From NCBI RefSeq assembly GCF_003987435.1, contig NZ_PIQG01000002.1:248001-312000 (forward strand): a DNA stretch of 64,000 nt, given 5' to 3'. The translations under genes were made by a program, and so were the position numbers. Positions 1 through 64,000 of the stretch are shown here, in pieces. The notes under the pieces were generated by a model. The model made no database searches. It was not told the DNA's origin and saw only the letters and a program-made list of their open reading frames with translations. Source of the DNA: Pseudidiomarina taiwanensis. Lineage in GTDB: Bacteria; Pseudomonadota; Gammaproteobacteria; Enterobacterales; Alteromonadaceae. How positions within the stretch are numbered: the stretch's first letter is position 1; the number at the start of each line of letters is the position of its first letter.

Positions 1-259
1 AGAGGTTTATAAAGAATACTGTCGAGAAGTCTTGGCTAGTAGCGTATTTGCTTCTCTGAATCAAAGCTTGTGAAAAACCGCTGTTGATAAGACTTTGAGC
101 TACTGCTACGAAGATAGCGAGCATACCGACTAAGCCGAAACTTTCAGGGCCCAATATTCTTGCCATATAAGCGAGAACAAAAAACATTCCTGCCTGATTG
201 ACAAGTGTATCTAACAGCGTCCAAGACATGCCATGGACGGCTTTTTTTCTTAAAGACAT
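1..259 (-). CDS. Wzx-type polysaccharide flippase, N-terminal part (cut by window edge)
   Basis: The first 86 codons of an integral membrane protein start at an ATG at 257-259 and run off the left edge. The visible part begins MSLRKKAVHGMSWTLLDT and continues with two hydrophobic stretches and the motif ARILGPESFGLVGMLAIF. This is the usual start of RfbX/Wzx-type oligosaccharide flippases, which move lipid-linked repeat units across the inner membrane. Its place at the distal end of a polysaccharide operon fits. The C-terminal four fifths cannot be seen, so Wzx versus another MATE-like exporter rests on the N-terminus alone. Confidence 0.82.
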   Translation of the reverse strand, partial: MSLRKKAVHGMSWTLLDTLVNQAGMFFVLAYMARILGPESFGLVGMLAIFVAVAQSLINSGFSQALIQRSKYATSQDFSTVFFINL

Positions 260-279
260 TGTTATTGGTACCTTGGCGC

Positions 280-1068
280 TCAGGCACCGCAGTTGAATAA
301 ATCGAACATACCCTCTTTTAACGTTTCATTAAAAAAGTTAAGGTCCTCTACAGTGTCTATCTCTAGCCAACCACTCTCAACTGAAACCGCTTTGACCGGC
401 CAACCCAGATTGATAAGGTGTTGTAAAAAGCTAGTGAGGTACATATTGTTGAAATCTTTACCATCGTAATCTGCGTTACGATCCATGCCTTCCCATGTTT
501 TAACGAGCTCTCTTGCTTTATCAGCAGAAACTTTAATTAAGCCCATATATTGTCCTTGAATCTCATCATAGGAATTTGCCTTTTTACCAAGTTCTTTGAT
601 GAGATCACCTTCTAACTTCAGGGTTTCTGCGTCATCAAGTGGATTCTCCATGCGTAATGACCACAAGCGCTTCCACTCCTTGTCGATGGTTAAACAAATA
701 TCAGCTTTGGCTGCAAGGATAGCATCGAGAATCCGTTGTTCATAAACGATATCACCATAGGTAATTAACACATCAGAACTCCCGTCAAAAAGCTTTTTAG
801 CACACATCAGCGTGCTTACCATATTGGTTATCGCATAATCTGGATTCAAAATTTTTTTAACTCCTTTACGTACAAGCTTATCTTCTTGATAGCCCGCGAC
901 AAGAGTGATATCGGTAACTCCTGCAACTTTAAAAGCATCCAACTGATAGTCCACTAGCGATTTACCACATAGCTCAACCATACATTTCGGCTTATCATTC
1001 GTGTACGGTCGTAAGCGCGTGCCCTGACCAGCTGCGAGTATAATGACTCTAATTGAGTTACTACCCAT
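280..1068 (-). CDS. Nucleotidyltransferase, probable CTP:phosphoglutamine cytidylyltransferase
   Basis: A 262-residue nucleotidyltransferase with the signature LAAGQGTRLRP at residues 11-21 and the lysine-containing DKPKCMVEL just after it. It carries the segment NPLDDAETLKL followed by ELGKKANSYDEIQGQY. I associate this pattern with the phosphocholine/phosphoglutamine cytidylyltransferase group (Campylobacter Cj1416 type) rather than with RmlA. In that pathway the enzyme couples CTP to L-glutamine phosphate to give CDP-L-glutamine. The two genes upstream resemble the other two enzymes of that pathway and overlap or abut it, which supports the call. Its start overlaps the preceding stop by 8 bases. 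A phosphocholine cytidylyltransferase (LicC type) is the main alternative. Confidence 0.75.
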   Translation of the reverse strand: MGSNSIRVIILAAGQGTRLRPYTNDKPKCMVELCGKSLVDYQLDAFKVAGVTDITLVAGYQEDKLVRKGVKKILNPDYAITNMVSTLMCAKKLFDGSSDVLITYGDIVYEQRILDAILAAKADICLTIDKEWKRLWSLRMENPLDDAETLKLEGDLIKELGKKANSYDEIQGQYMGLIKVSADKARELVKTWEGMDRNADYDGKDFNNMYLTSFLQHLINLGWPVKAVSVESGWLEIDTVEDLNFFNETLKEGMFDLFNCGA

Positions 1069-1717
1069 TTGATTTCAAATCCTTGTCTTGAAAATTTTCA
1101 TTCTGAAAGTGAGCTTTAATAAGTGCTAGGTCGCTTGCCTTAAAAGGGTTTTCACGCTCGGGGTGCCACATAATACCGAGCCACCTTTTTTCCTTATGAC
1201 GAAACGCCTCTACGATATTATCTTCGGTGGTCGCCAACACTTCAAAAGTGTTTGGACAATCAACCCGCAATATCGCTTGATTATGATAAGAATTAACTTC
1301 ATCAAAATTGTGCTCGCGCGCCCATTGCCCATTCAGTATATGTATTGTCGCAACATGTCCCGAACAATCTCGAAGAAGGCCACCTGAAACATGAAATAAG
1401 AATTGCATCCCTCGACAAACACCTAACACAGGAAGATCATGACGGTCTGCGTATAAAAGCGCCTCCTTTTCAATGGCGTCGCGGAAAGGCGCCGAACCAA
1501 TATCATTACCGCCACTTAAAATTAAGCCGTCTATACCAATTTCAGCCAGAAAACCTGAAACATCAGTTAAATGGCTAGGTAGAACAATTGGTAAGAAACC
1601 GATTTGTTCTAGCAGCTCAGTCCACTTCGTATCGAGCGCATCGCGCCACTCTTCTCTTCCGGCGACTTTATCGTACCGTTGACTTATTGCGATAAGCTTT
1701 TTGGTAGCTTTAGTCAT
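1061..1717 (-). CDS. C26-family glutamine amidotransferase-like hydrolase, probable gamma-glutamyl-CDP-amidate hydrolase
   Basis: A 218-residue class I glutamine amidotransferase fold. The oxyanion-strand motif LILSGGNDIG is near residues 65-74, the nucleophile Cys101 lies in GVCRGMQ, and the catalytic His185 and Glu187 lie in MWHPERE. Peptidase C26 members hydrolyse gamma-glutamyl amides. In Campylobacter the homologous Cj1417 releases glutamate from CDP-L-glutamine to leave cytidine diphosphoramidate. The gene lies between a glutamine-kinase-like gene (TAATG overlap at 1715-1719) and a cytidylyltransferase (8-base overlap), so the three are almost certainly translated together. A generic PuuD-like hydrolase is possible but would not explain the neighbours. 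Confidence 0.78.
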   Translation of the reverse strand: MTKATKKLIAISQRYDKVAGREEWRDALDTKWTELLEQIGFLPIVLPSHLTDVSGFLAEIGIDGLILSGGNDIGSAPFRDAIEKEALLYADRHDLPVLGVCRGMQFLFHVSGGLLRDCSGHVATIHILNGQWAREHNFDEVNSYHNQAILRVDCPNTFEVLATTEDNIVEAFRHKEKRWLGIMWHPERENPFKASDLALIKAHFQNENFQDKDLKSNG

Positions 1718-4700
1718 TAACGCAAAGCTCGCATTACACTGTTTGCGGGATCGAGTTCTATCTCTTGAGCTTGAGAGAGCTGTTTGAACAATTGTTCACC
1801 GATGCCAATAGCCGCTGGTAAACCAAATTCAGCAGAACGAATAGCCATGTGGGAATTAGCGCCTCCATACATCGTAATCAACCCAGCAATTCCTTGTCCG
1901 AACAACCAATCATAGCCCGGGTCTGCTTGAGGAATAAGCACGACCTTATCTTGAACGTTCACATCATGCTGTTCTGTCCCGTGTAAATGCATACATTCTG
2001 CTATAACTCGTGTTGAACCAATAAAATTTGGTACTCCTGCACTAAGCTCAAAAGAATAAAAGTCATCTATACCGGTGAGTAATGGGGGCAACTCACATAA
2101 TGACGCGAGTTTACGTTGAACAGCATTTTTTCCCGCCTCTGCCTTTAAATGCTCAACTTGTTCACGCTTGCTTAGCGTTGACTCAGATAGCCCGAGCAGG
2201 TCATGAATGGACAGATTAGCGCAGTCTTCAACTGTTAAATCAAATTCAGAGGAAATATCACGTAACATATCTAATGCTTCAGAAAGATTTCGGCTGAAAA
2301 TGAATTTGGCCTTCTCTCGCCCTTCGATAGCATCGCGGAAAAACTGTTCAAACCTTTTGTCGGAGTATTCGAGTCCGAGAGAGCGAAGATTTTCAAAGAA
2401 TACGGTTCGCTCTTTTGTCCAACAACCGTAATCATCGGTTTGGTGATCACTATCCGCTTTTAATGCTGCATTAACAATTGGGCGAAGGAACTTTTCGGGG
2501 TCATCAAAATACGCCGGAGACGTAATATCGTATGTCCCTGGACGCAAATGCCCGTATCTTGCCACAAAGTCAGTCCAGCTCATAACCCCAGTTGCTGTGG
2601 CCTTAGCGTCATCGGTTAATTCGTGTGATACCGTTCTGACACTAGCCATAAATGAATCCATGGCAGCTTGAGTCAACCAACCCTCTTTAACCCCTTCTTT
2701 CAACAAAGTGGCGGCAACAAAACCACTGCGAGCAAGATGAGCAAAAGGTAAGGTACCAAACAGGCGACATTCATCTAGCAGTATACGTATATTGCGAATA
2801 GTTACCTGCATTTTCTGCTGTCTTTGAATTTCAATAGAGCGGCGGCTTTCAATGCGCTCTTGCAATTTTTGAACTTTTAATAAGTATTCATGAGTATGCT
2901 CAATCGCGTGGCGCGATACATTGAGCAAACCATGTCTTAATCTATCTACCAATTGTTCGGTCAAGCCACCTTCGTTTACTAAGCGGTGCTCCCAACGATG
3001 AAAACTCGGGCCCACACATGTAGGCAATACATCAAACTCTACTTTGTCATGGAGTTTTGGATTTAGTTTCAGATAATTGAGATAAAAGGAGACTAAAGTT
3101 TCTGCCTCGTGGTCATTTAAATTAACGGGCAAAAATGAGTTGAAGCTTGCTCTAACGTCCACGAAAGGCTTCCCCGCAAATGAGACCAATAGAGGTTGCG
3201 GACGGACATCCCTGTATCCGTACTCGGCACGTTGCGTCGCCCAAGTTTCATCCATAATCAAATATTTATAGAGGCTTTCGGCAAGCTTACCCGGATTCGT
3301 GCCGATGATCTCAGCTGGGTTCCAATCCGGCATGACACCATACAAAGGTATTTGACCAGCAATATGGTGGGCAGGTTTTGACAACTTATACCATAAATCT
3401 TCAGCGTGTTTTAAAACACCTAAGCATGCACGACTACTTGCTTCAATATCTGACTTTCTGACAGTTATGGGGCGTACCTGCAAAATATGAACAAGATTAC
3501 CTTTAGTCATAGCAAACTCAATGTCTAGAGAATCAAAACTAAGCAAGTCTTCAATCTCTTTAATCGCTTCAAGCAAAGGCAATAACTCAGGATTTGCAAT
3601 TTGAGCAGGGCTGGCTCCACGGCGTACGATAAGTGTCTTGTGCTCGTTATTGTTTCCTGCGGTAATACCGTCAGTTGAACCTGTCTCGTCATAGTTTACT
3701 ACATAGTAAGGCGCACCCTGCTCAAGCGTGCGAGTAAATGCAACACCACTTCGAATTACTCCACTCAACATCGGTTGCACCAATACTTGGTCGTCTGGTT
3801 GCTGATTCTGATACGAAGCGATAACTGCTTCTATAGCTGTTTCGAGGCCATTATTAGGATCAACACTCAAAATACTGGTATACGCACCTGCATTTGAATG
3901 AGTGAATGAGTCCTCGCTACGAGCACTTGAGCGGACAATTAACGAATGATTTTTAAACTTATCTCGAATACCCGAAATTAATGACGACTTTTCACACTCC
4001 CATTGAGACACATCAAAAGAAACTTGATCCTCGATTTGACTTTTCGTAACAATCTGCCGCAAACGAGATAATGTTTCAGCTTTGGTCCCTAACACGAAGC
4101 GGACTAAATCGAGATCCTCTCCTACTTCTGCCCAATCACCTTTAATATCTATCGCATCAACACCAAAACCGATAGAGCGCATAAATTCTACTAAGTCTGC
4201 AACCGTTGCTTCTTTATAGGTTTGGTGACCATCTTTCAACAACTCGATTAGCTGATTCAAAGCTTTGCCTTTAAGGCAAACAAGACCTACAAAAGTTCCA
4301 TTTGCTAAGTAGCGAGGCAACTCTCCAGCCCGTTGTAGTTTATTGCCTTGAACAAACACCAGCTCCGGTTTTTTAGTCGTTTTTGAACTTGCGGCCTTAA
4401 TCTGTGAACTATCCCAAGCTATTGAAATATCCGAGTGTGAATCCTTTAGCGCCTCCACTATTGAGCTTCTGAATAAAGTGTCGCCATAATATATAAATAC
4501 AGTACAATCTTCCGGTGTCTGAACCTTTTGACTCAATAAACCGAGAGCCGCTGAGTAAGCGCTTCCTGATGTCTCCCACAAATCGTTTACCACCAAGTTT
4601 TCACAAATACTTTTAAAATCCCCAGACCTATGACCATATCCGCTAACTAATGTTAACGAGGTTGCATTAACAGCTCTCTTTTGCCAGTTAAATACTGTAT

Positions 4701-4785
4701 CATTAAATACAACTCTCTTTGATGATGATGGCTCTGTTCCTTTATGGGGGGCTCCAGCTGACAACGCAATTGCAATAATTTTCAT
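1717..4785 (-). CDS. PEP-synthase-like L-glutamine kinase with an extra N-terminal nucleotidyltransferase-like domain
   Basis: A 1022-residue multidomain enzyme. Residues 1-250 look like a degenerate sugar-nucleotidyltransferase fold (LSAGAPHKG at 8-16 in place of the usual LAAGxGxR; YYGD at 99-102). An ATP-grasp domain follows, with IVRSSARSEDS at 283-293. The C-terminus is a PEP-utilising swivelling domain with the phosphohistidine motif GGANSHMAIR (His979). Campylobacter Cj1418 has the last two parts and makes L-glutamine phosphate, the first step of capsule phosphoramidate synthesis. From memory that enzyme is about 770 residues, so the extra N-terminal domain accounts for the length here. 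The downstream genes resemble the next two enzymes. The substrate is inferred from context. Confidence 0.75.
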   Translation of the reverse strand: MKIIAIALSAGAPHKGTEPSSSKRVVFNDTVFNWQKRAVNATSLTLVSGYGHRSGDFKSICENLVVNDLWETSGSAYSAALGLLSQKVQTPEDCTVFIYYGDTLFRSSIVEALKDSHSDISIAWDSSQIKAASSKTTKKPELVFVQGNKLQRAGELPRYLANGTFVGLVCLKGKALNQLIELLKDGHQTYKEATVADLVEFMRSIGFGVDAIDIKGDWAEVGEDLDLVRFVLGTKAETLSRLRQIVTKSQIEDQVSFDVSQWECEKSSLISGIRDKFKNHSLIVRSSARSEDSFTHSNAGAYTSILSVDPNNGLETAIEAVIASYQNQQPDDQVLVQPMLSGVIRSGVAFTRTLEQGAPYYVVNYDETGSTDGITAGNNNEHKTLIVRRGASPAQIANPELLPLLEAIKEIEDLLSFDSLDIEFAMTKGNLVHILQVRPITVRKSDIEASSRACLGVLKHAEDLWYKLSKPAHHIAGQIPLYGVMPDWNPAEIIGTNPGKLAESLYKYLIMDETWATQRAEYGYRDVRPQPLLVSFAGKPFVDVRASFNSFLPVNLNDHEAETLVSFYLNYLKLNPKLHDKVEFDVLPTCVGPSFHRWEHRLVNEGGLTEQLVDRLRHGLLNVSRHAIEHTHEYLLKVQKLQERIESRRSIEIQRQQKMQVTIRNIRILLDECRLFGTLPFAHLARSGFVAATLLKEGVKEGWLTQAAMDSFMASVRTVSHELTDDAKATATGVMSWTDFVARYGHLRPGTYDITSPAYFDDPEKFLRPIVNAALKADSDHQTDDYGCWTKERTVFFENLRSLGLEYSDKRFEQFFRDAIEGREKAKFIFSRNLSEALDMLRDISSEFDLTVEDCANLSIHDLLGLSESTLSKREQVEHLKAEAGKNAVQRKLASLCELPPLLTGIDDFYSFELSAGVPNFIGSTRVIAECMHLHGTEQHDVNVQDKVVLIPQADPGYDWLFGQGIAGLITMYGGANSHMAIRSAEFGLPAAIGIGEQLFKQLSQAQEIELDPANSVMRALR

Positions 4786-4903
4786 CTAGAATCCTTCCAA
4801 GTGCACGACGTAAAAAGCTGCCGGGCGCAATAATCACATATGTATGATATTTGTTGAATCATTTGCTATAAGGTGAAAATCTTAAAACCAAAAAATCGTA
4901 AAA

Positions 4904-5776
4904 TCACTCTGATTGAACGCCAATTAATTTCTCAATAACTTTATCTATCAATAGCTCATGCATAAAAAAGTACATCCGGCCTTGGTTATTATCTTGCTTT
5001 ATTGATGGCAAAGACGAGAGTTTATTACTGTTAATCGATCCCTGCATCGATATGGTACTAAGCATTTCAATGAGAGTCATAATCCTTAAACAGGGATCAT
5101 AATAAGTTAGGATAAGATTCTTTATCTGACTTGAGTTCAAGGTATTACGCTTTAGTTTGAGGGAAGGTACACTAAACTCTTTAGTAAAGAGAATATCTCC
5201 GGTATCAATACCCTCATTCATATAAAATATACTGTAACCTAAACGACGTCTGACCAGGTAAGACCAAAAGAAACAATCTGCACCCCGAATATCTGGGACT
5301 ATCCCTGGATGAATATGGATGAATTTAGCACCGGGAATTGCTAATATCTGTGCTGATAAGATACCACCACCGGAAAACAAAAAAGTTCTATTATCTTCAT
5401 TCTGCAATTTTTGCTTTAAAAATCCGTCATTTATATCTTTACAATAGATATCTTCTAATTCATTTTTTTCATAACTGCGAAAGCAATCTCTCAAATCTGC
5501 ATTTGTTAACCCGAAATCAGAAAGAAGAGTACGCCTCATATCGTTGAGCTCAGATTCACTGCTCAAAACGTCTTTGGTTTTTTTAATTATTGAAATGCTA
5601 TATCGAGCGAAGCGCCTACCCAACAAACGGGAAAGAATCTGTCCTTTCCTTCCTCGAGGAGCTTGAACAAGACGAATAATCTTATTCGGCTTAAAGCCAT
5701 TTTTTAAAAGCAATGATAAATATATTCGAGCCGGTACTGTATCAACAAAAATTAGGGTTAGAGGAAGCACATTCAT
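4904..5776 (-). CDS. Formyltransferase-fold protein of the polysaccharide cluster
   Basis: A 290-residue protein with a clear formyltransferase core in its second half: FSGGGILS, then FIHIHPGIVPDIRGADCF, then MNEGIDTGDILF. This matches the HPG...RG and D-T-G-D signatures of methionyl-tRNA and sugar-amine formyltransferases, which use 10-formyltetrahydrofolate. The usual N-terminal LIFFGT-type start is replaced by LIFVDTVPARIYL. In this context a sugar-amine N-formyltransferase is a reasonable guess, but the acceptor cannot be told. A 117-base gap separates it from the glutamine-kinase gene downstream, and 13 bases separate it from the gene upstream. Confidence 0.62.
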   Translation of the reverse strand: MNVLPLTLIFVDTVPARIYLSLLLKNGFKPNKIIRLVQAPRGRKGQILSRLLGRRFARYSISIIKKTKDVLSSESELNDMRRTLLSDFGLTNADLRDCFRSYEKNELEDIYCKDINDGFLKQKLQNEDNRTFLFSGGGILSAQILAIPGAKFIHIHPGIVPDIRGADCFFWSYLVRRRLGYSIFYMNEGIDTGDILFTKEFSVPSLKLKRNTLNSSQIKNLILTYYDPCLRIMTLIEMLSTISMQGSINSNKLSSLPSIKQDNNQGRMYFFMHELLIDKVIEKLIGVQSE

Positions 5777-5789
5777 TATATTTCACCTA

Positions 5790-6170
5790 TTAATCAATCC
5801 AGTCATTGATTGCTTCTCTAGCCTGAGCTAGGAGTAGCTCATGTTCTTCTTCACCAATCGCACCTTTCAACTTAATTAAATCTAATAACTTTAGATAGGA
5901 GTTTAAGTACTTAAAGTCTGATTCTTCCCAAGCTTTAGTTTTTAAAACGTTAAGCAATATTAGATAGTACTTCAAAGAAATTTCTAGGTCTGATTGTTTC
6001 CTCTTTAAGTCTTTGCTGTAAAAGGCGTACACCTTTTTAACTACATCAACTTTTTTACATAGAGCTTCAAGTATGCTTTTATCAATATTAGCCATAGCAT
6101 CATAGCTTCCCGAAATTGATGTTAAATAACCTTCAACATCAAATGGATCACCAAGGTCTAGCTCATTCAT
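5790..6170 (-). CDS. Small helical protein of unknown function
   Basis: A 126-residue acidic protein, predicted by eye to be mostly alpha-helical (long Leu/Lys/Glu-rich runs such as DLIKLKGAIGEEEHELLLAQ). No signal peptide, membrane segment or known motif is visible. It overlaps the upstream CDP-glycerol-type transferase gene by 8 bases and ends 13 bases before the formyltransferase-like gene, so it belongs to the operon. I do not recognise the family. Dense translational coupling and reading-frame integrity argue that it is real. Confidence 0.55.
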   Translation of the reverse strand: MNELDLGDPFDVEGYLTSISGSYDAMANIDKSILEALCKKVDVVKKVYAFYSKDLKRKQSDLEISLKYYLILLNVLKTKAWEESDFKYLNSYLKLLDLIKLKGAIGEEEHELLLAQAREAINDWID

Positions 6171-7485
6171 AATTTATTGCCTTCCTATTAGCTAGTGCAG
6201 ACTTGATGTCATTTATAATTTCTCGCGAGGGACTGTTATTGGAGTAGAATTCAGATGTGTAACTATCAAAATCTTTTTGACAAAATTTTCGGCTTATTTG
6301 GGTTGGTTCTAATAGTTCTAAAATGAAGGAAATAACTTCTTCTTCGCTTTCAGCTATCTGGTGGCTCTTAAATGCAATCTTACCGAACTCGTTGAGGAAG
6401 TTATCCTCCGATAATTCCGTTTTCTTTAGAAACAAAGCAGGCTTTTCTAGAAAGGCATACTCTACAATAAAAGAGCTACAATCATGAATGAGCGCGTCTG
6501 ACTCAATGAAAAGTTTTTCATACTCTCCAAGTTCCACTTGCGAGTTATCATTATTTTCCCAATACGAATAGTATTCTTCTGTTTTTCTTTGACCCCAATC
6601 TGGATGGTTATAAAGCTTCTCTTTTAGCAGTGGGTGTGGTTTAAATGCCCACTGAATCTCGTTCTTATATCGCGCTGAAATATCTCTAAGTAATTTCCCG
6701 AAAATCAGGAACGAAGATAGGCTCTTTGCCGAGTTCTCGATGCTATGATGAGGAGCGTATATAATACGTTTTTTCGTATCACCGACTTTCCTCCAAACTG
6801 ATCTTTCTAGTTCTCGGTGCGTTCGGGGATGGTCATAGAGCCGCTCTACAGCTGGGTATCCTGACAAACGCCCGTTCTTTCCTTTGCAAGTGGACCACTT
6901 AGCGTATTCATCATAAACATACTTATGTGGCCAATATATTCTCCACATAGCGTTGAGCATACGAGTGTTTAGTAGATCGCTTAATTTCCCTGCGTGCTCT
7001 GTAGCCATAAAATAATACGGGACATAACAACTTAAATAGTTTTTAAAAGCGCTTTCGTAATACTCTGTCAAAGTTAATTTATATGGATTAGTAAAAAAAA
7101 TTATGTGTGGAGCTAACTCATCAAGTCTAAGCCACTCGCCATTTGCCTTTCTCGATTTTGAAACCTTATAATTCTTAGATTCAAAGAAATTATAGGTGCT
7201 CTCCAATTCAGCCTCTAGTTCAGTAGAGCTAGCTTTAATATTTGGGCATACTAATATTTCGGGATCAAACAAGTCATCGTTCTGCATTCTACGAAACACA
7301 GTGTCAACTTTCCAAACGCTTCTATGAATTACTAAGAAAACAACTTTAATTTTTTTTCCAAGCATTAAATCCTTCTGAACACGCAGTAAGCTTCTATCTT
7401 GGCTGTACTTATCTAACTTGTATAAGCAATATGCCTGAAGTGGTTTCAGTAAGCGTTTTATACTTTTGGGTATATGCCTCTTCAT
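6163..7485 (-). CDS. CDP-glycerol glycerophosphotransferase-family protein
   Basis: A 440-residue protein. The C-terminal half has the features of the Glyphos_transf family: FKPHPLLKEKL, then LFIESDALIHDCSSFIVEYA, then EKPALFL. This family moves glycerol phosphate, ribitol phosphate or sometimes sugars from CDP- or nucleotide-linked donors to a polymer at the cytoplasmic membrane. The first 45 residues are basic and may bind membrane. The downstream genes make a CDP-linked phosphoramidate donor, so transfer of a CDP-activated group is conceivable. The donor is not visible from sequence. Confidence 0.68.
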   Translation of the reverse strand: MKRHIPKSIKRLLKPLQAYCLYKLDKYSQDRSLLRVQKDLMLGKKIKVVFLVIHRSVWKVDTVFRRMQNDDLFDPEILVCPNIKASSTELEAELESTYNFFESKNYKVSKSRKANGEWLRLDELAPHIIFFTNPYKLTLTEYYESAFKNYLSCYVPYYFMATEHAGKLSDLLNTRMLNAMWRIYWPHKYVYDEYAKWSTCKGKNGRLSGYPAVERLYDHPRTHRELERSVWRKVGDTKKRIIYAPHHSIENSAKSLSSFLIFGKLLRDISARYKNEIQWAFKPHPLLKEKLYNHPDWGQRKTEEYYSYWENNDNSQVELGEYEKLFIESDALIHDCSSFIVEYAFLEKPALFLKKTELSEDNFLNEFGKIAFKSHQIAESEEEVISFILELLEPTQISRKFCQKDFDSYTSEFYSNNSPSREIINDIKSALANRKAINYE

Positions 7486-7489
7486 AATG

Positions 7490-8611
7490 TCAATTTTTAT
7501 CGTTCACATGCGCTACTCCATCGCATAAAACCCTTATAACTTTTGAGCATTCTTCTTCCGATAGAACCGGACTTAACGGCAGACTTAAAATTGTTTTATG
7601 TATCGACTCAGTAATCGGAAAACTAAGCTTATTAAAATTATTATATGCTTGCTGCAAGTGCGGTGGCTTTGGATAGTGAATTATTGTTTCAATTCCTTTA
7701 GATCTCAAATACTCTTGCAACTCAGGCCGATGTTCATATCGAATAGTGAAAAGATGCCATACATGACTTTCTTGGTTTATCAAAAAAGGTACACCCACTA
7801 AATCACTTGGGATATTTGACAGATAATAATTCGCCAAATTACGCCGATGGCTAATTTCAACATCTAATCTCTTTAGCTTAACTCGAAGCATAGCTGCCTG
7901 AATTTCGTCTAACCGACTATTGACACCTTGGTATAAGTTTTCATATTTCTTGTGACTGCCATAGTTACCGAGTGCTCGAATCGTTTCAGACAGTTCAGAA
8001 TCGTTAGTAGTTACAACTCCTGCATCACCTAATGCACCAAGATTCTTTCCAGGATAGAAACTAAAGCCGGCGGCATGGCCCCAGCTTCCAGCTTTTCGAC
8101 CACCGATACTTGCTCCGTGAGCTTGCGCCGCATCTTCTAAAACGAGCAATTCATATTGTTGCGCGAGATTCATAATTTCTGGCATCGGGCATATCTGACC
8201 GTATAAGTGAACTGCCAAAATCGCTTTTGTATGCGGCGTTATTGCGGCAGCAGTTTTTCCCGGACACAAATTAAACGTGTTTTCATCCGGCTCGACTAGG
8301 ACTGGCTTCAAACGATTCTCTGTGATCGCCAATATACTTGCGATATAAGTATTCGCTGGAACAATTACCTCATCGCCGTCTTTTAATTTGCCGAGCTCTT
8401 TCCAAGCTCTCAAAGTAATCGTTAAAGCGTCTAATCCGTTCGCAACACCAATACAATGCTTAGTACCACAGTACGCAGCGAATTCTTTCTCGAAAGCCTT
8501 AACTTCATTACCTTGTATGTACCAGCCTGAGTCGATGACTCGTGTTGCAGCGGAAACTAGTTCGTCGCGATATTGAGCATTAACTTTCTTCAGATCTAAA
8601 AATGGAATCAT
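7490..8611 (-). CDS. PLP-dependent sugar aminotransferase (DegT/DnrJ/EryC1), FdtB/QdtB-like
   Basis: A 373-residue aminotransferase with [20 protein letters not shown] and the PLP-lysine motif [15 protein letters not shown]. With the FdtA-like isomerase and hexapeptide acetyltransferase directly upstream, the set matches the three enzymes that convert the RmlB product dTDP-4-keto-6-deoxyglucose into dTDP-Fuc3NAc or dTDP-Qui3NAc. This enzyme would aminate C3 of the 3-keto intermediate. The epimer made (galacto or gluco) cannot be decided by eye. It starts 2 bases after the stop of the acetyltransferase gene. Confidence 0.85.
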
Positions 8612-8613
8612 GC

Positions 8614-9072
8614 TTATATATACCTTACAATGCGGGCTGGGTTGCCAATAACCACTGCTTTAGGCGGAACGTCCCGTGTAACCACTGCTCCGGCTCCTAC
8701 CATTGCTTCACTTCCAATCGTTATACCGGGAAGAATAGTCGCATTTGCACCGATACTTGCTTTCTTGCAGACTCTTACACCCGAAAACATTTCGGGATAT
8801 TGTTTTGATCGAGGATATCTATCATTGGTAAATGATACATTAGGCCCTATAAAAACATCATCTTCAATCAGGGTCCCATCCCACAATTGAACACCAGACT
8901 TCACAGTAACTCGATCACCAATTTGTACATCGCCCTCGATCAACGTCTGAGCGCAAATATTACAATTTCTACCTATAACAGCGCCCTTTAAAATTACGAC
9001 AAACTGCCAAACATTGGTACAATCACCAATAGAACATTCGGCTACGTCTGCTAGAGGATGTATGTAAATCAT
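8614..9072 (-). CDS. Left-handed beta-helix acetyltransferase, FdtC/QdtC-like
   Basis: A 152-residue protein built of hexapeptide repeats ([42 protein letters not shown]) and ending [10 protein letters not shown], typical of sugar N-acetyltransferases using acetyl-CoA. It sits between fdtA- and fdtB-like genes and overlaps fdtA by 4 bases (ATGA). It should acetylate the 3-amino group of the dTDP-3-amino-3,6-dideoxyhexose. The acceptor comes from context. Confidence 0.82.
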
Positions 9073-9476
9073 TGGCTCACCAGACTCATGAATTCATCAT
9101 AGTTGCGGACGTAGTCCAATTCGTCATAATGTTCGCTGGCTAGAACAAGCAAAACGCAATTTTCACTGAAATCATGCATTTCCCGCCAAACCATGTCCTG
9201 GATCATGAGACCTTTTGTAGGTGAATCTAACCATACTTCTTCTCGATGTTTACCGTTATCCAAAACCATGCGACATTTTCCCGCTAAACAGATAGCTATC
9301 TGCTTTAATTTTTTGTGTGCATGATAACCTCTACTGACACCTGATTCCGTACGGTAGATGTAATAAACGCGTTTTATATCGAAAGGAACAGCTTTATCTA
9401 GACCTATTTCAACTGCAACCAAGCCTCCTCGCTCATCTCCAAGAGTCTGGAAATCAACCCACTGCACCAAGCTCAT
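9069..9476 (-). CDS. dTDP-4-keto-6-deoxyhexose 3,4-ketoisomerase, FdtA/QdtA (WxcM-like cupin)
   Basis: A 135-residue cupin with [32 protein letters not shown] and [13 protein letters not shown], the pattern of the FdtA/QdtA/WxcM family. Members move the keto group of dTDP-4-keto-6-deoxyglucose from C4 to C3, the step before amination. The conserved histidine pair in the GYHAHKKL segment is present. The gene overlaps rmlC upstream and the acetyltransferase downstream by 4 bases each, so the three are translationally coupled. Confidence 0.86.
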
Positions 9477-10039
9477 AAAGAGATATCTCCCTTGGTATAT
9501 TTATCAGCATTACTAAAAGAATCTGCCTGTTGGTCTTTTAGAGACACTAAAGGTTTCGTTGCATCACCCAGCGGCCATTCGATAGCGAGTTCTTGGTCAT
9601 TCCAGTTAATCGAACGCTCATATTCAGGCGCATAAATATTGGTACATTTATACTGAAAGTCAGCGGTATCACTTACGACCAAGAAACCATGAGCGAACCC
9701 TGGTGGCACCCATAACATTCGATGGTTTTCACTTGAGAGATATTCCCCGACCCATTGGCCAAAAGTTGGTGAGTATTCACGAAGGTCCACAGCTACATCA
9801 AAAACTTCCCCCTTTGAGACGCGTACCAATTTCCCTTGCGGTTGTTTTATTTGATAATGTAGACCTCGCAATGTATTTCTTACAGAACGGCTATGGTTAT
9901 CCTGCACGAAAACACTACTAATGCCCGCCTCACGAAAAACTCTCTCGTTCCATGTCTCCATGAAAAATCCGCGTTCATCACAAAATATCTTTGGCTCGAT
10001 GATTTTCACGTCTTCAATTCTTGTTTCTATAATTTTCAT
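9473..10039 (-). CDS. rmlC: dTDP-4-dehydrorhamnose 3,5-epimerase
   Basis: A 188-residue RmlC of usual length. Visible motifs are CDERGFFMETWN, VQDNHSRSVRNTLRGLHYQ (with the catalytic His), KLVRVSKGEVFDVAVDLR and WVPPGFAHGFLVVSD. It acts on the RmlB product on the way to dTDP-L-rhamnose. No rmlD is visible in the window, so rhamnose synthesis would need rmlD elsewhere. A decayed second rmlC is present near 13.9-14.1 kb. The gene lies 8 bases downstream of rmlA. Confidence 0.93.
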   Translation of the reverse strand: MKIIETRIEDVKIIEPKIFCDERGFFMETWNERVFREAGISSVFVQDNHSRSVRNTLRGLHYQIKQPQGKLVRVSKGEVFDVAVDLREYSPTFGQWVGEYLSSENHRMLWVPPGFAHGFLVVSDTADFQYKCTNIYAPEYERSINWNDQELAIEWPLGDATKPLVSLKDQQADSFSNADKYTKGDISL

Positions 10040-10047
10040 ATCGATAT

Positions 10048-10920
10048 TTATTTGACCGAATGTACAAGTTTTTGAAGATACACCCCATAACTATTTTTTT
10101 TCAGACTTTCAGCTAAGTGCGCTAACTTTTCAACGTCGATAAAACCCATACGAAAAGATATTTCCTCCAAACAAGCAATTTTCAATCCTTGCCTTTTTTC
10201 TAGCGTTTCAATGAAGCTTGCTGCCTCGTGTAAAGAATCAAACGTCCCAGTATCCAACCACGCAAAACCTCTCCCGAGCAATTCAACATTAAGGTCTCCA
10301 CGCTCTAAATAGGCTTGGTTTACTGAAGTGATTTCTAATTCTCCTCGCGCTGAGGGTTTTACACTTTTTGCAATTTCTATCACATCGTTGTCGTAAAAAT
10401 AAAGCCCTGTTACGGCATAGTTTGATTTTGGCTGCTTTGGCTTCTCTTCGATTGAAATAACTTTACGCTTGTCATCAAATTCCACAACCCCAAAGCGCTC
10501 GGGATCGTTTACCTGATAACCGAAGACAGTAGCACCAGAACTTCTCTGAACTGCTGTCTGTAACATCTTGCTTAAACCTTGTCCGTAGTAAATATTGTCA
10601 CCTAAAACTAGGCAAACGGAATCATTTCCAATGAACCTCTCGCCAATTATAAAAGCTTGAGCCAAACCATCTGGACTCTGCTGAGTCGCATAGTTAAGAC
10701 TTAGTCCCCATTGGGAGCCATCCCCTAACAAGCGCACAAAACCCTCTTGGTCTTCGGGGGAAGTGATGATTAAAATCTCTTGTATACCAGCCAACATCAG
10801 CACCGATAATGGATAATAAATCATCGGTTTATCATAAACAGGTAGTAATTGTTTAGAAACTCCACGAGTAATAGGGTAAAGACGCGTGCCTGAACCACCT
10901 GCTAATACTATTCCTTTCAT
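10048..10920 (-). CDS. rmlA: Glucose-1-phosphate thymidylyltransferase
   Basis: RmlA makes dTDP-glucose from glucose-1-phosphate and dTTP, the entry to all dTDP-sugars here. The protein from the ATG at 10920 begins [20 protein letters not shown] and carries [28 protein letters not shown] and [15 protein letters not shown], giving about 290 residues, the family norm. An in-frame upstream start at 10944 would add eight residues not found in homologues. This intact copy lies 3.7 kb from rmlB. The copy that once followed rmlB has decayed. Confidence 0.95.
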
Positions 10921-11146
10921 TTTAGCTCCAAATATTTGCGTCATGTTAATTCAAGTTAGCTGTCCCGAGTGGGAAGAACAATGACCAATACAAAAGCTGC
11001 AACCTTACACTTAAATAGGCCGACAAAACCTTCCACAAATCTTGCAACTGAGAGGATGACCGTATTCTCGGCTCACTTTTTACAGCTTTTGAAATCTGTA
11101 TTACTTGGTATTTAAAGCACTACGAATTATGTAGTATACTCTTCAC

Positions 11147-11740
11147 TTATCGAATTTCTTTTATTATCAATGCTGGGTTGCCAGCAGCCATTACTCTTGG
11201 GGGGATAGATCTATTCAACAAGCTATCAGCAGCGATTAACGAACTGTGCCCAACTCTAACACCTTTCAAAACCGTACTGCCTATACCAATGTAGACATTA
11301 TCTTCAATCAAGATTGACTCCTGATCAGCTGGATAAAGAATACTCAAGCTGGACTGACTCATGTCTATATGAGTCACAAACCTAGTATACATAGAAATTA
11401 CGACTTTGTTTCCGATGATTACTCTATCTCTTAAATCAAAAAAGCATTCTCTCCCTATATGGCAATCATCACCAATAGTGAGGTTTTTAAAGTTTTTACA
11501 GTTATGAAATACAACTCCCGCCTTTATTTCAGTTCGTTTTCCAATGCTAGCCCCATGTAGTATTAATATTAGCCTTATACTACGGGAGTCTATCGTTTTT
11601 AAATAGTTGAGGGCATTTTCTGTTCCGAAAAAAAATCTCCGTAAGCTAAATATTATAGAAGTGAATAACATGAAAGGAAAATATAATCCCTCATGCACTT
11701 TCGGCATTACCTTCTTAATATGGCTTCTTATCATTCCCAT
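11147..11740 (-). CDS. Hexapeptide-repeat acyltransferase
   Basis: A left-handed beta-helix acetyltransferase of about 197 residues: a hydrophobic N-terminal stretch (YFPFMLFTSIIFSL), then hexapeptide coils (IGKRTEIKAGVVF, IGDDCHIGRECFF, IEDNVYIGIGSTVLKG) and the closing AAGNPALIIKEI. It probably O-acetylates a sugar of the polymer. The open frame reaches a TTG at 11776, but I prefer the ATG at 11740. Neither start has a convincing ribosome site. The intergenic stretch downstream (about 200 bases before rmlA) shows no gene. Confidence 0.8.
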   Translation of the reverse strand: MGMIRSHIKKVMPKVHEGLYFPFMLFTSIIFSLRRFFFGTENALNYLKTIDSRSIRLILILHGASIGKRTEIKAGVVFHNCKNFKNLTIGDDCHIGRECFFDLRDRVIIGNKVVISMYTRFVTHIDMSQSSLSILYPADQESILIEDNVYIGIGSTVLKGVRVGHSSLIAADSLLNRSIPPRVMAAGNPALIIKEIR

Positions 11741-11784
11741 TGTTTTAAATGTTTTCCTAGATACTCTACAAGGCAAGTTAAAGA

Positions 11785-12753
11785 CTACGAGAAAGGATTA
11801 TATCCGTTATCTACATATCTGACTTTATTCCAATGTTTAAAGTCATTTTGGGCTTTATAGACAGCAACTAAATTCATCCATTTAATTCGCCCTAAGAATG
11901 CAAGGAATAAAGTCTTAATAAATTTTCTATATATCCAATTTCTGCAGAATTTTTTAGCTTTATTTGGTGGCAAGTGAATTACTGCTAACTTTAACGTCGC
12001 CATAGTTCCCCAGTACTCGATTTTCGGGGAAGACTTGTCTCCGCCGCACGTAGAAGCACCACCTTTGTGATGAACTTTTGCGGTTGGAGTATAGATAAGC
12101 TTATAACCTTCTTTCAAGGCACGGAAAGCATAATCATTTTGTTCTCCATACAGAAAAAAATAATCTGAATACCCTCCGATCGACCGATATAAAGATGATG
12201 GAAAAAGCCAAAATATGTCATCTAACATTCCCATTTCACGCTCTTCATCGTATTGACCTAAATCGGGCTCATTCCGATTCGAAATAATAGAAACTTGGTT
12301 TAATCCATCTTTAGGATCTTTTTCCTGTCCAATATACTGAAGAGTGTTATCACTGCCAAAGTTATAAACTTTTCCTGAAACGATTGCTTTATCATTATGC
12401 CTTTTAGCACACTCCACCAAGTTGGAAATAGCCTCTTTATCCAGTAGAGTGTCATTATTAATTATTAAATAGTAATCTATTAATTCTTCATCACTGCAAC
12501 TGAGGGCATAATTGATACCTCCAACATAACCAAGATTGCGTTCTAAAAAATGCACATCTAATCGAGAGTCTTCTGGTAGTCTTGCCCTAAGTCCATCTTT
12601 AACCTTTACATCGGATCCGTTGTCAACTAAACAAATGTTTATTGACTCAAAATTGGATTTCAATATTGATTGAATACAATTTAAAGTATAATCGAGTTGG
12701 TTGTAGTTAATTACAATAACTAACACATTAGAATTACTTTTTTTTGATTTCAT
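11785..12753 (-). CDS. Family 2 glycosyltransferase, rhamnosyltransferase-like
   Basis: A GT-A glycosyltransferase of about 322 residues. The start of the domain reads NVLVIVINYNQLDYTLNC, followed by VDNGSD, ERNLGYVGGINYAL, LIINNDTLLD (the metal-binding position of the DXD) and FFLYGEQNDYAFRALKEGY. This resembles WbbL-type rhamnosyltransferases. It adds one sugar to the lipid-linked repeat unit at the inner membrane. The frame is open to a TTG at 12771, but ATG at 12753 is the likelier start. Confidence 0.85.
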   Translation of the reverse strand: MKSKKSNSNVLVIVINYNQLDYTLNCIQSILKSNFESINICLVDNGSDVKVKDGLRARLPEDSRLDVHFLERNLGYVGGINYALSCSDEELIDYYLIINNDTLLDKEAISNLVECAKRHNDKAIVSGKVYNFGSDNTLQYIGQEKDPKDGLNQVSIISNRNEPDLGQYDEEREMGMLDDIFWLFPSSLYRSIGGYSDYFFLYGEQNDYAFRALKEGYKLIYTPTAKVHHKGGASTCGGDKSSPKIEYWGTMATLKLAVIHLPPNKAKKFCRNWIYRKFIKTLFLAFLGRIKWMNLVAVYKAQNDFKHWNKVRYVDNGYNPFS

Positions 12754-12776
12754 CGCTTCTCTTATTTCCAATGTTC

Positions 12777-13913
12777 CTATAATTCTGACGACACGGCTTG
12801 AATTAGTACCTGAGCAACATATTCAACGTCGTCCCTCACCAACCCCATATGCATTGGTAACGACACAACCTCATCGCTAGCAATTCGCGCCTGCGGGCAC
12901 AGCTTTGAAGATTGACGATATGGATCATAGAGAGTATTGTCTGCGTAATGAACGCCGGGGAATATATCGCTTGCATTCATCTTCTCGAGAACCATATCCC
13001 TATTATTCACTCTAACTTGAAATAAATGTTGAGAACATTCGCTGTTTGGAGCCATTTTAACTATAGAAATTCCGTCGACATTTTCGAGAAGTTCTGTATA
13101 CCAATTTGCAATCGTCCTGCGATAGCCATTATCTTGATCAAGGTATTTCAATCCAACAAGCGCTAGACTTGCCATTATTGAGTTACCGTGGTATTTGTAA
13201 CCAACTTCCTTGACGTCGTAACGCCATTTATAAGCTCCTTGATTAGACGAACGAGCAAACGTGTCTTTATCAATTCCCAACCAAGATAGAATACGAGCTT
13301 GCGAGTCAAATTTTTGCTCTTTAAAACAAATCATACCGGAATCAGCTGTAGGTAAGTTTTTCACCGCTTGGAAGCTAAATACCGAAACGTCAGCATCGAG
13401 CCCAATATGCTTTGTGTTGAGCCTAGTACCGGCCATATGAGCTGCATCTAGAATTAGTATAAGATTATGCTCGTGGCACAATTTTCTGATATCTTCGTAA
13501 CGTCCGACGTTTCCGCCAATTCCAACAAAAATGACCGCTCGTGTCTTCTCGGTGATTCGACTACGGACACTCTCTGGGTCTAAACAGAGATATTCATCAA
13601 TATCGGCAAACACCGGAGTCAAATTACAGTACTTAATTGCGTGATTGGTAGATACAAATGTAAACGGAGAAGAAATAACTTCGTCACCATCATTCCAATG
13701 ATACTCTCTTTTGTATATATCTAACGCTAGATGCAAACCTGCCGTGGCAGAGGACAAAAAGTGCGCATGCTCAAAACCCGAGTAGTCTTTCCATCGCTCC
13801 TCTATCTCATTAGTTTTAAAACCTAAACCTGTCCAACCCTTCTCTAAACATTCTTTTATTTCGAGCAGGCACTCGTCGACTCTAAAGTTAGGGGTAAATA
13901 ATTGAATAGTCAT
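12777..13913 (-). CDS. Second DegT/DnrJ/EryC1-family aminotransferase
   Basis: A 378-residue PLP enzyme: SSATAGLHLALD (phosphate-binding turn), DAAHMAGTRLN (ring-stacking region) and VFSFQAVKNLPTADSGM with the PLP lysine. It differs clearly from the FdtB-like enzyme at 7.5 kb, so a second amino sugar is likely in the repeat unit. The natural substrate is unknown. Its ATG overlaps by one base the stop of a decayed rmlC (TAATG at 13911-13915), a relic of an older operon junction. Confidence 0.83.
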   Translation of the reverse strand: MTIQLFTPNFRVDECLLEIKECLEKGWTGLGFKTNEIEERWKDYSGFEHAHFLSSATAGLHLALDIYKREYHWNDGDEVISSPFTFVSTNHAIKYCNLTPVFADIDEYLCLDPESVRSRITEKTRAVIFVGIGGNVGRYEDIRKLCHEHNLILILDAAHMAGTRLNTKHIGLDADVSVFSFQAVKNLPTADSGMICFKEQKFDSQARILSWLGIDKDTFARSSNQGAYKWRYDVKEVGYKYHGNSIMASLALVGLKYLDQDNGYRRTIANWYTELLENVDGISIVKMAPNSECSQHLFQVRVNNRDMVLEKMNASDIFPGVHYADNTLYDPYRQSSKLCPQARIASDEVVSLPMHMGLVRDDVEYVAQVLIQAVSSEL

Positions 13914-14145
13914 TAATTTTCTCCGAAATATGGTGCTTCTTCAAAAGTAACTCCGAGCTTATCCTTAACAGAAAGCTTGATTTGATAGTCTAATGTCGGT
14001 CACTTTACTCTAATGGTTTCATCGTTCCGCTTGATTGTATGTTCGTCAGAAGGATAGTAGTATTCTGTGGTTTGATAGTTAACTTCGGCTGTATTGGTCA
14101 GAGTCATGAGGTCTTGCTCAGAGCTTTTAGTATCCATAGTTGTCA
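13913..14145 (-). pseudogene. rmlC: Remnant of rmlC (3' part)
   Basis: On the minus strand this stretch translates, with one in-frame stop at 14000-14002 and no usable start, to a peptide resembling an RmlC C-terminal third: TNTAEVNYQTTEYYYPSDEH, then IKRNDETIRVK, stop, then KLSVKDKLGVTFEEAPYF and a terminal stop at 13913-13915. RmlC proteins have the equivalent TAEFxYKTTxYY, WNDPxIGI and LSxKDK. The catalytic N-terminal part is missing. An intact rmlC is at 9.5 kb. Confidence 0.75.
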
Positions 14146-14189
14146 TCTACTTATTTCGGGCAATTCGACCCCAAAACAATTACGATAAA

Positions 14190-14648
14190 TGATTGAATGC
14201 ATGCTTAAATCTACTGCGACATCAGACATCGAATACAAATCTATAAGCGCAAAATTAGATTTAGACTTGCATGGTTCTTCTTCGATGCAGAAAGCCCTTT
14301 CATTGTCATCGAATTGAACTTCCTCAAATTCATTCGGAGTTGATACGTGATATCACAATATAATCGATCCATCAGATTTATCCGCGGATTTCTGGAGCAA
14401 CCCTGTTGATAGATAAGCATGAAAAATGAACCCCAAACTCCCCCCCAGTGCCCAATAAACGCTAAGAAAATGGAGCAAGTGGTCGGCAACGATGTAATTG
14501 GTATGTCTCAGATTCCTGCTAACATAAGTACCGAAATCGGATAATAAATCATTGGTTTATCATAAAATGATGACATTTGTTTAGATGCACCAAAGGTTAA
14601 TGGCTACAATCTTGAGCCAGTTCCGCTAGCCAATAATATGCCTTTCAT
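14190..14648 (-). pseudogene. rmlA: Decayed rmlA
   Basis: Starting at an ATG (14646-14648) that overlaps the rmlB stop, the minus strand encodes [14 protein letters not shown], a stop, then [20 protein letters not shown] and LAGI, another stop, and after frameshifts FEEVQFDDNERAFCIEEEPC and KSKSNFALIDLY. These match successive parts of RmlA (compare [14 protein letters not shown] and [20 protein letters not shown] in the intact copy at 10 kb). Several stops and frameshifts make it non-functional. With the adjoining rmlC remnant it accounts for most of the 730-base gap between genes. Confidence 0.88.
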
Positions 14649-15709
14649 ATAATTTCCCCTAGACGTTCTCGTTGATAACTACCGTCTTGTACATGCTGGC
14701 ACCACTCTTGATTTGCTATGTACCATTCAACGGTCTTACGAATTCCCGTTTCAAACGTCTCTTCTGGCGTCCAATTTAATTCATCTTTGATCTTTGTGGC
14801 ATCAATGGCATAGCGCTGATCATGCCCAGGGCGGTCTATGACGTAGGTAATGAGATCTTCATAGTTGCTCACGCCGCTTGGTTTATTAGGCACTAGTTCT
14901 TCTAATAAGCGACAGATAGTGCTTACTACTTCAATATTCTGCTTCTCGTTATGACCACCAATATTATAGGTTTCCCCAACTTTACCTTCGGTAATCACCT
15001 TGTAAAGCGCTCGCGCGTGGTCTTCAACAAATAACCAATCGCGTACTTGGTCGCCCTTGCCATAAACCGGCAACGATTTGCCATCAAGCGCGTTAAGTAT
15101 CATTAACGGAATTAGTTTCTCTGGGAAGTGATATGGACCATAGTTATTTGAACAGTTAGTCACCAAAGTCGGTAAGCCGTAGGTACGCTGCCATGCTCTT
15201 ACCAAATGGTCAGAACTCGCTTTGCTCGCAGAATAAGGAGAGCTCGGTGCGTATGCTGTGGTTTCAGTAAAAAGAGCATCAGTGTCATCAAGGTCGCCGT
15301 AGACTTCATCTGTAGAAATATGATGAAAACGGAAGTTAGCTTTCCTATTTTCACCGAGTTGCACCCAGTATTTACGCGCGACTTCAAGCAACGTGTAGGT
15401 ACCGATAATGTTCGTTTCTATAAATGCTGCGGGGCCATCAATCGAGCGATCTACATGACTCTCTGCTGCGAGGTGCATAACTGCATCAGGTTGGTGTTCG
15501 GTGAATATCCGTTCGAGTGCTGCAGAATCGCAGATATCCACTCGTTCAAACACGTAACGCTCAGAGTTTGCAACAGCCTTCAGGCTTTCAAGATTTCCGG
15601 CGTAGGTCAATTTATCGACGTTTACTACCGAGTCAGTTGTATTGTAAATAATATGGCGTATAACCGCAGAGCCAATAAACCCTGCACCACCTGTAATTAA
15701 AATCTTCAT
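14645..15709 (-). CDS. rmlB: dTDP-glucose 4,6-dehydratase
   Basis: A 354-residue short-chain dehydrogenase: NAD-binding [17 protein letters not shown] at the start, [15 protein letters not shown], the [15 protein letters not shown] catalytic Tyr/Lys motif and [17 protein letters not shown]. It converts dTDP-glucose to dTDP-4-keto-6-deoxyglucose, the branch point to rhamnose (RmlC/RmlD) and to 3-acetamido sugars (FdtA/B/C). It precedes the relic of its former partner rmlA. Confidence 0.96.
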
Positions 15710-15733
15710 AGTTATCCGTTACTAATGACTTGA

Positions 15734-16771
15734 TTAGGTTATATTTTTGACGTACCACGGCATGGCTTCATAAATACCTTGAACAATACGATGTGTCGGT
15801 GCAAAACCAAGCATATTTTTTGCTTTAGAAATATCAGCCTGCGAATGGCGTACATCACCAGGTCGAAAATCTCTATAAACAGGTTCTTGGTTATAATGAA
15901 CATCATTTTCTTTAAGTGCTTCTTTAATACCTACAAATAGTTCATTCAGTGTAGTGCGGTCACCCAAAGCCATGTTGTAAATTTCGTCTTTAGCTTCGTC
16001 ACCAGCGGTCGCAGCTAGAATATTGAGCTGCACTGCATTTGCAACAAATGAAAAGTCTCGGCTAGTTTCGCCATCACCGTTAATAAATACCGGCTCACCT
16101 TTGATCATAGCTGCTGTCCACTTCGGAATAACCGCTGCATAAGCACCATCTGGATTCTGACGAGGACCAAAAACATTAAAGTAACGCAGACCAATAGTTA
16201 TAAAGCCATAAACCCGCGCAAAAACACTCGCATAAAGCTCATTCACATACTTGGTGACTGCATAGGGCGATAATGGGTTACCAATATTGTTTTCAACTTT
16301 AGGCAGCGCTGGGTGGTCACCATAAGTCGAACTGCTCGCTGCGTAGGTAAAACTATCTACATCAGCCTCTTTAGCAGCAACAAGCATATTCAAAAAACCA
16401 TCGATATTGCTTTTATTGGTGTTGATAGGGTCATCAATTGAGCGGGGAACAGAACCCAACGCAGCTTGGTGCAAGACATAGTTAACATCACCGGCTTTCG
16501 CATGTTTCATCACGGCTTTGCAGGTATCTAGGTCACAAATGTCACCTTCAACGAACTGGAAGCGCTGCCATTGGGCTTCGGTAACGCTGCCTTGCACTTC
16601 ATCTAGGTTGTGCTGAAAGCCGGTAGAGAAGTTATCAAGGCCGATCACGTGCTGGTCGAGTTTCAATAAGGTTTCGAGCAAATTAGAGCCAATAAAGCCT
16701 GCTACGCCGGTGACAAGCCATACTTTTGGCGATGACTTTATTTGAGTCTTTATTTCATCGTATTTAGTCAT
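15734..16771 (-). CDS. UDP-N-acetylhexosamine 4-epimerase, WbpP/TviC family
   Basis: An SDR epimerase of about 345 residues beginning [11 protein letters not shown], the usual WbpP start, so ATG at 16771 is preferred over 16792. It shows [57 protein letters not shown] and [20 protein letters not shown]. Family members interconvert UDP-GlcNAc/UDP-GalNAc or their uronic acids. Together with the dehydrogenase just upstream it probably makes UDP-GalNAcA, as TviB-TviC do for Vi antigen. Confidence 0.88.
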
Positions 16772-16832
16772 ATAAATCTTATATGGTTTCACTTGAATGC
16801 TTTATGGAATAAAAGGTGTCATTTGACGCCCT

Positions 16833-18107
16833 CTAGAGTCGGATATCGACAATGCCAGCATCAACTATGTATTTTAGGTCATAAATCACATGCTCACTCT
16901 TCGCGAGTGCTTTTATGCCATTAATGCCCATTTGTTTGAACTTGTTGTGCGCTACGGCCACAACAACGCCGTCGTAAGAACCTTCTGTTAGTTCCGCAAC
17001 AGGCGTTACACTGTATTCGTGTTGCGCCTCTTCGGTGTCGACCCAAGGATCGTATACATCCACTTCGATACCGTAGTCTTTCAGTTCGGTAATGATATCT
17101 ACCACTTTGGTATTGCGGATGTCAGGACAGTTCTCTTTGAACGTTAAACCCATAATAAGTACGCGGGCACCTTTTACCGTGATGCCCTTTTGCAACAAGG
17201 CTTTGACGAACTCTGACGCTACGTAGCGACTCATATTGTCGTTGATGCGACGGCCTGCAAGAATCATTTCTGGGTGGTAGCCTATCGACTCAGCTTTGTG
17301 GGTCAGGTAGTACGGGTCGACGCCAATGCAATGGCCGCCAACAAGGCCTGGGCGGAACGGTAAGAAGTTCCATTTGGTGCCAGCGGCTCTCAAAACGGCT
17401 TCAGTATCGATGCCCATGCGATTGAAGATCATCGCTAGTTCGTTAATTAAGGCTATGTTCACATCACGCTGGGTGTTTTCAATAACTTTGGCGGCTTCGG
17501 CGACTTTAATGCTTTCAGCTTTATGGGTACCCGCAGTAATGATAGACCCATAGAGACTGTCAACAAAATCGGCAACTTCTGGTGTTGAACCTGAGGTGAC
17601 TTTTAAAATGGTGGTCACACGATGTTCTTTGTCACCTGGATTTATCCGCTCTGGGCTATAACCACAATAGAAGTCCTCATTAAATTTTAAGCCTGATACC
17701 TTCTCAAGTACTGGCACACAGTCTTCTTCGGTTGCACCTGGGTAGACGGTGGATTCGTAAATGACAATGTCGCTCTTTGTCAGGGTTTTGCCGATGGTTT
17801 CCGATGCCTTTATGAGGGGTGTTAGGTCGGGTTGCTTGAATTTGTTGATGGGCGTTGGCACGGTAACGATATAAATGTTGACCGCTTGCAGATCTTGTAC
17901 GTCTGCACTGTAGCTAAGCTTATCGGCCTTTGCCAGTTCTTCTGATTCGACTTCGAGAGTGTGGTCGTGACCACCTTTGAGTTCTTTGACGCGTTTTTGA
18001 TTGATGTCGAAGCCGATGGTTGGGTATTTTTTACCGAACTCGACAGCTAAGGGTAATCCAACGTAGCCTAGCCCAATAACTGCAATCTTGATATTATTTA
18101 AATCCAT
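16833..18107 (-). CDS. UDP-N-acetylhexosamine 6-dehydrogenase, WbpO/TviB family
   Basis: A 424-residue UDP-sugar dehydrogenase: [18 protein letters not shown] at the N-terminus, [33 protein letters not shown], the catalytic cysteine in [19 protein letters not shown], and a C-terminal UDP-binding domain with [19 protein letters not shown]. It oxidises the C6 of UDP-GlcNAc (or GalNAc) to the uronic acid using two NAD+. It lies 3 bases downstream of the kinase gene and 61 bases upstream of the epimerase. Confidence 0.92.
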
Positions 18108-18110
18108 TTT

Positions 18111-19256
18111 TTACTGCTCCGATTTGTAAGAATAGCCATAATGATACCCATAGCCATACCCGTAATACCCACTCGCCCGGCGCTGAACACCATTCAAAAT
18201 CACTCCGCGAACATCCACTCCATTCTGCGCAAAGCACTTCACCGTGGCTTCAACTTCTTTTGCTGGGGTCTGCCCAAAGCGTGCGACTAATAGTGACGTA
18301 CCGGCATAACGACCTACAATCGCTGCGTCAGTTACCGCAAGAATAGGCGGGGTATCGATGAGTACATAATCGTAATGCTTGTTTAACTCATCTAAAAGCG
18401 CTGACATCTTCGATTGCATTAATAGCTCCGATGGGTTCGGCGCTGCGGTGCCTCGCGGAATAAAGTCGAGGTTCGTAACTTTGGTCTGCTGAATAAGTTT
18501 GTTTACACCGTCTTCATTGTTCTCAGCATTTTTATCGGCTAAGAAATCAGACAAGCCGTATTTGTTATTTCCGCCTAACTGAATATGCATATAACCACGG
18601 CGAATATCGCCATCAACCACCACTACTTTCTGTCCTGCTTGGGCAAGCACAGCGGCAAAGTTTGCAGTTACGAAGCTCTTACCTACAGCTGGTGCAGGGC
18701 CTGAAACCATAATGGTTTTGTTTTGTGCTTCGAGCATGGCGAAGTGCAAACTGGTTCGTAAGCCACGCAGGGCTTCAATCGCAAGATCAGCTGGGTCTTC
18801 GATGGCCAAAAATGGTAGTTTCACTTCAATATTGGGGTTGCGTGCCATACGCAATAGCGACTTAGTCGATTTTTCGTTCATCGATTGCTGCAATGGCGAC
18901 TCGGGTACTGACGCATACACGTTAATACCGAGTTCTTCGATTTGCTCGGCCGGCTCTACCCCACGGTTAAAGGCGGCCATCACAAATACATAACCTACGC
19001 TCGCCATGCCACCGAGCATGGTGGCTAACACCACAATCAATGCTTTTTTCGGTGCGACTGGGATGGGGTTGGTGACGGCTTCGTCCAAAATGCGTACATT
19101 CCCCACTGTACCGGCTTTTAGAACATTCAGCTCTTGCATGCGGTTCAACAGCTGTACGTAAATTTCTTGGCTGACTTCAACATCTCGGGCTAAGCGCAAT
19201 ACTTCTTGTTGGGTTTCAAGTAGGGTACTGACCTGGGCGTTGATTTGCTTTATCAC
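18111..19256 (-). CDS. Wzc-type tyrosine kinase lacking its N-terminal half
   Basis: The frame encodes the C-terminal half of a BY-kinase: coiled-coil end TQQEVLRLARDVEVSQEIYV, GNVRILDEA, the second membrane helix (KKALIVVLATMLGGMASVGY), Walker A in SGPAPAVGKS, Walker A' VVVVDGDIRRG, Walker B YDYVLIDTPP and a Tyr-rich tail (YYGYGYGYHYGYSY) for autophosphorylation. The first membrane helix and periplasmic Wzz domain of a normal 700-plus-residue Wzc are absent. Wzc-like sequence begins at about 19256 (GTG), inside the 3' end of wzz in another frame. ATG at 19139 is the first internal ATG. Whether a stable protein is made is uncertain. Confidence 0.72.
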   Translation of the reverse strand: MIKQINAQVSTLLETQQEVLRLARDVEVSQEIYVQLLNRMQELNVLKAGTVGNVRILDEAVTNPIPVAPKKALIVVLATMLGGMASVGYVFVMAAFNRGVEPAEQIEELGINVYASVPESPLQQSMNEKSTKSLLRMARNPNIEVKLPFLAIEDPADLAIEALRGLRTSLHFAMLEAQNKTIMVSGPAPAVGKSFVTANFAAVLAQAGQKVVVVDGDIRRGYMHIQLGGNNKYGLSDFLADKNAENNEDGVNKLIQQTKVTNLDFIPRGTAAPNPSELLMQSKMSALLDELNKHYDYVLIDTPPILAVTDAAIVGRYAGTSLLVARFGQTPAKEVEATVKCFAQNGVDVRGVILNGVQRRASGYYGYGYGYHYGYSYKSEQ

Positions 19257-20217
19257 TAGCCTCAGACTTAAACGCCTGTCGAACCAACACAAGTCCAATC
19301 CCAAGCATGCCACCAAGCATGGTTCCTAAAATACAAATCAGTGAACGTTTAGGACTAGATTTCTCCTCTGGTACAACCGCGGGATCGATTGTCTCAAAAA
19401 TATATTCAGGTCGAACATTCGTCAGCATCAACGTTTGTGTTTGCTTCTCGATCAACTGGTAAAACACCTGCTGCATATTACTTAGGTTAGTATTTTTTAA
19501 CTCGTTGTTCAAATAGCTCAAGCTATTTTGCGCATCGACCACATCCCGTTCACGCATCGTTATATTTATTTCTTCAACCAATAATTCGACTAGTTGCTGA
19601 GCGAAATCTGGCGACTGGTGTTCAACACTTAAGGTCACTAACCCTGTATCTTTTTCTTGAGAAGCTGTCAGCATTTCTTTAATTCTACCAACGTACACCC
19701 AACTCGAAGGCTTCTGCTTCTGCTGCTGCGGTGGACTCACCTCACGCACCCAAGTATCGGTTTTAACATCATAAATCTCTTCATCAAACACAATCCCTGT
19801 CTCTGGGCTCCAAGATTTCACCGCCATAATTTGCGGTAATAATTGATGCTTTTCGACAAACTCAGTTAAAAACACTCGCGATTGCAGAAGCTCGAGTGCG
19901 ATGGTGGTTTTATTCGCCTCACCGCCTCCAAGGTTTATTCCTGCAAGCCCTGCAAGACCACCAAATTGCCCTGCAATAGCGGATAAACCACCACCACTAC
20001 TTTCTTCTGTAGGCGCAAGTAGCGCTTCGGCCTTATAGATATTGGGTAAACTTAATGAATAAATCACTGAGCCCACTGCAAATACGAACGTTATGGCAAT
20101 AATCGTCCACTTACCGCGCCAAAGTGTGGCGAATAGCTCACGCAAGTCTATTTCATCATCTTGAGGCTGAAATGGCGTTAAGTCTTGATTCATATGTGCT
20201 AACCCTTTGTTATTCAT
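19216..20217 (-). CDS. Wzz-type chain-length determinant / polysaccharide copolymerase
   Basis: A 333-residue protein with cytoplasmic N-terminus, a membrane helix (WTIIAITFVFAVGSVIYSLS), a Gly-rich loop (SSGGGLSAIAGQFGGLAGLA), a periplasmic coiled coil and a second helix after the Pro-rich SSPKRSLICILGTMLGGMLG. It sets polymer chain length at the inner membrane. The last residues (DKANQRPGQYPT) are read from wzc DNA in the wrong frame, so the native tail appears to be replaced by a fusion junction. ATG at 20217 has an AGGTGG site five bases upstream. Confidence 0.83.
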   Translation of the reverse strand: MNNKGLAHMNQDLTPFQPQDDEIDLRELFATLWRGKWTIIAITFVFAVGSVIYSLSLPNIYKAEALLAPTEESSGGGLSAIAGQFGGLAGLAGINLGGGEANKTTIALELLQSRVFLTEFVEKHQLLPQIMAVKSWSPETGIVFDEEIYDVKTDTWVREVSPPQQQKQKPSSWVYVGRIKEMLTASQEKDTGLVTLSVEHQSPDFAQQLVELLVEEINITMRERDVVDAQNSLSYLNNELKNTNLSNMQQVFYQLIEKQTQTLMLTNVRPEYIFETIDPAVVPEEKSSPKRSLICILGTMLGGMLGIGLVLVRQAFKSEASDKANQRPGQYPT

Positions 20218-20226
20218 CTCGCCACC

Positions 20227-22818
20227 TTACAATGTCGCTACCGCAGCAATCGCTACACCTGTTTGATACAGAATCTGGGTTGCATCGCGCCACAGGGTCC
20301 AGTTGTCTTTAAAGCTAGTATCAAGTGGCACCACTATGGTATCACCTGGCTCAAGCCGCTGTTGATTAGCGAAGCCAAACCACGAGCGGTTGCCGTCGAC
20401 CGCGACCGCACCATTTGCTTTCACCACAAATATGCGCTCTTCATCGGCTTTTTGGCGCAAACCTCCGGCTCTACGAATATAATCGGTTACTGTAAGTGCC
20501 CCGTCAAACACATGGGCACTTGCCAGTTGCACCTCGCCAATGACATTAACGGTCTCACGACGGCTAGGCACCACTAGCCGATCACCATCTTTTAATTGAA
20601 TGTCAGCATCTAAGCTACCGGTTAATATGTATGGCAGATCAATCACCAGTCGCCCAACTGGTTCAACTTCGATTAAGTCGTTTACCAGCTGGTTGAATTC
20701 AGTGTAACTAACTGTATTTACCGCATCCGTTATCATATTACTCGACACTTCACGGCGCAGGTCTTGCGCTAGTTGCTGCATCCGCTGTTGCTCGAGCTCT
20801 TTCAATTCTTCGCGAGTAAATACCGCCCCACGAGCAAAGGCATATTGGGTCAAGCCACCGGCTCGTTCAATCACGCTCGACAAGGTCTCACCTCGCCGAA
20901 CGGTGTAAGTTCCCGGGAAGCGCACTTCGCCTTCAAGGGTTACCCGCACATTTGCATCCCACTCTGGCGTGCGCAGTACGTTAATTACATCGCGACTTTG
21001 TAACTGCGGTGCACTTGTGCCATTGGGTTTAAAATCGAAGGTTTGGATAGTAATACTATCGGATGAAACGACTTCTCGGGTGATCTCACTGCGCGAGGTA
21101 AAAGCCGAATCTTTTAAACCACCCGCTGCTTGAATGATGTCATTAGCATCTATATTCTTAGCTAGCGGATACACGCCCGGCTTGTGCACATCACCACGCA
21201 CTGTCACCCAGCCTGATTGGCTATCACTATTTTGCTGCGCCAATAACTGGTTAAAAATAGGGGCAAGTAACCGTAGCCGTGAATATTCAGCATACTGAGC
21301 TAATTCGTCTTCTGAAATTGTCAAACCTAATTGTCGATATATGCCTACTACCAAGCTTGAATTTGTCACACTTCTGCTTTTAGGAGACGCTTCTGAGGCG
21401 TCTCTCTCAGATGAGATTTCGGCTCGATAGTTAAGTCGCTCTTCAGTTTTCTTTTCAAACCGAGAGAACAGCACTAGAGTATCGCCTTGCTCGAGTGTGA
21501 GGTTGTTCTCGCTATCACCTGAAAGAGCTTTTTGCAGGTTAATTTGGTAAATCGACTCGATGGTGTTATTACGTCCACCGCGCACAATCAAGGCATAATT
21601 TAAGTCAGTATTAGGCAGTAAATCGGCATCGGCACTGGTGATAATATCCGTTACCTTTAAGTCGTTTTGATACTGGTAGTAGCCTGTCCGGCTTGCCGCA
21701 CCAATCAAGAGCACGCCATCACTAATATCCTCTGTTACCGCCTGCACACTAATCTTGTCGCCATTCAGCGCTTGTACCGTGTTTACTTGCGCCGAGGTGA
21801 TGGTTTTTGCCCGGCGGCGATCATCACGAATACGCTCAACTAAAATTTGTGCATTAAATGCTGAGGGTAACTTCCCCCCAGCGAGTGCGATGGCATCGGC
21901 GATGGTCTCGTTGCCTTTTAACTCATAATATCCCGGACGAAGTACTTCTCCTTTAACTTGCACTAAACTTTTGCGTGCTGGGATAAATACCACGTCACCA
22001 TCACGCAGTACTTGGTCACCATCGGCTTTGCCCGCAATTAAAAAGTCATACAGGTCAAGTTCAGAAATGGTCTTACCCGCCCGCTTAATTTGCACATTGC
22101 GAAGTGATGCGATATCAGTCACGCCACCACTTAAAAATAAGACTTGCATAGCAGTAGTAAGTGCATTTACTCGATAAGCACCAGGCTTATACGATTCGCC
22201 CGTTACGTAGATAAACATACTACGCAGCTCGCCCATACTCACGCTGGCTTCAAGGCCAATGTTTCGCTCGCTTACTTCGTTACGGATCAGTTGTTGTGCT
22301 TCAGCAAAAGTCAACCCTACCACATTTAATGGCGGTAAATCGTCGACCACAATTTGCCCTTCACGGTTTATAATTGCTTCAACTTGTTTCGACTCTTTGC
22401 CAAAGTAGTTAATAACCAATGAATCACCCGGCGCTAACTGGTAATCATTCGGTACTGGACCAAAACTTGTGGTATCGAAACTTTGCGGTTGCCCGGCAAA
22501 AAGTTCATAACCGAAGGGTTTAATTCGGTCGTCTTCTTTGGATGTAGCTTGCCCTTGGCTATATGGGCTCATTTCATTCATGCTAGGGCGTTCACTTACA
22601 AGGGGCTGCCCCTCTTGAGGTGCAAGTGCATCACTTTGGCTTGACCCTTGTAACAACGACAAATCAAAACCATATTGGCGAGCCAATAGCTCTTGCTGTG
22701 CTCTCGGTAGTTTTTTGAACTGTTCGATTTGCGCCGGCGAGACTTGCGCCAAAGCTACACTTTGCAGCAGCAATGCTGTGCTCAGAAAAAATAAGGTACG
22801 AAGCGCCATTTTTTTCAT
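20227..22818 (-). CDS. SLBB-domain polysaccharide export protein (Wza-like)
   Basis: An 863-residue exported protein: signal peptide (MALRTLFFLSTALLLQSVAL), a Gln-rich N-terminus, a polysaccharide-export domain (NDYQLAPGDSLVINYFGKES) and several SLBB repeats (for example GEVLRPGYYELKGNETIADA, GEVRFPGTYTVRRGETLSSV). Such proteins form the periplasmic/outer-membrane exit channel for capsule or EPS. It is much longer than E. coli Wza (about 380) but typical of marine gammaproteobacteria. One palindrome copy lies in frame at 22601-22614, encoding EGQPL between the signal peptide and the export domain. First gene after the ops-bearing leader. Confidence 0.88.
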   Translation of the reverse strand: MKKMALRTLFFLSTALLLQSVALAQVSPAQIEQFKKLPRAQQELLARQYGFDLSLLQGSSQSDALAPQEGQPLVSERPSMNEMSPYSQGQATSKEDDRIKPFGYELFAGQPQSFDTTSFGPVPNDYQLAPGDSLVINYFGKESKQVEAIINREGQIVVDDLPPLNVVGLTFAEAQQLIRNEVSERNIGLEASVSMGELRSMFIYVTGESYKPGAYRVNALTTAMQVLFLSGGVTDIASLRNVQIKRAGKTISELDLYDFLIAGKADGDQVLRDGDVVFIPARKSLVQVKGEVLRPGYYELKGNETIADAIALAGGKLPSAFNAQILVERIRDDRRRAKTITSAQVNTVQALNGDKISVQAVTEDISDGVLLIGAASRTGYYQYQNDLKVTDIITSADADLLPNTDLNYALIVRGGRNNTIESIYQINLQKALSGDSENNLTLEQGDTLVLFSRFEKKTEERLNYRAEISSERDASEASPKSRSVTNSSLVVGIYRQLGLTISEDELAQYAEYSRLRLLAPIFNQLLAQQNSDSQSGWVTVRGDVHKPGVYPLAKNIDANDIIQAAGGLKDSAFTSRSEITREVVSSDSITIQTFDFKPNGTSAPQLQSRDVINVLRTPEWDANVRVTLEGEVRFPGTYTVRRGETLSSVIERAGGLTQYAFARGAVFTREELKELEQQRMQQLAQDLRREVSSNMITDAVNTVSYTEFNQLVNDLIEVEPVGRLVIDLPYILTGSLDADIQLKDGDRLVVPSRRETVNVIGEVQLASAHVFDGALTVTDYIRRAGGLRQKADEERIFVVKANGAVAVDGNRSWFGFANQQRLEPGDTIVVPLDTSFKDNWTLWRDATQILYQTGVAIAAVATL
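22601..22614. repeat. GGGGCTGCCCC palindrome in the SLBB export gene
   Basis: Single in-frame copy reading EGQPL in the linker before the export domain. It is the leftmost copy in the window and the only one inside the polysaccharide operon. Confidence 0.85.
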
Positions 22819-22852
22819 TTTCTGATCCTATCGTTATACACTTAAATTAGAC

Positions 22853-22863
22853 ACGCTACCGCC
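22853..22863 (-). promoter_or_regulatory. ops element (RfaH recruitment site)
   Basis: The minus strand reads GGCGGTAGCGT, identical to the ops core that pauses RNA polymerase and loads RfaH. It is preceded by GG and followed by GTCTAA, as in JUMPstart leaders. It lies 35 bases upstream of the SLBB export gene, and a small stem (CGGGT/ACCCG, 22867-22882) sits just before it. rfaH itself is at 27.9 kb. The operon below it is over 22 kb long, the kind RfaH serves. Confidence 0.88.
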
Positions 22864-22921
22864 CTCGGGTTGCGGCACCCGAAAGCCGATGAAAATTTTA
22901 CTTTTAACTATTGCTACGACG

Positions 22922-22927
22922 ATTATA
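22922..22927 (-). promoter_or_regulatory. Possible -10 box of the polysaccharide operon
   Basis: The minus strand reads TATAAT immediately downstream of the yjbH stop, about 105 bases before the export-gene start and upstream of the ops element. No good -35 hexamer is seen at the right distance, so this is a weak call. Read-through from the yjb operon is the alternative. Confidence 0.3.
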
Positions 22928-22928
22928 G

Positions 22929-25900
22929 CTAGTCGGTATAGAACCGGCTGCGGTCATCGGTAAAACCAATTAATCGATGCTCACGAATCAGCATTTGCCC
23001 GCCATCGCGGGTAATGGGTATCCAGCCAATGGTTCCGCGCCCGCGCGAATGGCGCAGTTGCAGCAGATCGAACGGGATACTGATAAAGAAGCCTTTGTTA
23101 AAACTTCCTTCACCAAACTCTTGCGCTGACACGTTGGTTTTTGCCGCAAATGCCCCTGCAATAATACCACTTTTAAATTTATGCTCGAAAGTTAGTTGCG
23201 CGCCACGATCGCCTGCTAAGAATTGGCCTACATGCAGCTGGACCAAACTATTTGGCAGCCATTTACGTGGTTGGTAATATAGGCTGGCATGACCGGTCCA
23301 AACGTCATAATCAATTAAACCCAAGCGGTCATATGGGTCGCGTTGTTTAGCGTAATTAATGTCAAAACCAATACTCCAGTCTTGATCAAGTGGCCGATAT
23401 AAAAACTCGGTGCCAACCCCGGCAAACATCAGCTCAAAATAGCCTGCATGAACTTGCGCATAAATATTTTTACTTAACTGTTGCTGATACACACCCACTA
23501 GGTCACGCAGCCAAATATCGGATGAGGCAACGTACTCACGCACCCGCGTCCTCACCGGTGGCAAATTACTGGGGCTTCGTAAAAAGTTAAACTCGTCGTA
23601 ATTATTGACCAAGCTGGTGGCTAAAGTTCCCGAGATAAAGCTATTTGGACTCAGTGCAAAAGTGGCATTTGCATCTAAGCCAATATTGTACATATAAAAA
23701 TCTTCAGGGCCGCCAAAGCTTTGCTCTAAAAATGGCTTGATACTCAGTTTTGGCCACGCCAGTTGGTGTTCGGTACGGAACAGTTGCTGGTCGCCATCGG
23801 CACGTGGTGATATCTCGGTGCGCACATAGCTATCGCTTAAACTCAGCTGTGGTTCAAACCGCGATAATGCGCGGCGAACAATATTCAGATCAAATTCAGT
23901 CTCGGCGGTGAGCATGGTGTTAGTTTGCTCAACTAGGTGCAACTGCTGCACTTCGTTGGGTAACTCGCTGACGGCTATTTGCGCCACGCGTTGCAGCATG
24001 ATTTTGTGGTTGCGATAGCGAAAACTATTACCGATAAAGGTAACGAGTTTGCCATCCTCACTAAGCCAGACTTCATCAAGTCGGAAACCCGCTTCATTAG
24101 CAAGGGCATCTTCTAATTTAAACATCAGCTGTTGCTGCAGCTTGCCATAGCGTATCTGCTCGCTGGTAATTTGACTTGGGTTAATCGCAGGACGGTTAAT
24201 ATCCTGATCGATTTTAGGGAAATCAATAACATCAAAATTACTGCGGAAACTTGCACCAAACATCAGCGTATTGCCGCGTTCAAAGCTTACTTTGGCACTC
24301 ACGACTTGATCAAATTCGTATTCTAGGCCGATGTTAAAGCGTGAATCTTGTTTAATCGGCACGCGAGCAATCTCATTTTGGTAGTTATTAGGGTCGTACT
24401 CTAACTTAAAGCGTACAGGCCATTGTTCAAATTGGTACTCTACACCGCCAAACCAAGCACTTTGGCCATGAAACCATTTGCCGGTTTCGAATAAACCGCC
24501 TCGTCCTGATGTTCCGCCAGGACGAACACAAAACGAGTCTTTTATTTCACAGAGAGGGTTCGTTGCATTAGCGTTTTTGCCTAGGTATCCCCACCCCATT
24601 CCAGCGCTGATATCAAGCTGACCAAAGTTTTTCGAGGCAACGATGTATTCTCCCGAGAACAACCCGGTGCCGGCAGCATCTCGAATCCCCGCGCTAATTT
24701 CGGGTAACCATTTTGATTCTTGCCAAAGTCGAAGTTTTACGTCGATACCCCTGTCTTTTAGTGTTTGATCTCCACTAAAACCCTCGAATTGGCTATAACG
24801 ACGGGTTCGAATGTCATTGTAGCGGATGGTTGTTTCAAGCCAGGGGAATAACTGCAAATTCAGAGCCATGCGCCGATATTCATCGCTATCGTAATAGGTG
24901 AAATTAAACTCCCCTGGTGCCGACATGCGCGCGGTTGGTGTTTGCATCAAGCCAACATTGCCAAAATCGCTAGTACTTGGCCGCCAGCCTTGCTTACGCT
25001 CGGTGACGCCTTCGAACCAGCTTACTGGTTTAGTCTCATCGTCTAAAAGTGGTTGCTGATCGGTGGCAATGGTATCGGTCGGCCCAATGCCTTGCCAATC
25101 GGCTAGCGGCGAGAAATACATGGCTAGATCAGTTAACGCTTGGTTAATGTGCTTATATTCTGTAGGTAATTCAGTTTTCTTAAACAACACTACGAGTAAC
25201 GAGCCATAGCTTAAGGGCTTGCCCTGTTGAGAGATGCTTAACAGTGGGTGCAATTGTTGTTCGCCGTTTAGTTTAATTTCGGCAATTTGCTCGCTGTCGG
25301 CTAATGGGTCGATGCGACTCGCCAAGTTTTGCTGACGCATTTGTGCATACACACTTAGGTCAGGTTGGTAGCGCAATTGAAACGGCACCCATAGAGCACC
25401 GAGCACCGGATGTCGGCTGCGAGTGCTAGCAAGTGTCGGAAGAATAAGTTGATAGCGACCGCTGGTGTTAGCTGAACCTGCTTGTAAAATCGGGTTGCTG
25501 TAGGCTTGATAGAGGCTTTGTTGCTCGCTAACTGCGAAGCGCTCGGATAGGCGCTGCGGGTTGTTATAGGTGTTTGCTTCGATCAACCCAAGTTGCTCGG
25601 CGCCAATGGGTAAGGCGCCAATAAGCGGCCACTGCGCCACTTGCTCGGCAACACGGCGCACTAAATCGGCTTGTTTTGAGCCTTGCTGCCGTAATAACCC
25701 GTAATACGCATAAAGTTGGTTCAACAGTTGCTTGCGTTGCTGTTCCACTGAAGCTTGTTGCTCGGCATTCACTAATCGCATCCGCGACCAATCGATTTGA
25801 TCAAGCGAATATCCTTGCTCGCGCAGCTTGGCGTAGACTTGTGCGAGTGAGACCGATTGACTGAACTGAAGTTGGACTCTGTTTAGCTTAGAGTCATCTG

Positions 25901-26024
25901 AGGCAACTTCTACAACCAATACTTGCGAAGTTTTTGTAGACGTTTGAGCGTGCGCAGAGATACCTATCGATAGCGCAGCCAGGAGCAGTAAAATTGTGCA
26001 GATAAGGCGAGAAAGCATCATCAT
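22929..26024 (-). CDS. Exopolysaccharide outer-membrane protein, YjbG-YjbH-like fusion
   Basis: A 1031-residue exported protein (signal peptide MMMLSRLICTILLLLAAL, cleaved after SAHA). Residues of about 30-300 resemble the periplasmic GfcC/YjbG protein. From FGNVGLMQTPTARMSAPGEF onward it matches YjbH/GfcD, a beta-barrel-rich lipoprotein-like outer-membrane component. In E. coli these are separate genes (about 245 and 700 residues) in yjbEFGH, so the length here fits a fusion. It overlaps the yjbF-like gene by 4 bases (ATGA). The role is export or assembly of an exopolysaccharide, inferred from homologues. The YjbG part is the less certain half. Confidence 0.75.
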   Translation of the reverse strand: MMMLSRLICTILLLLAALSIGISAHAQTSTKTSQVLVVEVASDDSKLNRVQLQFSQSVSLAQVYAKLREQGYSLDQIDWSRMRLVNAEQQASVEQQRKQLLNQLYAYYGLLRQQGSKQADLVRRVAEQVAQWPLIGALPIGAEQLGLIEANTYNNPQRLSERFAVSEQQSLYQAYSNPILQAGSANTSGRYQLILPTLASTRSRHPVLGALWVPFQLRYQPDLSVYAQMRQQNLASRIDPLADSEQIAEIKLNGEQQLHPLLSISQQGKPLSYGSLLVVLFKKTELPTEYKHINQALTDLAMYFSPLADWQGIGPTDTIATDQQPLLDDETKPVSWFEGVTERKQGWRPSTSDFGNVGLMQTPTARMSAPGEFNFTYYDSDEYRRMALNLQLFPWLETTIRYNDIRTRRYSQFEGFSGDQTLKDRGIDVKLRLWQESKWLPEISAGIRDAAGTGLFSGEYIVASKNFGQLDISAGMGWGYLGKNANATNPLCEIKDSFCVRPGGTSGRGGLFETGKWFHGQSAWFGGVEYQFEQWPVRFKLEYDPNNYQNEIARVPIKQDSRFNIGLEYEFDQVVSAKVSFERGNTLMFGASFRSNFDVIDFPKIDQDINRPAINPSQITSEQIRYGKLQQQLMFKLEDALANEAGFRLDEVWLSEDGKLVTFIGNSFRYRNHKIMLQRVAQIAVSELPNEVQQLHLVEQTNTMLTAETEFDLNIVRRALSRFEPQLSLSDSYVRTEISPRADGDQQLFRTEHQLAWPKLSIKPFLEQSFGGPEDFYMYNIGLDANATFALSPNSFISGTLATSLVNNYDEFNFLRSPSNLPPVRTRVREYVASSDIWLRDLVGVYQQQLSKNIYAQVHAGYFELMFAGVGTEFLYRPLDQDWSIGFDINYAKQRDPYDRLGLIDYDVWTGHASLYYQPRKWLPNSLVQLHVGQFLAGDRGAQLTFEHKFKSGIIAGAFAAKTNVSAQEFGEGSFNKGFFISIPFDLLQLRHSRGRGTIGWIPITRDGGQMLIREHRLIGFTDDRSRFYTD

Positions 26025-26764
26025 GATTCATCACTCTCTACACTAAAGTCGCCTATGAATGGCACAACCTCTTCGGTCAAAAGATAACCATGCGCAGGGG
26101 AAATAAATTGCTGGGTCTTAACAATTCGCCCATTTGTTGCGTGTTGCCAAAAAATATTCTCAAACAATATTGGCTTTTTTGTGGTGCTATCGACATTCCA
26201 TTCGCCGGTTTCGATTATACGAAACGCAGGAACGGTAATGCCACTCAAAAGTGTAATTGATTCGACTTTCTCTGTGCGCATAATGGTTGATTTTATCCAC
26301 ACTCGTTGCAACACCGCATTGCTCCCATCGGCCTGTTGCAGTGTAACCTTGCGTCGCCATTGGTCTGGACAAATTATTGCGCTATTCGGCTGCAAATATT
26401 TGCGGAAACATGAGAGGGGGTCTTGTCCTCTAGCCGAAGTTTGTTGTGGAAAATCCGTTAAGCTTTCCGTTCCAACGATACGGCCATTTTGGCTGTATAA
26501 AAAATCTCGCGAGCCAATACGCCACGTTAGCTGGTTTTCGCTAGCTTGGTTAAGTACGGCTAAAATACGCGGACTATTGTCAAGTTGCACGTAGAGAGCT
26601 GCATAATCAAGTGCTCTTATCTCATCAAGGGATAATAGGATTGGCTCAGGTTCGGTAAAGAACGCTCGACCCATTTCCGCAATGGCATTAACGCGCTGGC
26701 TACATCCTGCTAGCACGTTAACTAGCAATACTAAAATAGCAATTTTGTATAGGCGGGCTATCAT
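26021..26764 (-). CDS. YjbF/GfcB-family lipoprotein
   Basis: A 247-residue protein with a lipoprotein signal (LYKIAILVLLVNVLAGC, lipobox LAGC) and the YjbF pattern: QLTWRIGSRDFLYSQNGRIV, TESLTDFPQ, FRIIETGEWNVDS and the closing YLLTEEVVPFIGD. It is expected to be anchored in the outer membrane facing the periplasm and to work with YjbG/YjbH in exopolysaccharide export. It overlaps the downstream gene by 4 bases and follows the Glu-Pro repeat gene after a terminator-like hairpin. Confidence 0.82.
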   Translation of the reverse strand: MIARLYKIAILVLLVNVLAGCSQRVNAIAEMGRAFFTEPEPILLSLDEIRALDYAALYVQLDNSPRILAVLNQASENQLTWRIGSRDFLYSQNGRIVGTESLTDFPQQTSARGQDPLSCFRKYLQPNSAIICPDQWRRKVTLQQADGSNAVLQRVWIKSTIMRTEKVESITLLSGITVPAFRIIETGEWNVDSTTKKPILFENIFWQHATNGRIVKTQQFISPAHGYLLTEEVVPFIGDFSVESDES

Positions 26765-26832
26765 TGAATAACTACTAATCCGTGTATTTATAATTATGAC
26801 TTTATTATAACAAAGTCACTTTTAAAAAACCA

Positions 26833-26864
26833 ACAAAAAAACCCGGCTATCGCCGGGCTTTTTT
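26833..26864 (-). terminator. Hairpin terminator or attenuator between yjbE-like and yjbF-like genes
   Basis: The minus strand reads GCCCGGCGATAGCCGGG followed by seven T, a strong stem with a four-base loop; A-runs on the other side make it work in either direction. It stands 15 bases after the stop of the Glu-Pro repeat gene. It would reduce expression of yjbF-yjbH relative to the first gene of the operon. Confidence 0.8.
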
Positions 26865-26878
26865 CATACAGAAACAAC

Positions 26879-27817
26879 TTAGAATATAGAGGTAGATGTT
26901 GTCGTACTTGTACTGGTACTGGTACTGGTAGTTGTACTCGTCGCAGTCGTCGTATTAGTACTTGTAGTCGTTCCTGTCGTAGTCGTGGTATCTGTACCCG
27001 GCTCAGGATCAGGAGCCGTACTCGTTGTAGTACTCGTACCTGGAGTCGTTCCTGTCGTAGTCGTGGTATCTGTACCCGGCTCAGGATCAGGAGCCGTACT
27101 CGTTGTAGTACTCGTACCTGGAGTCGTTCCTGTCGTAGTCGTGGTATCTGTACCCGGACCCGGTGGCTCAGGTTCTGGCTCAGGTTCTGGTTCTGGCTCA
27201 GGTTCTGGCTCAGGTTCTGGCTCAGGTTCTGGCTCAGGTTCTGGTTCTGGCTCAGGTTCTGGTTCTGGCTCAGGTTCTGGCTCAGGTTCTGGCTCAGGTT
27301 CTGGTTCTGGCTCAGGTTCTGGTTCTGGCTCAGGTTCTGGCTCAGGTTCTGGCTCAGGTTCTGGCTCAGGTTCTGGTTCTGGCTCAGGTTCTGGTTCTGG
27401 CTCAGGTTCTGGCTCAGGTTCTGGCTCAGGTTCTGGTTCTGGCTCAGGTTCTGGTTCTGGCTCAGGTTCTGGCTCAGGTTCTGGCTCAGGTTCTGGCTCA
27501 GGTTCTGGTTCTGGCTCAGGTTCTGGTTCTGGCTCAGGTTCTGGCTCAGGTTCTGGCTCAGGTTCTGGCTCAGGTTCTGGCTCAGGTTCCGTAATAATTG
27601 GAGTATCGTCGTCCGAGGCGTCAAGAACCATAATAGTTGCTGCTGCAACAATGCCTAAAGCGGCAGGGGTGCTACCCTGCAACAATCCACCCTTAGCTTC
27701 ACTCTCTGAAGAAGAGTTTTGTGGTTCTATAACATTACTCTCGGCCAAAACTTGCATAGGGGCAGCCGAAAGTGCTGCCGTAATCGCTGCAGCCACAAAA
27801 GTTTTTTGTTTATTCAT
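26879..27817 (-). CDS. YjbE-like exported protein with a long Glu-Pro repeat
   Basis: A 312-residue protein: signal peptide ([20 protein letters not shown], then AES), a hydrophobic Gly/Ala segment ([19 protein letters not shown]), about 140 residues of uninterrupted Glu-Pro dipeptides, then two 26-residue repeats rich in Thr ([20 protein letters not shown]) and a Thr/Ser tail. E. coli YjbE is a small exported protein with the same hydrophobic centre and Thr-rich end and is the first gene of yjbEFGH. Here the Glu-Pro block is an expansion. The protein probably reaches the periplasm or surface; the rigid anionic rod may span the wall or bind cations. Function is inferred. Confidence 0.72.
26967..27160. 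repeat. 78-base tandem repeat in the YjbE-like gene
   Basis: Two full copies and part of a third of a 78-base unit (starts at 26967, 27045, 27123), nearly identical, encoding the 26-residue Thr-rich repeat. The unit length is a multiple of three, so copy-number change keeps the frame. Confidence 0.9.
27166..27590. repeat. Glu-Pro microsatellite (6/12/18-base units)
   Basis: About 425 bases built of GGTTCTGGCTCA and GGTTCTGGTTCT units in a higher-order pattern, encoding (Glu-Pro)n on the minus strand. All units are multiples of six bases, so slippage changes length without frameshift. Open frames on the other strand and in other frames here are by-products of the repeat. Confidence 0.95.
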
Positions 27818-27852
27818 CCTCGATCCCTCGGATTTTCCATCAATGACTTAGC

Positions 27853-27880
27853 AGTATACCTAACGATTCTAATGAGTCAA
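27853..27880 (-). promoter_or_regulatory. Sigma-70 promoter of the yjb-type operon
   Basis: The minus strand reads TTGACT (27875-27880), a 16-base spacer and TATACT (27853-27858), placing transcription start near 27846, about 30 bases before the ATG of the YjbE-like gene. Close to consensus. Confidence 0.75.
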
Positions 27881-27912
27881 ATAGATTTAATCTTGGTATT
27901 ACTAATTATTCG

Positions 27913-28428
27913 TTATCTATTAATTCGAATCTCATTGAAATTTAATTGAGCTTTTACATCCTGACTCAACCAGTTAATTAAGACAATACAGCGCTCTTCG
28001 CCATCGAGTTTAACCACCTTGGCAAGGAAGCCTTTAAATGGTCCTTCGGTGATTTCGACTTCTTCGCCGCTTTGCGGCAAGGCGTACTTTTGCGCCTTCT
28101 CTTTTGCTTCGTTTAGCTCGCTCATGGCCTCGATTTGGGCATGGCTTAGCGTGGCTGGGCGCTCGCCAAACATGAGTATTTTGCTGACCCCAAAGGTGTT
28201 TCTTACTTTATGGAAGCTGGCGGTGAAATCGTCGACTTCGATAAATAAATAGCCTGGGAATAACGGCTCAGTCGCTAGGGTCTTTTTGCCTCGCTTGATT
28301 TTTTCGATATCGAGCATGGGTAGGCATGTCTTGATACCTTGGTTCTCGAGGTTGAGCTTGGCCCGTTGCTCTTGTCTGGGCTTGCTGCGGACCACGTACC
28401 AAATTGATTTTTTCTCATTTGTGCTCAT
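27913..28428 (-). CDS. rfaH: Transcription antiterminator RfaH (NusG paralogue)
   Basis: A 171-residue NusG-like protein: WYVVRSKPRQEQRAKLNLEN, CLPMLDIEKIKRGKKT, EPLFPGYLFIEVD, HKVRNTFGVSKILMFGERPA and a KOW segment ITEGPFKGFLAKVVKLDGEE. The short length, the basic KIKRGKK segment and the GYLFIE/RNTFGVSK motifs fit RfaH rather than housekeeping NusG. RfaH binds RNA polymerase paused at ops sites and suppresses termination in long surface-polymer operons. An exact ops core lies 5 kb downstream at 22.85 kb. The gene is 11 bases downstream of pgi and probably co-transcribed. Confidence 0.88.
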   Translation of the reverse strand: MSTNEKKSIWYVVRSKPRQEQRAKLNLENQGIKTCLPMLDIEKIKRGKKTLATEPLFPGYLFIEVDDFTASFHKVRNTFGVSKILMFGERPATLSHAQIEAMSELNEAKEKAQKYALPQSGEEVEITEGPFKGFLAKVVKLDGEERCIVLINWLSQDVKAQLNFNEIRINR

Positions 28429-28439
28429 TTTTCGGCGGC

Positions 28440-29984
28440 CTACATGCGCTTAATGATGGCATCGGTACTGGCGTCGAACTGTTTCTCGGCCTGGGCTTTG
28501 TCGTATGTACGGTTTGCTTTGGCATCGGCTTGTGCGTCGATGGTTTTGAGAATATCGACAGCGACTTTTTTGCCTTTTTCTACACCTGGCTGATCAAAGC
28601 TGTTGATGCCCCAAATGATGCCTTGGATGAACACTTTGTGCTCGTACGCTGCGATGAGCGCGCCGAAGCTCTGTGGGGTGAGCTCGTCGACGTAGAGCAA
28701 GTTGCTGGTGTGATTGCCGGGGTAGACATCGCGCGGACTGTCGGATTCTGGCTGACTGCCCTGCCACATCAATTGGCGATGGGCGAGGCAGTTGGCCACG
28801 GCTAAGCGCTGCTGCTCTCTAAGTTGGCGCTGGGTTTGCTTTTGGAAGCCGGGCGCTTCGCGGTGCAATACGGCGATAAAGTCGGCAGTAAATTTGTCAT
28901 GGCCTTGGTGCAAATGCTGGAAGAACGCATGCTGACCGTTCGGGCCAAAACCGCCCCAGATAATCGGGCCGGTTGGAGTGTTGATGGCCTGATTGGCGTG
29001 GTCGGCTTGCTTGCCGTTGCTCTCCATATCGAGCTGCTGTAGATAACTGGGTAGGTATCGTAAGCGGCCATCGTATGGCAGCACGGCGACGTTATTGATG
29101 CCCTCTTCTTCCCGGGCATGGATACCGGTGAGCGCCAAGTTGAGCGGGATGTTAGTCGTTGGATCGTTGCTTTGAGCGAAATGGTCATCCATGGCTTTGG
29201 CGCCTTCGAGCATCTTGGCGAACTGATGGGTGCCAACGGTGAGTGCGATGGGCAAGCCAATCGCGCTCCAGAGGCTAAAGCGCCCGCCGACTGAATCAGC
29301 AAAGCTAAGCTGATTTTTCGCTGGGATGCCGAACTCGTTCATTTTTTCGAGGTTCGAACTAACGCCAATCACGTGGTGTTTGATCCAGTCTTGCTCGGTA
29401 ATGTTGGTGCTATCTTGGACCCAGGCTTTGACGGTGTCGACGTTGGCCAGGGTGTCGCTGGTGGTGAAGCTTTTACTGGCAATGATGAACAGCGTGGTCT
29501 CGGGGTCGACGATGGGTAGTACGGCGTAGAGCTGGCCGCCGTCCATTGAGCTGACGAAATGGGTGTTAAGCGTATGCAAACTGCTATCGTCGGCAAATTC
29601 TTTAAGTGCGAAACTGCCCATCATAGGGCCAAGGTCACTGCCACCGACTCCGATATTGACGACGTCTTTTATGGCCTTGCCGGTTGCGCCTTTCCAGTTT
29701 CCGCTTCTTAGGGTTCTGACGATTTCGTTAAAGCGGTTCTTGCCGTTAGCGGCTCTAACGACGTTGTGTCTGCTTCTGCAGAGGACGTGGCTGACGGTTC
29801 GGCTTTCGGTTTTATTCTGGTACTCACCCTTGATGAGCTGCTGTTTGAGTTCTTCATAGTTTTTCGGCAGCTTCTTTTTCGCATACGCTTGCAGCTCCTC
29901 GTCACTGAGGCGCTGATAGCTGTAATCAAGGTTCAGATACGGCGCCTCGATGTGGCGCTGCTTTGTTTGTTGCTGTGAGTTCAT
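28440..29984 (-). CDS. pgi: Glucose-6-phosphate isomerase
   Basis: A 514-residue Pgi with VNIGVGGSDLGPMMGSFAL, KSFTTSDTLANVDTVKAW, SFADSVGGRFSLWSAIGLPI and WGINSFDQPGVEKGKKVA, all family signatures. It interconverts glucose-6-phosphate and fructose-6-phosphate in the cytoplasm and supplies precursors for the sugar nucleotides to the left. The initiation region is odd: an AAGGA motif is followed by 13 bases of a degenerate palindrome and then the ATG, so the ribosome site is further away than normal. Confidence 0.96.
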   Translation of the reverse strand: MNSQQQTKQRHIEAPYLNLDYSYQRLSDEELQAYAKKKLPKNYEELKQQLIKGEYQNKTESRTVSHVLCRSRHNVVRAANGKNRFNEIVRTLRSGNWKGATGKAIKDVVNIGVGGSDLGPMMGSFALKEFADDSSLHTLNTHFVSSMDGGQLYAVLPIVDPETTLFIIASKSFTTSDTLANVDTVKAWVQDSTNITEQDWIKHHVIGVSSNLEKMNEFGIPAKNQLSFADSVGGRFSLWSAIGLPIALTVGTHQFAKMLEGAKAMDDHFAQSNDPTTNIPLNLALTGIHAREEEGINNVAVLPYDGRLRYLPSYLQQLDMESNGKQADHANQAINTPTGPIIWGGFGPNGQHAFFQHLHQGHDKFTADFIAVLHREAPGFQKQTQRQLREQQRLAVANCLAHRQLMWQGSQPESDSPRDVYPGNHTSNLLYVDELTPQSFGALIAAYEHKVFIQGIIWGINSFDQPGVEKGKKVAVDILKTIDAQADAKANRTYDKAQAEKQFDASTDAIIKRM

Positions 29985-30000
29985 GAGGGGCAGCCCGTCC
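29985..30000. repeat. Degenerate palindrome at the pgi start codon
   Basis: Plus strand GAGGGGCAGCCCGTCC, one change from the core, directly abutting the pgi ATG (29982-29984) and separating it from AAGGA. Confidence 0.7.
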
Positions 30001-30073
30001 TTTTGCTTCGTCTCGTGTTCTTGTTTTATAAGGGTTGTAGGGGGATAGTAGCATTCTGCCGGGGTTTAGAGAA

Positions 30074-30138
30074 GAGGGGCAGCCCCTTTCGCGATTGATA
30101 AGGGGCAGCCCCTCCCCAAAAGAGGGGCAGCCCCTCTT
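30074..30138. repeat. Three palindrome copies between pgi and the OMP gene
   Basis: Copies at 30074-30087, 30101-30114 and 30121-30138, all with central A on the plus strand. They fill most of the spacer between the OMP gene stop and the start of pgi. The last has fully symmetrical arms (AGAGGGGCAGCCCCTCTT). Confidence 0.92.
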
Positions 30139-30159
30139 CCGAGATTTACTTACATAGTT

Positions 30160-30762
30160 TTAAAAATGGTAAGAAACACCGATACCGAAACTTGAGTTAT
30201 CGCTGTCTACAAACGTGTAGTTTAAGCGTGCACTCCAGTCAGTTTGGAAGAAATATTTACCGGTAAGGCTGAATTGCTGGTCACTATCACCGGCGACGTC
30301 TACGTGCTGGACTTGTCCGTCAAATTCAAATGCCGGCGTAAAGCGATGGCGGACACCTAAAGTTAAGCCATAGCCCGTATCGCTATCACTGATTGTCTCA
30401 CCAAAACCTGAGGCGCTTGCGTCAAGATAAACAAGGCCTAAGCCTGCATAAAATGCAGTTGTTTCAGTTTGATGGAATTTGTACGCTGCACCAACGCTGA
30501 TGTTGGTGAAGTCAAAATCAATGCTTGTTCCCGCTACGTTGCTCTCTGAGCCGTAGTTCAAGCCAGCCATCATGAACCAATCAGCGTTGATCGAACGCGA
30601 TAATTCAAGACCGAATCCATTCACCTTCTCGCCAGCAAAATCAGTACTTTCGTACGATGCGCTGATGTAGTCGAAGTCTGGAGCAGTTTCATTTGCTTGG
30701 CTAGGGGCGATAGTTACGGCCATCACAGCGATAGCAAGCACTGATAATTTCATCAATTTCAT
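30160..30762 (-). CDS. Small outer-membrane beta-barrel protein
   Basis: A 200-residue exported protein: signal peptide (MKLMKLSVLAIAVMAVTIAP, cleavage near SQA-NE), alternating aromatic/polar strands (DYISASYEST, GFGLELSRSI, WFMMAGLNYG, AFYAGLGLVYLDA) and a C-terminal GIGVSYHF ending in Phe, the signal for outer-membrane barrel assembly. Size suits an eight-stranded OmpA/OmpX-like barrel. No specific function can be assigned. It stands alone between palindrome clusters. The 240-base stretch upstream holds its promoter region and the palindrome pair before the RAYT gene. Confidence 0.8.
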   Translation of the reverse strand: MKLMKLSVLAIAVMAVTIAPSQANETAPDFDYISASYESTDFAGEKVNGFGLELSRSINADWFMMAGLNYGSESNVAGTSIDFDFTNISVGAAYKFHQTETTAFYAGLGLVYLDASASGFGETISDSDTGYGLTLGVRHRFTPAFEFDGQVQHVDVAGDSDQQFSLTGKYFFQTDWSARLNYTFVDSDNSSFGIGVSYHF

Positions 30763-30911
30763 CCGGTTTTCCCTTAAAAATAAGTCAGTTCAGCAACCCT
30801 TGCTGGACTAGGCGCTACTCTACTCTTACTCCAGATTCCGCAATAGAGTCTTTACTTATGATTTTCATAGTGATTTGTAAACGGTTGTAACAGGTTTGTG
30901 TCGTTTAACCT

Positions 30912-30953
30912 AGGAGGGGCAGCCCCTCTGATCAGAAGGGGCTGCCCCTCCTC
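30912..30953. repeat. Inverted palindrome pair upstream of the RAYT gene
   Basis: Two cores in opposite orientation (30913-30929 central A; 30936-30951 central T) around a few bases near GATC. They can pair with each other as a long hairpin or fold singly. They lie 56 bases before the RAYT start. Confidence 0.93.
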
Positions 30954-30997
30954 TTTTAACCAGTCTGCTACACTTCAAAGAAGCGCAATATCTGCAC

Positions 30998-31006
30998 AAG
31001 GAGGTG
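30998..31006 (+). promoter_or_regulatory. Strong ribosome binding site of the RAYT gene
   Basis: AAGGAGGTG lies five bases (from the end of AGGAGG) before ATG 31010 and decides this start over the in-frame GTG at 31004, which overlaps the site itself. Confidence 0.85.
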
Positions 31007-31009
31007 CAC

Positions 31010-31720
31010 ATGCCAAATTTGAAGCGAGCCGAATATCCAGGGATTGGAATGCATATCACGCAACGTGGTAACAATCGCCAAAAGATTTTTTTTGAACATG
31101 CCGATGGCGTCATGCTTGCAGGGCTTATAAAACGATTTGCGGAAAAGTATCAGATACTTATCCATGCATGGTGCTTCATGCCCAATCACATCCACCTATT
31201 CGTGACACCGCTTGAACCGAAGACAATTGGTTTATTCATGCAATGTGCGACGGCGACGTACAGCCGCTATTTCAACCAAAAATATCAACGCACCGGCAGC
31301 CTATATGAAAAGCGCTACTTCTCCTCACTGGTGGACGAGCGCGAATACGTCATCATGCTCTATCGCTATATCGAGCTAAACCCCGTAACTGCGGGCCTCG
31401 TAAAACGACCCGACCAATGGTTCTGGAGCTCATATCAACACAATGCCAGGGGGCGTCCATCGACGATTCTTACCCCACACTCGTGCTTTTTACTGCTCGG
31501 TGAAGACGAAGATGAGCGCCGTCGTATCTACCGCAAACTCGTTGCTGAGTCGGACTTTCGCAGCGCTGAATGGGATGCGGGACGAACAATGATCCGCACT
31601 GCACAGCGGCTTCAGTCGGTATACGGTTCGGATAAATTCCGCGAGGTGATGCAGGTGAAAACTGGGGCTAAGCTGAGAGCTTCTGACTCTGAAGGTGATG
31701 AGAAAGTGACGACAAAATAA
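31010..31720 (+). CDS. REP-associated tyrosine transposase (RAYT, Y1 transposase)
   Basis: A 236-residue single-domain Y1 transposase. The HUH motif is His60-Ile-His62 in CFMPNHIHLFV. The catalytic tyrosine lies in LYRYIELNPVTAGLV (Tyr118 or Tyr120), with WFWSSYQHNA after it. RAYTs cut single-stranded REP hairpins and are thought to spread them. This is the only plus-strand gene between 1 and 44.5 kb. It is bracketed by two palindrome copies upstream and three downstream, the first starting directly after its stop codon. The same palindrome recurs through the neighbouring T2SS genes. That this protein acts on the palindrome is inferred from position and family. Confidence 0.92.
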   Translation: MPNLKRAEYPGIGMHITQRGNNRQKIFFEHADGVMLAGLIKRFAEKYQILIHAWCFMPNHIHLFVTPLEPKTIGLFMQCATATYSRYFNQKYQRTGSLYEKRYFSSLVDEREYVIMLYRYIELNPVTAGLVKRPDQWFWSSYQHNARGRPSTILTPHSCFLLLGEDEDERRRIYRKLVAESDFRSAEWDAGRTMIRTAQRLQSVYGSDKFREVMQVKTGAKLRASDSEGDEKVTTK

Positions 31721-31780
31721 AAGGGGCAGCCCCTCTGTTGAGGAGGGGCAGCCCCTTGTCGAGATGAGGGGCTGCCCCTC
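31721..31780. repeat. Three palindrome copies downstream of the RAYT gene
   Basis: Copies at 31721-31736 and 31741-31756 (central A) and 31766-31780 (central T). They fill the whole 60-base space between the RAYT stop and the mscS stop and could fold as terminators for both convergent genes. Confidence 0.93.
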
Positions 31781-32596
31781 TTAATCTTTGTGCAAATGCA
31801 CGTCCATTTGTGGGTAAGGGATACCGATACCGTTCTTGTCGAGCGCAAGTTTGATCTCGCGCATCAAGTCCCAGTAAACGCCCCAATAGTCTTCACTTTT
31901 CACCCAAGGGCGAACGATGAAATCGACTGAACTATTGTTCAAAGCATGAACCTGAATGTTCCACGCTGGGTCTTTCAGAAGGCGACTTTCGGCCTCTAAG
32001 ACACCGGTTAAGACCTCTTTGGTTTTATGCAAATCGGCGTCGTACGACACACCAATCAGAAGATCAACACGGCGCGTATCTTCGCGGCTATAGTTAGTGA
32101 TAGGCGAGCCGGTGATTTGCGCATTTGGAACAAAAACCACTTTGTTATCAGGCGTTTTTAAGATGGTTTGGAAGATGTTCACTTCTTGCACGGTTCCCGA
32201 TACTCCACCAGCGTCAACATACTCGCCAGCGCGGAACGGCCGGAACATGATGATCAATACGCCACTGGCGATATTCGATAATGAGCCTTGCAACGACAGA
32301 CCAATTGCCAAGCCTGCTGCACCTAAGATGGCAACGAATGACGTGGTTTGAACGCCGACTTGCGACAACGCCATGAGAATAGCGGCAATGAAGATAACGG
32401 TGCGAATGATAGCGGTCAAAAAGCTGACAACCGCCCCATCCATCTCGCGCTTCTGCATCCCTTTGCCCATGAGCTTAGCGACACTGTTTGCGACAATTTT
32501 ACCGACGATCAAAATTAAGATCGCGACGATAAACTTGACCGTGTATGAAAGTAACATTTCTTGGTTTTCAACAATCCAATTTAAGACTTGCTCCAT
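31781..32596 (-). CDS. mscS: Small-conductance mechanosensitive channel, MscS family
   Basis: A 271-residue MscS-type channel: helices at YTVKFIVAILILIVGKIVAN and AVVSFLTAIIRTVIFIAAIL, then the pore helix VAILGAAGLAIGLSLQGSLS with the Gly/Ala packing pattern, followed by a beta domain (FRPFRAGEYVDAGGVSGTVQ, VFVPNAQITGSPITNYS). It releases osmolytes on hypo-osmotic shock. It lies 41 bases downstream of gspN on the same strand. Its stop codon directly abuts a palindrome. Confidence 0.92.
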   Translation of the reverse strand: MEQVLNWIVENQEMLLSYTVKFIVAILILIVGKIVANSVAKLMGKGMQKREMDGAVVSFLTAIIRTVIFIAAILMALSQVGVQTTSFVAILGAAGLAIGLSLQGSLSNIASGVLIIMFRPFRAGEYVDAGGVSGTVQEVNIFQTILKTPDNKVVFVPNAQITGSPITNYSREDTRRVDLLIGVSYDADLHKTKEVLTGVLEAESRLLKDPAWNIQVHALNNSSVDFIVRPWVKSEDYWGVYWDLMREIKLALDKNGIGIPYPQMDVHLHKD

Positions 32597-32637
32597 TGGA
32601 TGAACTCCTTGTTTTTATAATAAAATAGCTTCGATAA

Positions 32638-33426
32638 TCACCAGGAAAACGCGAAGCGATAGCGGCCATTAACGTCGGGTTGGCCCACCAACGGCAATAA
32701 ATCTGTGACTTCTCTTGGCGCCTCAAGTGTCGGTAAGAAACTCCCGCTTACCTGACCTCGCGGTAGCTGCCTAGCTCCAGTTAGTTGCGCATCTAATTGT
32801 AGTCCAAGAATATTATTGTTAGGAATCTTTAAATCGATTCCCTGTTGCGCATTGCACGACGCCTGCGCTTGATAATCACCTAACTCACGCCAATTCTGAT
32901 TTAGATTAATCACCATATTGCTTGTCAGCAAATCCGCCTGGAGCCTGTCACACCATCGCGGGTTATTAAGATCGCTCAGGGCATAATCTTTAATTGCCAG
33001 CTGCCACTGCCCGTCGACCTGTACCAGCATGGGAGCATTTACCGACTTTAAGGTGGAGTCAATGTCGCCCTGCAGCTGCCCTTTGAGGAGGGGCAGCCCC
33101 TCCCCTTCGAGAACTAGCTGAAGGTCACCATAAAACACATTAAGTGCTTGAGGAATATCGATTTCTAGCGAAATTCGGCCTCGCACAAGATCAGAGGGGC
33201 TGCCCCTCCAGTTTACATTGCGTAATTCGAGTGTAGCCCCCGTCGGCAAAGGGATAGCGACGGTCCCAGCCTGCCCCGACCAAATTGTGCCGGAGACATT
33301 GCTTACAAGGGGCTGCCCCCCCTGATTTGGTGCAAACCAATGCTGTCCCCACACTAACAATTGAGCGGGGGCAAACGCGACTAATCCGATAAGATAAAGC
33401 GGAATTAACCACAACAACCAACGCAT
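32638..33426 (-). CDS. gspN: T2SS protein GspN
   Basis: A 262-residue inner-membrane-anchored protein beginning MRWLLWLIPLYLIGLVAFAP, with a periplasmic domain containing VSGTIWSGQAGTVAIPLPTG and ending GRYRFAFSW, typical of GspN. GspN is an accessory T2SS component with an unclear role. Three palindromes are read in three different frames: GGQPL (33307-33322), WRGSPSD (33193-33208) and EGLPL (33087-33103). Last gene of the gspC-N operon; its ATG abuts the gspM stop. Confidence 0.88.
   Translation of the reverse strand: MRWLLWLIPLYLIGLVAFAPAQLLVWGQHWFAPNQGGQPLVSNVSGTIWSGQAGTVAIPLPTGATLELRNVNWRGSPSDLVRGRISLEIDIPQALNVFYGDLQLVLEGEGLPLLKGQLQGDIDSTLKSVNAPMLVQVDGQWQLAIKDYALSDLNNPRWCDRLQADLLTSNMVINLNQNWRELGDYQAQASCNAQQGIDLKIPNNNILGLQLDAQLTGARQLPRGQVSGSFLPTLEAPREVTDLLPLVGQPDVNGRYRFAFSW
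33087..33103. repeat. Palindrome in gspN (third copy)
   Basis: GGAGGGGCAGCCCCTCC, fully symmetrical apart from the central base; read as EGLPL in GspN. Confidence 0.9.
33193..33208. repeat. Palindrome in gspN (second copy)
   Basis: AGAGGGGCTGCCCCTC, read as RGSPS in GspN, a different frame from the other two copies of this gene. Confidence 0.9.
33307..33322. repeat. Palindrome in gspN (first copy)
   Basis: AAGGGGCTGCCCCCCC, read as GGQPL near residue 37 of GspN; right arm slightly altered. Confidence 0.85.
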
Positions 33427-33941
33427 CAGCCACGCACCTGCAATTTACGCACACGCACTTGCCCCGGGATGCCCGCAGTTGCAATATCGAGTGCTACAAC
33501 GGTTACCCCGTGGCGCGCTTGGAGGTCAGCTAACATGTTGATTAACTGGTTAAAATCTACCTCATTCATTGCCACTAGCAAATCATCACCCTGCGGTTGA
33601 ATGCGCGTGATCTCAATTGCTGCGCTACTTGCAGCCTGCGTCACCCGCTGGCTTAAACTGCCCGAGCTAGCCGCCGCTGGTTGCCGCCCACCCTGCTGTT
33701 GCAGTGCCTGCAATTGACCGGCTTGCTCTCGCACCAATTGTAACAGCTGCTCTTGCGCTGTAATTTGCTCCGCGCGCTCCTCAATGCCTACCGCAATGGG
33801 TCGCCAAAAAATGAGGTATAAAAGCGCGATCACAACCACGCCCGCTAAACTCGAAACCAGCACGCGCTCGCGCTGCTCCAGTTTGCTCCAATGTGGTTCA
33901 ATCGCACTATTGATGCGGGTTTTAAGCATTTCGATCGCCAT
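33426..33941 (-). CDS. gspM: T2SS inner-membrane protein GspM
   Basis: About 171 residues from the ATG at 33941 (MAIEMLKTRI), one base after the gspL stop. The longer open frame from 33986 adds a non-homologous leader inside gspL. A single membrane helix (VLVSSLAGVVVIALLYLIFW) is followed by a coiled coil and a small ferredoxin-like domain. GspM forms the inner-membrane platform with GspC, GspF and GspL. No palindrome is present. Confidence 0.9.
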   Translation of the reverse strand: MAIEMLKTRINSAIEPHWSKLEQRERVLVSSLAGVVVIALLYLIFWRPIAVGIEERAEQITAQEQLLQLVREQAGQLQALQQQGGRQPAAASSGSLSQRVTQAASSAAIEITRIQPQGDDLLVAMNEVDFNQLINMLADLQARHGVTVVALDIATAGIPGQVRVRKLQVRG

Positions 33942-33942
33942 G

Positions 33943-35259
33943 TTACTGCCCTCCCGCGCGCACGATGAGTGTGCCACTGACGCCATTATCTTGGTTCGTT
34001 ACAGGTCCTTGCTCAACTGAATAAGCCGTTGTTTGCTCGGCTTTATTTCGAAAATTTTCAATACTAGAGAAACTTGAAGCGCGCGCCTGAAGACGTAACT
34101 GCCCGTTTTCGAATCGTAAAAGTTCGAGTTGTAAATCAGGTGCTTGGGCGAAAGCGGTTTGTAAATCGGCGAGCATTTTCAAAGCCTGACTCTCACCTCC
34201 AACTGCGTCCCCACCAAGTTCATCGATTTTGCGCTGCAACTGCACCCGCACATTCACAATCGGACTATTACCCGGCACCGCAGTGCGGTAGGTTTGTTCG
34301 ATTGCCTGACTGATTTTTTCTCTCTGCTGGCCGAGTTCAATGTAAGTGAGTACTTGCCCTGCGTATGCAAACAAAAGTGCCAGACCAGCCGCAATCGCAG
34401 TCGGTTTCCAAGGTAACAGGCTGGTTCCATTTTTACGCTTTTTCGCGACCCGATACCCTTGTTGCAACAAGTTGATAGCGCCATTTCGATGCGTGCTGTT
34501 CGCGACCACACTCAGTGGCACTTCGATATCTGCGGCATGCCACTGCAACGAGAGGGGCTGCCCCTCTTGCTCTTCTGTATTTATGTTGTGTAGGCCGTAG
34601 GTGATGACGCGCACTGAGGGGAGTGACGGGAGGGGCAGCCCCTTGTCAGCCTTTTGCTCACCGTCAGCTTTATCGTCTACGAAATTCGGTAAAAACGCAG
34701 CCAAACCCAAGCTATTGACGATCGACAAATCTAGGCAGAATCCGCTGTGCTGACCGGTTCGCACAATGATACTGGACCCCAGCTCCATCAAGCTGACTTC
34801 ATTGGTTGCGGCCGGGGCTGGCAGCATATAAAAATCCGGATACCAGCAATCGGTGCTAATTCCTGCATCCGCGAGCCATGCCTGATATCGGCGCATCGCT
34901 TCGTGCGATATTGTCGCAACAGGCAACGGCTGCTCCGCACCTTTTGCTTTGAAGTTCGCCGGCCAAGCAAAATGCTGCGATTCAATTTCTGCTGCTAATT
35001 CATCCTCTAACGCATTCGGGATCAGCTGCGCCCACATCCGTTGTGAACTTGGTGGCAGCACTGCGGCAAGCATCCGCACGGACTCCCCTGCGACAAATAC
35101 TGTCGTCTCGCGCTGTGCTGATTTATCAGTTAACTGCGAGAGTGCTGCTGCATTTGGCAGCTCTCCTGACGCAATCAGTTCGCGCTGCGCAGGACTCCAA
35201 ACAAGCCAATGGACCTTTCCATCTGGGCTTGAAGGCAGTCTAATAAACAGCTGTTCCAT
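33943..35259 (-). CDS. gspL: T2SS inner-membrane protein GspL
   Basis: A 438-residue bitopic protein: actin-like cytoplasmic domain (MEQLFIRLPSSPDGKVHWLV start), a membrane helix near IAAGLALLFAYAGQVLTYIE and a periplasmic ferredoxin-like domain. GspL recruits the GspE ATPase to the platform through its cytoplasmic part. Two palindromes lie in one loop of the cytoplasmic domain, giving ADKGLPLPSLPS and EEQEGQPLSLQW, an insertion that should be visible against homologues. The gene starts 2 bases after gspK. Confidence 0.92.
   Translation of the reverse strand: MEQLFIRLPSSPDGKVHWLVWSPAQRELIASGELPNAAALSQLTDKSAQRETTVFVAGESVRMLAAVLPPSSQRMWAQLIPNALEDELAAEIESQHFAWPANFKAKGAEQPLPVATISHEAMRRYQAWLADAGISTDCWYPDFYMLPAPAATNEVSLMELGSSIIVRTGQHSGFCLDLSIVNSLGLAAFLPNFVDDKADGEQKADKGLPLPSLPSVRVITYGLHNINTEEQEGQPLSLQWHAADIEVPLSVVANSTHRNGAINLLQQGYRVAKKRKNGTSLLPWKPTAIAAGLALLFAYAGQVLTYIELGQQREKISQAIEQTYRTAVPGNSPIVNVRVQLQRKIDELGGDAVGGESQALKMLADLQTAFAQAPDLQLELLRFENGQLRLQARASSFSSIENFRNKAEQTTAYSVEQGPVTNQDNGVSGTLIVRAGGQ
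34550..34569. repeat. Palindrome in gspL (second copy)
   Basis: GAGAGGGGCTGCCCCTCTT with long symmetrical arms; read as EGQPL. Confidence 0.9.
34630..34643. repeat. Palindrome in gspL (first copy)
   Basis: GAGGGGCAGCCCCT, read as KGLPL in the same loop of GspL as the following copy, about 60 bases away. Confidence 0.88.
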
Positions 35260-35260
35260 A

Positions 35261-36337
35261 TTAATCTCCTAAACTTCGGTACAGCACACGAGTTTGTTCG
35301 GGCGTAATTTCGACAACCGAACGGCCTCTAATGCGCAAATCTCCGACAGTTATTTCAGCTCTTAACTCAAAATACTCGCTTTTTACGGTTAAATCATCAA
35401 GTGCGCCGCCTAAACCTGCTAATGCAGCGCTGGTAGGGCGAGCTCCCCCGCCAAAATTAGCTTGAATTGGCTTTGCTGCAGCCTGAGTTAATATGCGATC
35501 TGTGCGCATTTGCTCCTCGCTTTCGAAGCCATTCATATCACGATTTTCAAGAAATCGCTTCGCGTCATCTAGTGACAGCGAACCGAGCGAAACAGCGTGC
35601 AAAAGAGGGGCAGCCCCTTCTGCTAAGGTATTCACATTAATCGCCATATTCGCATCATGTGGCCACGCACAAACATAGGGTTCAAGGGCGCGGTAAATCA
35701 GTGGCGTCACTCCTCGAACTAGACGTAACTCACTGACTTCACTCAAATATGTGTTAGCGGCTTGATGCGGAAACTGCTGCGATTCGTAGTCCGCATCCTC
35801 GGCACCGTAGGTCCCGCTTATACGCTCGTCCGGATCCAGCCAGTCGGCGAGCGAATCCACCACTGTGTCCGCGGCATAGGGGTCGATGCGATCATCAGCC
35901 GCCAGCAACAACATTCGCAGCTGTGCTTTGCGTCGAACTAACAACCCTTCGGTCGGATTATTCCCCGCATCGGTCTCTGGTACGCGCAAACTATTCAAGT
36001 TAAAACAAGCACGTAGGTCATGAATCGTCCCTTCAATTAAACCGCCAGGAACGGGCAGTGGTTGAGAGTTTTCAGAGCTAGCCGCCCATAATTGGCTGCG
36101 ATTGGCGACCATATCATTGTCATTTAGCTCGGACTGTAACAGCTCGCGCACGACCTCTTCCGCACTCACCGCATACCAATAAGCCTGCTCGCCAAGTTGC
36201 ATATTGGCCGTGCGCACCACACTCGGCTGCAACGCCTTGGTTAAGCTAAGCGCGACAACGGCGACTAGGGCAACGACGAACAACACCATAATGAGCGCGA
36301 CACCGCGCTGATTAAACAAACGAAGTGGTATATTCAT
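35261..36337 (-). CDS. gspK: T2SS minor pseudopilin GspK
   Basis: A 358-residue pseudopilin with RGVALIMVLFVVALVAVVAL, the N-terminal helix lacking Glu5 as is normal for GspK, and a large alpha-helical globular domain (ADTVVDSLADWLDPDERISG). GspK caps the pseudopilus tip with GspI and GspJ. One palindrome encodes AEGAAPLLH within the globular domain. The start overlaps the gspJ stop by one base. Confidence 0.93.
   Translation of the reverse strand: MNIPLRLFNQRGVALIMVLFVVALVAVVALSLTKALQPSVVRTANMQLGEQAYWYAVSAEEVVRELLQSELNDNDMVANRSQLWAASSENSQPLPVPGGLIEGTIHDLRACFNLNSLRVPETDAGNNPTEGLLVRRKAQLRMLLLAADDRIDPYAADTVVDSLADWLDPDERISGTYGAEDADYESQQFPHQAANTYLSEVSELRLVRGVTPLIYRALEPYVCAWPHDANMAINVNTLAEGAAPLLHAVSLGSLSLDDAKRFLENRDMNGFESEEQMRTDRILTQAAAKPIQANFGGGARPTSAALAGLGGALDDLTVKSEYFELRAEITVGDLRIRGRSVVEITPEQTRVLYRSLGD
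35604..35619. repeat. Palindrome in gspK
   Basis: AGAGGGGCAGCCCCTT, read as EGAAP in the GspK globular domain. Confidence 0.88.
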
Positions 36338-37044
36338 TAGCTTCCACCCTCCGTTTGAGGAGGGGCTGCCCCTCCTTGATTGGTGCCCGGATTATTCGGA
36401 TCAGGCCCAACCAAGATCGATTTTTCTTTTAATTCTCCGCCATTTATTAAAAACACGCGCTCAATTCGTCCCCAAGTTTCGGTCTCGAGCGTCAATTCAA
36501 TTGCATGCGGAAGCGCATTTGGGAAGTTCCACGACTCAACCCATGCACCTCCGCGTTGGCGCACTTGCGCGTCCGCATTTGGCTCAGGTTTAAGATAAAA
36601 ACGCATGCGCATTTCACTTACTTTATCTAATAAAATGCGTTCTTGTGGCTCGGCACTAAGGCTCACATCAGGAAAGTAAAAGTGCTGCCGAATCAATTGG
36701 TTGTCTCGTAGTGTGTAGATCACAGGCTGTAATTGACTGCGGGGCAACGCAGCGCCAGGGTTCAGCCAACCATTGCGAATAAACGCAATTTGCTCAACAT
36801 CTACAAACAGCAGCCGACCAGTCGGATTGGTTCGCTTCACCATCCCTCGAATATCCTGCTCCATGATCAGCATTGCTCGCTGAAGCTCTTGTAATTGTTG
36901 AAGTTTTTCAGATGATTGCTCTTTAGTTCTGATCATCTGTTGAACCGTGACTGAGCTTGCCACCCCCAGCAGCGCAAAAACGGCCACCGCTACGAGAATT
37001 TCAACCAGGGTAAAACCTGATGATTGGCGCGAACGAAAACTCAC
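36337..37044 (-). CDS. gspJ: T2SS minor pseudopilin GspJ
   Basis: A 235-residue prepilin with cleavage motif SSGFTLVEILVAVAVFALLG (Glu5 present) and the GspJ-type body (QLQELQRAMLIMEQDIRGMV, VFLINGG). It forms the pseudopilus tip complex with GspI and GspK. The C-terminal tail contains a palindrome giving QGGAAPPQ just before the stop, beyond the conserved body. It overlaps gspI by 4 bases. Confidence 0.93.
   Translation of the reverse strand: MSFRSRQSSGFTLVEILVAVAVFALLGVASSVTVQQMIRTKEQSSEKLQQLQELQRAMLIMEQDIRGMVKRTNPTGRLLFVDVEQIAFIRNGWLNPGAALPRSQLQPVIYTLRDNQLIRQHFYFPDVSLSAEPQERILLDKVSEMRMRFYLKPEPNADAQVRQRGGAWVESWNFPNALPHAIELTLETETWGRIERVFLINGGELKEKSILVGPDPNNPGTNQGGAAPPQTEGGS
36357..36376. 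repeat. Palindrome at the gspJ 3' end
   Basis: GAGGAGGGGCTGCCCCTCCT, one of the longest symmetrical copies; read as GGAAPP in the GspJ tail. Confidence 0.92.
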
Positions 37045-37421
37045 TGAGCGCCTCCCTCAGGGCCCATATAGCGGCTCAGTTCAAAGAGGACTTCGGCTTC
37101 TGTTCGGTCTGATTCTTCGCTTACCCGCACTGTGACAAAAAAGACATTTTCTGTCGCAGTTTCAACCACTTCTGAACGCCAACGCCATTCGATGTCACCG
37201 ATTGTTTCGAGGCCCGACGCACCATCTTGCGGAGGATAGCTCAAAGAAATCCGACTGATAGCGTTACTTGCGGCCATTCGCGCAAAGGTCTTTTGCTCCA
37301 TGTACCTGAGGCTGTCGACATGCTGGGTTGCGGCGGCAATGGCGGCGACTGCGATCAAGGCAAAAATCGCCATGGCCGCTAAAACTTCGATTAGAGTGAA
37401 GCCACTTGCGCGCTTATTCAT
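37041..37421 (-). CDS. gspI: T2SS minor pseudopilin GspI
   Basis: A 126-residue prepilin with ASGFTLIEVLAAMAIFALIA and the body AATQHVDSLRYMEQKTFARM and WRSEVV, normal GspI length. GspI nucleates the pseudopilus tip with GspJ. It overlaps gspH and gspJ by 4 bases each. It contains no palindrome, and with gspG and gspM is one of the few clean genes of the operon. Confidence 0.93.
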   Translation of the reverse strand: MNKRASGFTLIEVLAAMAIFALIAVAAIAAATQHVDSLRYMEQKTFARMAASNAISRISLSYPPQDGASGLETIGDIEWRWRSEVVETATENVFFVTVRVSEESDRTEAEVLFELSRYMGPEGGAQ

Positions 37422-38116
37422 GGCTGATAATCCGGATCAATCTCTGCATATGCGGCGGCGGTCGCTAACTCAGCGTTGAATCCATCATTAGCGTATATCA
37501 CCCATTGCGTCGCGTCGAAATCGTCGCGCGATTTCAGCGTTACATGAAAGTTTGGTAATTCGCCATTGCCGTAAATGATGAGCTGGGGCAGCCCCTCAAA
37601 AGGAGGGGCAGCCCCTCCCTCTTCGCTGTTCGAATTTTCACCACTCGTCAACTTTTCATCATCATCCTCTGATTTATCAACTGGTTCGTAGACTAATAAA
37701 TCTTCAAGAATTAGGTCTTCTTGCTGGAGCAATTCAAAATCATCACTTTCAAGTAAAATATTCGTTCCAGCGGGTAAACGGCGTGGCTGCAAACCGCGAT
37801 CTGTACTCTTAGACCAGTAACCATTTTCGGCCGACCAAACCAAAAACAAATAGGGGCTGCCCCTGCTTGGATCGGAGGGGCTGCCCCCTGTGCGATTTTG
37901 CGCAGCAGGGTCGCTGACATACAGCCCAATAATCTGCTGATGCACCAGAGCTAGCTCGGAGGCGTACAAGATTTGCTGTTGTAGCGTGACTGCAAACTCG
38001 GCCCGATCTTCGTCGCTGCGATCAGGTATGACGAACGCGACTGTGGAGATGATCGCACCGATAATGGCGATCACCACCAACACTTCGATAAGTGTAAAGC
38101 CGCGCGTGCGTTGCAT
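37418..38116 (-). CDS. gspH: T2SS minor pseudopilin GspH, enlarged by palindrome insertions
   Basis: A 232-residue prepilin starting MQRTRGFTLIEVLVVIAIIG. GspH proteins are usually about 170-200 residues, so the extra length probably comes from two loops carrying four palindromes: TGGSPSDPSRGSPYLF (37852-37889) and EEGGAAPPFEGLPQL (37584-37619). GspH links the pseudopilus tip to the GspG shaft. The frame is intact in spite of the insertions. One-base overlap with gspG. Confidence 0.92.
   Translation of the reverse strand: MQRTRGFTLIEVLVVIAIIGAIISTVAFVIPDRSDEDRAEFAVTLQQQILYASELALVHQQIIGLYVSDPAAQNRTGGSPSDPSRGSPYLFLVWSAENGYWSKSTDRGLQPRRLPAGTNILLESDDFELLQQEDLILEDLLVYEPVDKSEDDDEKLTSGENSNSEEGGAAPPFEGLPQLIIYGNGELPNFHVTLKSRDDFDATQWVIYANDGFNAELATAAAYAEIDPDYQP
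37584..37619. repeat. Two palindromes in gspH (second loop)
   Basis: Cores at 37585-37595 and 37604-37614, both central A, 8 bases apart. They are read in two different frames, as EGLPQ and GGAAPP. Confidence 0.92.
37852..37889. repeat. Two palindromes in gspH (first loop)
   Basis: Cores at 37853-37863 and 37877-37887, both central T, 13 bases apart; read as RGSP and GGSP. Confidence 0.92.
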
Positions 38117-38562
38117 CAGTCAGCGCTAGGTGAATCGTCTAAATTCCAGTTGCCGATATCATCGTCGGTGCCCGGCTGACGATCTGGGCCAGCTGAGAAA
38201 ATATCGATGTCGCTATACTCGCCTGGATTCAGCATGAGATAGTCACTACCGTACGGATCTTGTGGTAAGCGGCGGATATAGCCATTGCGACGATAGTTGC
38301 GCGGCGCTGGGTCAATGGTTGGCTCAGCCACCAAGGCTTGCAAGCCCTGCTCGGTGGTCGGAAACATCCCATTATCAAGGCGATACTGCGCTAACGCACT
38401 CTCAAGTTGGACAATATCTGTCTTCGCTTTCTGCCGTTCGGCCTGCTCATTTGCGCCAATCACGTTCGGTACGATAAGCGCCGCGAGGATGCCCAAAATA
38501 GCCAAAACGACCATGATTTCGAGCAATGAAAATCCACGCTGTTGCTCTGCTTTTATCTGCAT
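38116..38562 (-). CDS. gspG: T2SS major pseudopilin GspG
   Basis: From ATG 38562 (MQIKAEQQRGFSLLEIMVVL) the protein has about 148 residues. The prepilin helix with Glu5, the calcium-site region YLMLNPGEYSDIDIFSAGPD and the DDIGNW end are classical GspG. It forms the pseudopilus shaft. An in-frame ATG at 38574 is a less likely start. It contains no palindrome, in keeping with strong constraint on the shaft subunit. Confidence 0.95.
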   Translation of the reverse strand: MQIKAEQQRGFSLLEIMVVLAILGILAALIVPNVIGANEQAERQKAKTDIVQLESALAQYRLDNGMFPTTEQGLQALVAEPTIDPAPRNYRRNGYIRRLPQDPYGSDYLMLNPGEYSDIDIFSAGPDRQPGTDDDIGNWNLDDSPSAD

Positions 38563-38576
38563 AAACTCCTCCAATA

Positions 38577-39830
38577 CTACAAGCCGATGGCTTGGTTAAG
38601 CGCCATAATCGGCTGAATAATCGCTAAAATAATAAATAAAACTGCACCCGCCATGGTCACGATCAACAGCGGCTCAAACACTTTGAGTGCAATATTCATG
38701 GTTTGTTCGAAATCGCGGTCCTGATTATCTGCCGCGCGCCCGAGCATGTCCTCGAGTTCCCCGCTACGCTCGCCGGCGGCGATCATATGCAGCATCATTG
38801 GCGGGAACAATTTACTTTGAGCCAGAGCCGCTCGTAATGATGCACCTTCGCGAACGCGATCAGCGGCTTCTTTCAAGGCAATCTGCATAGCGCGATTACT
38901 GATAATGCGTCCGGTAATGGTTAGGCCCTCGAGTAGCGGCACGGCCGATGCGGTGAGAATGCTTAAGGTGCGGCTGAAGCGAGAGGTATTGACGCCTCGA
39001 ATCACTTTTCCGACCAATGGCAAACGCAATAGCCAGCCGTCATAACGGTCGCGAAACGTCGGACGTCGCAACGCGAATTTCAATCCAACGTAAGCACTCA
39101 CTAGCGCCAGCAAGATATACAACCACGCTGCTTGTAAAAATCCAGAAATCGAAAGTAAGACAGTGGTTGTGGTTGGCAAGCTGGCATCAAGCTGAACAAA
39201 CTGCTCGACGATACCCGGCACCACTGACACCAGCAAAAACACGATAACGGCGACGGCGACCATGGTTAAGATCGCTGGATACGCCAATGCCTGCATCAGC
39301 TGTCCACGCAACTTATTGCGCTGCTCGGTATAGTCCGCCAAACGCTCAAGCACTTCATCTAAATGCCCGGAACGTTCACCTGCCGCCACCATCGAGGTGA
39401 AAAGTTTATCAAAAACATAAGGATACTCGGCCATCGATTCAGCCAAGGAGTAGCCCTCGACGACTTTTGAGCGCACGGCCATCACCAAGCCTTGTAAGCG
39501 CGGCTTCTCGGTTTGTTCAGCCACCGCCTGCAACACCTGTTCGAGGGGCAGCCCCCCACCAACTAAGCTCGCCATTTGCCGACTGATCAGCGCAAGGTCA
39601 CCTGAGCTAATACGGGCAGCCCTTCTGCGCAAGAGGGGCTGCCCCTTTTTCAAGAGGGGCAGCCCCTCTTTTTTTTGTATGCGATTACCCGTTTCAGCCT
39701 CTTCAACCGAAATCGGGATCAATGATTTTTCGCGCAGTTGCTGACGCACTTGACGTTCAGTGTCTGCCTCTAAAATACCGGATTTCTTGCGACCCTTTGC
39801 GTCAAGTGCTTGATATGCGTACGCCGCCAT
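38577..39830 (-). CDS. gspF: T2SS inner-membrane platform protein GspF
   Basis: A 417-residue GspF: N-terminus MAAYAYQALDAKGRKKSGIL, two GspF domains (SLVGGGLPLEQVLQAVAEQT and ASAVPLLEGLTITGRIISNR) and three membrane helices. It couples GspE to pseudopilus growth. Between the N-terminal strand and the first GspF domain is an insertion, KKEGLPLLKKGQPLLRRRAA, made of two palindromes plus a degraded third. The GGGLPLEQ at 39544-39558 also matches the palindrome core at DNA level but belongs to a motif conserved in the family. Confidence 0.94.
   Translation of the reverse strand: MAAYAYQALDAKGRKKSGILEADTERQVRQQLREKSLIPISVEEAETGNRIQKKEGLPLLKKGQPLLRRRAARISSGDLALISRQMASLVGGGLPLEQVLQAVAEQTEKPRLQGLVMAVRSKVVEGYSLAESMAEYPYVFDKLFTSMVAAGERSGHLDEVLERLADYTEQRNKLRGQLMQALAYPAILTMVAVAVIVFLLVSVVPGIVEQFVQLDASLPTTTTVLLSISGFLQAAWLYILLALVSAYVGLKFALRRPTFRDRYDGWLLRLPLVGKVIRGVNTSRFSRTLSILTASAVPLLEGLTITGRIISNRAMQIALKEAADRVREGASLRAALAQSKLFPPMMLHMIAAGERSGELEDMLGRAADNQDRDFEQTMNIALKVFEPLLIVTMAGAVLFIILAIIQPIMALNQAIGL
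39612..39670. repeat. Palindrome cluster in gspF
   Basis: Two exact cores (39632-39647 central T; 39652-39670 central A, AAGAGGGGCAGCCCCTCTT) and a degenerate neighbour ACGGGCAGCCCTT at 39612-39624. The second is followed on the plus strand by a run of T, so it resembles an antisense terminator. Confidence 0.9.
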
Positions 39831-39832
39831 TC

Positions 39833-41404
39833 TTATTCCTCGCGGGTCACACGAAGCACTTCTTCGAGCGTGGTCACGCCGACGGCGACTTTGGCAAGAC
39901 CGTCATCGCGGATACTCGGGGAATACTTGCGGATATACTTCTCAATCGCCTGTTCGCCGTGGCCATTATGGATAAAGTCGCGGACGGTCTCATCAACCAC
40001 CAGCAACTCATGGATCCCAGTTCGGCCTCGATAGCCTGAACCATTACAGTGTTCGCATCCACGTGCTTGATAAAGCTGGACATTTTCACGAACTCGGCGT
40101 GGTAAGTGGGCGAAATATTTAAGCTCGTCGGCGCTTGCTTCATAGGGCTCGCGACAGTCTTCACAGAGCGTTCGAACCAGCCGCTGAGCTAGAACTGCCA
40201 ACAAAGATGACGACAGTAAAAACGGTTCGACACCCATATCTTCCAAGCGCGTGATCGCACCCGAGGCGGTGTTGGTGTGCAAGGTCGATAAGACCAAATG
40301 GCCGGTTAATGAGGCCTGCACACCGATTTGCGCGGTTTCAACATCGCGGATTTCACCGACCATGACCACGTCCGGATCTTGTCGTAAAATAGCTCGCAAC
40401 CCTCGCGCAAAGGTCATATCCACCTTCGGATTTACCTGGGTTTGGCCGATGCCTTCGATGTTATATTCGATCGGATCTTCGACGGTCAGAATATTACGGT
40501 CACGCGAATTAATCTCCATCAAGCCCGCATAAAGAGTGGTCGATTTACCCGATCCGGTCGGCCCGGTCACCAAAATGATACCGTGCGGTTTTTTAATCAG
40601 TTGTGCGAAAACTTTGCGGTTCGCCTCGGTCATACCGAGCTGCTCGAGGTTCAAACGCGCGTTATTTTTGTCCAACAAACGCAAAACCACCCGCTCGCCG
40701 TGGCTTGAGGGCATGGTCGAGACCCGCACATCAACCGCACGACCGGCGATTAAGAGGCTGATGCGTCCGTCTTGTGGGACGCGTTTTTCGGCGATATCGA
40801 GCTGCGCCATAACCTTGATCCGCGATACCAGTAGCGAGCTAAGCTTGCGATTCGGCCGAATCACCTCACGCAACACGCCATCAATACGGAAACGTACCCG
40901 CAATTCTTTCTCAAAGGTTTCGATATGGATGTCCGAAGCGCCCTCTTTGATAGCCTCGGACAGCATGGCATTAATCAATTTAATAATCGGCGCGTCGTCT
41001 TCACTTTCGAGCAAGTCTTCCGTTTGCGGCAATTCATCGGCCAATGTCGTTAAGTCTGCTGAGCCAATATCTTCCATCAGCTGTTTCGCCTCAGACGAGT
41101 CGCGCTGATAGGCCGCGGTCAAGATCGCTTCGAACGCTTCTGGCTCATGTTGCTGTACGCGAAATGGAGCATCGAGGATGCGCCGAACTTCTAATAAAGC
41201 TTGCGGTGATGGGACACCCCGAGTGTGCACGATAAAGAGGGGCTGCCCCTCTTTTGCTAGGGGCTGCCCCCCCTCTGAGGTAGGGGCTGCCCCTCCCTCC
41301 TGCGGGGTCGCGACAACCACCCCAAAACGCTTCGCAAAGCCAAAGGGCAAGCGGCGTGGACTGATTTCCGCTGCGACTTCAGCAACGTTAGTCATTGCCG
41401 CCAT
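39833..41404 (-). CDS. gspE: T2SS ATPase GspE
   Basis: The secretion ATPase, about 520 residues: Walker [16 protein letters not shown], Asp box ([19 protein letters not shown]), Walker [20 protein letters not shown] and a tetracysteine zinc site (CEDCREPY and CEHCNGSG). Starts at 41404 (MAAMTN) or 41395 (MTNVAEVA) are both possible and both overlap gspD. An open extension to 41482 consists of palindrome peptides and is unlikely to be translated. Three palindromes near residues 30-60 give [20 protein letters not shown], before the conserved body. Confidence 0.95.
41236..41296. repeat. Three palindromes in gspE
   Basis: Copies at 41236-41253, 41259-41275 and 41282-41296, all central T, about 23 bases apart. 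They are read as EGQPL, EGGQPL and GGAAP in the N-terminal part of GspE. Confidence 0.93.
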
Positions 41405-43508
41405 CCTCCGATTTTTGGGTAGGGGCTGCCCCTCTTTTTGAAGGGGCTGCCCCTCCTTTGTTATCCCGCAGGTAATCCTCAAACCCCGGCGGCAAAGTCA
41501 ACTCACCATCCCACTCCGGCACCACCGGTTGCTCGGTGAATGGCATGAGTTCGATGCCATCTTCGTTGGCACGAATTTGCTCGGCGCGGATAAAGTTGTA
41601 TTTGCGCGAGCTAACTTCCATTGCGCCAGCCGAATCACGCAAAATGGTCGGCCGGATAAAGACCATCAAATTACGCTTTTGTTTAGTTGTTGAAGTCGAG
41701 GTAAAGAGCTGTCCTAACAACGGAATATCGCCCAATAACGGCACCTTCGAGACGCTCTCTTGCACGTCTTCATCAATCAAACCGCCAAGCACGATGGTCT
41801 CGCCATCTTCGGCCATGACTGTGGTTTTCAATTCACGCTTGTTGATGGTGATATCCACCGCTGTTGCGCCGCCGATACTAGAAACTTCTTGCTCGATAAA
41901 CAGTTGGACCGAATTACCCTCGTTGATTTGTGGGGTCACCCTCAGTTTGATCCCGATCTCTTGGCGATTCACGGTCTGGAATGGGTTACTATTGTTATCA
42001 CCCGCGGTCGAGCCCGTCAAAGTCGGCACTTCTTGACCGACCAGGAATGAGGCTTCTTCGTTGTCGACTGTGGTAATGCTTGGTGTGGCCAAGACGTTCG
42101 AATTGGTGGTGCTCGACACGGCTTGTAAAATTGCGCCCCAGTCGTTTTTCACCACACCGACCATCATGCCGTTGACGTTGCCCAGTACCTGCGCCAATAA
42201 ATCAGTATTGCCAGGCACATCAGGGGTGGTGGTGGTGACCACATTACCATCAACTATGGTGGTGGTCGTGGTGCCTGGCTGCTCGCGCGCTTGATAGGCG
42301 CCAGCAGCGACGGCCCCAATCGGAGCTTGGTTGCCGTTATTCCACTGCACTAAGCCGCCGTCTTCAGAAATCCACTGTAAGCCAAAATCAATACCATCAG
42401 AGTCGAACACTTCGACAATAATCGCTTCAACGTGCACTTGTGCACGGCGGATATCCAGCTGACGAATCACACTCTCAAGCGATGACAACATATCCGGCTG
42501 AGCGGTAATCACCACTGAGTTTGAGGCGGTATGTGCTGAAATCGAAATTTCTTTGCCACGCGAACCTGCACGCACCGCACCACCGGCTGTGGCGCCTGCC
42601 ATTTCGGCGGCAAGTGACTCGGAAACGCCCTGTAATACGTCAACGAGTTCATCAGCTTTGGCGTACTTCAAATAATAAACGCGGGTGTTGCCCTCGGCGC
42701 GTAAATCTTGGTCCAGCTGGCGAACTAACTTCATCACCCGCTCGCGCGCTTTCGGCTCACCGCTAATCACCACACTATTGGTGCGCTCATCGGCGACGAT
42801 TTTTGGGATCAATAGCGGCGGTGTGCCATCGTTGGTTTTTTCGTACAAAGCACTAGCGATGCGAACCACTTCTGCTGCTGAGGCATATTGTAGTTTCACC
42901 ACTTCGGCGTCTTGATTACCGGCTTTGTCGACGCGCTCGATGACTTCAACGAGGCGCTGCACGGTCTCGCTGCGACCGGTGAGCATGATCACGTTGGATG
43001 GGTCGTAAGAGACCACGTTGCCGCCACCACTTTGGTCGTTCAGCAAGCGTAGCAAAGGCGCCAGCTCGCGGACGTTAACGTTTTGCACTGGCACGACCCG
43101 CGTGACCAGGGTGTCACCGCCTAAATCGTTATTATCCACCACCGGGATCGCGCCGTTGCGCGCATCTTTATCGCGCATAACTTTGATGATGCCCGACTCC
43201 ATCTCGATAGTGGCAAATCCGTACACATCCAACACGTTCAAGAAAAATTGCCAGTACTGCTGTTCGTTCATGACATCGTAGCTGCGGACGTCGATTTTGC
43301 CGCGCACATCGGGGTCGATAATCATGGTTTTACCGAGGTTGCGACCCACCAGTTGGATAAATTCAGTGATATCGGTGTTCTTAAAACTGGCGGCATATTC
43401 AACTGGCTCGGCTTGATCCGTGCCACGCATTTGGGCCCAGCTCTGCAAGCTCAAACTGCTCAGACTAAGCCCCATTAATACGGCTATGGATAGGGTGGAT
43501 TTACGCAT
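41388..43508 (-). CDS. gspD: T2SS secretin GspD
   Basis: The outer-membrane secretin, about 706 residues from ATG 43508, which has AAGGA seven bases upstream. Signal peptide [21 protein letters not shown]-domains ([40 protein letters not shown]) and the secretin core ending [14 protein letters not shown]. The tail beyond FEDYLRDN consists of two palindromes, [14 protein letters not shown], and ends overlapping gspE. The longer frame from 43553 overlaps gspC and lacks a signal peptide start. Confidence 0.95.
41421..41457. repeat. Two palindromes at the gspD/gspE junction
   Basis: Copies at 41421-41435 and 41441-41457 (central T), encoding the GspD tail (GGAAP, RGAAP). They also stay open in the frame upstream of gspE. 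Confidence 0.93.
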
Positions 43509-43545
43509 ACTGGTTCCTTTTCCCATTCGCTTCACGGCGGTCATC

Positions 43546-44451
43546 TTATTCACTCGCCGGCACTTGGAGTTTTAAATCGATGTAGTCATCACCGCGCACG
43601 ACGGTAATGGTGACCTCATTCATGGTCTTCAAATCTTCTTGCATCTGCATGGCGGTCGAAATATCGCTCAAGTTGGCACCATTTACCGCTACCGCGATAT
43701 CCCCGCTTTCAAAGCCTGCCGCTTCAAATAACGCCGGGTCAGAGCCCGGGCTTAACCGATAGCCACGCAATCCGCCTGATTCCGCTACCGGCTGAATCTT
43801 AATGTACCGTAAGACCCCTTCGGCATCGAGCGAACGAACTCGCTGTACTTGTGAGGCAGATAAACGCTGCCGCTGGATTTGGGGGCGGTCAGCCGATGTC
43901 GCACGGGGGGGCTGCCCCTCATTGGTTTGGGCGGACGCGGCGGTGGGCGAAGTGCTTAGGCGCAAACCATCACTCAGCTCACCAATTCCTTCGAGTTCGA
44001 GGGTTTCGAGGCGGCCGTTGTTGTCGAGAATGACCCGATCGGCGAAGATTTCGACTAACTCGACTCGCGAACCAGGTAACTGTTCACCAATAATATACAC
44101 TTGCTGTGAGCCGCGCTGTTCAATGATAGCGGCGGAGCGGGCCGGGTCAGAACTCGCGGATACCCCAAGCAAACGCACATTCAAGGTAGTTTTCGGCGCA
44201 GAGGTGACACTGCCACTGCGTTGCTGGGCGGCGCCAAATAGATTTAAGCGAGTGACCCCGGCTAGGTTAAGCGGGGTGGACCGATTAACACTCGCAGCGG
44301 CAAGCGGCCCAGCCACAGGCTCTGGAGTTGGGGTGAGCACCTGCCAGGTCAGTTGCGCCAGCAACCACACCGCAAGTGCTGCGAAGATGGCAGTAACAGC
44401 CCACAAAGCACGGGACCCTAGTACTGCCAAATTTAATTTGGACATAGGCAT
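43546..44451 (-). CDS. gspC: T2SS inner-membrane protein GspC
   Basis: A 301-residue bitopic protein: membrane helix ALWAVTAIFAALAVWLLAQL, homology region (LNLFGAAQ to VILDNNGRLETLELEG) that contacts secretin N0, a linker and a C-terminal PDZ domain (YIKIQPVAESGGLRGYRLSP, AAGFESGDIAVAVNG). It connects the platform to GspD. The linker contains one palindrome giving TNEGQPPRAT. First gene of the gsp operon, divergent from hslO. ATG at 44445 is an alternative start. Confidence 0.93.
   Translation of the reverse strand: MPMSKLNLAVLGSRALWAVTAIFAALAVWLLAQLTWQVLTPTPEPVAGPLAAASVNRSTPLNLAGVTRLNLFGAAQQRSGSVTSAPKTTLNVRLLGVSASSDPARSAAIIEQRGSQQVYIIGEQLPGSRVELVEIFADRVILDNNGRLETLELEGIGELSDGLRLSTSPTAASAQTNEGQPPRATSADRPQIQRQRLSASQVQRVRSLDAEGVLRYIKIQPVAESGGLRGYRLSPGSDPALFEAAGFESGDIAVAVNGANLSDISTAMQMQEDLKTMNEVTITVVRGDDYIDLKLQVPASE
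43905..43920. repeat. Palindrome in gspC
   Basis: GGGGGGGCTGCCCCTC in the linker between the homology region and PDZ domain; read as EGQPP. The left arm is altered. Confidence 0.85.
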
Positions 44452-44588
44452 CTTCGTTATAATTTTGTAATAGCGCGCATTGTTGATTTCATTCTAGCGA
44501 CTTCGACCACAACTGAACAGATATAATTCCGTAAATTTGGTATCATATTGCCCCAATATGACTCCATCATGAATGTAGGAAACTCAGC
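44452..44588. promoter_or_regulatory. Divergent promoter region gspC / hslO
   Basis: A 137-base A/T-rich spacer that must hold promoters for both operons. A TATAAT at 44521-44526 (plus strand) and CCCCAATAT at 44550-44558, vaguely like a heat-shock -10, are visible, but neither has a clear -35 partner. Confidence 0.35.
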
Positions 44589-45443
44589 ATGCAAGCTTCT
44601 GTCTCGCCAGCCACCGATTGTTTGTACCGTTACACCTTTTCTGAGCAGGATGTGCGCGGTGAATTGGTGCAGTTGAAAAGCAGTTATCAGCAGTTGTTGC
44701 AGGGGCATCAATATCCGGCGGCTGTGCAACAATTACTCGGCGAGTTGATGGCTGCCACCACCTTATTGAGCGCCACCCTAAAATTTGAAGGCCATATTAA
44801 TTTGCAGTTACAAGGCGATGGCCCGGTTAATTTTATCTCGGTGAATGGCTCGCATGACCATAAGCTCCGCGGTATCGCGCGGTTAAGATCGGAACTTGAT
44901 GACAACGACTACTCGCTCAAACAGCTGCTCGGTAAAGCGATGCTGATTATTACCCTAACGCCGAAGCAAGGTGAGCGGTACCAGGGCGTGGTCAGTGCCG
45001 ATTACAGCAGTATTGCTGAAATTATCGAAAACTACTTTACTCAATCGGAGCAGCTGCACACTCGGGTTTGGCTGCACGCTGATGGCGAATATGCAGCGGG
45101 GATGTTATTACAAGTGATGCCTGCAGCGGGTCATGACCGCAGCTATTTTGAGCATCTGGAACATTTAACCGCAACCATGACCGCGCACGAGTTATTTAGC
45201 GTAGACGCTCTTACCGTATTACAGCGATTATACCATGAAGAGCAACTCGAGCTTTACCCTGCGCAGCCGGTGGAGTTTTTCTGCGGCTGTTCGCGGCAGC
45301 GCTCGCTCGAAGCTTTAGCGACGGTAACGCCAACTGAAATCAAAGACATCCTGGCAACGGATGGGCAAATCAGCATGCACTGTGATTACTGCAATGCGGA
45401 TTATGTCTTTACCGCCGCTGACTTCGAGCTAGACCACGACTAA
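44589..45443 (+). CDS. hslO: Redox-regulated chaperone Hsp33
   Basis: A 284-residue Hsp33: the body motif FEGHINLQLQGDGPVNFISV and the C-terminal redox switch Cys-Gly-Cys (FFCGCSR) plus CDYC, four cysteines that bind zinc when reduced and form disulfides on oxidation to activate holdase function. AGGAAA precedes the ATG. It is followed five bases later by hslR, the same pairing as in enterobacteria. Plus strand, divergent from gspC. Confidence 0.95.
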   Translation: MQASVSPATDCLYRYTFSEQDVRGELVQLKSSYQQLLQGHQYPAAVQQLLGELMAATTLLSATLKFEGHINLQLQGDGPVNFISVNGSHDHKLRGIARLRSELDDNDYSLKQLLGKAMLIITLTPKQGERYQGVVSADYSSIAEIIENYFTQSEQLHTRVWLHADGEYAAGMLLQVMPAAGHDRSYFEHLEHLTATMTAHELFSVDALTVLQRLYHEEQLELYPAQPVEFFCGCSRQRSLEALATVTPTEIKDILATDGQISMHCDYCNADYVFTAADFELDHD

Positions 45444-45448
45444 CGCTT

Positions 45449-45832
45449 ATGACGGATACGGTAAGAATCGATAAATGGCTGTGGGCCGCACGCTTTTGCA
45501 AAACTCGTTCGCTTGCCAGGCAGCTAGTGCAGTCTGGTAAGGTCAGTGTCGATGGACAAAAGGTAAAGCCGGCAAAAACCATCAGCGTCGGACAAGTCAT
45601 CAAAGTCCCGCGCGGTTACGATATCTGGGAAGTCGAGGTACTAGGCCTAAGCGAGAACCGCTTGAGCGCGCCACTGGCGCAACAGCTCTATCGAGAAACC
45701 CAAGCGAGCATCGCCAAACGCGAGAAAGAGGCGCAACTGCGTAAGCTTAATGCCACTTATAACCCGCACCCTGATGCAAAGCCGGATAAAAAGCAACGCC
45801 GTCAGTTACTTAAGGTGAAGCAGCAGAACTAG
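45449..45832 (+). CDS. hslR: Heat-shock protein Hsp15, ribosome-associated S4 protein
   Basis: A 127-residue S4-domain protein: VRIDKWLWAARFCKTRSLAR, then VQSGKVSVDGQKVKPAKTI and a basic C-terminal tail (DKKQRRQLLKVKQQ). Hsp15 recycles 50S subunits carrying nascent chains after heat stress by binding rRNA/tRNA. It lies five bases after hslO and ends three bases from the der stop (convergent). Confidence 0.95.
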   Translation: MTDTVRIDKWLWAARFCKTRSLARQLVQSGKVSVDGQKVKPAKTISVGQVIKVPRGYDIWEVEVLGLSENRLSAPLAQQLYRETQASIAKREKEAQLRKLNATYNPHPDAKPDKKQRRQLLKVKQQN

Positions 45833-45835
45833 CTG

Positions 45836-47347
45836 TTATTTCTTCCGCTTAATAAACTTCATCAAACGCTTGCGCTTGCGCTGTTGCGATAGGGTCAGCT
45901 GATTCTTCTTGCCGGCATACGGGTTCACCGACTCACGGAACTCGACTTTAATGGGCGTACCCATAACGCCAAGGGCTTTGCGGAAGTAATTGATCAAATA
46001 GCGCTGATAGGAATTCGGCAACTTGGTCACTTGGTTGCCGTGAATGATCACCCGCGGTGGGTTGTAGCCGCCGGCATGCGCATATTTTAATTTCACGCGA
46101 CGCCCAGAAACCAAAGGTGGTTGATGCTCTTCGGTGGCCATTTCCATAATCCGGGTGAGCTTAGAGGTGCCAACCCGCTGGGTTGCTGAAGCATAGGCCT
46201 CTTGCACCGATTCGAACAGATTGCCGACCCCTGAGCCATGTAGCGCAGAGATAAAATGCACCCGGGCGAAGTCGACAAAGCCCAAGCGGCGGTCAAGTTC
46301 GCGCTTGATTTCATCGCGCTGATCTTGGCTCAAGCCATCCCATTTATTTACCGCAATCACAATCGAACGGCCGGCATTTAAGGCAAAGCCAATTAAGTTA
46401 AGGTCTTGATCCGAGATAGTTTCGCGGGCATCGAGAACACACAACACGACGTTGGCATCTTCAATTGCTTGTAAAGTCTTAATCACCGAGAACTTCTCGA
46501 CGGTTTCGTCAATCCGACCACGGCGCCGCACCCCAGCCGTGTCAATGAGGATATACTCACGATCATCGCGCTGCATGGGAATATACACCGAATCCCGAGT
46601 CGTCCCGGGCATATCGTAAACCACCACCCGCTCCTCGCCGAGAATGCGGTTGGTTAAGGTCGATTTACCGACGTTCGGACGCCCGATAATCGCCAATTTA
46701 AGGGGCAGTGCCTCATAATCAATTTGGTCATGCTCAAGCTCAGGTGAACCAGGCTCAGCATAAACAATTTCACCCTCGGCATCGTAGACTATCTCGCCAT
46801 CTTCATCGCGCAGTGGCTCAGGCTCTTGCTCGGTGATTTTTAGCTCAGGATACGCTTCAAGCAATGGGTTAAAGCACTTTTGCAGAAGCTGTTCAACGCC
46901 ACGACCATGCGCTGCAGCAATGCCATAGACATTCCCCAGACCGAGTTCAAAGAAATCTGCTTGGGCAGAATTGGCGTCAATGCCATCGATTTTGTTGGCG
47001 ACCACGTAAGCTTTTTTGTTGATGCGCCGCAAGTGCTGAGCGATGCCTTGGTCGGCTGGGGTGATGCCATCGCGGGCATCCACCATAAAGAGGACGACAT
47101 CCGCTTCATCAATCGCGCGCAATGACTGCGCCGCCATTTCAGCATCGATGCCCTCTTCATCGCCATGCACACCGGCTGTGTCGATGACGATAAATTGGTA
47201 GCCATCATAGTTGGCTTGACCGTATTTACGGTCGCGGGTAAGCCCCGGAAAGTCTGCAACCAGTGCGTCGCGGGTGCGGGTTAACCGATTGAATAAGGTT
47301 GATTTGCCCACATTGGGGCGGCCCACAAGGGCGACCACTGGTAACAT
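45836..47347 (-). CDS. der: Ribosome biogenesis GTPase Der (EngA)
   Basis: A 503-residue double GTPase with two P-loops, [20 protein letters not shown] and [20 protein letters not shown], two DTAG boxes ([24 protein letters not shown]) and NKID/NKWD motifs, followed by a KH-like domain and a Lys/Arg-rich tail. It acts in 50S subunit maturation. An acidic linker ([18 protein letters not shown]) joins the G domains. It is the last gene of the bamB-der pair, 4 bases after bamB. Confidence 0.97.
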
Positions 47348-47351
47348 ATTT

Positions 47352-48557
47352 TTAGAGCCCTAACGCGAGCACGCTGCCATCGCGCAATTGCAGATACATG
47401 GTATCGCCTGCGACAATTGGAGCGGTATAAATTTCGCTGTCTAATTCTAAGCGGCCAACGTTTTCACCCGAGCCTGCCGCTAAAAAGTGTAAAAAGCCAA
47501 AGCGATCGCCGACCACGATGTAATCGCCAAAGCGCACGGGTTCAGTCACACTGCGGCCTTGGAAATCGTCATTTGACCAGAGCTCGATCCCACCGTTAAC
47601 GTCAACGGCATAGACGCTGTCTTGGCTATCGGTCAGATACAGACGCCCTAGGGTGTAGCTCATATCGCGATAAGAGCTGTACTCGCGTTGCCATAAGATC
47701 CGACCGCTGCGTAATTCAACCGCTGATAATTGGCCGTTGTAGGCAATTGAGTAGGCGGCTGTGCCTGAGATAATCGGTTGCACGTCTGAATCGACCAAAC
47801 GCTGCAATTCAGTTGCCCCTTGCGGCACGGCTAATCGGGCTTCCCAGGCTTCTTGACCGTTATCAAGTACGGCGACTTTGAGCTTGCCGTTGGCCGTACC
47901 AAATAATACCCCGCCGTTGGTCACAGCTGGTGCGCCGGTGCCACGTAGGCTCAGCGCAGGTACGTCGGTACCAAGGGTCCAAATTTCTTCGCCGGTTTGT
48001 TCGCTTAGTGCAACAATAGTGCCAGAGCCAGTGTTCAATACCACGATACCGTCGCTGACCACAGGGTCGGTTAAGACTTCGCCATCCACGCTGGCTTGCC
48101 AGAACAATGAACCGTCTTCGGCGTTCAATGCCAATAAGGTGCCATTCTCACTGCCCAAGTACACTTGAGTTTGCGATGGGTTAGTGCTTAAACCACCGGC
48201 AATGCGAAACGGTTCGCTTGGGAAAATCCAGCCATCGCCTTCGCTACCGAGCAGTTCACGCACGTCGATTTGCCACACCAATGCGCCGGTTGCGGCGTTC
48301 ATTGCACGGACTTCGCCGGCACGGTCTGCGGCAATAACATAGTCCTTCACTTTAACTGGGTGCAGGCGCGAAAAGAAACTACCGACGCCATCCCCTACTT
48401 CGCCTTGCCACAAGATATTGGCTGGCACGCTGGTAGTGAGCGGCTGTAGCTCTTTATAGGTTTTCTCATCGTCGCTATAGCCAAGCAGTGAGCAGCCTGA
48501 GACGAGGCTCAAGCTGGCGGCGATTAGGCTGTAGCGTACAAAACTGGTTAATTTCAT
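47352..48557 (-). CDS. bamB: Outer-membrane assembly lipoprotein BamB
   Basis: A 401-residue lipoprotein (signal [17 protein letters not shown]) forming an eight-bladed beta-propeller; repeats such as [30 protein letters not shown] and [20 protein letters not shown] are visible. BamB aids BamA in inserting outer-membrane barrels. Its ATG overlaps the yfgM stop by 4 bases. Confidence 0.95.
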
Positions 48558-49168
48558 GAATCCGCCGGGATGCTTTTCAGTTTGATTTCGGCCAGTTGTG
48601 ACTGGTACTCGACTGTATCAATTGCGGCTTGATAGGCACTGCGTGCGCCGGCTAAGTCGCCTTGTGCTTGCAACACATCGCCGCGCAACTCGTGGCTCAT
48701 GCCTTCAAACCCTGCAACTGTGCTGGCGACCGTTAACGCATCTAAGGCACCGCTGAAGTCTTGTTGGGCTAGGCGCACGCGCGCTTCACGCACTGCTGCA
48801 ACACCTTTTACTGAGCCTTCGGCCTGCTCACGCACGCCTTGATAAAGACTAGCTGCTTGCGCTAAATCATCGTTTTGAATGGCCGCACGCGCCAGCTCAA
48901 ATGCTGCAAGTTGGCCCATAATGGCGTCGCCATTTTCAGCAATAAAGGTTTGCGCGCTGCCGCTTGCAGCCTCGGCATCTTGCTCGAGCTCAGCGATAAT
49001 CGCAGCGTACTGCTCGGCTTGTGCTTCTTGCCCAGCGCGGACGCTGTTGTCGTAATATTGCCAGCCGTAAAACAGGGCAAAACCAATCACTAAACCAGCG
49101 ATAATGCCGCGGCCATGCTCTGCCCACCAGGCTTTAATCTGTTCGACTTGTTGTTCTTCTGTTTCCAT
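48554..49168 (-). CDS. yfgM: Periplasmic chaperone/ancillary SecYEG translocon subunit YfgM
   Basis: A 204-residue protein with a short cytoplasmic N-terminus (METEEQQVEQIKAWWAEHGR), one membrane helix (GIIAGLVIGFALFYGWQYYD) and TPR-like helices outside. YfgM associates with SecYEG and PpiD and hands secreted proteins to periplasmic chaperones. It lies between hisS and bamB as in E. coli. Confidence 0.92.
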   Translation of the reverse strand: METEEQQVEQIKAWWAEHGRGIIAGLVIGFALFYGWQYYDNSVRAGQEAQAEQYAAIIAELEQDAEAASGSAQTFIAENGDAIMGQLAAFELARAAIQNDDLAQAASLYQGVREQAEGSVKGVAAVREARVRLAQQDFSGALDALTVASTVAGFEGMSHELRGDVLQAQGDLAGARSAYQAAIDTVEYQSQLAEIKLKSIPADS

Positions 49169-49204
49169 GGTCTTTCCTTCCGTACTTGCCCGTTCCTACA
49201 ACGC

Positions 49205-50467
49205 TTACAGCGCGCGGATAACTGCATCAATTTGAGTGAATTCTTGATCGGCTTGGTCACGATCGCGCAAGTGTTTCAGCTGGTAAGTCTCGATGCCCCC
49301 ATCCATAAACACCACTAATCCGTATTCGGCCCCTGATTTATCAGCTTTGTTGAGCTTTTTCTTCAGCGCTTGGCTGCCGCTGTGCACTTGTACTTTAAGC
49401 CCAATTTGGCCATCGCGTAGCTGTTCGGCAACGCGTAAAACGATAAGTTCCGCCTCCGCATTGCCGGCCATGACATAGAGGTCGGTACTGCGGCTGGATG
49501 GGATTTTACCTTGTGCTTCGAGCAATAACACTAAGCGCTCAATGCCCATGGCAAAGCCCACCCCCGGCGTTGGTTTACCGCCGAGTTGTTCAACCAAGCC
49601 ATCATAACGGCCCCCGGCACACACGGTGCCTTGCGCGCCAAGTTCAGTGGTGACCCACTCGAACACGGTGCGGTTGTAATAATCTAAGCCGCGCACCAAG
49701 CGCTCGTTTAAGGTATAACGAATGCCAGCGGCATCAAGACGGGTGCACAAACCTTCGAAATGGTCGCGTGATTCGTCATCCCAATAGTCTGATAAGCGCG
49801 GCGCGTTCGCAAGAATTGCTTGGGTTTGCGGCGACTTGCTATCGAGCACGCGCAGCACGTTGCTATCAAGGCGGCGCTGCGAATCTTCATCGAGCTCGGC
49901 TTCGTGGGCACGCAAAAACTCACGCAAGGCATCACGATAGTTGGCACGCGCTTCGTTCGAGGCCAGCGAGTTTAATTGCAGCTCTACTTGGTCTTCGATG
50001 CCAAAGGCTTTCCAAAGCCGAGCTGACAATAGAATAATTTCGGCGTCGATATCTGGCCCTGGCATGCCAAAGGCTTCAATACCGAACTGATGAAACTGAC
50101 GATACCGGCCTTTTTGTGGACGCTCGTGACGAAACATCGGGCCCATATACCAAAGCCGTGGGGTTTGGTTGTAGAGCAAGCCATGCTCGTTGCCGGCACG
50201 GACACAACTTGCGGTGCCTTCTGGGCGCAGCGTCAGGCTATCACCGTTGCGATCGTCGAAGGTGTACATTTCTTTTTCGACGATATCGGTGACTTCACCG
50301 ATTGAGCGTTTGAAAAGGTCGGTGCTTTCGAGCACCGGCATGCGAATTTCTTCGTATGAATAGGCGCTTGCCACTTGGCGCAGCACGCCCTCAACATATT
50401 GCCAAGCCGGTGATTGGCTGGGCAACAGGTCGTTCATTCCGCGAATTGCTTGAATATTTTTGGCCAC
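49205..50467 (-). CDS. hisS: Histidyl-tRNA synthetase
   Basis: A 420-residue class II synthetase: [12 protein letters not shown] at the start, [14 protein letters not shown] (motif 2 region), [35 protein letters not shown] (histidine-binding) and [20 protein letters not shown]. The start codon is GTG (50465-50467) and the sequence [12 protein letters not shown] matches the family N-terminus. It charges tRNA-His in the cytoplasm. Confidence 0.97.
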
Positions 50468-50521
50468 GTCAGTTCAATTCTATTGCTAGGTTTAATTTTG
50501 AGCGCGCTAGTATACCGCAGC

Positions 50522-51631
50522 TTACGCCTGCTTCACAGGAATCTTCTCGGCATTTAGCTGTTTTACTTTGGCGCGGATTTTCGCTTCGAGCTGATCCACG
50601 ATATCGGTGTTATCGATGCGCTCTTTTTGACGCTCGCCGTCGAGGTAAAAACCACTCTTATTTTTCGCCCCAGCAAGGCCAACTTGCGACACCAGTGCTT
50701 CGCCCGGGCCGTTGACGACACAACCAATAATCGACACGTCCATCGGTGTGGTAATGTCTTCGAGGCGCTGCTCAAGGGCGTTAACGGTCCCAATCACATC
50801 AAATTCTTGGCGGGAGCAGCTTGGGCAGGCGATAAAATTGATACCGCGGCTGCGAATGCGCAGTGATTTGAGAATATCAAAACCAACTTTGATTTCTTCG
50901 ACTGGGTCGGCAGCCAGGCTAACCCTGATGGTATCGCCGATGCCTTCGGCTAATAGCATGCCAAGGCCAATGGCTGATTTGACCGAGCCGCCACGCAAGC
51001 CACCGGCCTCAGTGATGCCAAGGTGCAGCGGTTGTTCGATTTGTTTGGCGAGTAAGCGATAGCTCTCGACCGCAAGGAAGACATCAGAGGCCTTCACGCT
51101 GACTTTGAAGTTTTGGAAATCAAGCCGATCGAGGATATCCACATGACGCATCGCTGATTCAACCAATGCCGCGGGAGTTGGCTCGCCGTATTTTTCTTGT
51201 AAGTCGCGTTCGAGTGAGCCGCCGTTTACGCCGATGCGAATGGGGATGTTTTTATCGCGAGCAGCGTCGACCACGGCTCGAATGCGTTGTTCGTTACCGA
51301 TATTACCTGGATTAATGCGCAGGCAATCGACGCCATATTCGGCCACTTTCAGCGCGATACGATAATCGAAATGAATATCTGCAACCAGCGGCACTGGACT
51401 TTGGGCTTTAATGTGTTTAAAGGCCTCTGCGGCATCCATGGTCGGCACACTGACCCGGACAATATCGGCGCCGGCTGCGGCAATAGCTTTGACTTGTGCA
51501 ACTGTGGCGGCGACATCTGTGGTTTCGGTATTGGTCATGGACTGCACAGCAATGGGCGCGCCGTCACCGATGGGGACATTACCTACATAAATTCTACGAC
51601 ATGGGCGTCGCTTAATCGGATTGTCTAACAC
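50522..51631 (-). CDS. ispG: 4-hydroxy-3-methylbut-2-enyl-diphosphate synthase
   Basis: A 369-residue [4Fe-4S] enzyme of the MEP isoprenoid pathway: [20 protein letters not shown], the TIM-barrel segment [20 protein letters not shown] and the cluster-binding CPSCSR plus [10 protein letters not shown]. It reduces MEcPP to HMBPP. The start appears to be GTG (51629-51631). Same position, between rodZ and hisS, as in E. coli. Confidence 0.96.
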
Positions 51632-51684
51632 CGCTTCACCTATATTCTTGGCTTATATTCTATTTGTTCGCCGCTAGCGCGTTA

Positions 51685-52704
51685 TTACTCGCCACCTAAA
51701 GTCATGGTGACTGAGCGGCCGCGACGATATCCACTTAAATCGACTGGCTCGCCATTATACGTCATTTCAACCGCGTCAGGTTTACATAGAATAATAGCAA
51801 AAGGTGCCTGCCCTTGTAATGGCATTCGATAGCCATTTGCTTTCACGCCGATGGCAATCTCTTCACCGGTGGCATCGACGACTTTTACCCAACACGCATC
51901 GCTGAAGGTCATGACCAGGCTATCGAGGCTACTGGCGGGCTCGGTTGGCGTTGGCGCTGGCTCGGGCTCTGGCTCGGGCTCTGGCTCGGGTTGCGGCTCT
52001 GACTCGGTTTCAGCTATTGCTTCGGCTTGTAGATCGGATTGTTGTTGCTCCGCAGCTATCGGTTCTTGAACCGGTTCTGCGGCTGTATCGATTCCACTAT
52101 CTGCCATAACTTGAGAGCGAACTTCAGCTTCCGTTGGAGAGCTTTTTCCTGGTTCAAAAGCTGGCTGTGACTGAGAACGTGGCCGCACACTTACTGCTAT
52201 TTTTGACTCATCTTGATTAGCAATAAACTCAGCTTGAGTCGGAGCATCATCCGAGCCAGTGATTGTATTTATGCGAAAATCACTCTCTTGAATCCACCAA
52301 ATAATCGCGGCACCAAGGACGATTGCAATAATGATATAACTGGCCCATTTCAGTCGATTATCGTTACGCTCACGAATGTGCTGCTGTGAGAAGCTTTGCA
52401 TTTTCACATTCGATTCGACATCGGTGTCACCGCGAATATTCTCATAAGCTCGCAACAATTGTTCGGCATCGAGTTCCAGTACCCTAGCAATCGCTCGCAA
52501 ATATCCTCGCAGGAAGGTCGAGCTGGCCAAGCCTTCATACTGATCTTGTTCGATCCCTTTGACAACGGCTAAGCGCAAGCGCAGATGATCAGCTAACTCT
52601 TGCTCGGTCATCCCCGCCTCTTGGCGCGCCGAACGAATCATGCTGCCTGGACTGTTGGTTAGTTGCTGTTCATTCGCATCAGCTGATTTTTTACGATTAC
52701 TCAT
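51685..52704 (-). CDS. rodZ: Cytoskeleton-associated protein RodZ
   Basis: About 339 residues from ATG 52704. Cytoplasmic helix-turn-helix (GSMIRSARQEAGMTEQELAD), membrane helix (WASYIIIAIVLGAAIIWWIQ), an acidic linker with a Glu-Pro run ([16 protein letters not shown]) and a periplasmic DUF4115 domain (VMTFSDACWVKVVDATGEEI). RodZ links MreB to the wall elongation machinery. It overlaps pilW by 8 bases. An upstream in-frame start at 52713 is possible. Confidence 0.93.
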   Translation of the reverse strand: MSNRKKSADANEQQLTNSPGSMIRSARQEAGMTEQELADHLRLRLAVVKGIEQDQYEGLASSTFLRGYLRAIARVLELDAEQLLRAYENIRGDTDVESNVKMQSFSQQHIRERNDNRLKWASYIIIAIVLGAAIIWWIQESDFRINTITGSDDAPTQAEFIANQDESKIAVSVRPRSQSQPAFEPGKSSPTEAEVRSQVMADSGIDTAAEPVQEPIAAEQQQSDLQAEAIAETESEPQPEPEPEPEPEPAPTPTEPASSLDSLVMTFSDACWVKVVDATGEEIAIGVKANGYRMPLQGQAPFAIILCKPDAVEMTYNGEPVDLSGYRRGRSVTMTLGGE

Positions 52705-53476
52705 AACTCTCATCTTTCAATTGTTGGGCCTGGCCTGAAGTTGGGAACCGGGCCTGTAATAATTCGGCAAACTGAGCGCGCTTAGCGGGCTTGCGTTGAA
52801 CTTCCGCCAGTTGGACTTCGAGCCATAAATACTCTGCGGTTAAGCGCGGCTGCGCGGCGCGGCGCGCGAGCACGACTTCGGTATCACTGAAACGTCTGAG
52901 TTTTAGGAGCATCCGCGCGTAGCTTTCTAAAATTTCGACGTTATTCGGGCTGTGATTAAGCGCCAGCTTGTAATAATTTTCAGCACTCTTGTAGCGGTTA
53001 TGATCCGCGGCACAGAGCGCGGCATTCTCATAGGTGTCCGCGACCCGCACATAATTGGTTTGGGCAATGGCTTTGTTAAAGAGTTCATCCGCCTCATCAG
53101 GACGACTTTGCGAGCAGAGTAAGACGCCGAGATTGTTGAGGGTGTCGCCATCGTCGGGTTTGAGTCTTAGCGCATAACGATAGTTTTGCTCGGCTTGGCC
53201 GTATTCTTGCACTTGCTGGAAATAAAAGGCTAAACCGGTGTAGATTTCTGGCATCCGCGGCGCGAAATCTCGAGCTCGCTCAAGGTTGGCGCGGGCTTGG
53301 GTAAAGTTGCCGGCACGTAAATATTGCAAACCGAGCGCTAAGCGGGTGCGCGCGGCTTCGTTGGCATCGAATTGTTGTGCGGGTTGGTCTTTACCATCCA
53401 CTGTGCGCTGGCTGACGCAGCCGCTGAGCCCAAGGCTGAGGAGCGCGCACAGCATCAGTGTCGCAAACGTTCGCAT
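52697..53476 (-). CDS. pilW: Type IV pilus biogenesis lipoprotein PilW/PilF
   Basis: A 259-residue lipoprotein (signal FATLMLCALLSLGLSGC) with TPR repeats (LALGLQYLRAGNFTQARANL, IYTGLAFYFQQVQEYGQAEQ, DTLNNLGVLLCSQSRPDEAD). It is the pilotin that brings the PilQ secretin to the outer membrane in type IV pilus systems. Located between rlmN and rodZ as in many gammaproteobacteria. Pilus genes themselves are not in the window. Confidence 0.92.
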   Translation of the reverse strand: MRTFATLMLCALLSLGLSGCVSQRTVDGKDQPAQQFDANEAARTRLALGLQYLRAGNFTQARANLERARDFAPRMPEIYTGLAFYFQQVQEYGQAEQNYRYALRLKPDDGDTLNNLGVLLCSQSRPDEADELFNKAIAQTNYVRVADTYENAALCAADHNRYKSAENYYKLALNHSPNNVEILESYARMLLKLRRFSDTEVVLARRAAQPRLTAEYLWLEVQLAEVQRKPAKRAQFAELLQARFPTSGQAQQLKDESYE

Positions 53477-53550
53477 GATGAGGCCCTTGTTGCTGGTTAG
53501 GCTCTTATACTACCCCAGTGTTTAAGGTTCTGAAAGCGCTGGTTTTTGCT

Positions 53551-54684
53551 TTACACGGCCTTAACGCTGATGCCATCACCGCCACGCTGGGCTTGTTGGC
53601 GCTTGAGGATGCGCTTGGTGCGGTCGATGACATCACCGACGAGCTGACCACAGGCTGCGTCAATATCGTCACCACGGGTCTTCCGGACCATCACTGTGTA
53701 GCCGTGACCTTGTAAGACTTTGGCGAAGCGATCAATGCGCGAATTACTACTGCGCCCGTATTGATTGCCCGGGAACGGGTTAAATGGAATCAGGTTGATC
53801 TTGCTTGGCGTGCCTTTGAGCACGCGCGCCAGCTCTTCGGCTTGCTCCATCGAGTCGTTGACATGATCAAGCATGACGTATTCGATGGTGACGGCTTTGT
53901 TGGCTTTCGAACCGTCGATGTAGTGGCGACTTGCTTCCAGGAATTCGGCGATATTGTATTTCTTATTAATCGGCACAATCTCGTCGCGCAATGCGTTATT
54001 CGGTGCGTGCAAGCTAATCGCTAAAGCGACATCGATTTCTTCTTTGAGCTTATAAAGCGCTGGCACCACGCCCGAGGTTGAGAGGGTGACGCGCCGCTTT
54101 GACAGGCCAAAGCCCCAGTCATCAAGCATCAGCTCCATTGCGGGCACCACGTTGTTGAGGTTGAGCAGTGGCTCGCCCATCCCCATCATGACGACGTTGG
54201 TCACAGGCTTGATGCCGGTTTCACCAAAAGCTCCAAGGAGCTTACTCACCCGCCACACTTGGCCAATGATTTCAGCGACCCGCAAGTTGCGGTTAAAGCC
54301 CTGTTGGGCAGTTGAGCAGAAGGTGCACTCAAGCGCACAGCCGACTTGCGAGCTGACACATAAGGTGGCGCGGCCTTCTTCTGGGATCCACACGGTTTCC
54401 ACGTCTTGCCCGTCGAATAGGGTCATCGCGAATTTGATGGTGCCGTCGCTCGACTGTTGCTGAACGCGGACTTCTGGCGCTTTGATTTCAGCGATTTGCT
54501 GGAGCTTTTCGCGCAGCGCTTTGTTGAGGTTGGTCATCTGCTCGAAATCGTCGACACAATAGTGATAAATCCACTTCATCACCTGGTCGGCGCGAAATGG
54601 CTTTTCACCAAGCTCTTGAAAGAATTCGCGCAATTGCTTGCGGTTCAAATCAAGAAGATTAATTTTTTTGTCGACTGCATTCAT
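53551..54684 (-). CDS. rlmN: Dual-specificity rRNA/tRNA adenine-C2 methyltransferase
   Basis: A radical-SAM enzyme of about 377 residues from ATG 54684 ([13 protein letters not shown]). The cluster motif is [15 protein letters not shown]; other motifs are [29 protein letters not shown] and the C-terminal [15 protein letters not shown] with the methyl-accepting cysteine. It makes 2-methyladenosine at 23S A2503 and in some tRNAs. The open frame to 54735 adds an unlikely leader. Confidence 0.96.
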
Positions 54685-54706
54685 AACCAAACTCGTTTTT
54701 TTGATC

Positions 54707-54748
54707 AAAAACCCGCGGCGGAAGCATGGCCTCACGCACCGCGGGTTT
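54707..54748 (-). terminator. Terminator downstream of ndk
   Basis: AACCCGCGG pairs with CCGCGGGTT across a loop that can form an inner stem, followed by T residues on the minus strand. It lies 30 bases after the ndk stop and before rlmN. Confidence 0.7.
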
Positions 54749-54777
54749 GTTAACGCTAGTGCTATGCTGGTGTCAGC

Positions 54778-55209
54778 TTAGCGAGTACGTGGGCAGATTT
54801 CTTCGTCGCTGAAGAAATAAGCAATTTCACGTGCTGCTGAAGTTGCTGAGTCAGAGCCATGGACAGCATTTTCGTCGATGGTTTCAGCATAGTCTGCGCG
54901 TAAAGTTCCTGCCAGTGCATCAGCTGGGTTAGTGGCACCCATGATGTCACGGTGACGCTTCACTGCGTCTTCAGCTTCAAGTACTTGCACCATGATTGGG
55001 CCAGAAGTCATGAAGTCGACTAAAGCGCGGAAGAATGGGCGCTCGCTGTGCTCAGCGTAGAAGCCTTCTGCTTGCTCGGTGCTCAAGTGCATCATTTTTG
55101 CTGCAACAATACGGAAGCCCGCAGTTTCGAAACGGTTGTAGATACCACCGATCACATTTTTGCCAACCGCATCAGGTTTGATGATTGAAAGTGTACGTTC
55201 TAAAGCCAT
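54778..55209 (-). CDS. ndk: Nucleoside diphosphate kinase
   Basis: A 143-residue Ndk from ATG 55209 ([20 protein letters not shown]) with GGAGA upstream; the longer frame to 55284 is non-homologous. The phosphohistidine is in [16 protein letters not shown]. It equalises NTP and dNTP pools in the cytoplasm. The promoter region upstream contains two palindrome copies. Confidence 0.96.
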
Positions 55210-55296
55210 GAGAATCTCCGCTTTTAGCTTAGTCAAAATTAAGTCGCGCGGATTATACGCTACCCCCACCCAAAACAAAAGCACCCCCCAAAAACA

Positions 55297-55313
55297 AGAG
55301 GGGCAGCCCCTCC
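55297..55313. repeat. Palindrome upstream of ndk (left copy of pair)
   Basis: AGAGGGGCAGCCCCTCC, central A, in the ndk-msrA spacer. Confidence 0.9.
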
Positions 55314-55373
55314 ATTTTCGAGCACAGGAATGCGGGCTGCAGGTCCGTTTTTACACAAATGTAGGAAAAACTG

Positions 55374-55392
55374 AAGGAGGGGCTGCCCCTCA
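55374..55392. repeat. Palindrome upstream of msrA (right copy of pair)
   Basis: AAGGAGGGGCTGCCCCTCA, central T, so inverted to the copy 60 bases to its left. It is followed by seven T on the plus strand. The rest of the 307-base ndk-msrA spacer shows no gene. Confidence 0.9.
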
Positions 55393-55516
55393 TTTTTTTG
55401 TAGGTGATCTTTTGGTTTGTGATCGGTCGTATTTGTGCTATATAGATGTTTAGACGTCTATTTATGACGTATAAAGGTTTCAGTGATTAAGGCTGTGGCG
55501 TGTAGGAGTTGAATGT

Positions 55517-56044
55517 ATGCAGCAAATTACCCTCGGGGGCGGTTGCTTTTGGTGTATTGAGGCGGCGTTTCGGCAGGTGCGTGGGATTGTCAGTGCGCAA
55601 TCGGGTTATAGTGGTGGCACGGTGCCGCAGCCGAGCTATGAGCAGGTATGCTCGGGGCAAACGGGGCATGTTGAGGTGGTGCAGTTAAATTTTGACCCTG
55701 AGGTGATCAGTGTGCGCGAAATTTATGAAATCTTTTTTACCCTGCACGATCCGACTCAGTTGAACCGGCAAGGCAATGACATTGGCCCGCAGTATCGTGG
55801 CGTGATTTTTTATCATAACGATGAGCAGCGTGAGCTGGCGGAGCAAATTATTGCTGAGATGACCCACGAGCAGACTTGGGATCAGCCGATTGTGACGGCG
55901 ATTGAGCCGGCGCAAACGTTTTGGCCGGCGGAGGATGCGCACGAGAATTATGTCGCCCGCAATCCACAGAATCCGTATTGCCAGGCGGTGATTCACCCGA
56001 AACTGGCGAAGTTTAAGAAAACCTTTGCCGATAAGCTGAATTAA
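55517..56044 (+). CDS. msrA: Peptide methionine sulfoxide reductase MsrA
   Basis: A 175-residue MsrA with the catalytic GGGCFWCIEAAFRQVRGI at the N-terminus, SGYSGGTVPQPSYEQVCSGQ and FFTLHDPTQLNRQGNDIGPQ. It reduces methionine-S-sulfoxide in proteins. The short form lacks any exported MsrB fusion, so it is cytoplasmic. TAGGAG lies eight bases before the ATG. Plus strand, ending at a bidirectional terminator shared with fdx. Confidence 0.96.
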   Translation: MQQITLGGGCFWCIEAAFRQVRGIVSAQSGYSGGTVPQPSYEQVCSGQTGHVEVVQLNFDPEVISVREIYEIFFTLHDPTQLNRQGNDIGPQYRGVIFYHNDEQRELAEQIIAEMTHEQTWDQPIVTAIEPAQTFWPAEDAHENYVARNPQNPYCQAVIHPKLAKFKKTFADKLN

Positions 56045-56051
56045 CCCCATC

Positions 56052-56079
56052 AAAAAAGGCGCCAACCGGCGCCTTTTTC
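56052..56079. terminator. Bidirectional terminator msrA / fdx
   Basis: AAAAAAGGCGCC-aacc-GGCGCCTTTTTC: a six-base-pair GC stem with A and T runs on either side, in the 46-base space between the convergent ends of msrA and fdx. Confidence 0.9.
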
Positions 56080-56090
56080 TCAAACTCACA

Positions 56091-56429
56091 TCAGTGGTTT
56101 TCTTTGGCGTGGTTAATCGTGTATTTCGGAATTTCCACAACCAAGTCTTCACCGCTAACAATCGACTGACAGCTCAAGCGTGAATCGGGATCTAAGCCCC
56201 AGGCTTTATCGAGCATGTCGTCTTCGTTTTCGCTCATTTCTGGCAGTGAATCGTAACCTTCACGGATATGCACGTGGCAGGTGGTGCAAGCGCAGACTTT
56301 TTCACAGGCGTGTTCGATACCAATGCCGTTGCGCAAGGCAACGTCGAGCACGGTCTCGCCATCTTGGGCCTCAACTGCTGCACCTTCTGGGCAGAGTTCT
56401 TCGTGAGGCAAAAATACGATTTGTGGCAT
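56091..56429 (-). CDS. fdx: [2Fe-2S] ferredoxin of the isc operon
   Basis: A 112-residue adrenodoxin-type ferredoxin: cysteines in HACEKVCACTTCHVHI and the fourth in DSRLSCQSI. It donates electrons for Fe-S cluster assembly on IscU. Last gene of iscRSUA-hscBA-fdx; no iscX is seen after it. Confidence 0.95.
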   Translation of the reverse strand: MPQIVFLPHEELCPEGAAVEAQDGETVLDVALRNGIGIEHACEKVCACTTCHVHIREGYDSLPEMSENEDDMLDKAWGLDPDSRLSCQSIVSGEDLVVEIPKYTINHAKENH

Positions 56430-56449
56430 ACAATTTCTCCGCTTATCGG

Positions 56450-58321
56450 TTACAGCTCATCGACCTTGTGGCCGGATAAGGCTTTGCGAATTGAGGCATC
56501 CATACGGCGCGCGGCAAACGCGTCGCTGGCTTTATCGACGGCTTCGATGGCCGCTTCAATGGCTTTTGGATCCGAGCCTTGGCGCATATCTTCGAGTTTC
56601 TGCATGGCAGCGTCAAGCTCCGAGCGCTCGCTCTCACTCAATAACTCACCATCTGCGGCTAACGCACTATGTAAGGCTTCGAGTACGCGGTCGGCTTCGA
56701 CTTGCTGCTCGCGTAACATGCGCGCGGCCATGTCGTCTTTGGCGTTGGTCATTGAGCTCTTAATCATCTCAGCGACGTCTTCATCGGCCAAGCCATAAGA
56801 TGGTTTCACTTCGATTGAGGCGCTTACGCCGCTCGATTTTTCCATTGCGGTGACGCTTAGCAAACCATCCGCATCAACTTGGAAAGTGACCCGAATGTGC
56901 GCAGCGCCAGCAGCCATCGGTGGAATGTCGGTCAGCACAAAGCGCGCTAATGAACGACAGTCCTCGACTAGCTCGCGCTCGCCTTGCAGGACATGAATCA
57001 TCATCGCCGTTTGCCCATCTTTAAAGGTGGTAAACTCCTGCGCTTTGGCCACTGGAATGGTGGTATTACGCGGGATAACTTTTTCAACCAAGCCACCCAT
57101 GGTCTCAAGGCCAAGGCTGAGTGGAATCACATCGAGCAACAACATATCAGAGTCGGGCTTGTTGCCCACCAAGATATCGGCTTGAATCGCGGCGCCAATA
57201 GCGACAACTTGGTCTGGGTCAATCGAGGTCAACGGCTCGCGGCCGAAGAATTCGCCAACGGCACTGCGCACCCGCGGTACGCGAGTTGACCCGCCGACCA
57301 TGACCACATCCAACACCTCAGAGGCATCGACACTGGCATCTTTCAGCGCGCGTCGGCACGCACTAATGGTTTTGCGCAGTAATGGCTCAATCAGTTGTTC
57401 GAACTGCTCACGACTGAGCTGTGCTTGGCACTCAGCACCTTGCAAGGTCAAATGCACCGAGCCCTGCGGATGATCCGTGAGTTCTTCTTTAAGCTTTTTC
57501 GCAGCATTAATTAACTGGCGCTCAGTGCGCGCATCCACCGCATCCGGTAAGTCCCACAATTGTTTAAAGTGGTTGACTAAGGCTTGGTCGAAGTCGTCGC
57601 CGCCAAGGGCACTGTCGCCACCGGTGGCCAGTACTTCAAACACGCCGCCTTGCAGGCGCAAAATCGAGATATCAAAGGTGCCACCACCTAAATCGTAAAC
57701 GGCAATCAAGCCTTCACGGCCTGAATCAAGGCCATAGGCAACGGCCGCTGCGGTTGGCTCATTGAGCAAGCGCAGCACATTCAGCCCAGCTAAGCGGGCG
57801 GCATCTTTGGTGCTCTGGCGCTGGGCATCGTCGAAATAGGCCGGCACAGTAATAACGACACCGCTCAAAGGTCCACCAAGGGTGGCTTCGGCGCGCTCGC
57901 CTAGGCTTCGCAAAATATCAGCTGAGACTTCCACGGCGTTTTTATCTCCGGCAGCGGTGTGAAAAACCGGCACGCCATTTTCGGTTTCGCTCATCCGATA
58001 GGGTAAATTGGAGAAATTGCGCTGCACGTCGGCAATGCTGCGACCGATAAAACGCTTCACCGAGATAATGGTATCTTCGGTGGCGTGTTTAGTTTCGCCG
58101 GCAAGCGCCAAGGCCTCATAACCGGTGACAACCTGTTCGCCACTGTAATTCACCACGGACGGTAAAATCGCACGACCTTCGGCGTCATTTAATACACCGG
58201 GCGTGCCACTGCGGACACTGGCAACTAAGGAGTTGGTGGTACCAAGGTCGATGCCTGCGGCGAGGCGATGTTCATGGGCGGTGGTGCTTTGTCCGGGTTC
58301 AGCAATCTGCAGTAATGCCAT
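56450..58321 (-). CDS. hscA: Fe-S assembly Hsp70 chaperone HscA
   Basis: A 623-residue Hsp70: [60 protein letters not shown] in the ATPase domain, then the substrate-binding and lid domains. HscA with HscB transfers clusters from IscU to target proteins, recognising an LPPVK motif; IscU here has LPPVK (at ELALPPVKIH). It follows hscB by 44 bases. Confidence 0.96.
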
Positions 58322-58365
58322 ATCTGTTCAGAGTTCCTGTTTCGGCGAGTGAATAAACGGGCTTG

Positions 58366-58869
58366 TTAGCCGTTCAGTTTGTCTTCTATCAATTCCAGTT
58401 CAGCGGCTAATTTATGCATAAACTTGAGCTTGCGAATGGTATCCGCCGCTGCTTCATTTTGCTCCGCTTCGAGCTGTTGCTCAAGTTCCTGTTGATACGC
58501 ATGGGTCTGCTGCTGTAAATCAGCAAAGGCAGCATCAAGTTCAGCGACAACATCGAGCTCTTCTAAACGCTCGCGCCATTCCATCTGCGCCATCAAAAAC
58601 TCAGGATCTTGCAACGTCTGTTGTTCGTGTTGCAAAGTCAGCCCCCGTAGCTCAAGCAGGTACTCGGCGCGACTCAAGGGTTGCCGCAGCGTCTGATAGG
58701 CATCGTTTAACTGCGATGTGCGTTGCAACGCCATCCGCTTGTCGCGCTCACTGGCATTGGCAAAACGATCCGGATGCAAGGTTTGCTGCAAGGTGCGATA
58801 GCGCGCTTGGAGCTGCGCCGCATCAATCGCAAAGCTTACGGGCAAATCAAACAATTCGAAATGATTCAT
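58366..58869 (-). CDS. hscB: Fe-S assembly J-domain co-chaperone HscB
   Basis: A 167-residue protein with a J domain (MNHFELFDLPVSFAIDAAQL, LQQTLHPDRFANASERDKRM containing HPD) and a C-terminal three-helix bundle (LEQQLEAEQNEAAADTIRKL) that binds IscU. It stimulates HscA ATPase. It begins two bases after the iscA stop. Confidence 0.95.
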   Translation of the reverse strand: MNHFELFDLPVSFAIDAAQLQARYRTLQQTLHPDRFANASERDKRMALQRTSQLNDAYQTLRQPLSRAEYLLELRGLTLQHEQQTLQDPEFLMAQMEWRERLEELDVVAELDAAFADLQQQTHAYQQELEQQLEAEQNEAAADTIRKLKFMHKLAAELELIEDKLNG

Positions 58870-58871
58870 CG

Positions 58872-59195
58872 CTAGACGTTAAAGCTTTCGCCGCAGCCAC
58901 ATTCACCGTTGGCATTGGGATTATTGAAACTAAAGCCTTCGTTCAAGCCTTCTTTGACAAAGTCGAGCTCGGTGCCGTCGAGGTAGACTAAACTTTTACC
59001 GTCGACGATGACTTTGACGCCTTTGTCTTCAAATACCGTATCGGTGTCCTCGATTTGGTCGACGAACTCCATCACGTAGGCAAGCCCGGAACAGCCGGTG
59101 GTTTTCACCCCCAAGCGGATCCCGACGCCCTTGCCACGCTGGGCCAAAAACGACTGCGCACGTTGCGCAGCCGCATCGGTCATGGTAATTGCCAT
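58872..59195 (-). CDS. iscA: A-type Fe-S carrier IscA
   Basis: A 107-residue A-type carrier beginning [20 protein letters not shown], with the cysteine in [18 protein letters not shown] and the C-terminal pair [11 protein letters not shown]. It holds iron or clusters and passes them to apoproteins. Three bases separate it from iscU. Confidence 0.97.
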
Positions 59196-59198
59196 AGC

Positions 59199-59582
59199 TT
59201 AGCCTTCGCGCTTTTTCTTGTAGTCTGAAATTGCGGCTTTGATCGCGTCTTCAGCCAAGATCGAGCAGTGAATTTTCACTGGCGGTAAGGCAAGCTCTTC
59301 AGCAATTTGAGTATTTTTCAATTGCGACGCTTCATCAATTGATTTGCCTTTGACCCACTCGGTGACCAGCGAGCTTGACGCAATCGCTGAACCACAGCCA
59401 TAGGTTTTAAACTTGGCGTCTTCGATGATGCCGTCGTCGCTAATTTTTAATTGAAGCTTCATGACGTCACCACAAGCAGGTGCACCAACCATTCCCGTTG
59501 CGATGCTTGGGTCATTCTTGTCAAATGAGCCAACGTTACGCGGGTTTTCGTAATGATCAATTACTTTGTCGCTGTATGCCAT
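59199..59582 (-). CDS. iscU: Fe-S cluster scaffold IscU
   Basis: A 127-residue scaffold: VIDHYENPRNVGSFDK, cysteines in GAPACGDVMKLQ, YGCGSAIASSS and VKIHCSILAEDA, and the HscA-binding LPPVK. Nascent clusters are built here with sulfur from IscS. Normal length, 18 bases downstream of iscS. Confidence 0.98.
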   Translation of the reverse strand: MAYSDKVIDHYENPRNVGSFDKNDPSIATGMVGAPACGDVMKLQLKISDDGIIEDAKFKTYGCGSAIASSSLVTEWVKGKSIDEASQLKNTQIAEELALPPVKIHCSILAEDAIKAAISDYKKKREG

Positions 59583-59600
59583 AACTGCCTACCTCTTTAC

Positions 59601-60815
59601 TTAATGTGCTACCCACTCGACGCTTTCTAGGTCGATGCCGTCTTTGTACATTTCCCACAAAGGTGACATTTCGCGTAAGCGACCGATGGAATTTTGAATT
59701 TGTTCAATGGCGTAGTCGATTTCTTCTTCAGTGGTGAAACGACCAAAGCTGAAGCGAATCGAGCTATGTGCCAACTCGTCATTGCGGCCGAGTGCGCGCA
59801 ATACATAGCTTGGCTCAAGGCTTGCTGAGGTACAGGCCGATCCGGATGAAACAGCCAAGTCTTTCAGCGCCATAATCAAACTTTCGCCTTCAACGAAGTT
59901 AAAGCTGACGTTGAAGATGTGCGGTACGCCATGCTCGAGGCTACCGTTGATGTAAACTTCTTCGATATCTTTGATGCCGTTCCAAAGACGGTCACGCAAC
60001 ATGCGGAACCGCTCGCTCTCGGCTTTCATTTCTTCTTTAGCGATGCGTGCAGCTTCACCAAAACCGACGATTTGGTGGGTCGGCAAGGTACCCGAACGCA
60101 TCCCGCGCTCATGGCCGCCACCGTGCATTTGCGCATTCAAACGGACCCGTGGACGACGGCGGACATAAAGTGCACCGATCCCTTTTGGACCATACATCTT
60201 GTGGGCCGAGAAGCTCATCAAGTCGACCGGTAAGGTGCTTAGATCGATTTCGACTTTACCGGCACTTTGCGCGGCATCGACGTGGAAAATCGTTTTGTTG
60301 GCACGGCATAATTCACCGATCGCGGCGATATCTTGGATCACACCGGTCTCATTGTTGACGTGCATCACGCTCACTAACACCGTATCTTCACGCAGCGCCG
60401 CTTTGAATTTTTCCAAATCGAGCAAGCCATCGTTTTCGACATCAAGATAGGTTACTTCAAAACCTTCACGCTCCATTTGGCGTGCCGTATCAAGCACGGC
60501 TTTGTGCTCGGTTTTAACGGTAATAATGTGCTTACCTTTTTTCTGGTAAAACTCCGCAGCCCCTTTAATCGCAAGGTTGTCTGACTCAGTTGCACCAGAG
60601 GTGAAGACGATTTCGCGTGGGTCGGCGTTAATCAAATCTGCGATATGGTTACGCGCCACATCAACAGCCTCTTCGGCTTGCCAGCCAAACCGGTGTGAGC
60701 GCGACGCAGGGTTACCAAATTGACCCTCTGGCGTTAAGAACTGCATCATCTTTTCAGCTACTCGCGGATCGACCGGTGTGGTGGCCGCGTAGTCAAAGTA
60801 AATTGGTAATTTCAT
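59601..60815 (-). CDS. iscS: Cysteine desulfurase IscS
   Basis: A 404-residue PLP enzyme: [34 protein letters not shown], the PLP lysine in [16 protein letters not shown] and the persulfide cysteine in [20 protein letters not shown]. It supplies sulfur to IscU and for tRNA thiolation. Six bases after iscR. Confidence 0.98.
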
Positions 60816-60821
60816 TCGGCG

Positions 60822-61313
60822 TTACCCCATTTGGCTATTCAATGCAATGCGCTGACCGCGTTGCTTGTGCTCATCTAATTCGTTGCGCTGGCGCATAGCG
60901 ACCTGCGCGATGTCACCCTTAGTGACCAGTTCGGCAAGGCTGATGCCCGCCAAAAAATCTTCGATGCGTTCGCTTAAATCACTCCACAATGAGTGGGTTA
61001 AGCAACGGCTTCCGCCTTGGCAATCCCCGCGACCTTGGCAGCGGGTCGCATCAATACTCTCGTCGACCGCTTGAATCACGGCACTGATGCTAATTGCAGC
61101 AGCATCTAAACCTAGGCGGTAACCACCGCCTGGACCACGCACACTGCTCACTAGCCCTTGCTTACGCAAGCGCGCAAATAATTGTTCAAGATAGCTCAGT
61201 GAAATGCCTTGCCGTTCAGAAATATCAGCAAGGGGCACTGGCCCTTGTTCATTATGTAATGCGACGTCCAGCATAGCTGTGACGGCATAGCGACCTTTTG
61301 ACGTTAAGCGCAT
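60822..61313 (-). CDS. iscR: Fe-S cluster-sensing regulator IscR
   Basis: A 163-residue Rrf2 regulator: winged helix [20 protein letters not shown] and [20 protein letters not shown], then three cluster cysteines in [20 protein letters not shown]. With a [2Fe-2S] cluster it represses its own operon when Fe-S supply is adequate. Two operator-like sites are directly upstream. Confidence 0.97.
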
Positions 61314-61348
61314 AGTTGCGTTCTCCTCAATGAGGTCGCTATTTTCCC

Positions 61349-61398
61349 ATTCCCGACTAAAACAGTCAAGTATTTAGTTGACTAAATTAGTCAGGTAT
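61349..61398 (-). promoter_or_regulatory. Two abutting type 1 IscR operators at the iscR promoter
   Basis: Minus-strand site A, 61374-61398, contains ATACCTGACT and TTTAGTCAAC. Site B, 61349-61373, contains ATACTTGACT and TTTAGTCGGG. Both follow the dyad pattern of Fe-S-IscR (type 1) sites with one or two mismatches each. A -35-like TTGACT (61364-61369) inside site B and AAAATA (61340-61345) 18 bases on form the likely promoter. Confidence 0.82.
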
Positions 61399-61409
61399 TT
61401 TTTATGCGC

Positions 61410-62132
61410 TTATTTCAGCCCGGTCTGTTTATCGATTGAGGTCAAAATACCGCGCAAAATATTCAGTTCGGTCGCGTCAGGACGGGCCCGCGCGAACAGC
61501 CGTTTCAACTTAAGTAACACCTGCCCCGGATGCTGCTTGATGATAAAGCCGGTGCCCAGCAAGGTCTTTTCAAGATGCTCGTAAAACAGCTCAAGTTCTT
61601 CCATCCGCGGATATTCAGTGTCCTCAGCCTCGGGCTGTTGATTCGCCTCAAGATATTGCATACGCAGCTCATAGGTAAGGGTTTGCACCGCCATGGCGAG
61701 ATTCAAGGAGCTGTATTCGGGGTTGGTTGGCACGTTCATATGGTGCGTGCATTGGCTCAGTTCATCATTGGTGAGGCCACTGCGCTCTCGACCGAAGACC
61801 AACGCGACTTTACCGCTTTGCACTTCGGCGAGCGCCTGGGTTGCCGCTTCACGCGGCCCCAACATCGGCCAGTCGATGGTGCGCGAACGGGCGCTGGTGC
61901 CAATCACTAAAGTACAATCGTCAATCGCCTCGGCCAAGGTGTCGACGATTTTTGCTTGATGCAAGACATCCGTTGCCCCGGCGGCAAGCGCCGAAGCATG
62001 GCTATCGGGCGCTTGTACTGGGTCGACGAGCACTAACTCGGATAAGCCCATGGTTTTCATGGCTCGGGCAACCGAGCCGATGTTGCCGGTATGCGAGGTA
62101 TTGACCAATACAATCCGAATTTGCTCTAACAT
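61410..62132 (-). CDS. trmJ: tRNA Cm32/Um32 methyltransferase TrmJ
   Basis: A SPOUT methyltransferase of about 240 residues from ATG 62132 ([20 protein letters not shown]). The motifs [25 protein letters not shown] (read as [11 protein letters not shown]) and [15 protein letters not shown] form the knotted SAM site. It 2'-O-methylates position 32 of tRNAs. The frame open to 62189 lies inside the suhB 3' end and is less likely. Upstream of the isc operon, as in E. coli. Confidence 0.94.
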
Positions 62133-62142
62133 AATGCCCTCG

Positions 62143-62955
62143 TTAGCTCTGGCTGAACGGGATAGTGCCTTTAACGTGCGGACGGGCACGGGTTAGCAGG
62201 GCTTGCACGACTTTCGGGTTACCCGCAACGATGTGGCCTTGGCTTAAGAAATCGTGACCGCCGTTAAAGTCCGCCACTAAGCCGCCTGCTTCGCGCACCA
62301 ATAACGCACCAGCTGCCATATCCCACGGTTGCAGCGCAAACTCGAAGAAACCATCGACGCGACCAGCGGCCACATAGGCTAAATCTAACGCTGCAGCACC
62401 GGCACGGCGCATGTCGGCAACATCTTCAAATAAATCAGCGAAAACCGCTAAATAAACGTCGCTTAAAGCCTTGCGTTTGAATGGGAAACCGGTGGCAAGG
62501 AGCGCGCCATCAAGGTCACGCTTGGCTTTTACGCGTAAGCGCTTGCCATTGAGCTGCGCGCCGCCGCCTTTGACTGCGGTGAAGAGGTCTTCGCGCAGTG
62601 GGTCATAGACCACCGCGACTTGTACCACGCCTTTCACGCGGTAAGCGATTGAGATTGCGAAGTGAGGAATACCGCGCAGGTAATTGGTGGTGCCATCGAG
62701 TGGGTCGATGATCCATTCATGTTCACTTTCGGCGCCTGCAGTGGTGCCGCTTTCCTCAGCAATGATGCTGTGGTCTGGGTAGTTCTTGCGGATCGCACCA
62801 ATAATGGCGGCTTCGGCTGCCTTGTCGATTTCGCTGACAAAGTCGTTTTGACTTTTCGCCTGAATATTTAAATCGGCTTCGACGCCAAAGTTTTTGACCA
62901 AAATTTTTCCGGCCGCACGCGCAGCGCGCACCGCGATGGTTAACATGGGATGCAT
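62143..62955 (-). CDS. suhB: Inositol-1-monophosphatase family protein SuhB
   Basis: A 270-residue phosphatase: [28 protein letters not shown], metal-binding [20 protein letters not shown] and the C-terminal [20 protein letters not shown]. SuhB hydrolyses inositol phosphates and also joins the rRNA antitermination complex with NusA. It lies on the same strand just upstream of trmJ, whereas in E. coli the two are divergent. Confidence 0.95.
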
Positions 62956-63130
62956 TTCAATTACCTGTGCTGTGAAAGAACGTGTTTTTACGGGGGCGGA
63001 TTATAAGGGCAAACGACGACAAAGTAAAAAGTTATCGCGGCACACAAAAATTTCACTTGTACCGCTCGCAGCTTCATGTTATCAAGTTGTTGCGCTAAAA
63101 ATAAACAATAAGAAAGCCAAGGAGGATCCC

Positions 63131-63292
63131 ATGGATCATTCAGAAGAGCTCAATAACGCAGAAAACAAGGGACGAAAAAATGCAGGCAAACGTTGCTGGC
63201 GTGAAATCGAAATGATTAAAGAGAAGCGCCGCCTGCAAGCCGAACTCGAAGAGTACGGTTACAGCGACGACCTCGACGATTTCGACTTTTAA
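63131..63292 (+). CDS. Small DUF3545-family protein
   Basis: A 53-residue protein from ATG 63131, which has AGGAGG nine bases upstream. Sequence features: KNAGKRCWREIEMIKEKRRL, then an acidic tail LEEYGYSDDLDDFDF. The K-R-x-W-R-E-I-E core matches a short conserved family (DUF3545) I recall from marine gammaproteobacteria, function unknown. A longer frame from 62894 overlaps suhB and is not credible. Plus strand, convergent with ung. Confidence 0.8.
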   Translation: MDHSEELNNAENKGRKNAGKRCWREIEMIKEKRRLQAELEEYGYSDDLDDFDF

Positions 63293-63305
63293 ACGAATCG
63301 AAACA

Positions 63306-63959
63306 CTACAATTGCCAGTTAATCGGCTGCGCCAGCAGTCGGTTACACTCGGCGAAATGACCGCAGGTTAAAAAGCCACGATGCGCTGATAACGGCGACG
63401 GGTGGACGCTGGTCAAAATATGATGGCGCTTGGCATCGATAAGCGCAGCTTTCTTTTGCGCATGCGCCCCCCAAAGCATAAACACCACCCCACTACACTC
63501 TTTATTCACGGCGCTAATCACGGTATCGGTAAACTGCTCCCAACCCCAGCCGGCATGCGAGTGCGCTTGGCCTTGCTCGACCGTGAGCACAGTATTGAGG
63601 AGGAGTACGCCTTGCTCTGCCCAAGCGGTTAAATCACCGCTTTGCGGAATTTGATAGCCGGGGAAGTCATGTTGAAGCGCTTTAAATATATTCCGCAGTG
63701 ACGGTGGATGCTTCACCCCCGCTGGCACAGAAAAGCTTAAACCGTGGGCTTGACCCGCCCCATGATAGGGGTCTTGGCCAATAATCACGGCTCGCACTTT
63801 AGCCAATGGCGTCAATTTAAGTGCGTTAAAGACTAACTCGCGCGGAGGATATATCGTACAACCCTGCTCCCGACGCGTTTGCACGCGCTGCAGAAGTTGT
63901 TGAAAGTAATCCTTTTCTTTCTCTGGGCCGAGAATATCTTGCCAACTGGTCACGGTCAC
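63306..63959 (-). CDS. ung: Uracil-DNA glycosylase
   Basis: A family 1 UDG: catalytic [54 protein letters not shown] and [11 protein letters not shown]. It removes uracil from DNA. The start is probably GTG 63959 ([10 protein letters not shown], with AAGG upstream), giving 217 residues; GTG 63953 or the far upstream GTG at 63989 are other options. Confidence 0.95.
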
Positions 63960-64000
63960 AAACTTACCTTTTGAGTCACTTATTAGCACGGGCTGCGATT

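Follow-up and report, generated by a model that had tools for sequence, protein, structure and literature searches.

Among the closest described systems are the REPtrons, and in three marine gammaproteobacteria and in Thauera REPs have accumulated near the rayt gene over regions of up to 200 kb (PMC2817692). TIR families are moderately abundant and, in some species, form dimers and clusters (Di Nocera 2013, PMC3733652; Quentin 2018, PMC6006769). For the genes of TnpA-Y1 subclass 2.1, the account given in Quentin 2018 (PMC6006769) is that an automatic and a manual search found no REP-like sequences nearby. The mode of REP spread has been described as poorly understood (PMC8266576). Our search for literature joining REP, gene conversion and concerted found none. 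An old review, to go by its title, proposed gene conversion for REPs.

Palindromes around the RAYT gene

We analysed a 64-kb stretch of the Pseudidiomarina taiwanensis genome (G000, 2.2 Mb; other G numbers denote comparison genomes), referred to hereafter as the window. It contains 31 exact copies of GGGGCWGCCCC between 22602 and 55389, the number given in the preliminary description, while 100 dinucleotide-preserving shuffles gave a mean of 0.01 and a largest count of 1. Two degenerate copies had been claimed as well, of which one was found at one mismatch (29987). The copy-free stretches were confirmed at 1-22.6 kb, 43.9-55.3 kb and 55.4-64 kb. Close neighbouring copies start 20-26 bp apart, and an Rfam scan of 20-57 kb gave no match at the gathering threshold.

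The copies had also been placed almost entirely within about 15 kb of the only Y1 transposase gene. This was true of 29 of the 31, and the RAYT gene is the sole Y1_Tnp (PF01797) match of the whole genome at E ≤ 0.001. Genome-wide we counted 61 copies grouped in few clusters, the largest of which surrounds the RAYT. No farther than 15 kb from the RAYT lie 29 of them, where 0.83 would be expected, and 30 are in other clusters without a Y1 gene nearby; the two largest clusters are separated by a copy-free stretch of 43 kb. The features outside the secretion operon are as follows, the strand given for a copy being the one with A as its central base.

31004..31720, + strand: RAYT, gene for a Y1 (HUH) transposase of 238 aa with the motifs NHIH and YIELNP (Pfam Y1_Tnp, 60.2 bits)
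30916..30926, + strand: copy upstream of the RAYT (exact word)
30938..30948, - strand: copy upstream of the RAYT, paired with 30916 (exact word)
31723..31733, + strand: copy immediately 3' of the RAYT stop (exact word)
31745..31755, + strand: copy downstream of the RAYT (exact word)
31768..31778, - strand: copy downstream of the RAYT (exact word)
30076..30134: three intergenic copies (30076, 30102, 30124) in the spacer separating pgi from an outer-membrane barrel gene
29987..29997, + strand: degenerate copy, one mismatch
22602..22612, - strand: copy within a polysaccharide export gene, reading EGQPL
55300..55389: two intergenic copies (55300, 55379) in the spacer separating ndk from a methionine sulfoxide reductase gene

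The RAYT thus has copies on both sides, at 30916/30938 and at 31723/31745/31768. Its match to NCBIfam REP_Tyr_transpos (E 3.6e-19, 69.1 bits) falls under the cut-off of 80. A PDB sequence search gave no match at 0.001, and a C-terminal HTH or Bac_DnaA_C-like domain was absent from the Pfam matches of five RAYTs at E up to 5, a search that a diverged domain might escape. The AlphaFold model of the RAYT alone (mean pLDDT 39.6) was too low in confidence for use.

Copies within the type II secretion operon

Within the window 21 of the 31 copies are intragenic, and 20 of these lie in the type II secretion (T2SS) operon gspC-N, where they are translated in frame as EGQPL, EGLPL or GGAAP. Across the genome 41 of 61 lie in ORFs judged real. 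This was a hand count, and eight of these copies are so close to the beginning of two ORFs that they might be upstream of the real start. The peptides encoded are G-Q/L-P, GAAP and GSP, never GCP. That most copies are intragenic had not been noticed in the preliminary description. Its reading of the family as ordinary repeats misses these copies, some of which sit on resident codons without a change of length. The operon and its copies are listed below.

32638..44451, - strand: gspN-gspC operon for type II secretion, chief host of intragenic copies (Pfam T2SS families)
33090..33100, + strand: gspN copy, reading GEGLPLL; protein length equal in 9/21 relatives, within 1 aa in 10 more
33196..33206, - strand: gspN copy, reading WRGSPS; length-neutral against 18/21 relatives
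33309..33319, - strand: gspN copy, reading GGQPL; this part of the protein varies in length
34554..34564, - strand: gspL linker copy, reading EGQPL
34632..34642, + strand: gspL linker copy, reading KGLPL
35607..35617, + strand: gspK copy, reading EGAAPLL; length-neutral against 17/21 relatives
36362..36372, - strand: gspJ C-terminus copy, reading GGAAPP
37585..37615: gspH copy pair (37585, 37605), reading GGAAPPFEGLPQ; stretch longer than in most relatives
37853..37887: gspH copy pair (37853, 37877), reading TGGSPSDPSRGSP; insert of 15 to 18 aa against 21/21 relatives
39545..39555, + strand: gspF copy, reading VGGGLPLEQ; length-neutral in 21/21 relatives
39635..39666: gspF linker copy pair (39635, 39656), reading KKEGLPLLKKGQPLL
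41239..41293: gspE N-terminal linker copy triplet (41239, 41260, 41283), 20-residue reading; insert
41422..41453: gspD C-terminus copy pair (41422, 41443), 12-residue reading; also covered by the gspE ORF if its doubtful 5' extension is counted
43908..43918, - strand: gspC copy, reading EGQPP

Judged against their relatives, some copies add amino acids and others occupy existing codons, leaving protein length unchanged. Clear multi-residue inserts carry copies in gspH, gspL and gspE. Of 21 G000 sites that could be compared, five have length-neutral copies (gspF 39545, gspN 33196, gspK 35607, cysQ L003:14147 and a TonB-type receptor, L003:7213), support for neutrality being thin at the last two. 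At cysQ, 3 of the 4 orthologues compared have a palindrome at the same codons, so that the length-neutral reading leans on G157 and a G153 paralogue and the weight of this site is reduced. The gspF copy at 39545 stands where relatives mostly read V-x-A-A-(L/M)-P-I-E-Q; it folds no better than shuffles. At four T2SS sites (gspF 39545, gspN 33196, gspK 35607 and gspN 33090) the resident sequence was nearer to the motif than phase-matched positions were (p 0.006).

Distribution and variation across the genus

Among 26 genomes of the genus, GGGGCWGCCCC occurred 19-61 times in four and 0-2 times in 22; a further 146 genomes of the family sample, of which four belong to the genus, had 0-5 copies. 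A homologous RAYT is present in ten genomes of the genus, G000 included; they use four core motifs, GGGGCWGCCCC being common to G000, G157 and G158, and these motifs partly track the RAYT clades. Sister RAYTs are likewise flanked by their own motif, which in G149 was seen on the upstream side only. In all ten the RAYT neighbourhood was the densest 30-kb segment for the motif that flanks the RAYT, and it was still the densest in eight after omission of the copies lying up to 1.7 kb from the RAYT start (G158 and G026 dropped out). To this extent the first proposal, local spreading linked to the RAYT, is supported. Against it stand the Y1-free clusters, which hold about half of the G000 copies, and G153, which retains 40 copies with no homologous RAYT and only a distant Y1 gene elsewhere. 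In candidate phyla the word was found in paired form at no fewer than 114 loci, and among the matches listed one (WWE3, L076) has a RAYT-like ORF within its 8 kb.

T2SS genes held exact copies of the genome's own motif in 5 of 6 genomes with an adjoining RAYT (readings: G000 22, G131 9, G150 7, G164 9, G026 10, G151 0) and in none of 5 with the RAYT elsewhere (G158, G167, G148, G157, G149), although RAYT position and T2SS decoration share one deep clade split, so that this comparison represents far fewer than 11 independent events. Protein trees of the RAYT and of the T2SS concur on two clades, and the branch of the RAYT tree uniting G000 with the T2SS-adjacent clade has a support of 84/98. 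Given this placement, there is no need to suppose that the RAYT recently left locus B for the T2SS in the G000 lineage. The comparison genomes include no very close relative, and no copy was caught on arrival.

Orthologous copies change both arms jointly. The joint change described earlier for the outer arms within G000 did not hold up beyond the core, where complementarity follows base composition at 6, 7 and 9 bases from the centre (46, 27 and 27 of 61, against 45.9, 27.8 and 28.3 expected), exceeds it mildly at 8 and at 10-12, and falls short of it at 13. It is the outer core pair that switches between species, from GGGGCWGCCCC to AGGGCWGCCCT in 6 of 8 aligned pairs between G153 and G167 and in 5 of 5 between G158 and G167. 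A 5' head A-G-R-R is conserved, the A at -9 being present in 78-94% of copies in 7 genomes. The longest flank common to G000 copies extends 13 bases beyond the core, and evidence of copying in G000 therefore rests on the core. Two G153 copies 3.5 kb apart have 32 flanking bases in common, from which it follows that those copies were copied. The 61 copies in G000 lack strand bias (30 with A and 31 with T at the centre), whereas IS200/IS605 transposition is strand specific, a point against the reading preferred below.

Origin of the family and comparison with known systems

Our verdict is that this is a family of RAYT-linked, locally spreading and largely intragenic REP-like palindromes. With a probability of roughly 0.75, we take the copies to be short REP-like hairpins (5' head A-G-R-R, core GGGGCAGCCCC) that are cognate to the adjoining RAYT and multiply mainly in its chromosomal neighbourhood. 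The HUH/Tyr nuclease of the RAYT would recognise hairpin and head and release single-stranded copies, which may be pasted either by insertion in linkers and spacers or as a patch over partly matching resident sequence, the latter resembling gene conversion. Copies with tolerable peptides would persist, and the T2SS genes would have taken hits because the RAYT adjoins gspC-N. Only tentatively do we suggest that the palindromes spread by overwriting resident DNA too, a single-stranded hairpin copy replacing 11-17 bp with length unchanged, even in conserved stretches (gspF); such repeated overwriting would hold a species to one motif.

It is rather unlikely that the copies arose in place as binding or hairpin sites under selection, that is protein sites (perhaps those of a domesticated RAYT) shaped by point mutation and selection and tracking changes in the protein. 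Length-neutral copies, resident near-matches at T2SS sites, coordinated arm switching, a pair spacing of about two helical turns and a DnaA-box consensus near many G153 and G167 copies, mostly at a fixed 1-nt distance, would all suit such sites, but the multi-residue inserts, the 22 of 26 genomes with 0-2 copies and the 32 flanking bases common to two distant G153 copies would not, and copies in unrelated genes and in several reading frames are easier to reconcile with tolerance than with a common function. Copying independent of the RAYT, by replication slippage, template switching or hairpin recombination with the RAYT a mere resident of the cluster, seems improbable; the secondary clusters without a Y1 gene, the G153 copies, growth in 12-bp steps (G131/G150/G164) and 38-bp tandem units (G167) are in its favour, but all ten homologous RAYTs lie in the densest region of their own flanking motif and core motifs follow RAYT clades in part. 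Exact, abundant and palindromic, the motif might be taken for a HIP1, uptake-signal or restriction-avoidance word found all over the genome, but this is contradicted by the distribution of the copies, since the proposed scan for equal density across the genome and in RAYT-less relatives found the opposite, namely strong clustering, 61 copies in 2.2 Mb and near absence from most relatives.

The genus offers a natural system for asking whether REPs spread by insertion or by gene-conversion-like patching, with homologous RAYTs in two places, the flanking motif concentrated there and copies on conserved codons free of indels. It also invites the question of how a selfish hairpin could reshape a secretion apparatus while the reading frames stay intact. 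Build-up near RAYTs and in-frame intragenic REPs are already published (PMC2817692, PMC3733652); less expected here are the lack of a GTAG head, the copies on resident codons with length unchanged and the orthologous copies that switch both arms jointly.

As in REPtrons (Nunvar 2010, PMC2817692; REPINs, PMC3116915), the RAYT is flanked by cognate palindromes and RAYT and repeat change jointly. Unlike REPtrons, the copies have a one-base centre and lack a GTAG/GTGG head (within 10 nt, GTAG occurs at 1 of the 61 and GTGG at 3), and most lie in ORFs whereas those REPs are mainly extragenic. Copy number tracks the cognate RAYT in most genomes, but not in G153. Rickettsia palindromic elements and other intragenic REPs (PMC3733652) resemble our copies as short palindromes in frame, some in presumed linkers or termini, but have CGTC or GTAG ends, the CGTC elements being described there without a known transposase; the passages of that paper on intragenic REPs say nothing of copies that leave length unchanged or of a build-up in a single operon next to the transposase.

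The RAYT itself may be compared with TIRYT/TIRtron genes (PMC3733652) and TnpA-Y1 subclass 2.1 (PMC6006769), whose flanking repeats, like the copies here, are unrelated to GTAG. The table row for subclass 2.1 (PMC6006769) gives NHVH or NH[YF]H, W[EQ] or FQ, YIELNP and a length of 238; by eye, the RAYT agrees with it in YIELNP and length but has NHIH, and YE at the W position. The motif GGGGWSAS, given for some TIRs only (PMC3733652), is by inspection not matched by the core. Unlike the subclass 2.1 genes as reported (PMC6006769), the RAYTs of this genus have dispersed hairpins with an A-G-R-R head that are locally enriched and, in G000, mostly intragenic, and RAYTs resembling that subclass thereby gain a candidate substrate.

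Copy number and location of the palindrome

The palindrome GGGGCWGCCCC belongs to a RAYT-linked, locally spreading, largely intragenic REP-like family. The window has 31 exact copies (0.01 expected), the number reached by eye in the preliminary description, and the whole 2.196 Mb genome of P. taiwanensis (G000) has 61. That description had proposed scanning the genome and its relatives, and the word proved uneven in both, with the G000 copies gathered in a few clusters and most members of the genus carrying 0-2. The 26 genomes of the genus gave counts of 61 in G000, 40 in G153, 26 in G158 and 19 in G157, the remaining 22 having 0-2; in the family sample (n = 147) the other 146 genomes had 0-5.

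Features of the window and clusters of exact copies in G000 (contigs C6 and C7)
Window 31004-31720 (+): RAYT, Y1 (HUH) transposase gene, 238 aa
Window 32638-44451: type II secretion system (T2SS) operon, gspN to gspC
C7:278-292k, in the window: cluster of 28 copies
C7:215-227k: second cluster, 18 copies
C6:121-128k: cluster of 8 copies
C6:78k: cluster of 4 copies
Outside the four clusters: one pair and one single copy

Of the 31 copies in the window, the gspN-gspC operon holds 20 and a polysaccharide export gene one. By hand assessment, 41 of the 61 genomic copies fall within ORFs judged real; eight of these sit at the beginning of a TonB-receptor ORF (6) or a cytochrome-like ORF (2) and may precede the true start codon. 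The 20 operon copies give 22 gene readings, as two are read in both gspD and a doubtful gspE start: G-Q/L-P 13 times, GAAP 6 times and GSP 3 times, with the cysteine frame GCP absent among the 22.

The two C7 clusters are separated by a stretch devoid of copies, within which lies a polysaccharide gene island. In the window, a polysaccharide island (1-28428) carries nucleotide-sugar, glycosyltransferase, export and YjbH genes and a NusG-like gene (27913-28428); the protein encoded at 26879-27817 has a long Glu-Pro repeat.

Linkage to the RAYT gene

As claimed earlier, the RAYT is the only Y1 transposase: it was the sole match to PF01797 (Y1_Tnp) in the G000 genome. Clear homologues were found in 11 genomes of the genus, G000 included, two additional matches being one fragment and one weak hit. 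Density was tested in ten of the 11 (all except G151) from genome-wide positions of each genome's own motif, taken from the RAYT flanks (in G149 from the upstream flank only).

Motifs at the RAYT flanks
GGGGCWGCCCC: G000, G157, G158
AGGGCWGCCCT: G167, G148, G149
GGGTGCAGACC: G131, G150, G164
AGGGGCAGGCACTTA: G026

The 30 kb surrounding the RAYT was the densest for the genome's own motif in all ten, and still in eight once copies up to 1.7 kb away from the start of the gene were dropped, falling behind in G158 (4 vs 6) and G026 (21 vs 22). The RAYT adjoins the T2SS operon in six genomes (G000, G131, G150, G164, G151 and G026), five of which have exact own-motif copies in T2SS genes and the sixth, G151, one diverged copy in gspN. 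In the other five (G158, G167, G148, G157 and G149) it lies at a second neighbourhood (locus B), recognised in four by a beta-CASP metallo-hydrolase gene and in G157 by shared neighbouring genes; their T2SS genes contained no own-motif copies. Because the RAYT and T2SS protein trees share the same two clades, this contrast does not represent eleven independent cases. The T2SS genes of G070, G166 and G152, genomes without a clear type-A RAYT, hold 4-7 copies of a related word that are possibly fossils. G153, with 40 copies but lacking a homologous RAYT, carries an orphan family (loci L189-L192, L198, L199, L250-L264).

Genes of the second G000 cluster (C7:215-227k) recur in the G157 RAYT neighbourhood and in a stretch adjoining the G167 RAYT, and secondary clusters at the metallo-hydrolase gene were also present in G131, G150 and G164. 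The distance between this locus and the RAYT is 34-64 kb in G000, G150 and G164, which makes both neighbourhood effects at that scale and a former RAYT at the locus possible.

Another, distantly related type of RAYT was seen at the opposite end of the T2SS operon, upstream of gspC, in G131, G150, G166, G102, G154, G160 and G153 (L211, L213, L214, L216, L217, L219, L220). GTAG-headed repeats occur in T2SS genes of G160 (8), G102 (6) and G148 (2). Length differences among the longer palindromic T2SS inserts in G131, G150 and G164 are mostly multiples of 12 bp, which keeps the frame (L164, L165, L167). Six-frame scans gave gspE matches with one internal stop in G026 (TAG, C7:212873-214405) and G160 (TGA, C1:204558-205823).

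Insertion, possible replacement and the anatomy of the motif

Length was compared with orthologues from up to 21 relatives at 21 comparable G000 sites, two further sites not being comparable. Inserts were found in gspH at 37853/37877 (+15-18 aa vs 21/21 relatives), in the gspE linker (+11-19 aa vs 17/21) and at two gspL sites (+30-52 aa vs 18/21 each). Length was unchanged at gspF 39545 (21/21), gspN 33196 (18/21) and gspK 35607 (17/21), where the palindrome was absent from every relative listed in the alignment. Evidence for length neutrality is thin at two further sites, one in a TonB-type receptor (compared with one relative) and one in cysQ (where comparators free of a palindrome are limited to G157, a paralogue in G153 and a remote homologue in G026); these bring the total to five of 21; gspN 33090, equal in 9/21 and within one residue in 10 more, was left out of this count.

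In gspF, the codons GGG GGG CTG CCC CTC occupy the place of A-A-(L/M)-P-I in most relatives. Resident sequence was nearer the motif than phase-matched positions (gspF, gspN 33196, gspN 33090 and gspK; up to 16 relatives; combined p 0.006, due mostly to gspF, with gspK by itself unremarkable and the gspN relatives, only ~40% identical, the weaker part). To overwriting of resident DNA as a mode of spread we give about one chance in three.

A 5' head, A-G-R-R, is kept in seven genomes (centre base read as A), with A at position -9 in 78-94% of copies; the information content there is higher than at the mirror position in five of the seven, the others being G153 and G157. Four copies were folded as single-stranded DNA: three gave an 8-9 bp hairpin that outperformed most shuffles, the exception being the one in gspF.

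The arms switch between genomes. Full GGGGCWGCCCC is matched by AGGGCWGCCCT at the aligned G167 site in 6/8 pairs from G153 and 5/5 from G158 (cysQ counts in both sets, a row aligned to a second locus is omitted, and rows with an asymmetric G153 or G158 outer pair are uncounted). The cysQ palindrome occupies the same codons in G000, G153 and G158 (GGGGCWGCCCC) and G167 (AGGGCAGCCCT), spanning both clades (L003:14147, L189:2793, L242:6862, L234:8458); it is either an ancient, rewritten site or one that has been hit repeatedly. A perfect consensus TTATCCACA, named as a DnaA box in PMC6006769, is found no more than 5 nt away from copies, usually separated from them by 1 nt (L189, L191, L198, L234, L242, L003:14147). 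Genome-wide, 9/29 boxes in G153, 7/34 in G167 and 1/22 in G000 are near copies (~0.01-0.03 pairs expected), reflecting either a signal linked to DnaA or flanking sequence that was copied from cysQ.

Among the matches listed, a Portnoybacteria MAG has close GGGGCWGCCCC pairs on different contigs, some within ORFs (L013, L026, L034, L037, L047, L049, L060, L066, L080), and in WWE3 locus L076 a RAYT-like ORF lies 1.5 kb away from such a pair.

Relation to known repeat systems

No title matching this palindrome family was found in literature on RAYT/Idiomarina, REPIN/intragenic repeats, TIRYT and Idiomarina palindromic repeats (for the last, titles partly sampled; few subscription papers covered), nor any precedent there for the A-G-R-R head, concentration in a single secretion operon, length-neutral copies or arm switching at dispersed orthologous sites. 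REPs piled up near rayt were described in three marine gammaproteobacteria in 2010 (PMC2817692), and intragenic in-frame REPs in 2013, together with TIRYTs, RAYTs with non-GTAG flanking repeats (PMC3733652). Quentin et al. place 20/26 TIRYTs in subclass 2.1 and report that REP-like sequence near subclass 2.1 genes was not found (PMC6006769). The window RAYT likely belongs to subclass 2.1/TIRYT. The G000 family differs from GTAG REPs in its head, with GTAG looked for on its copies and seen at 1 of 61, and in its location, which is not mainly extragenic; together with its RAYT, it seems to work like a REPtron.
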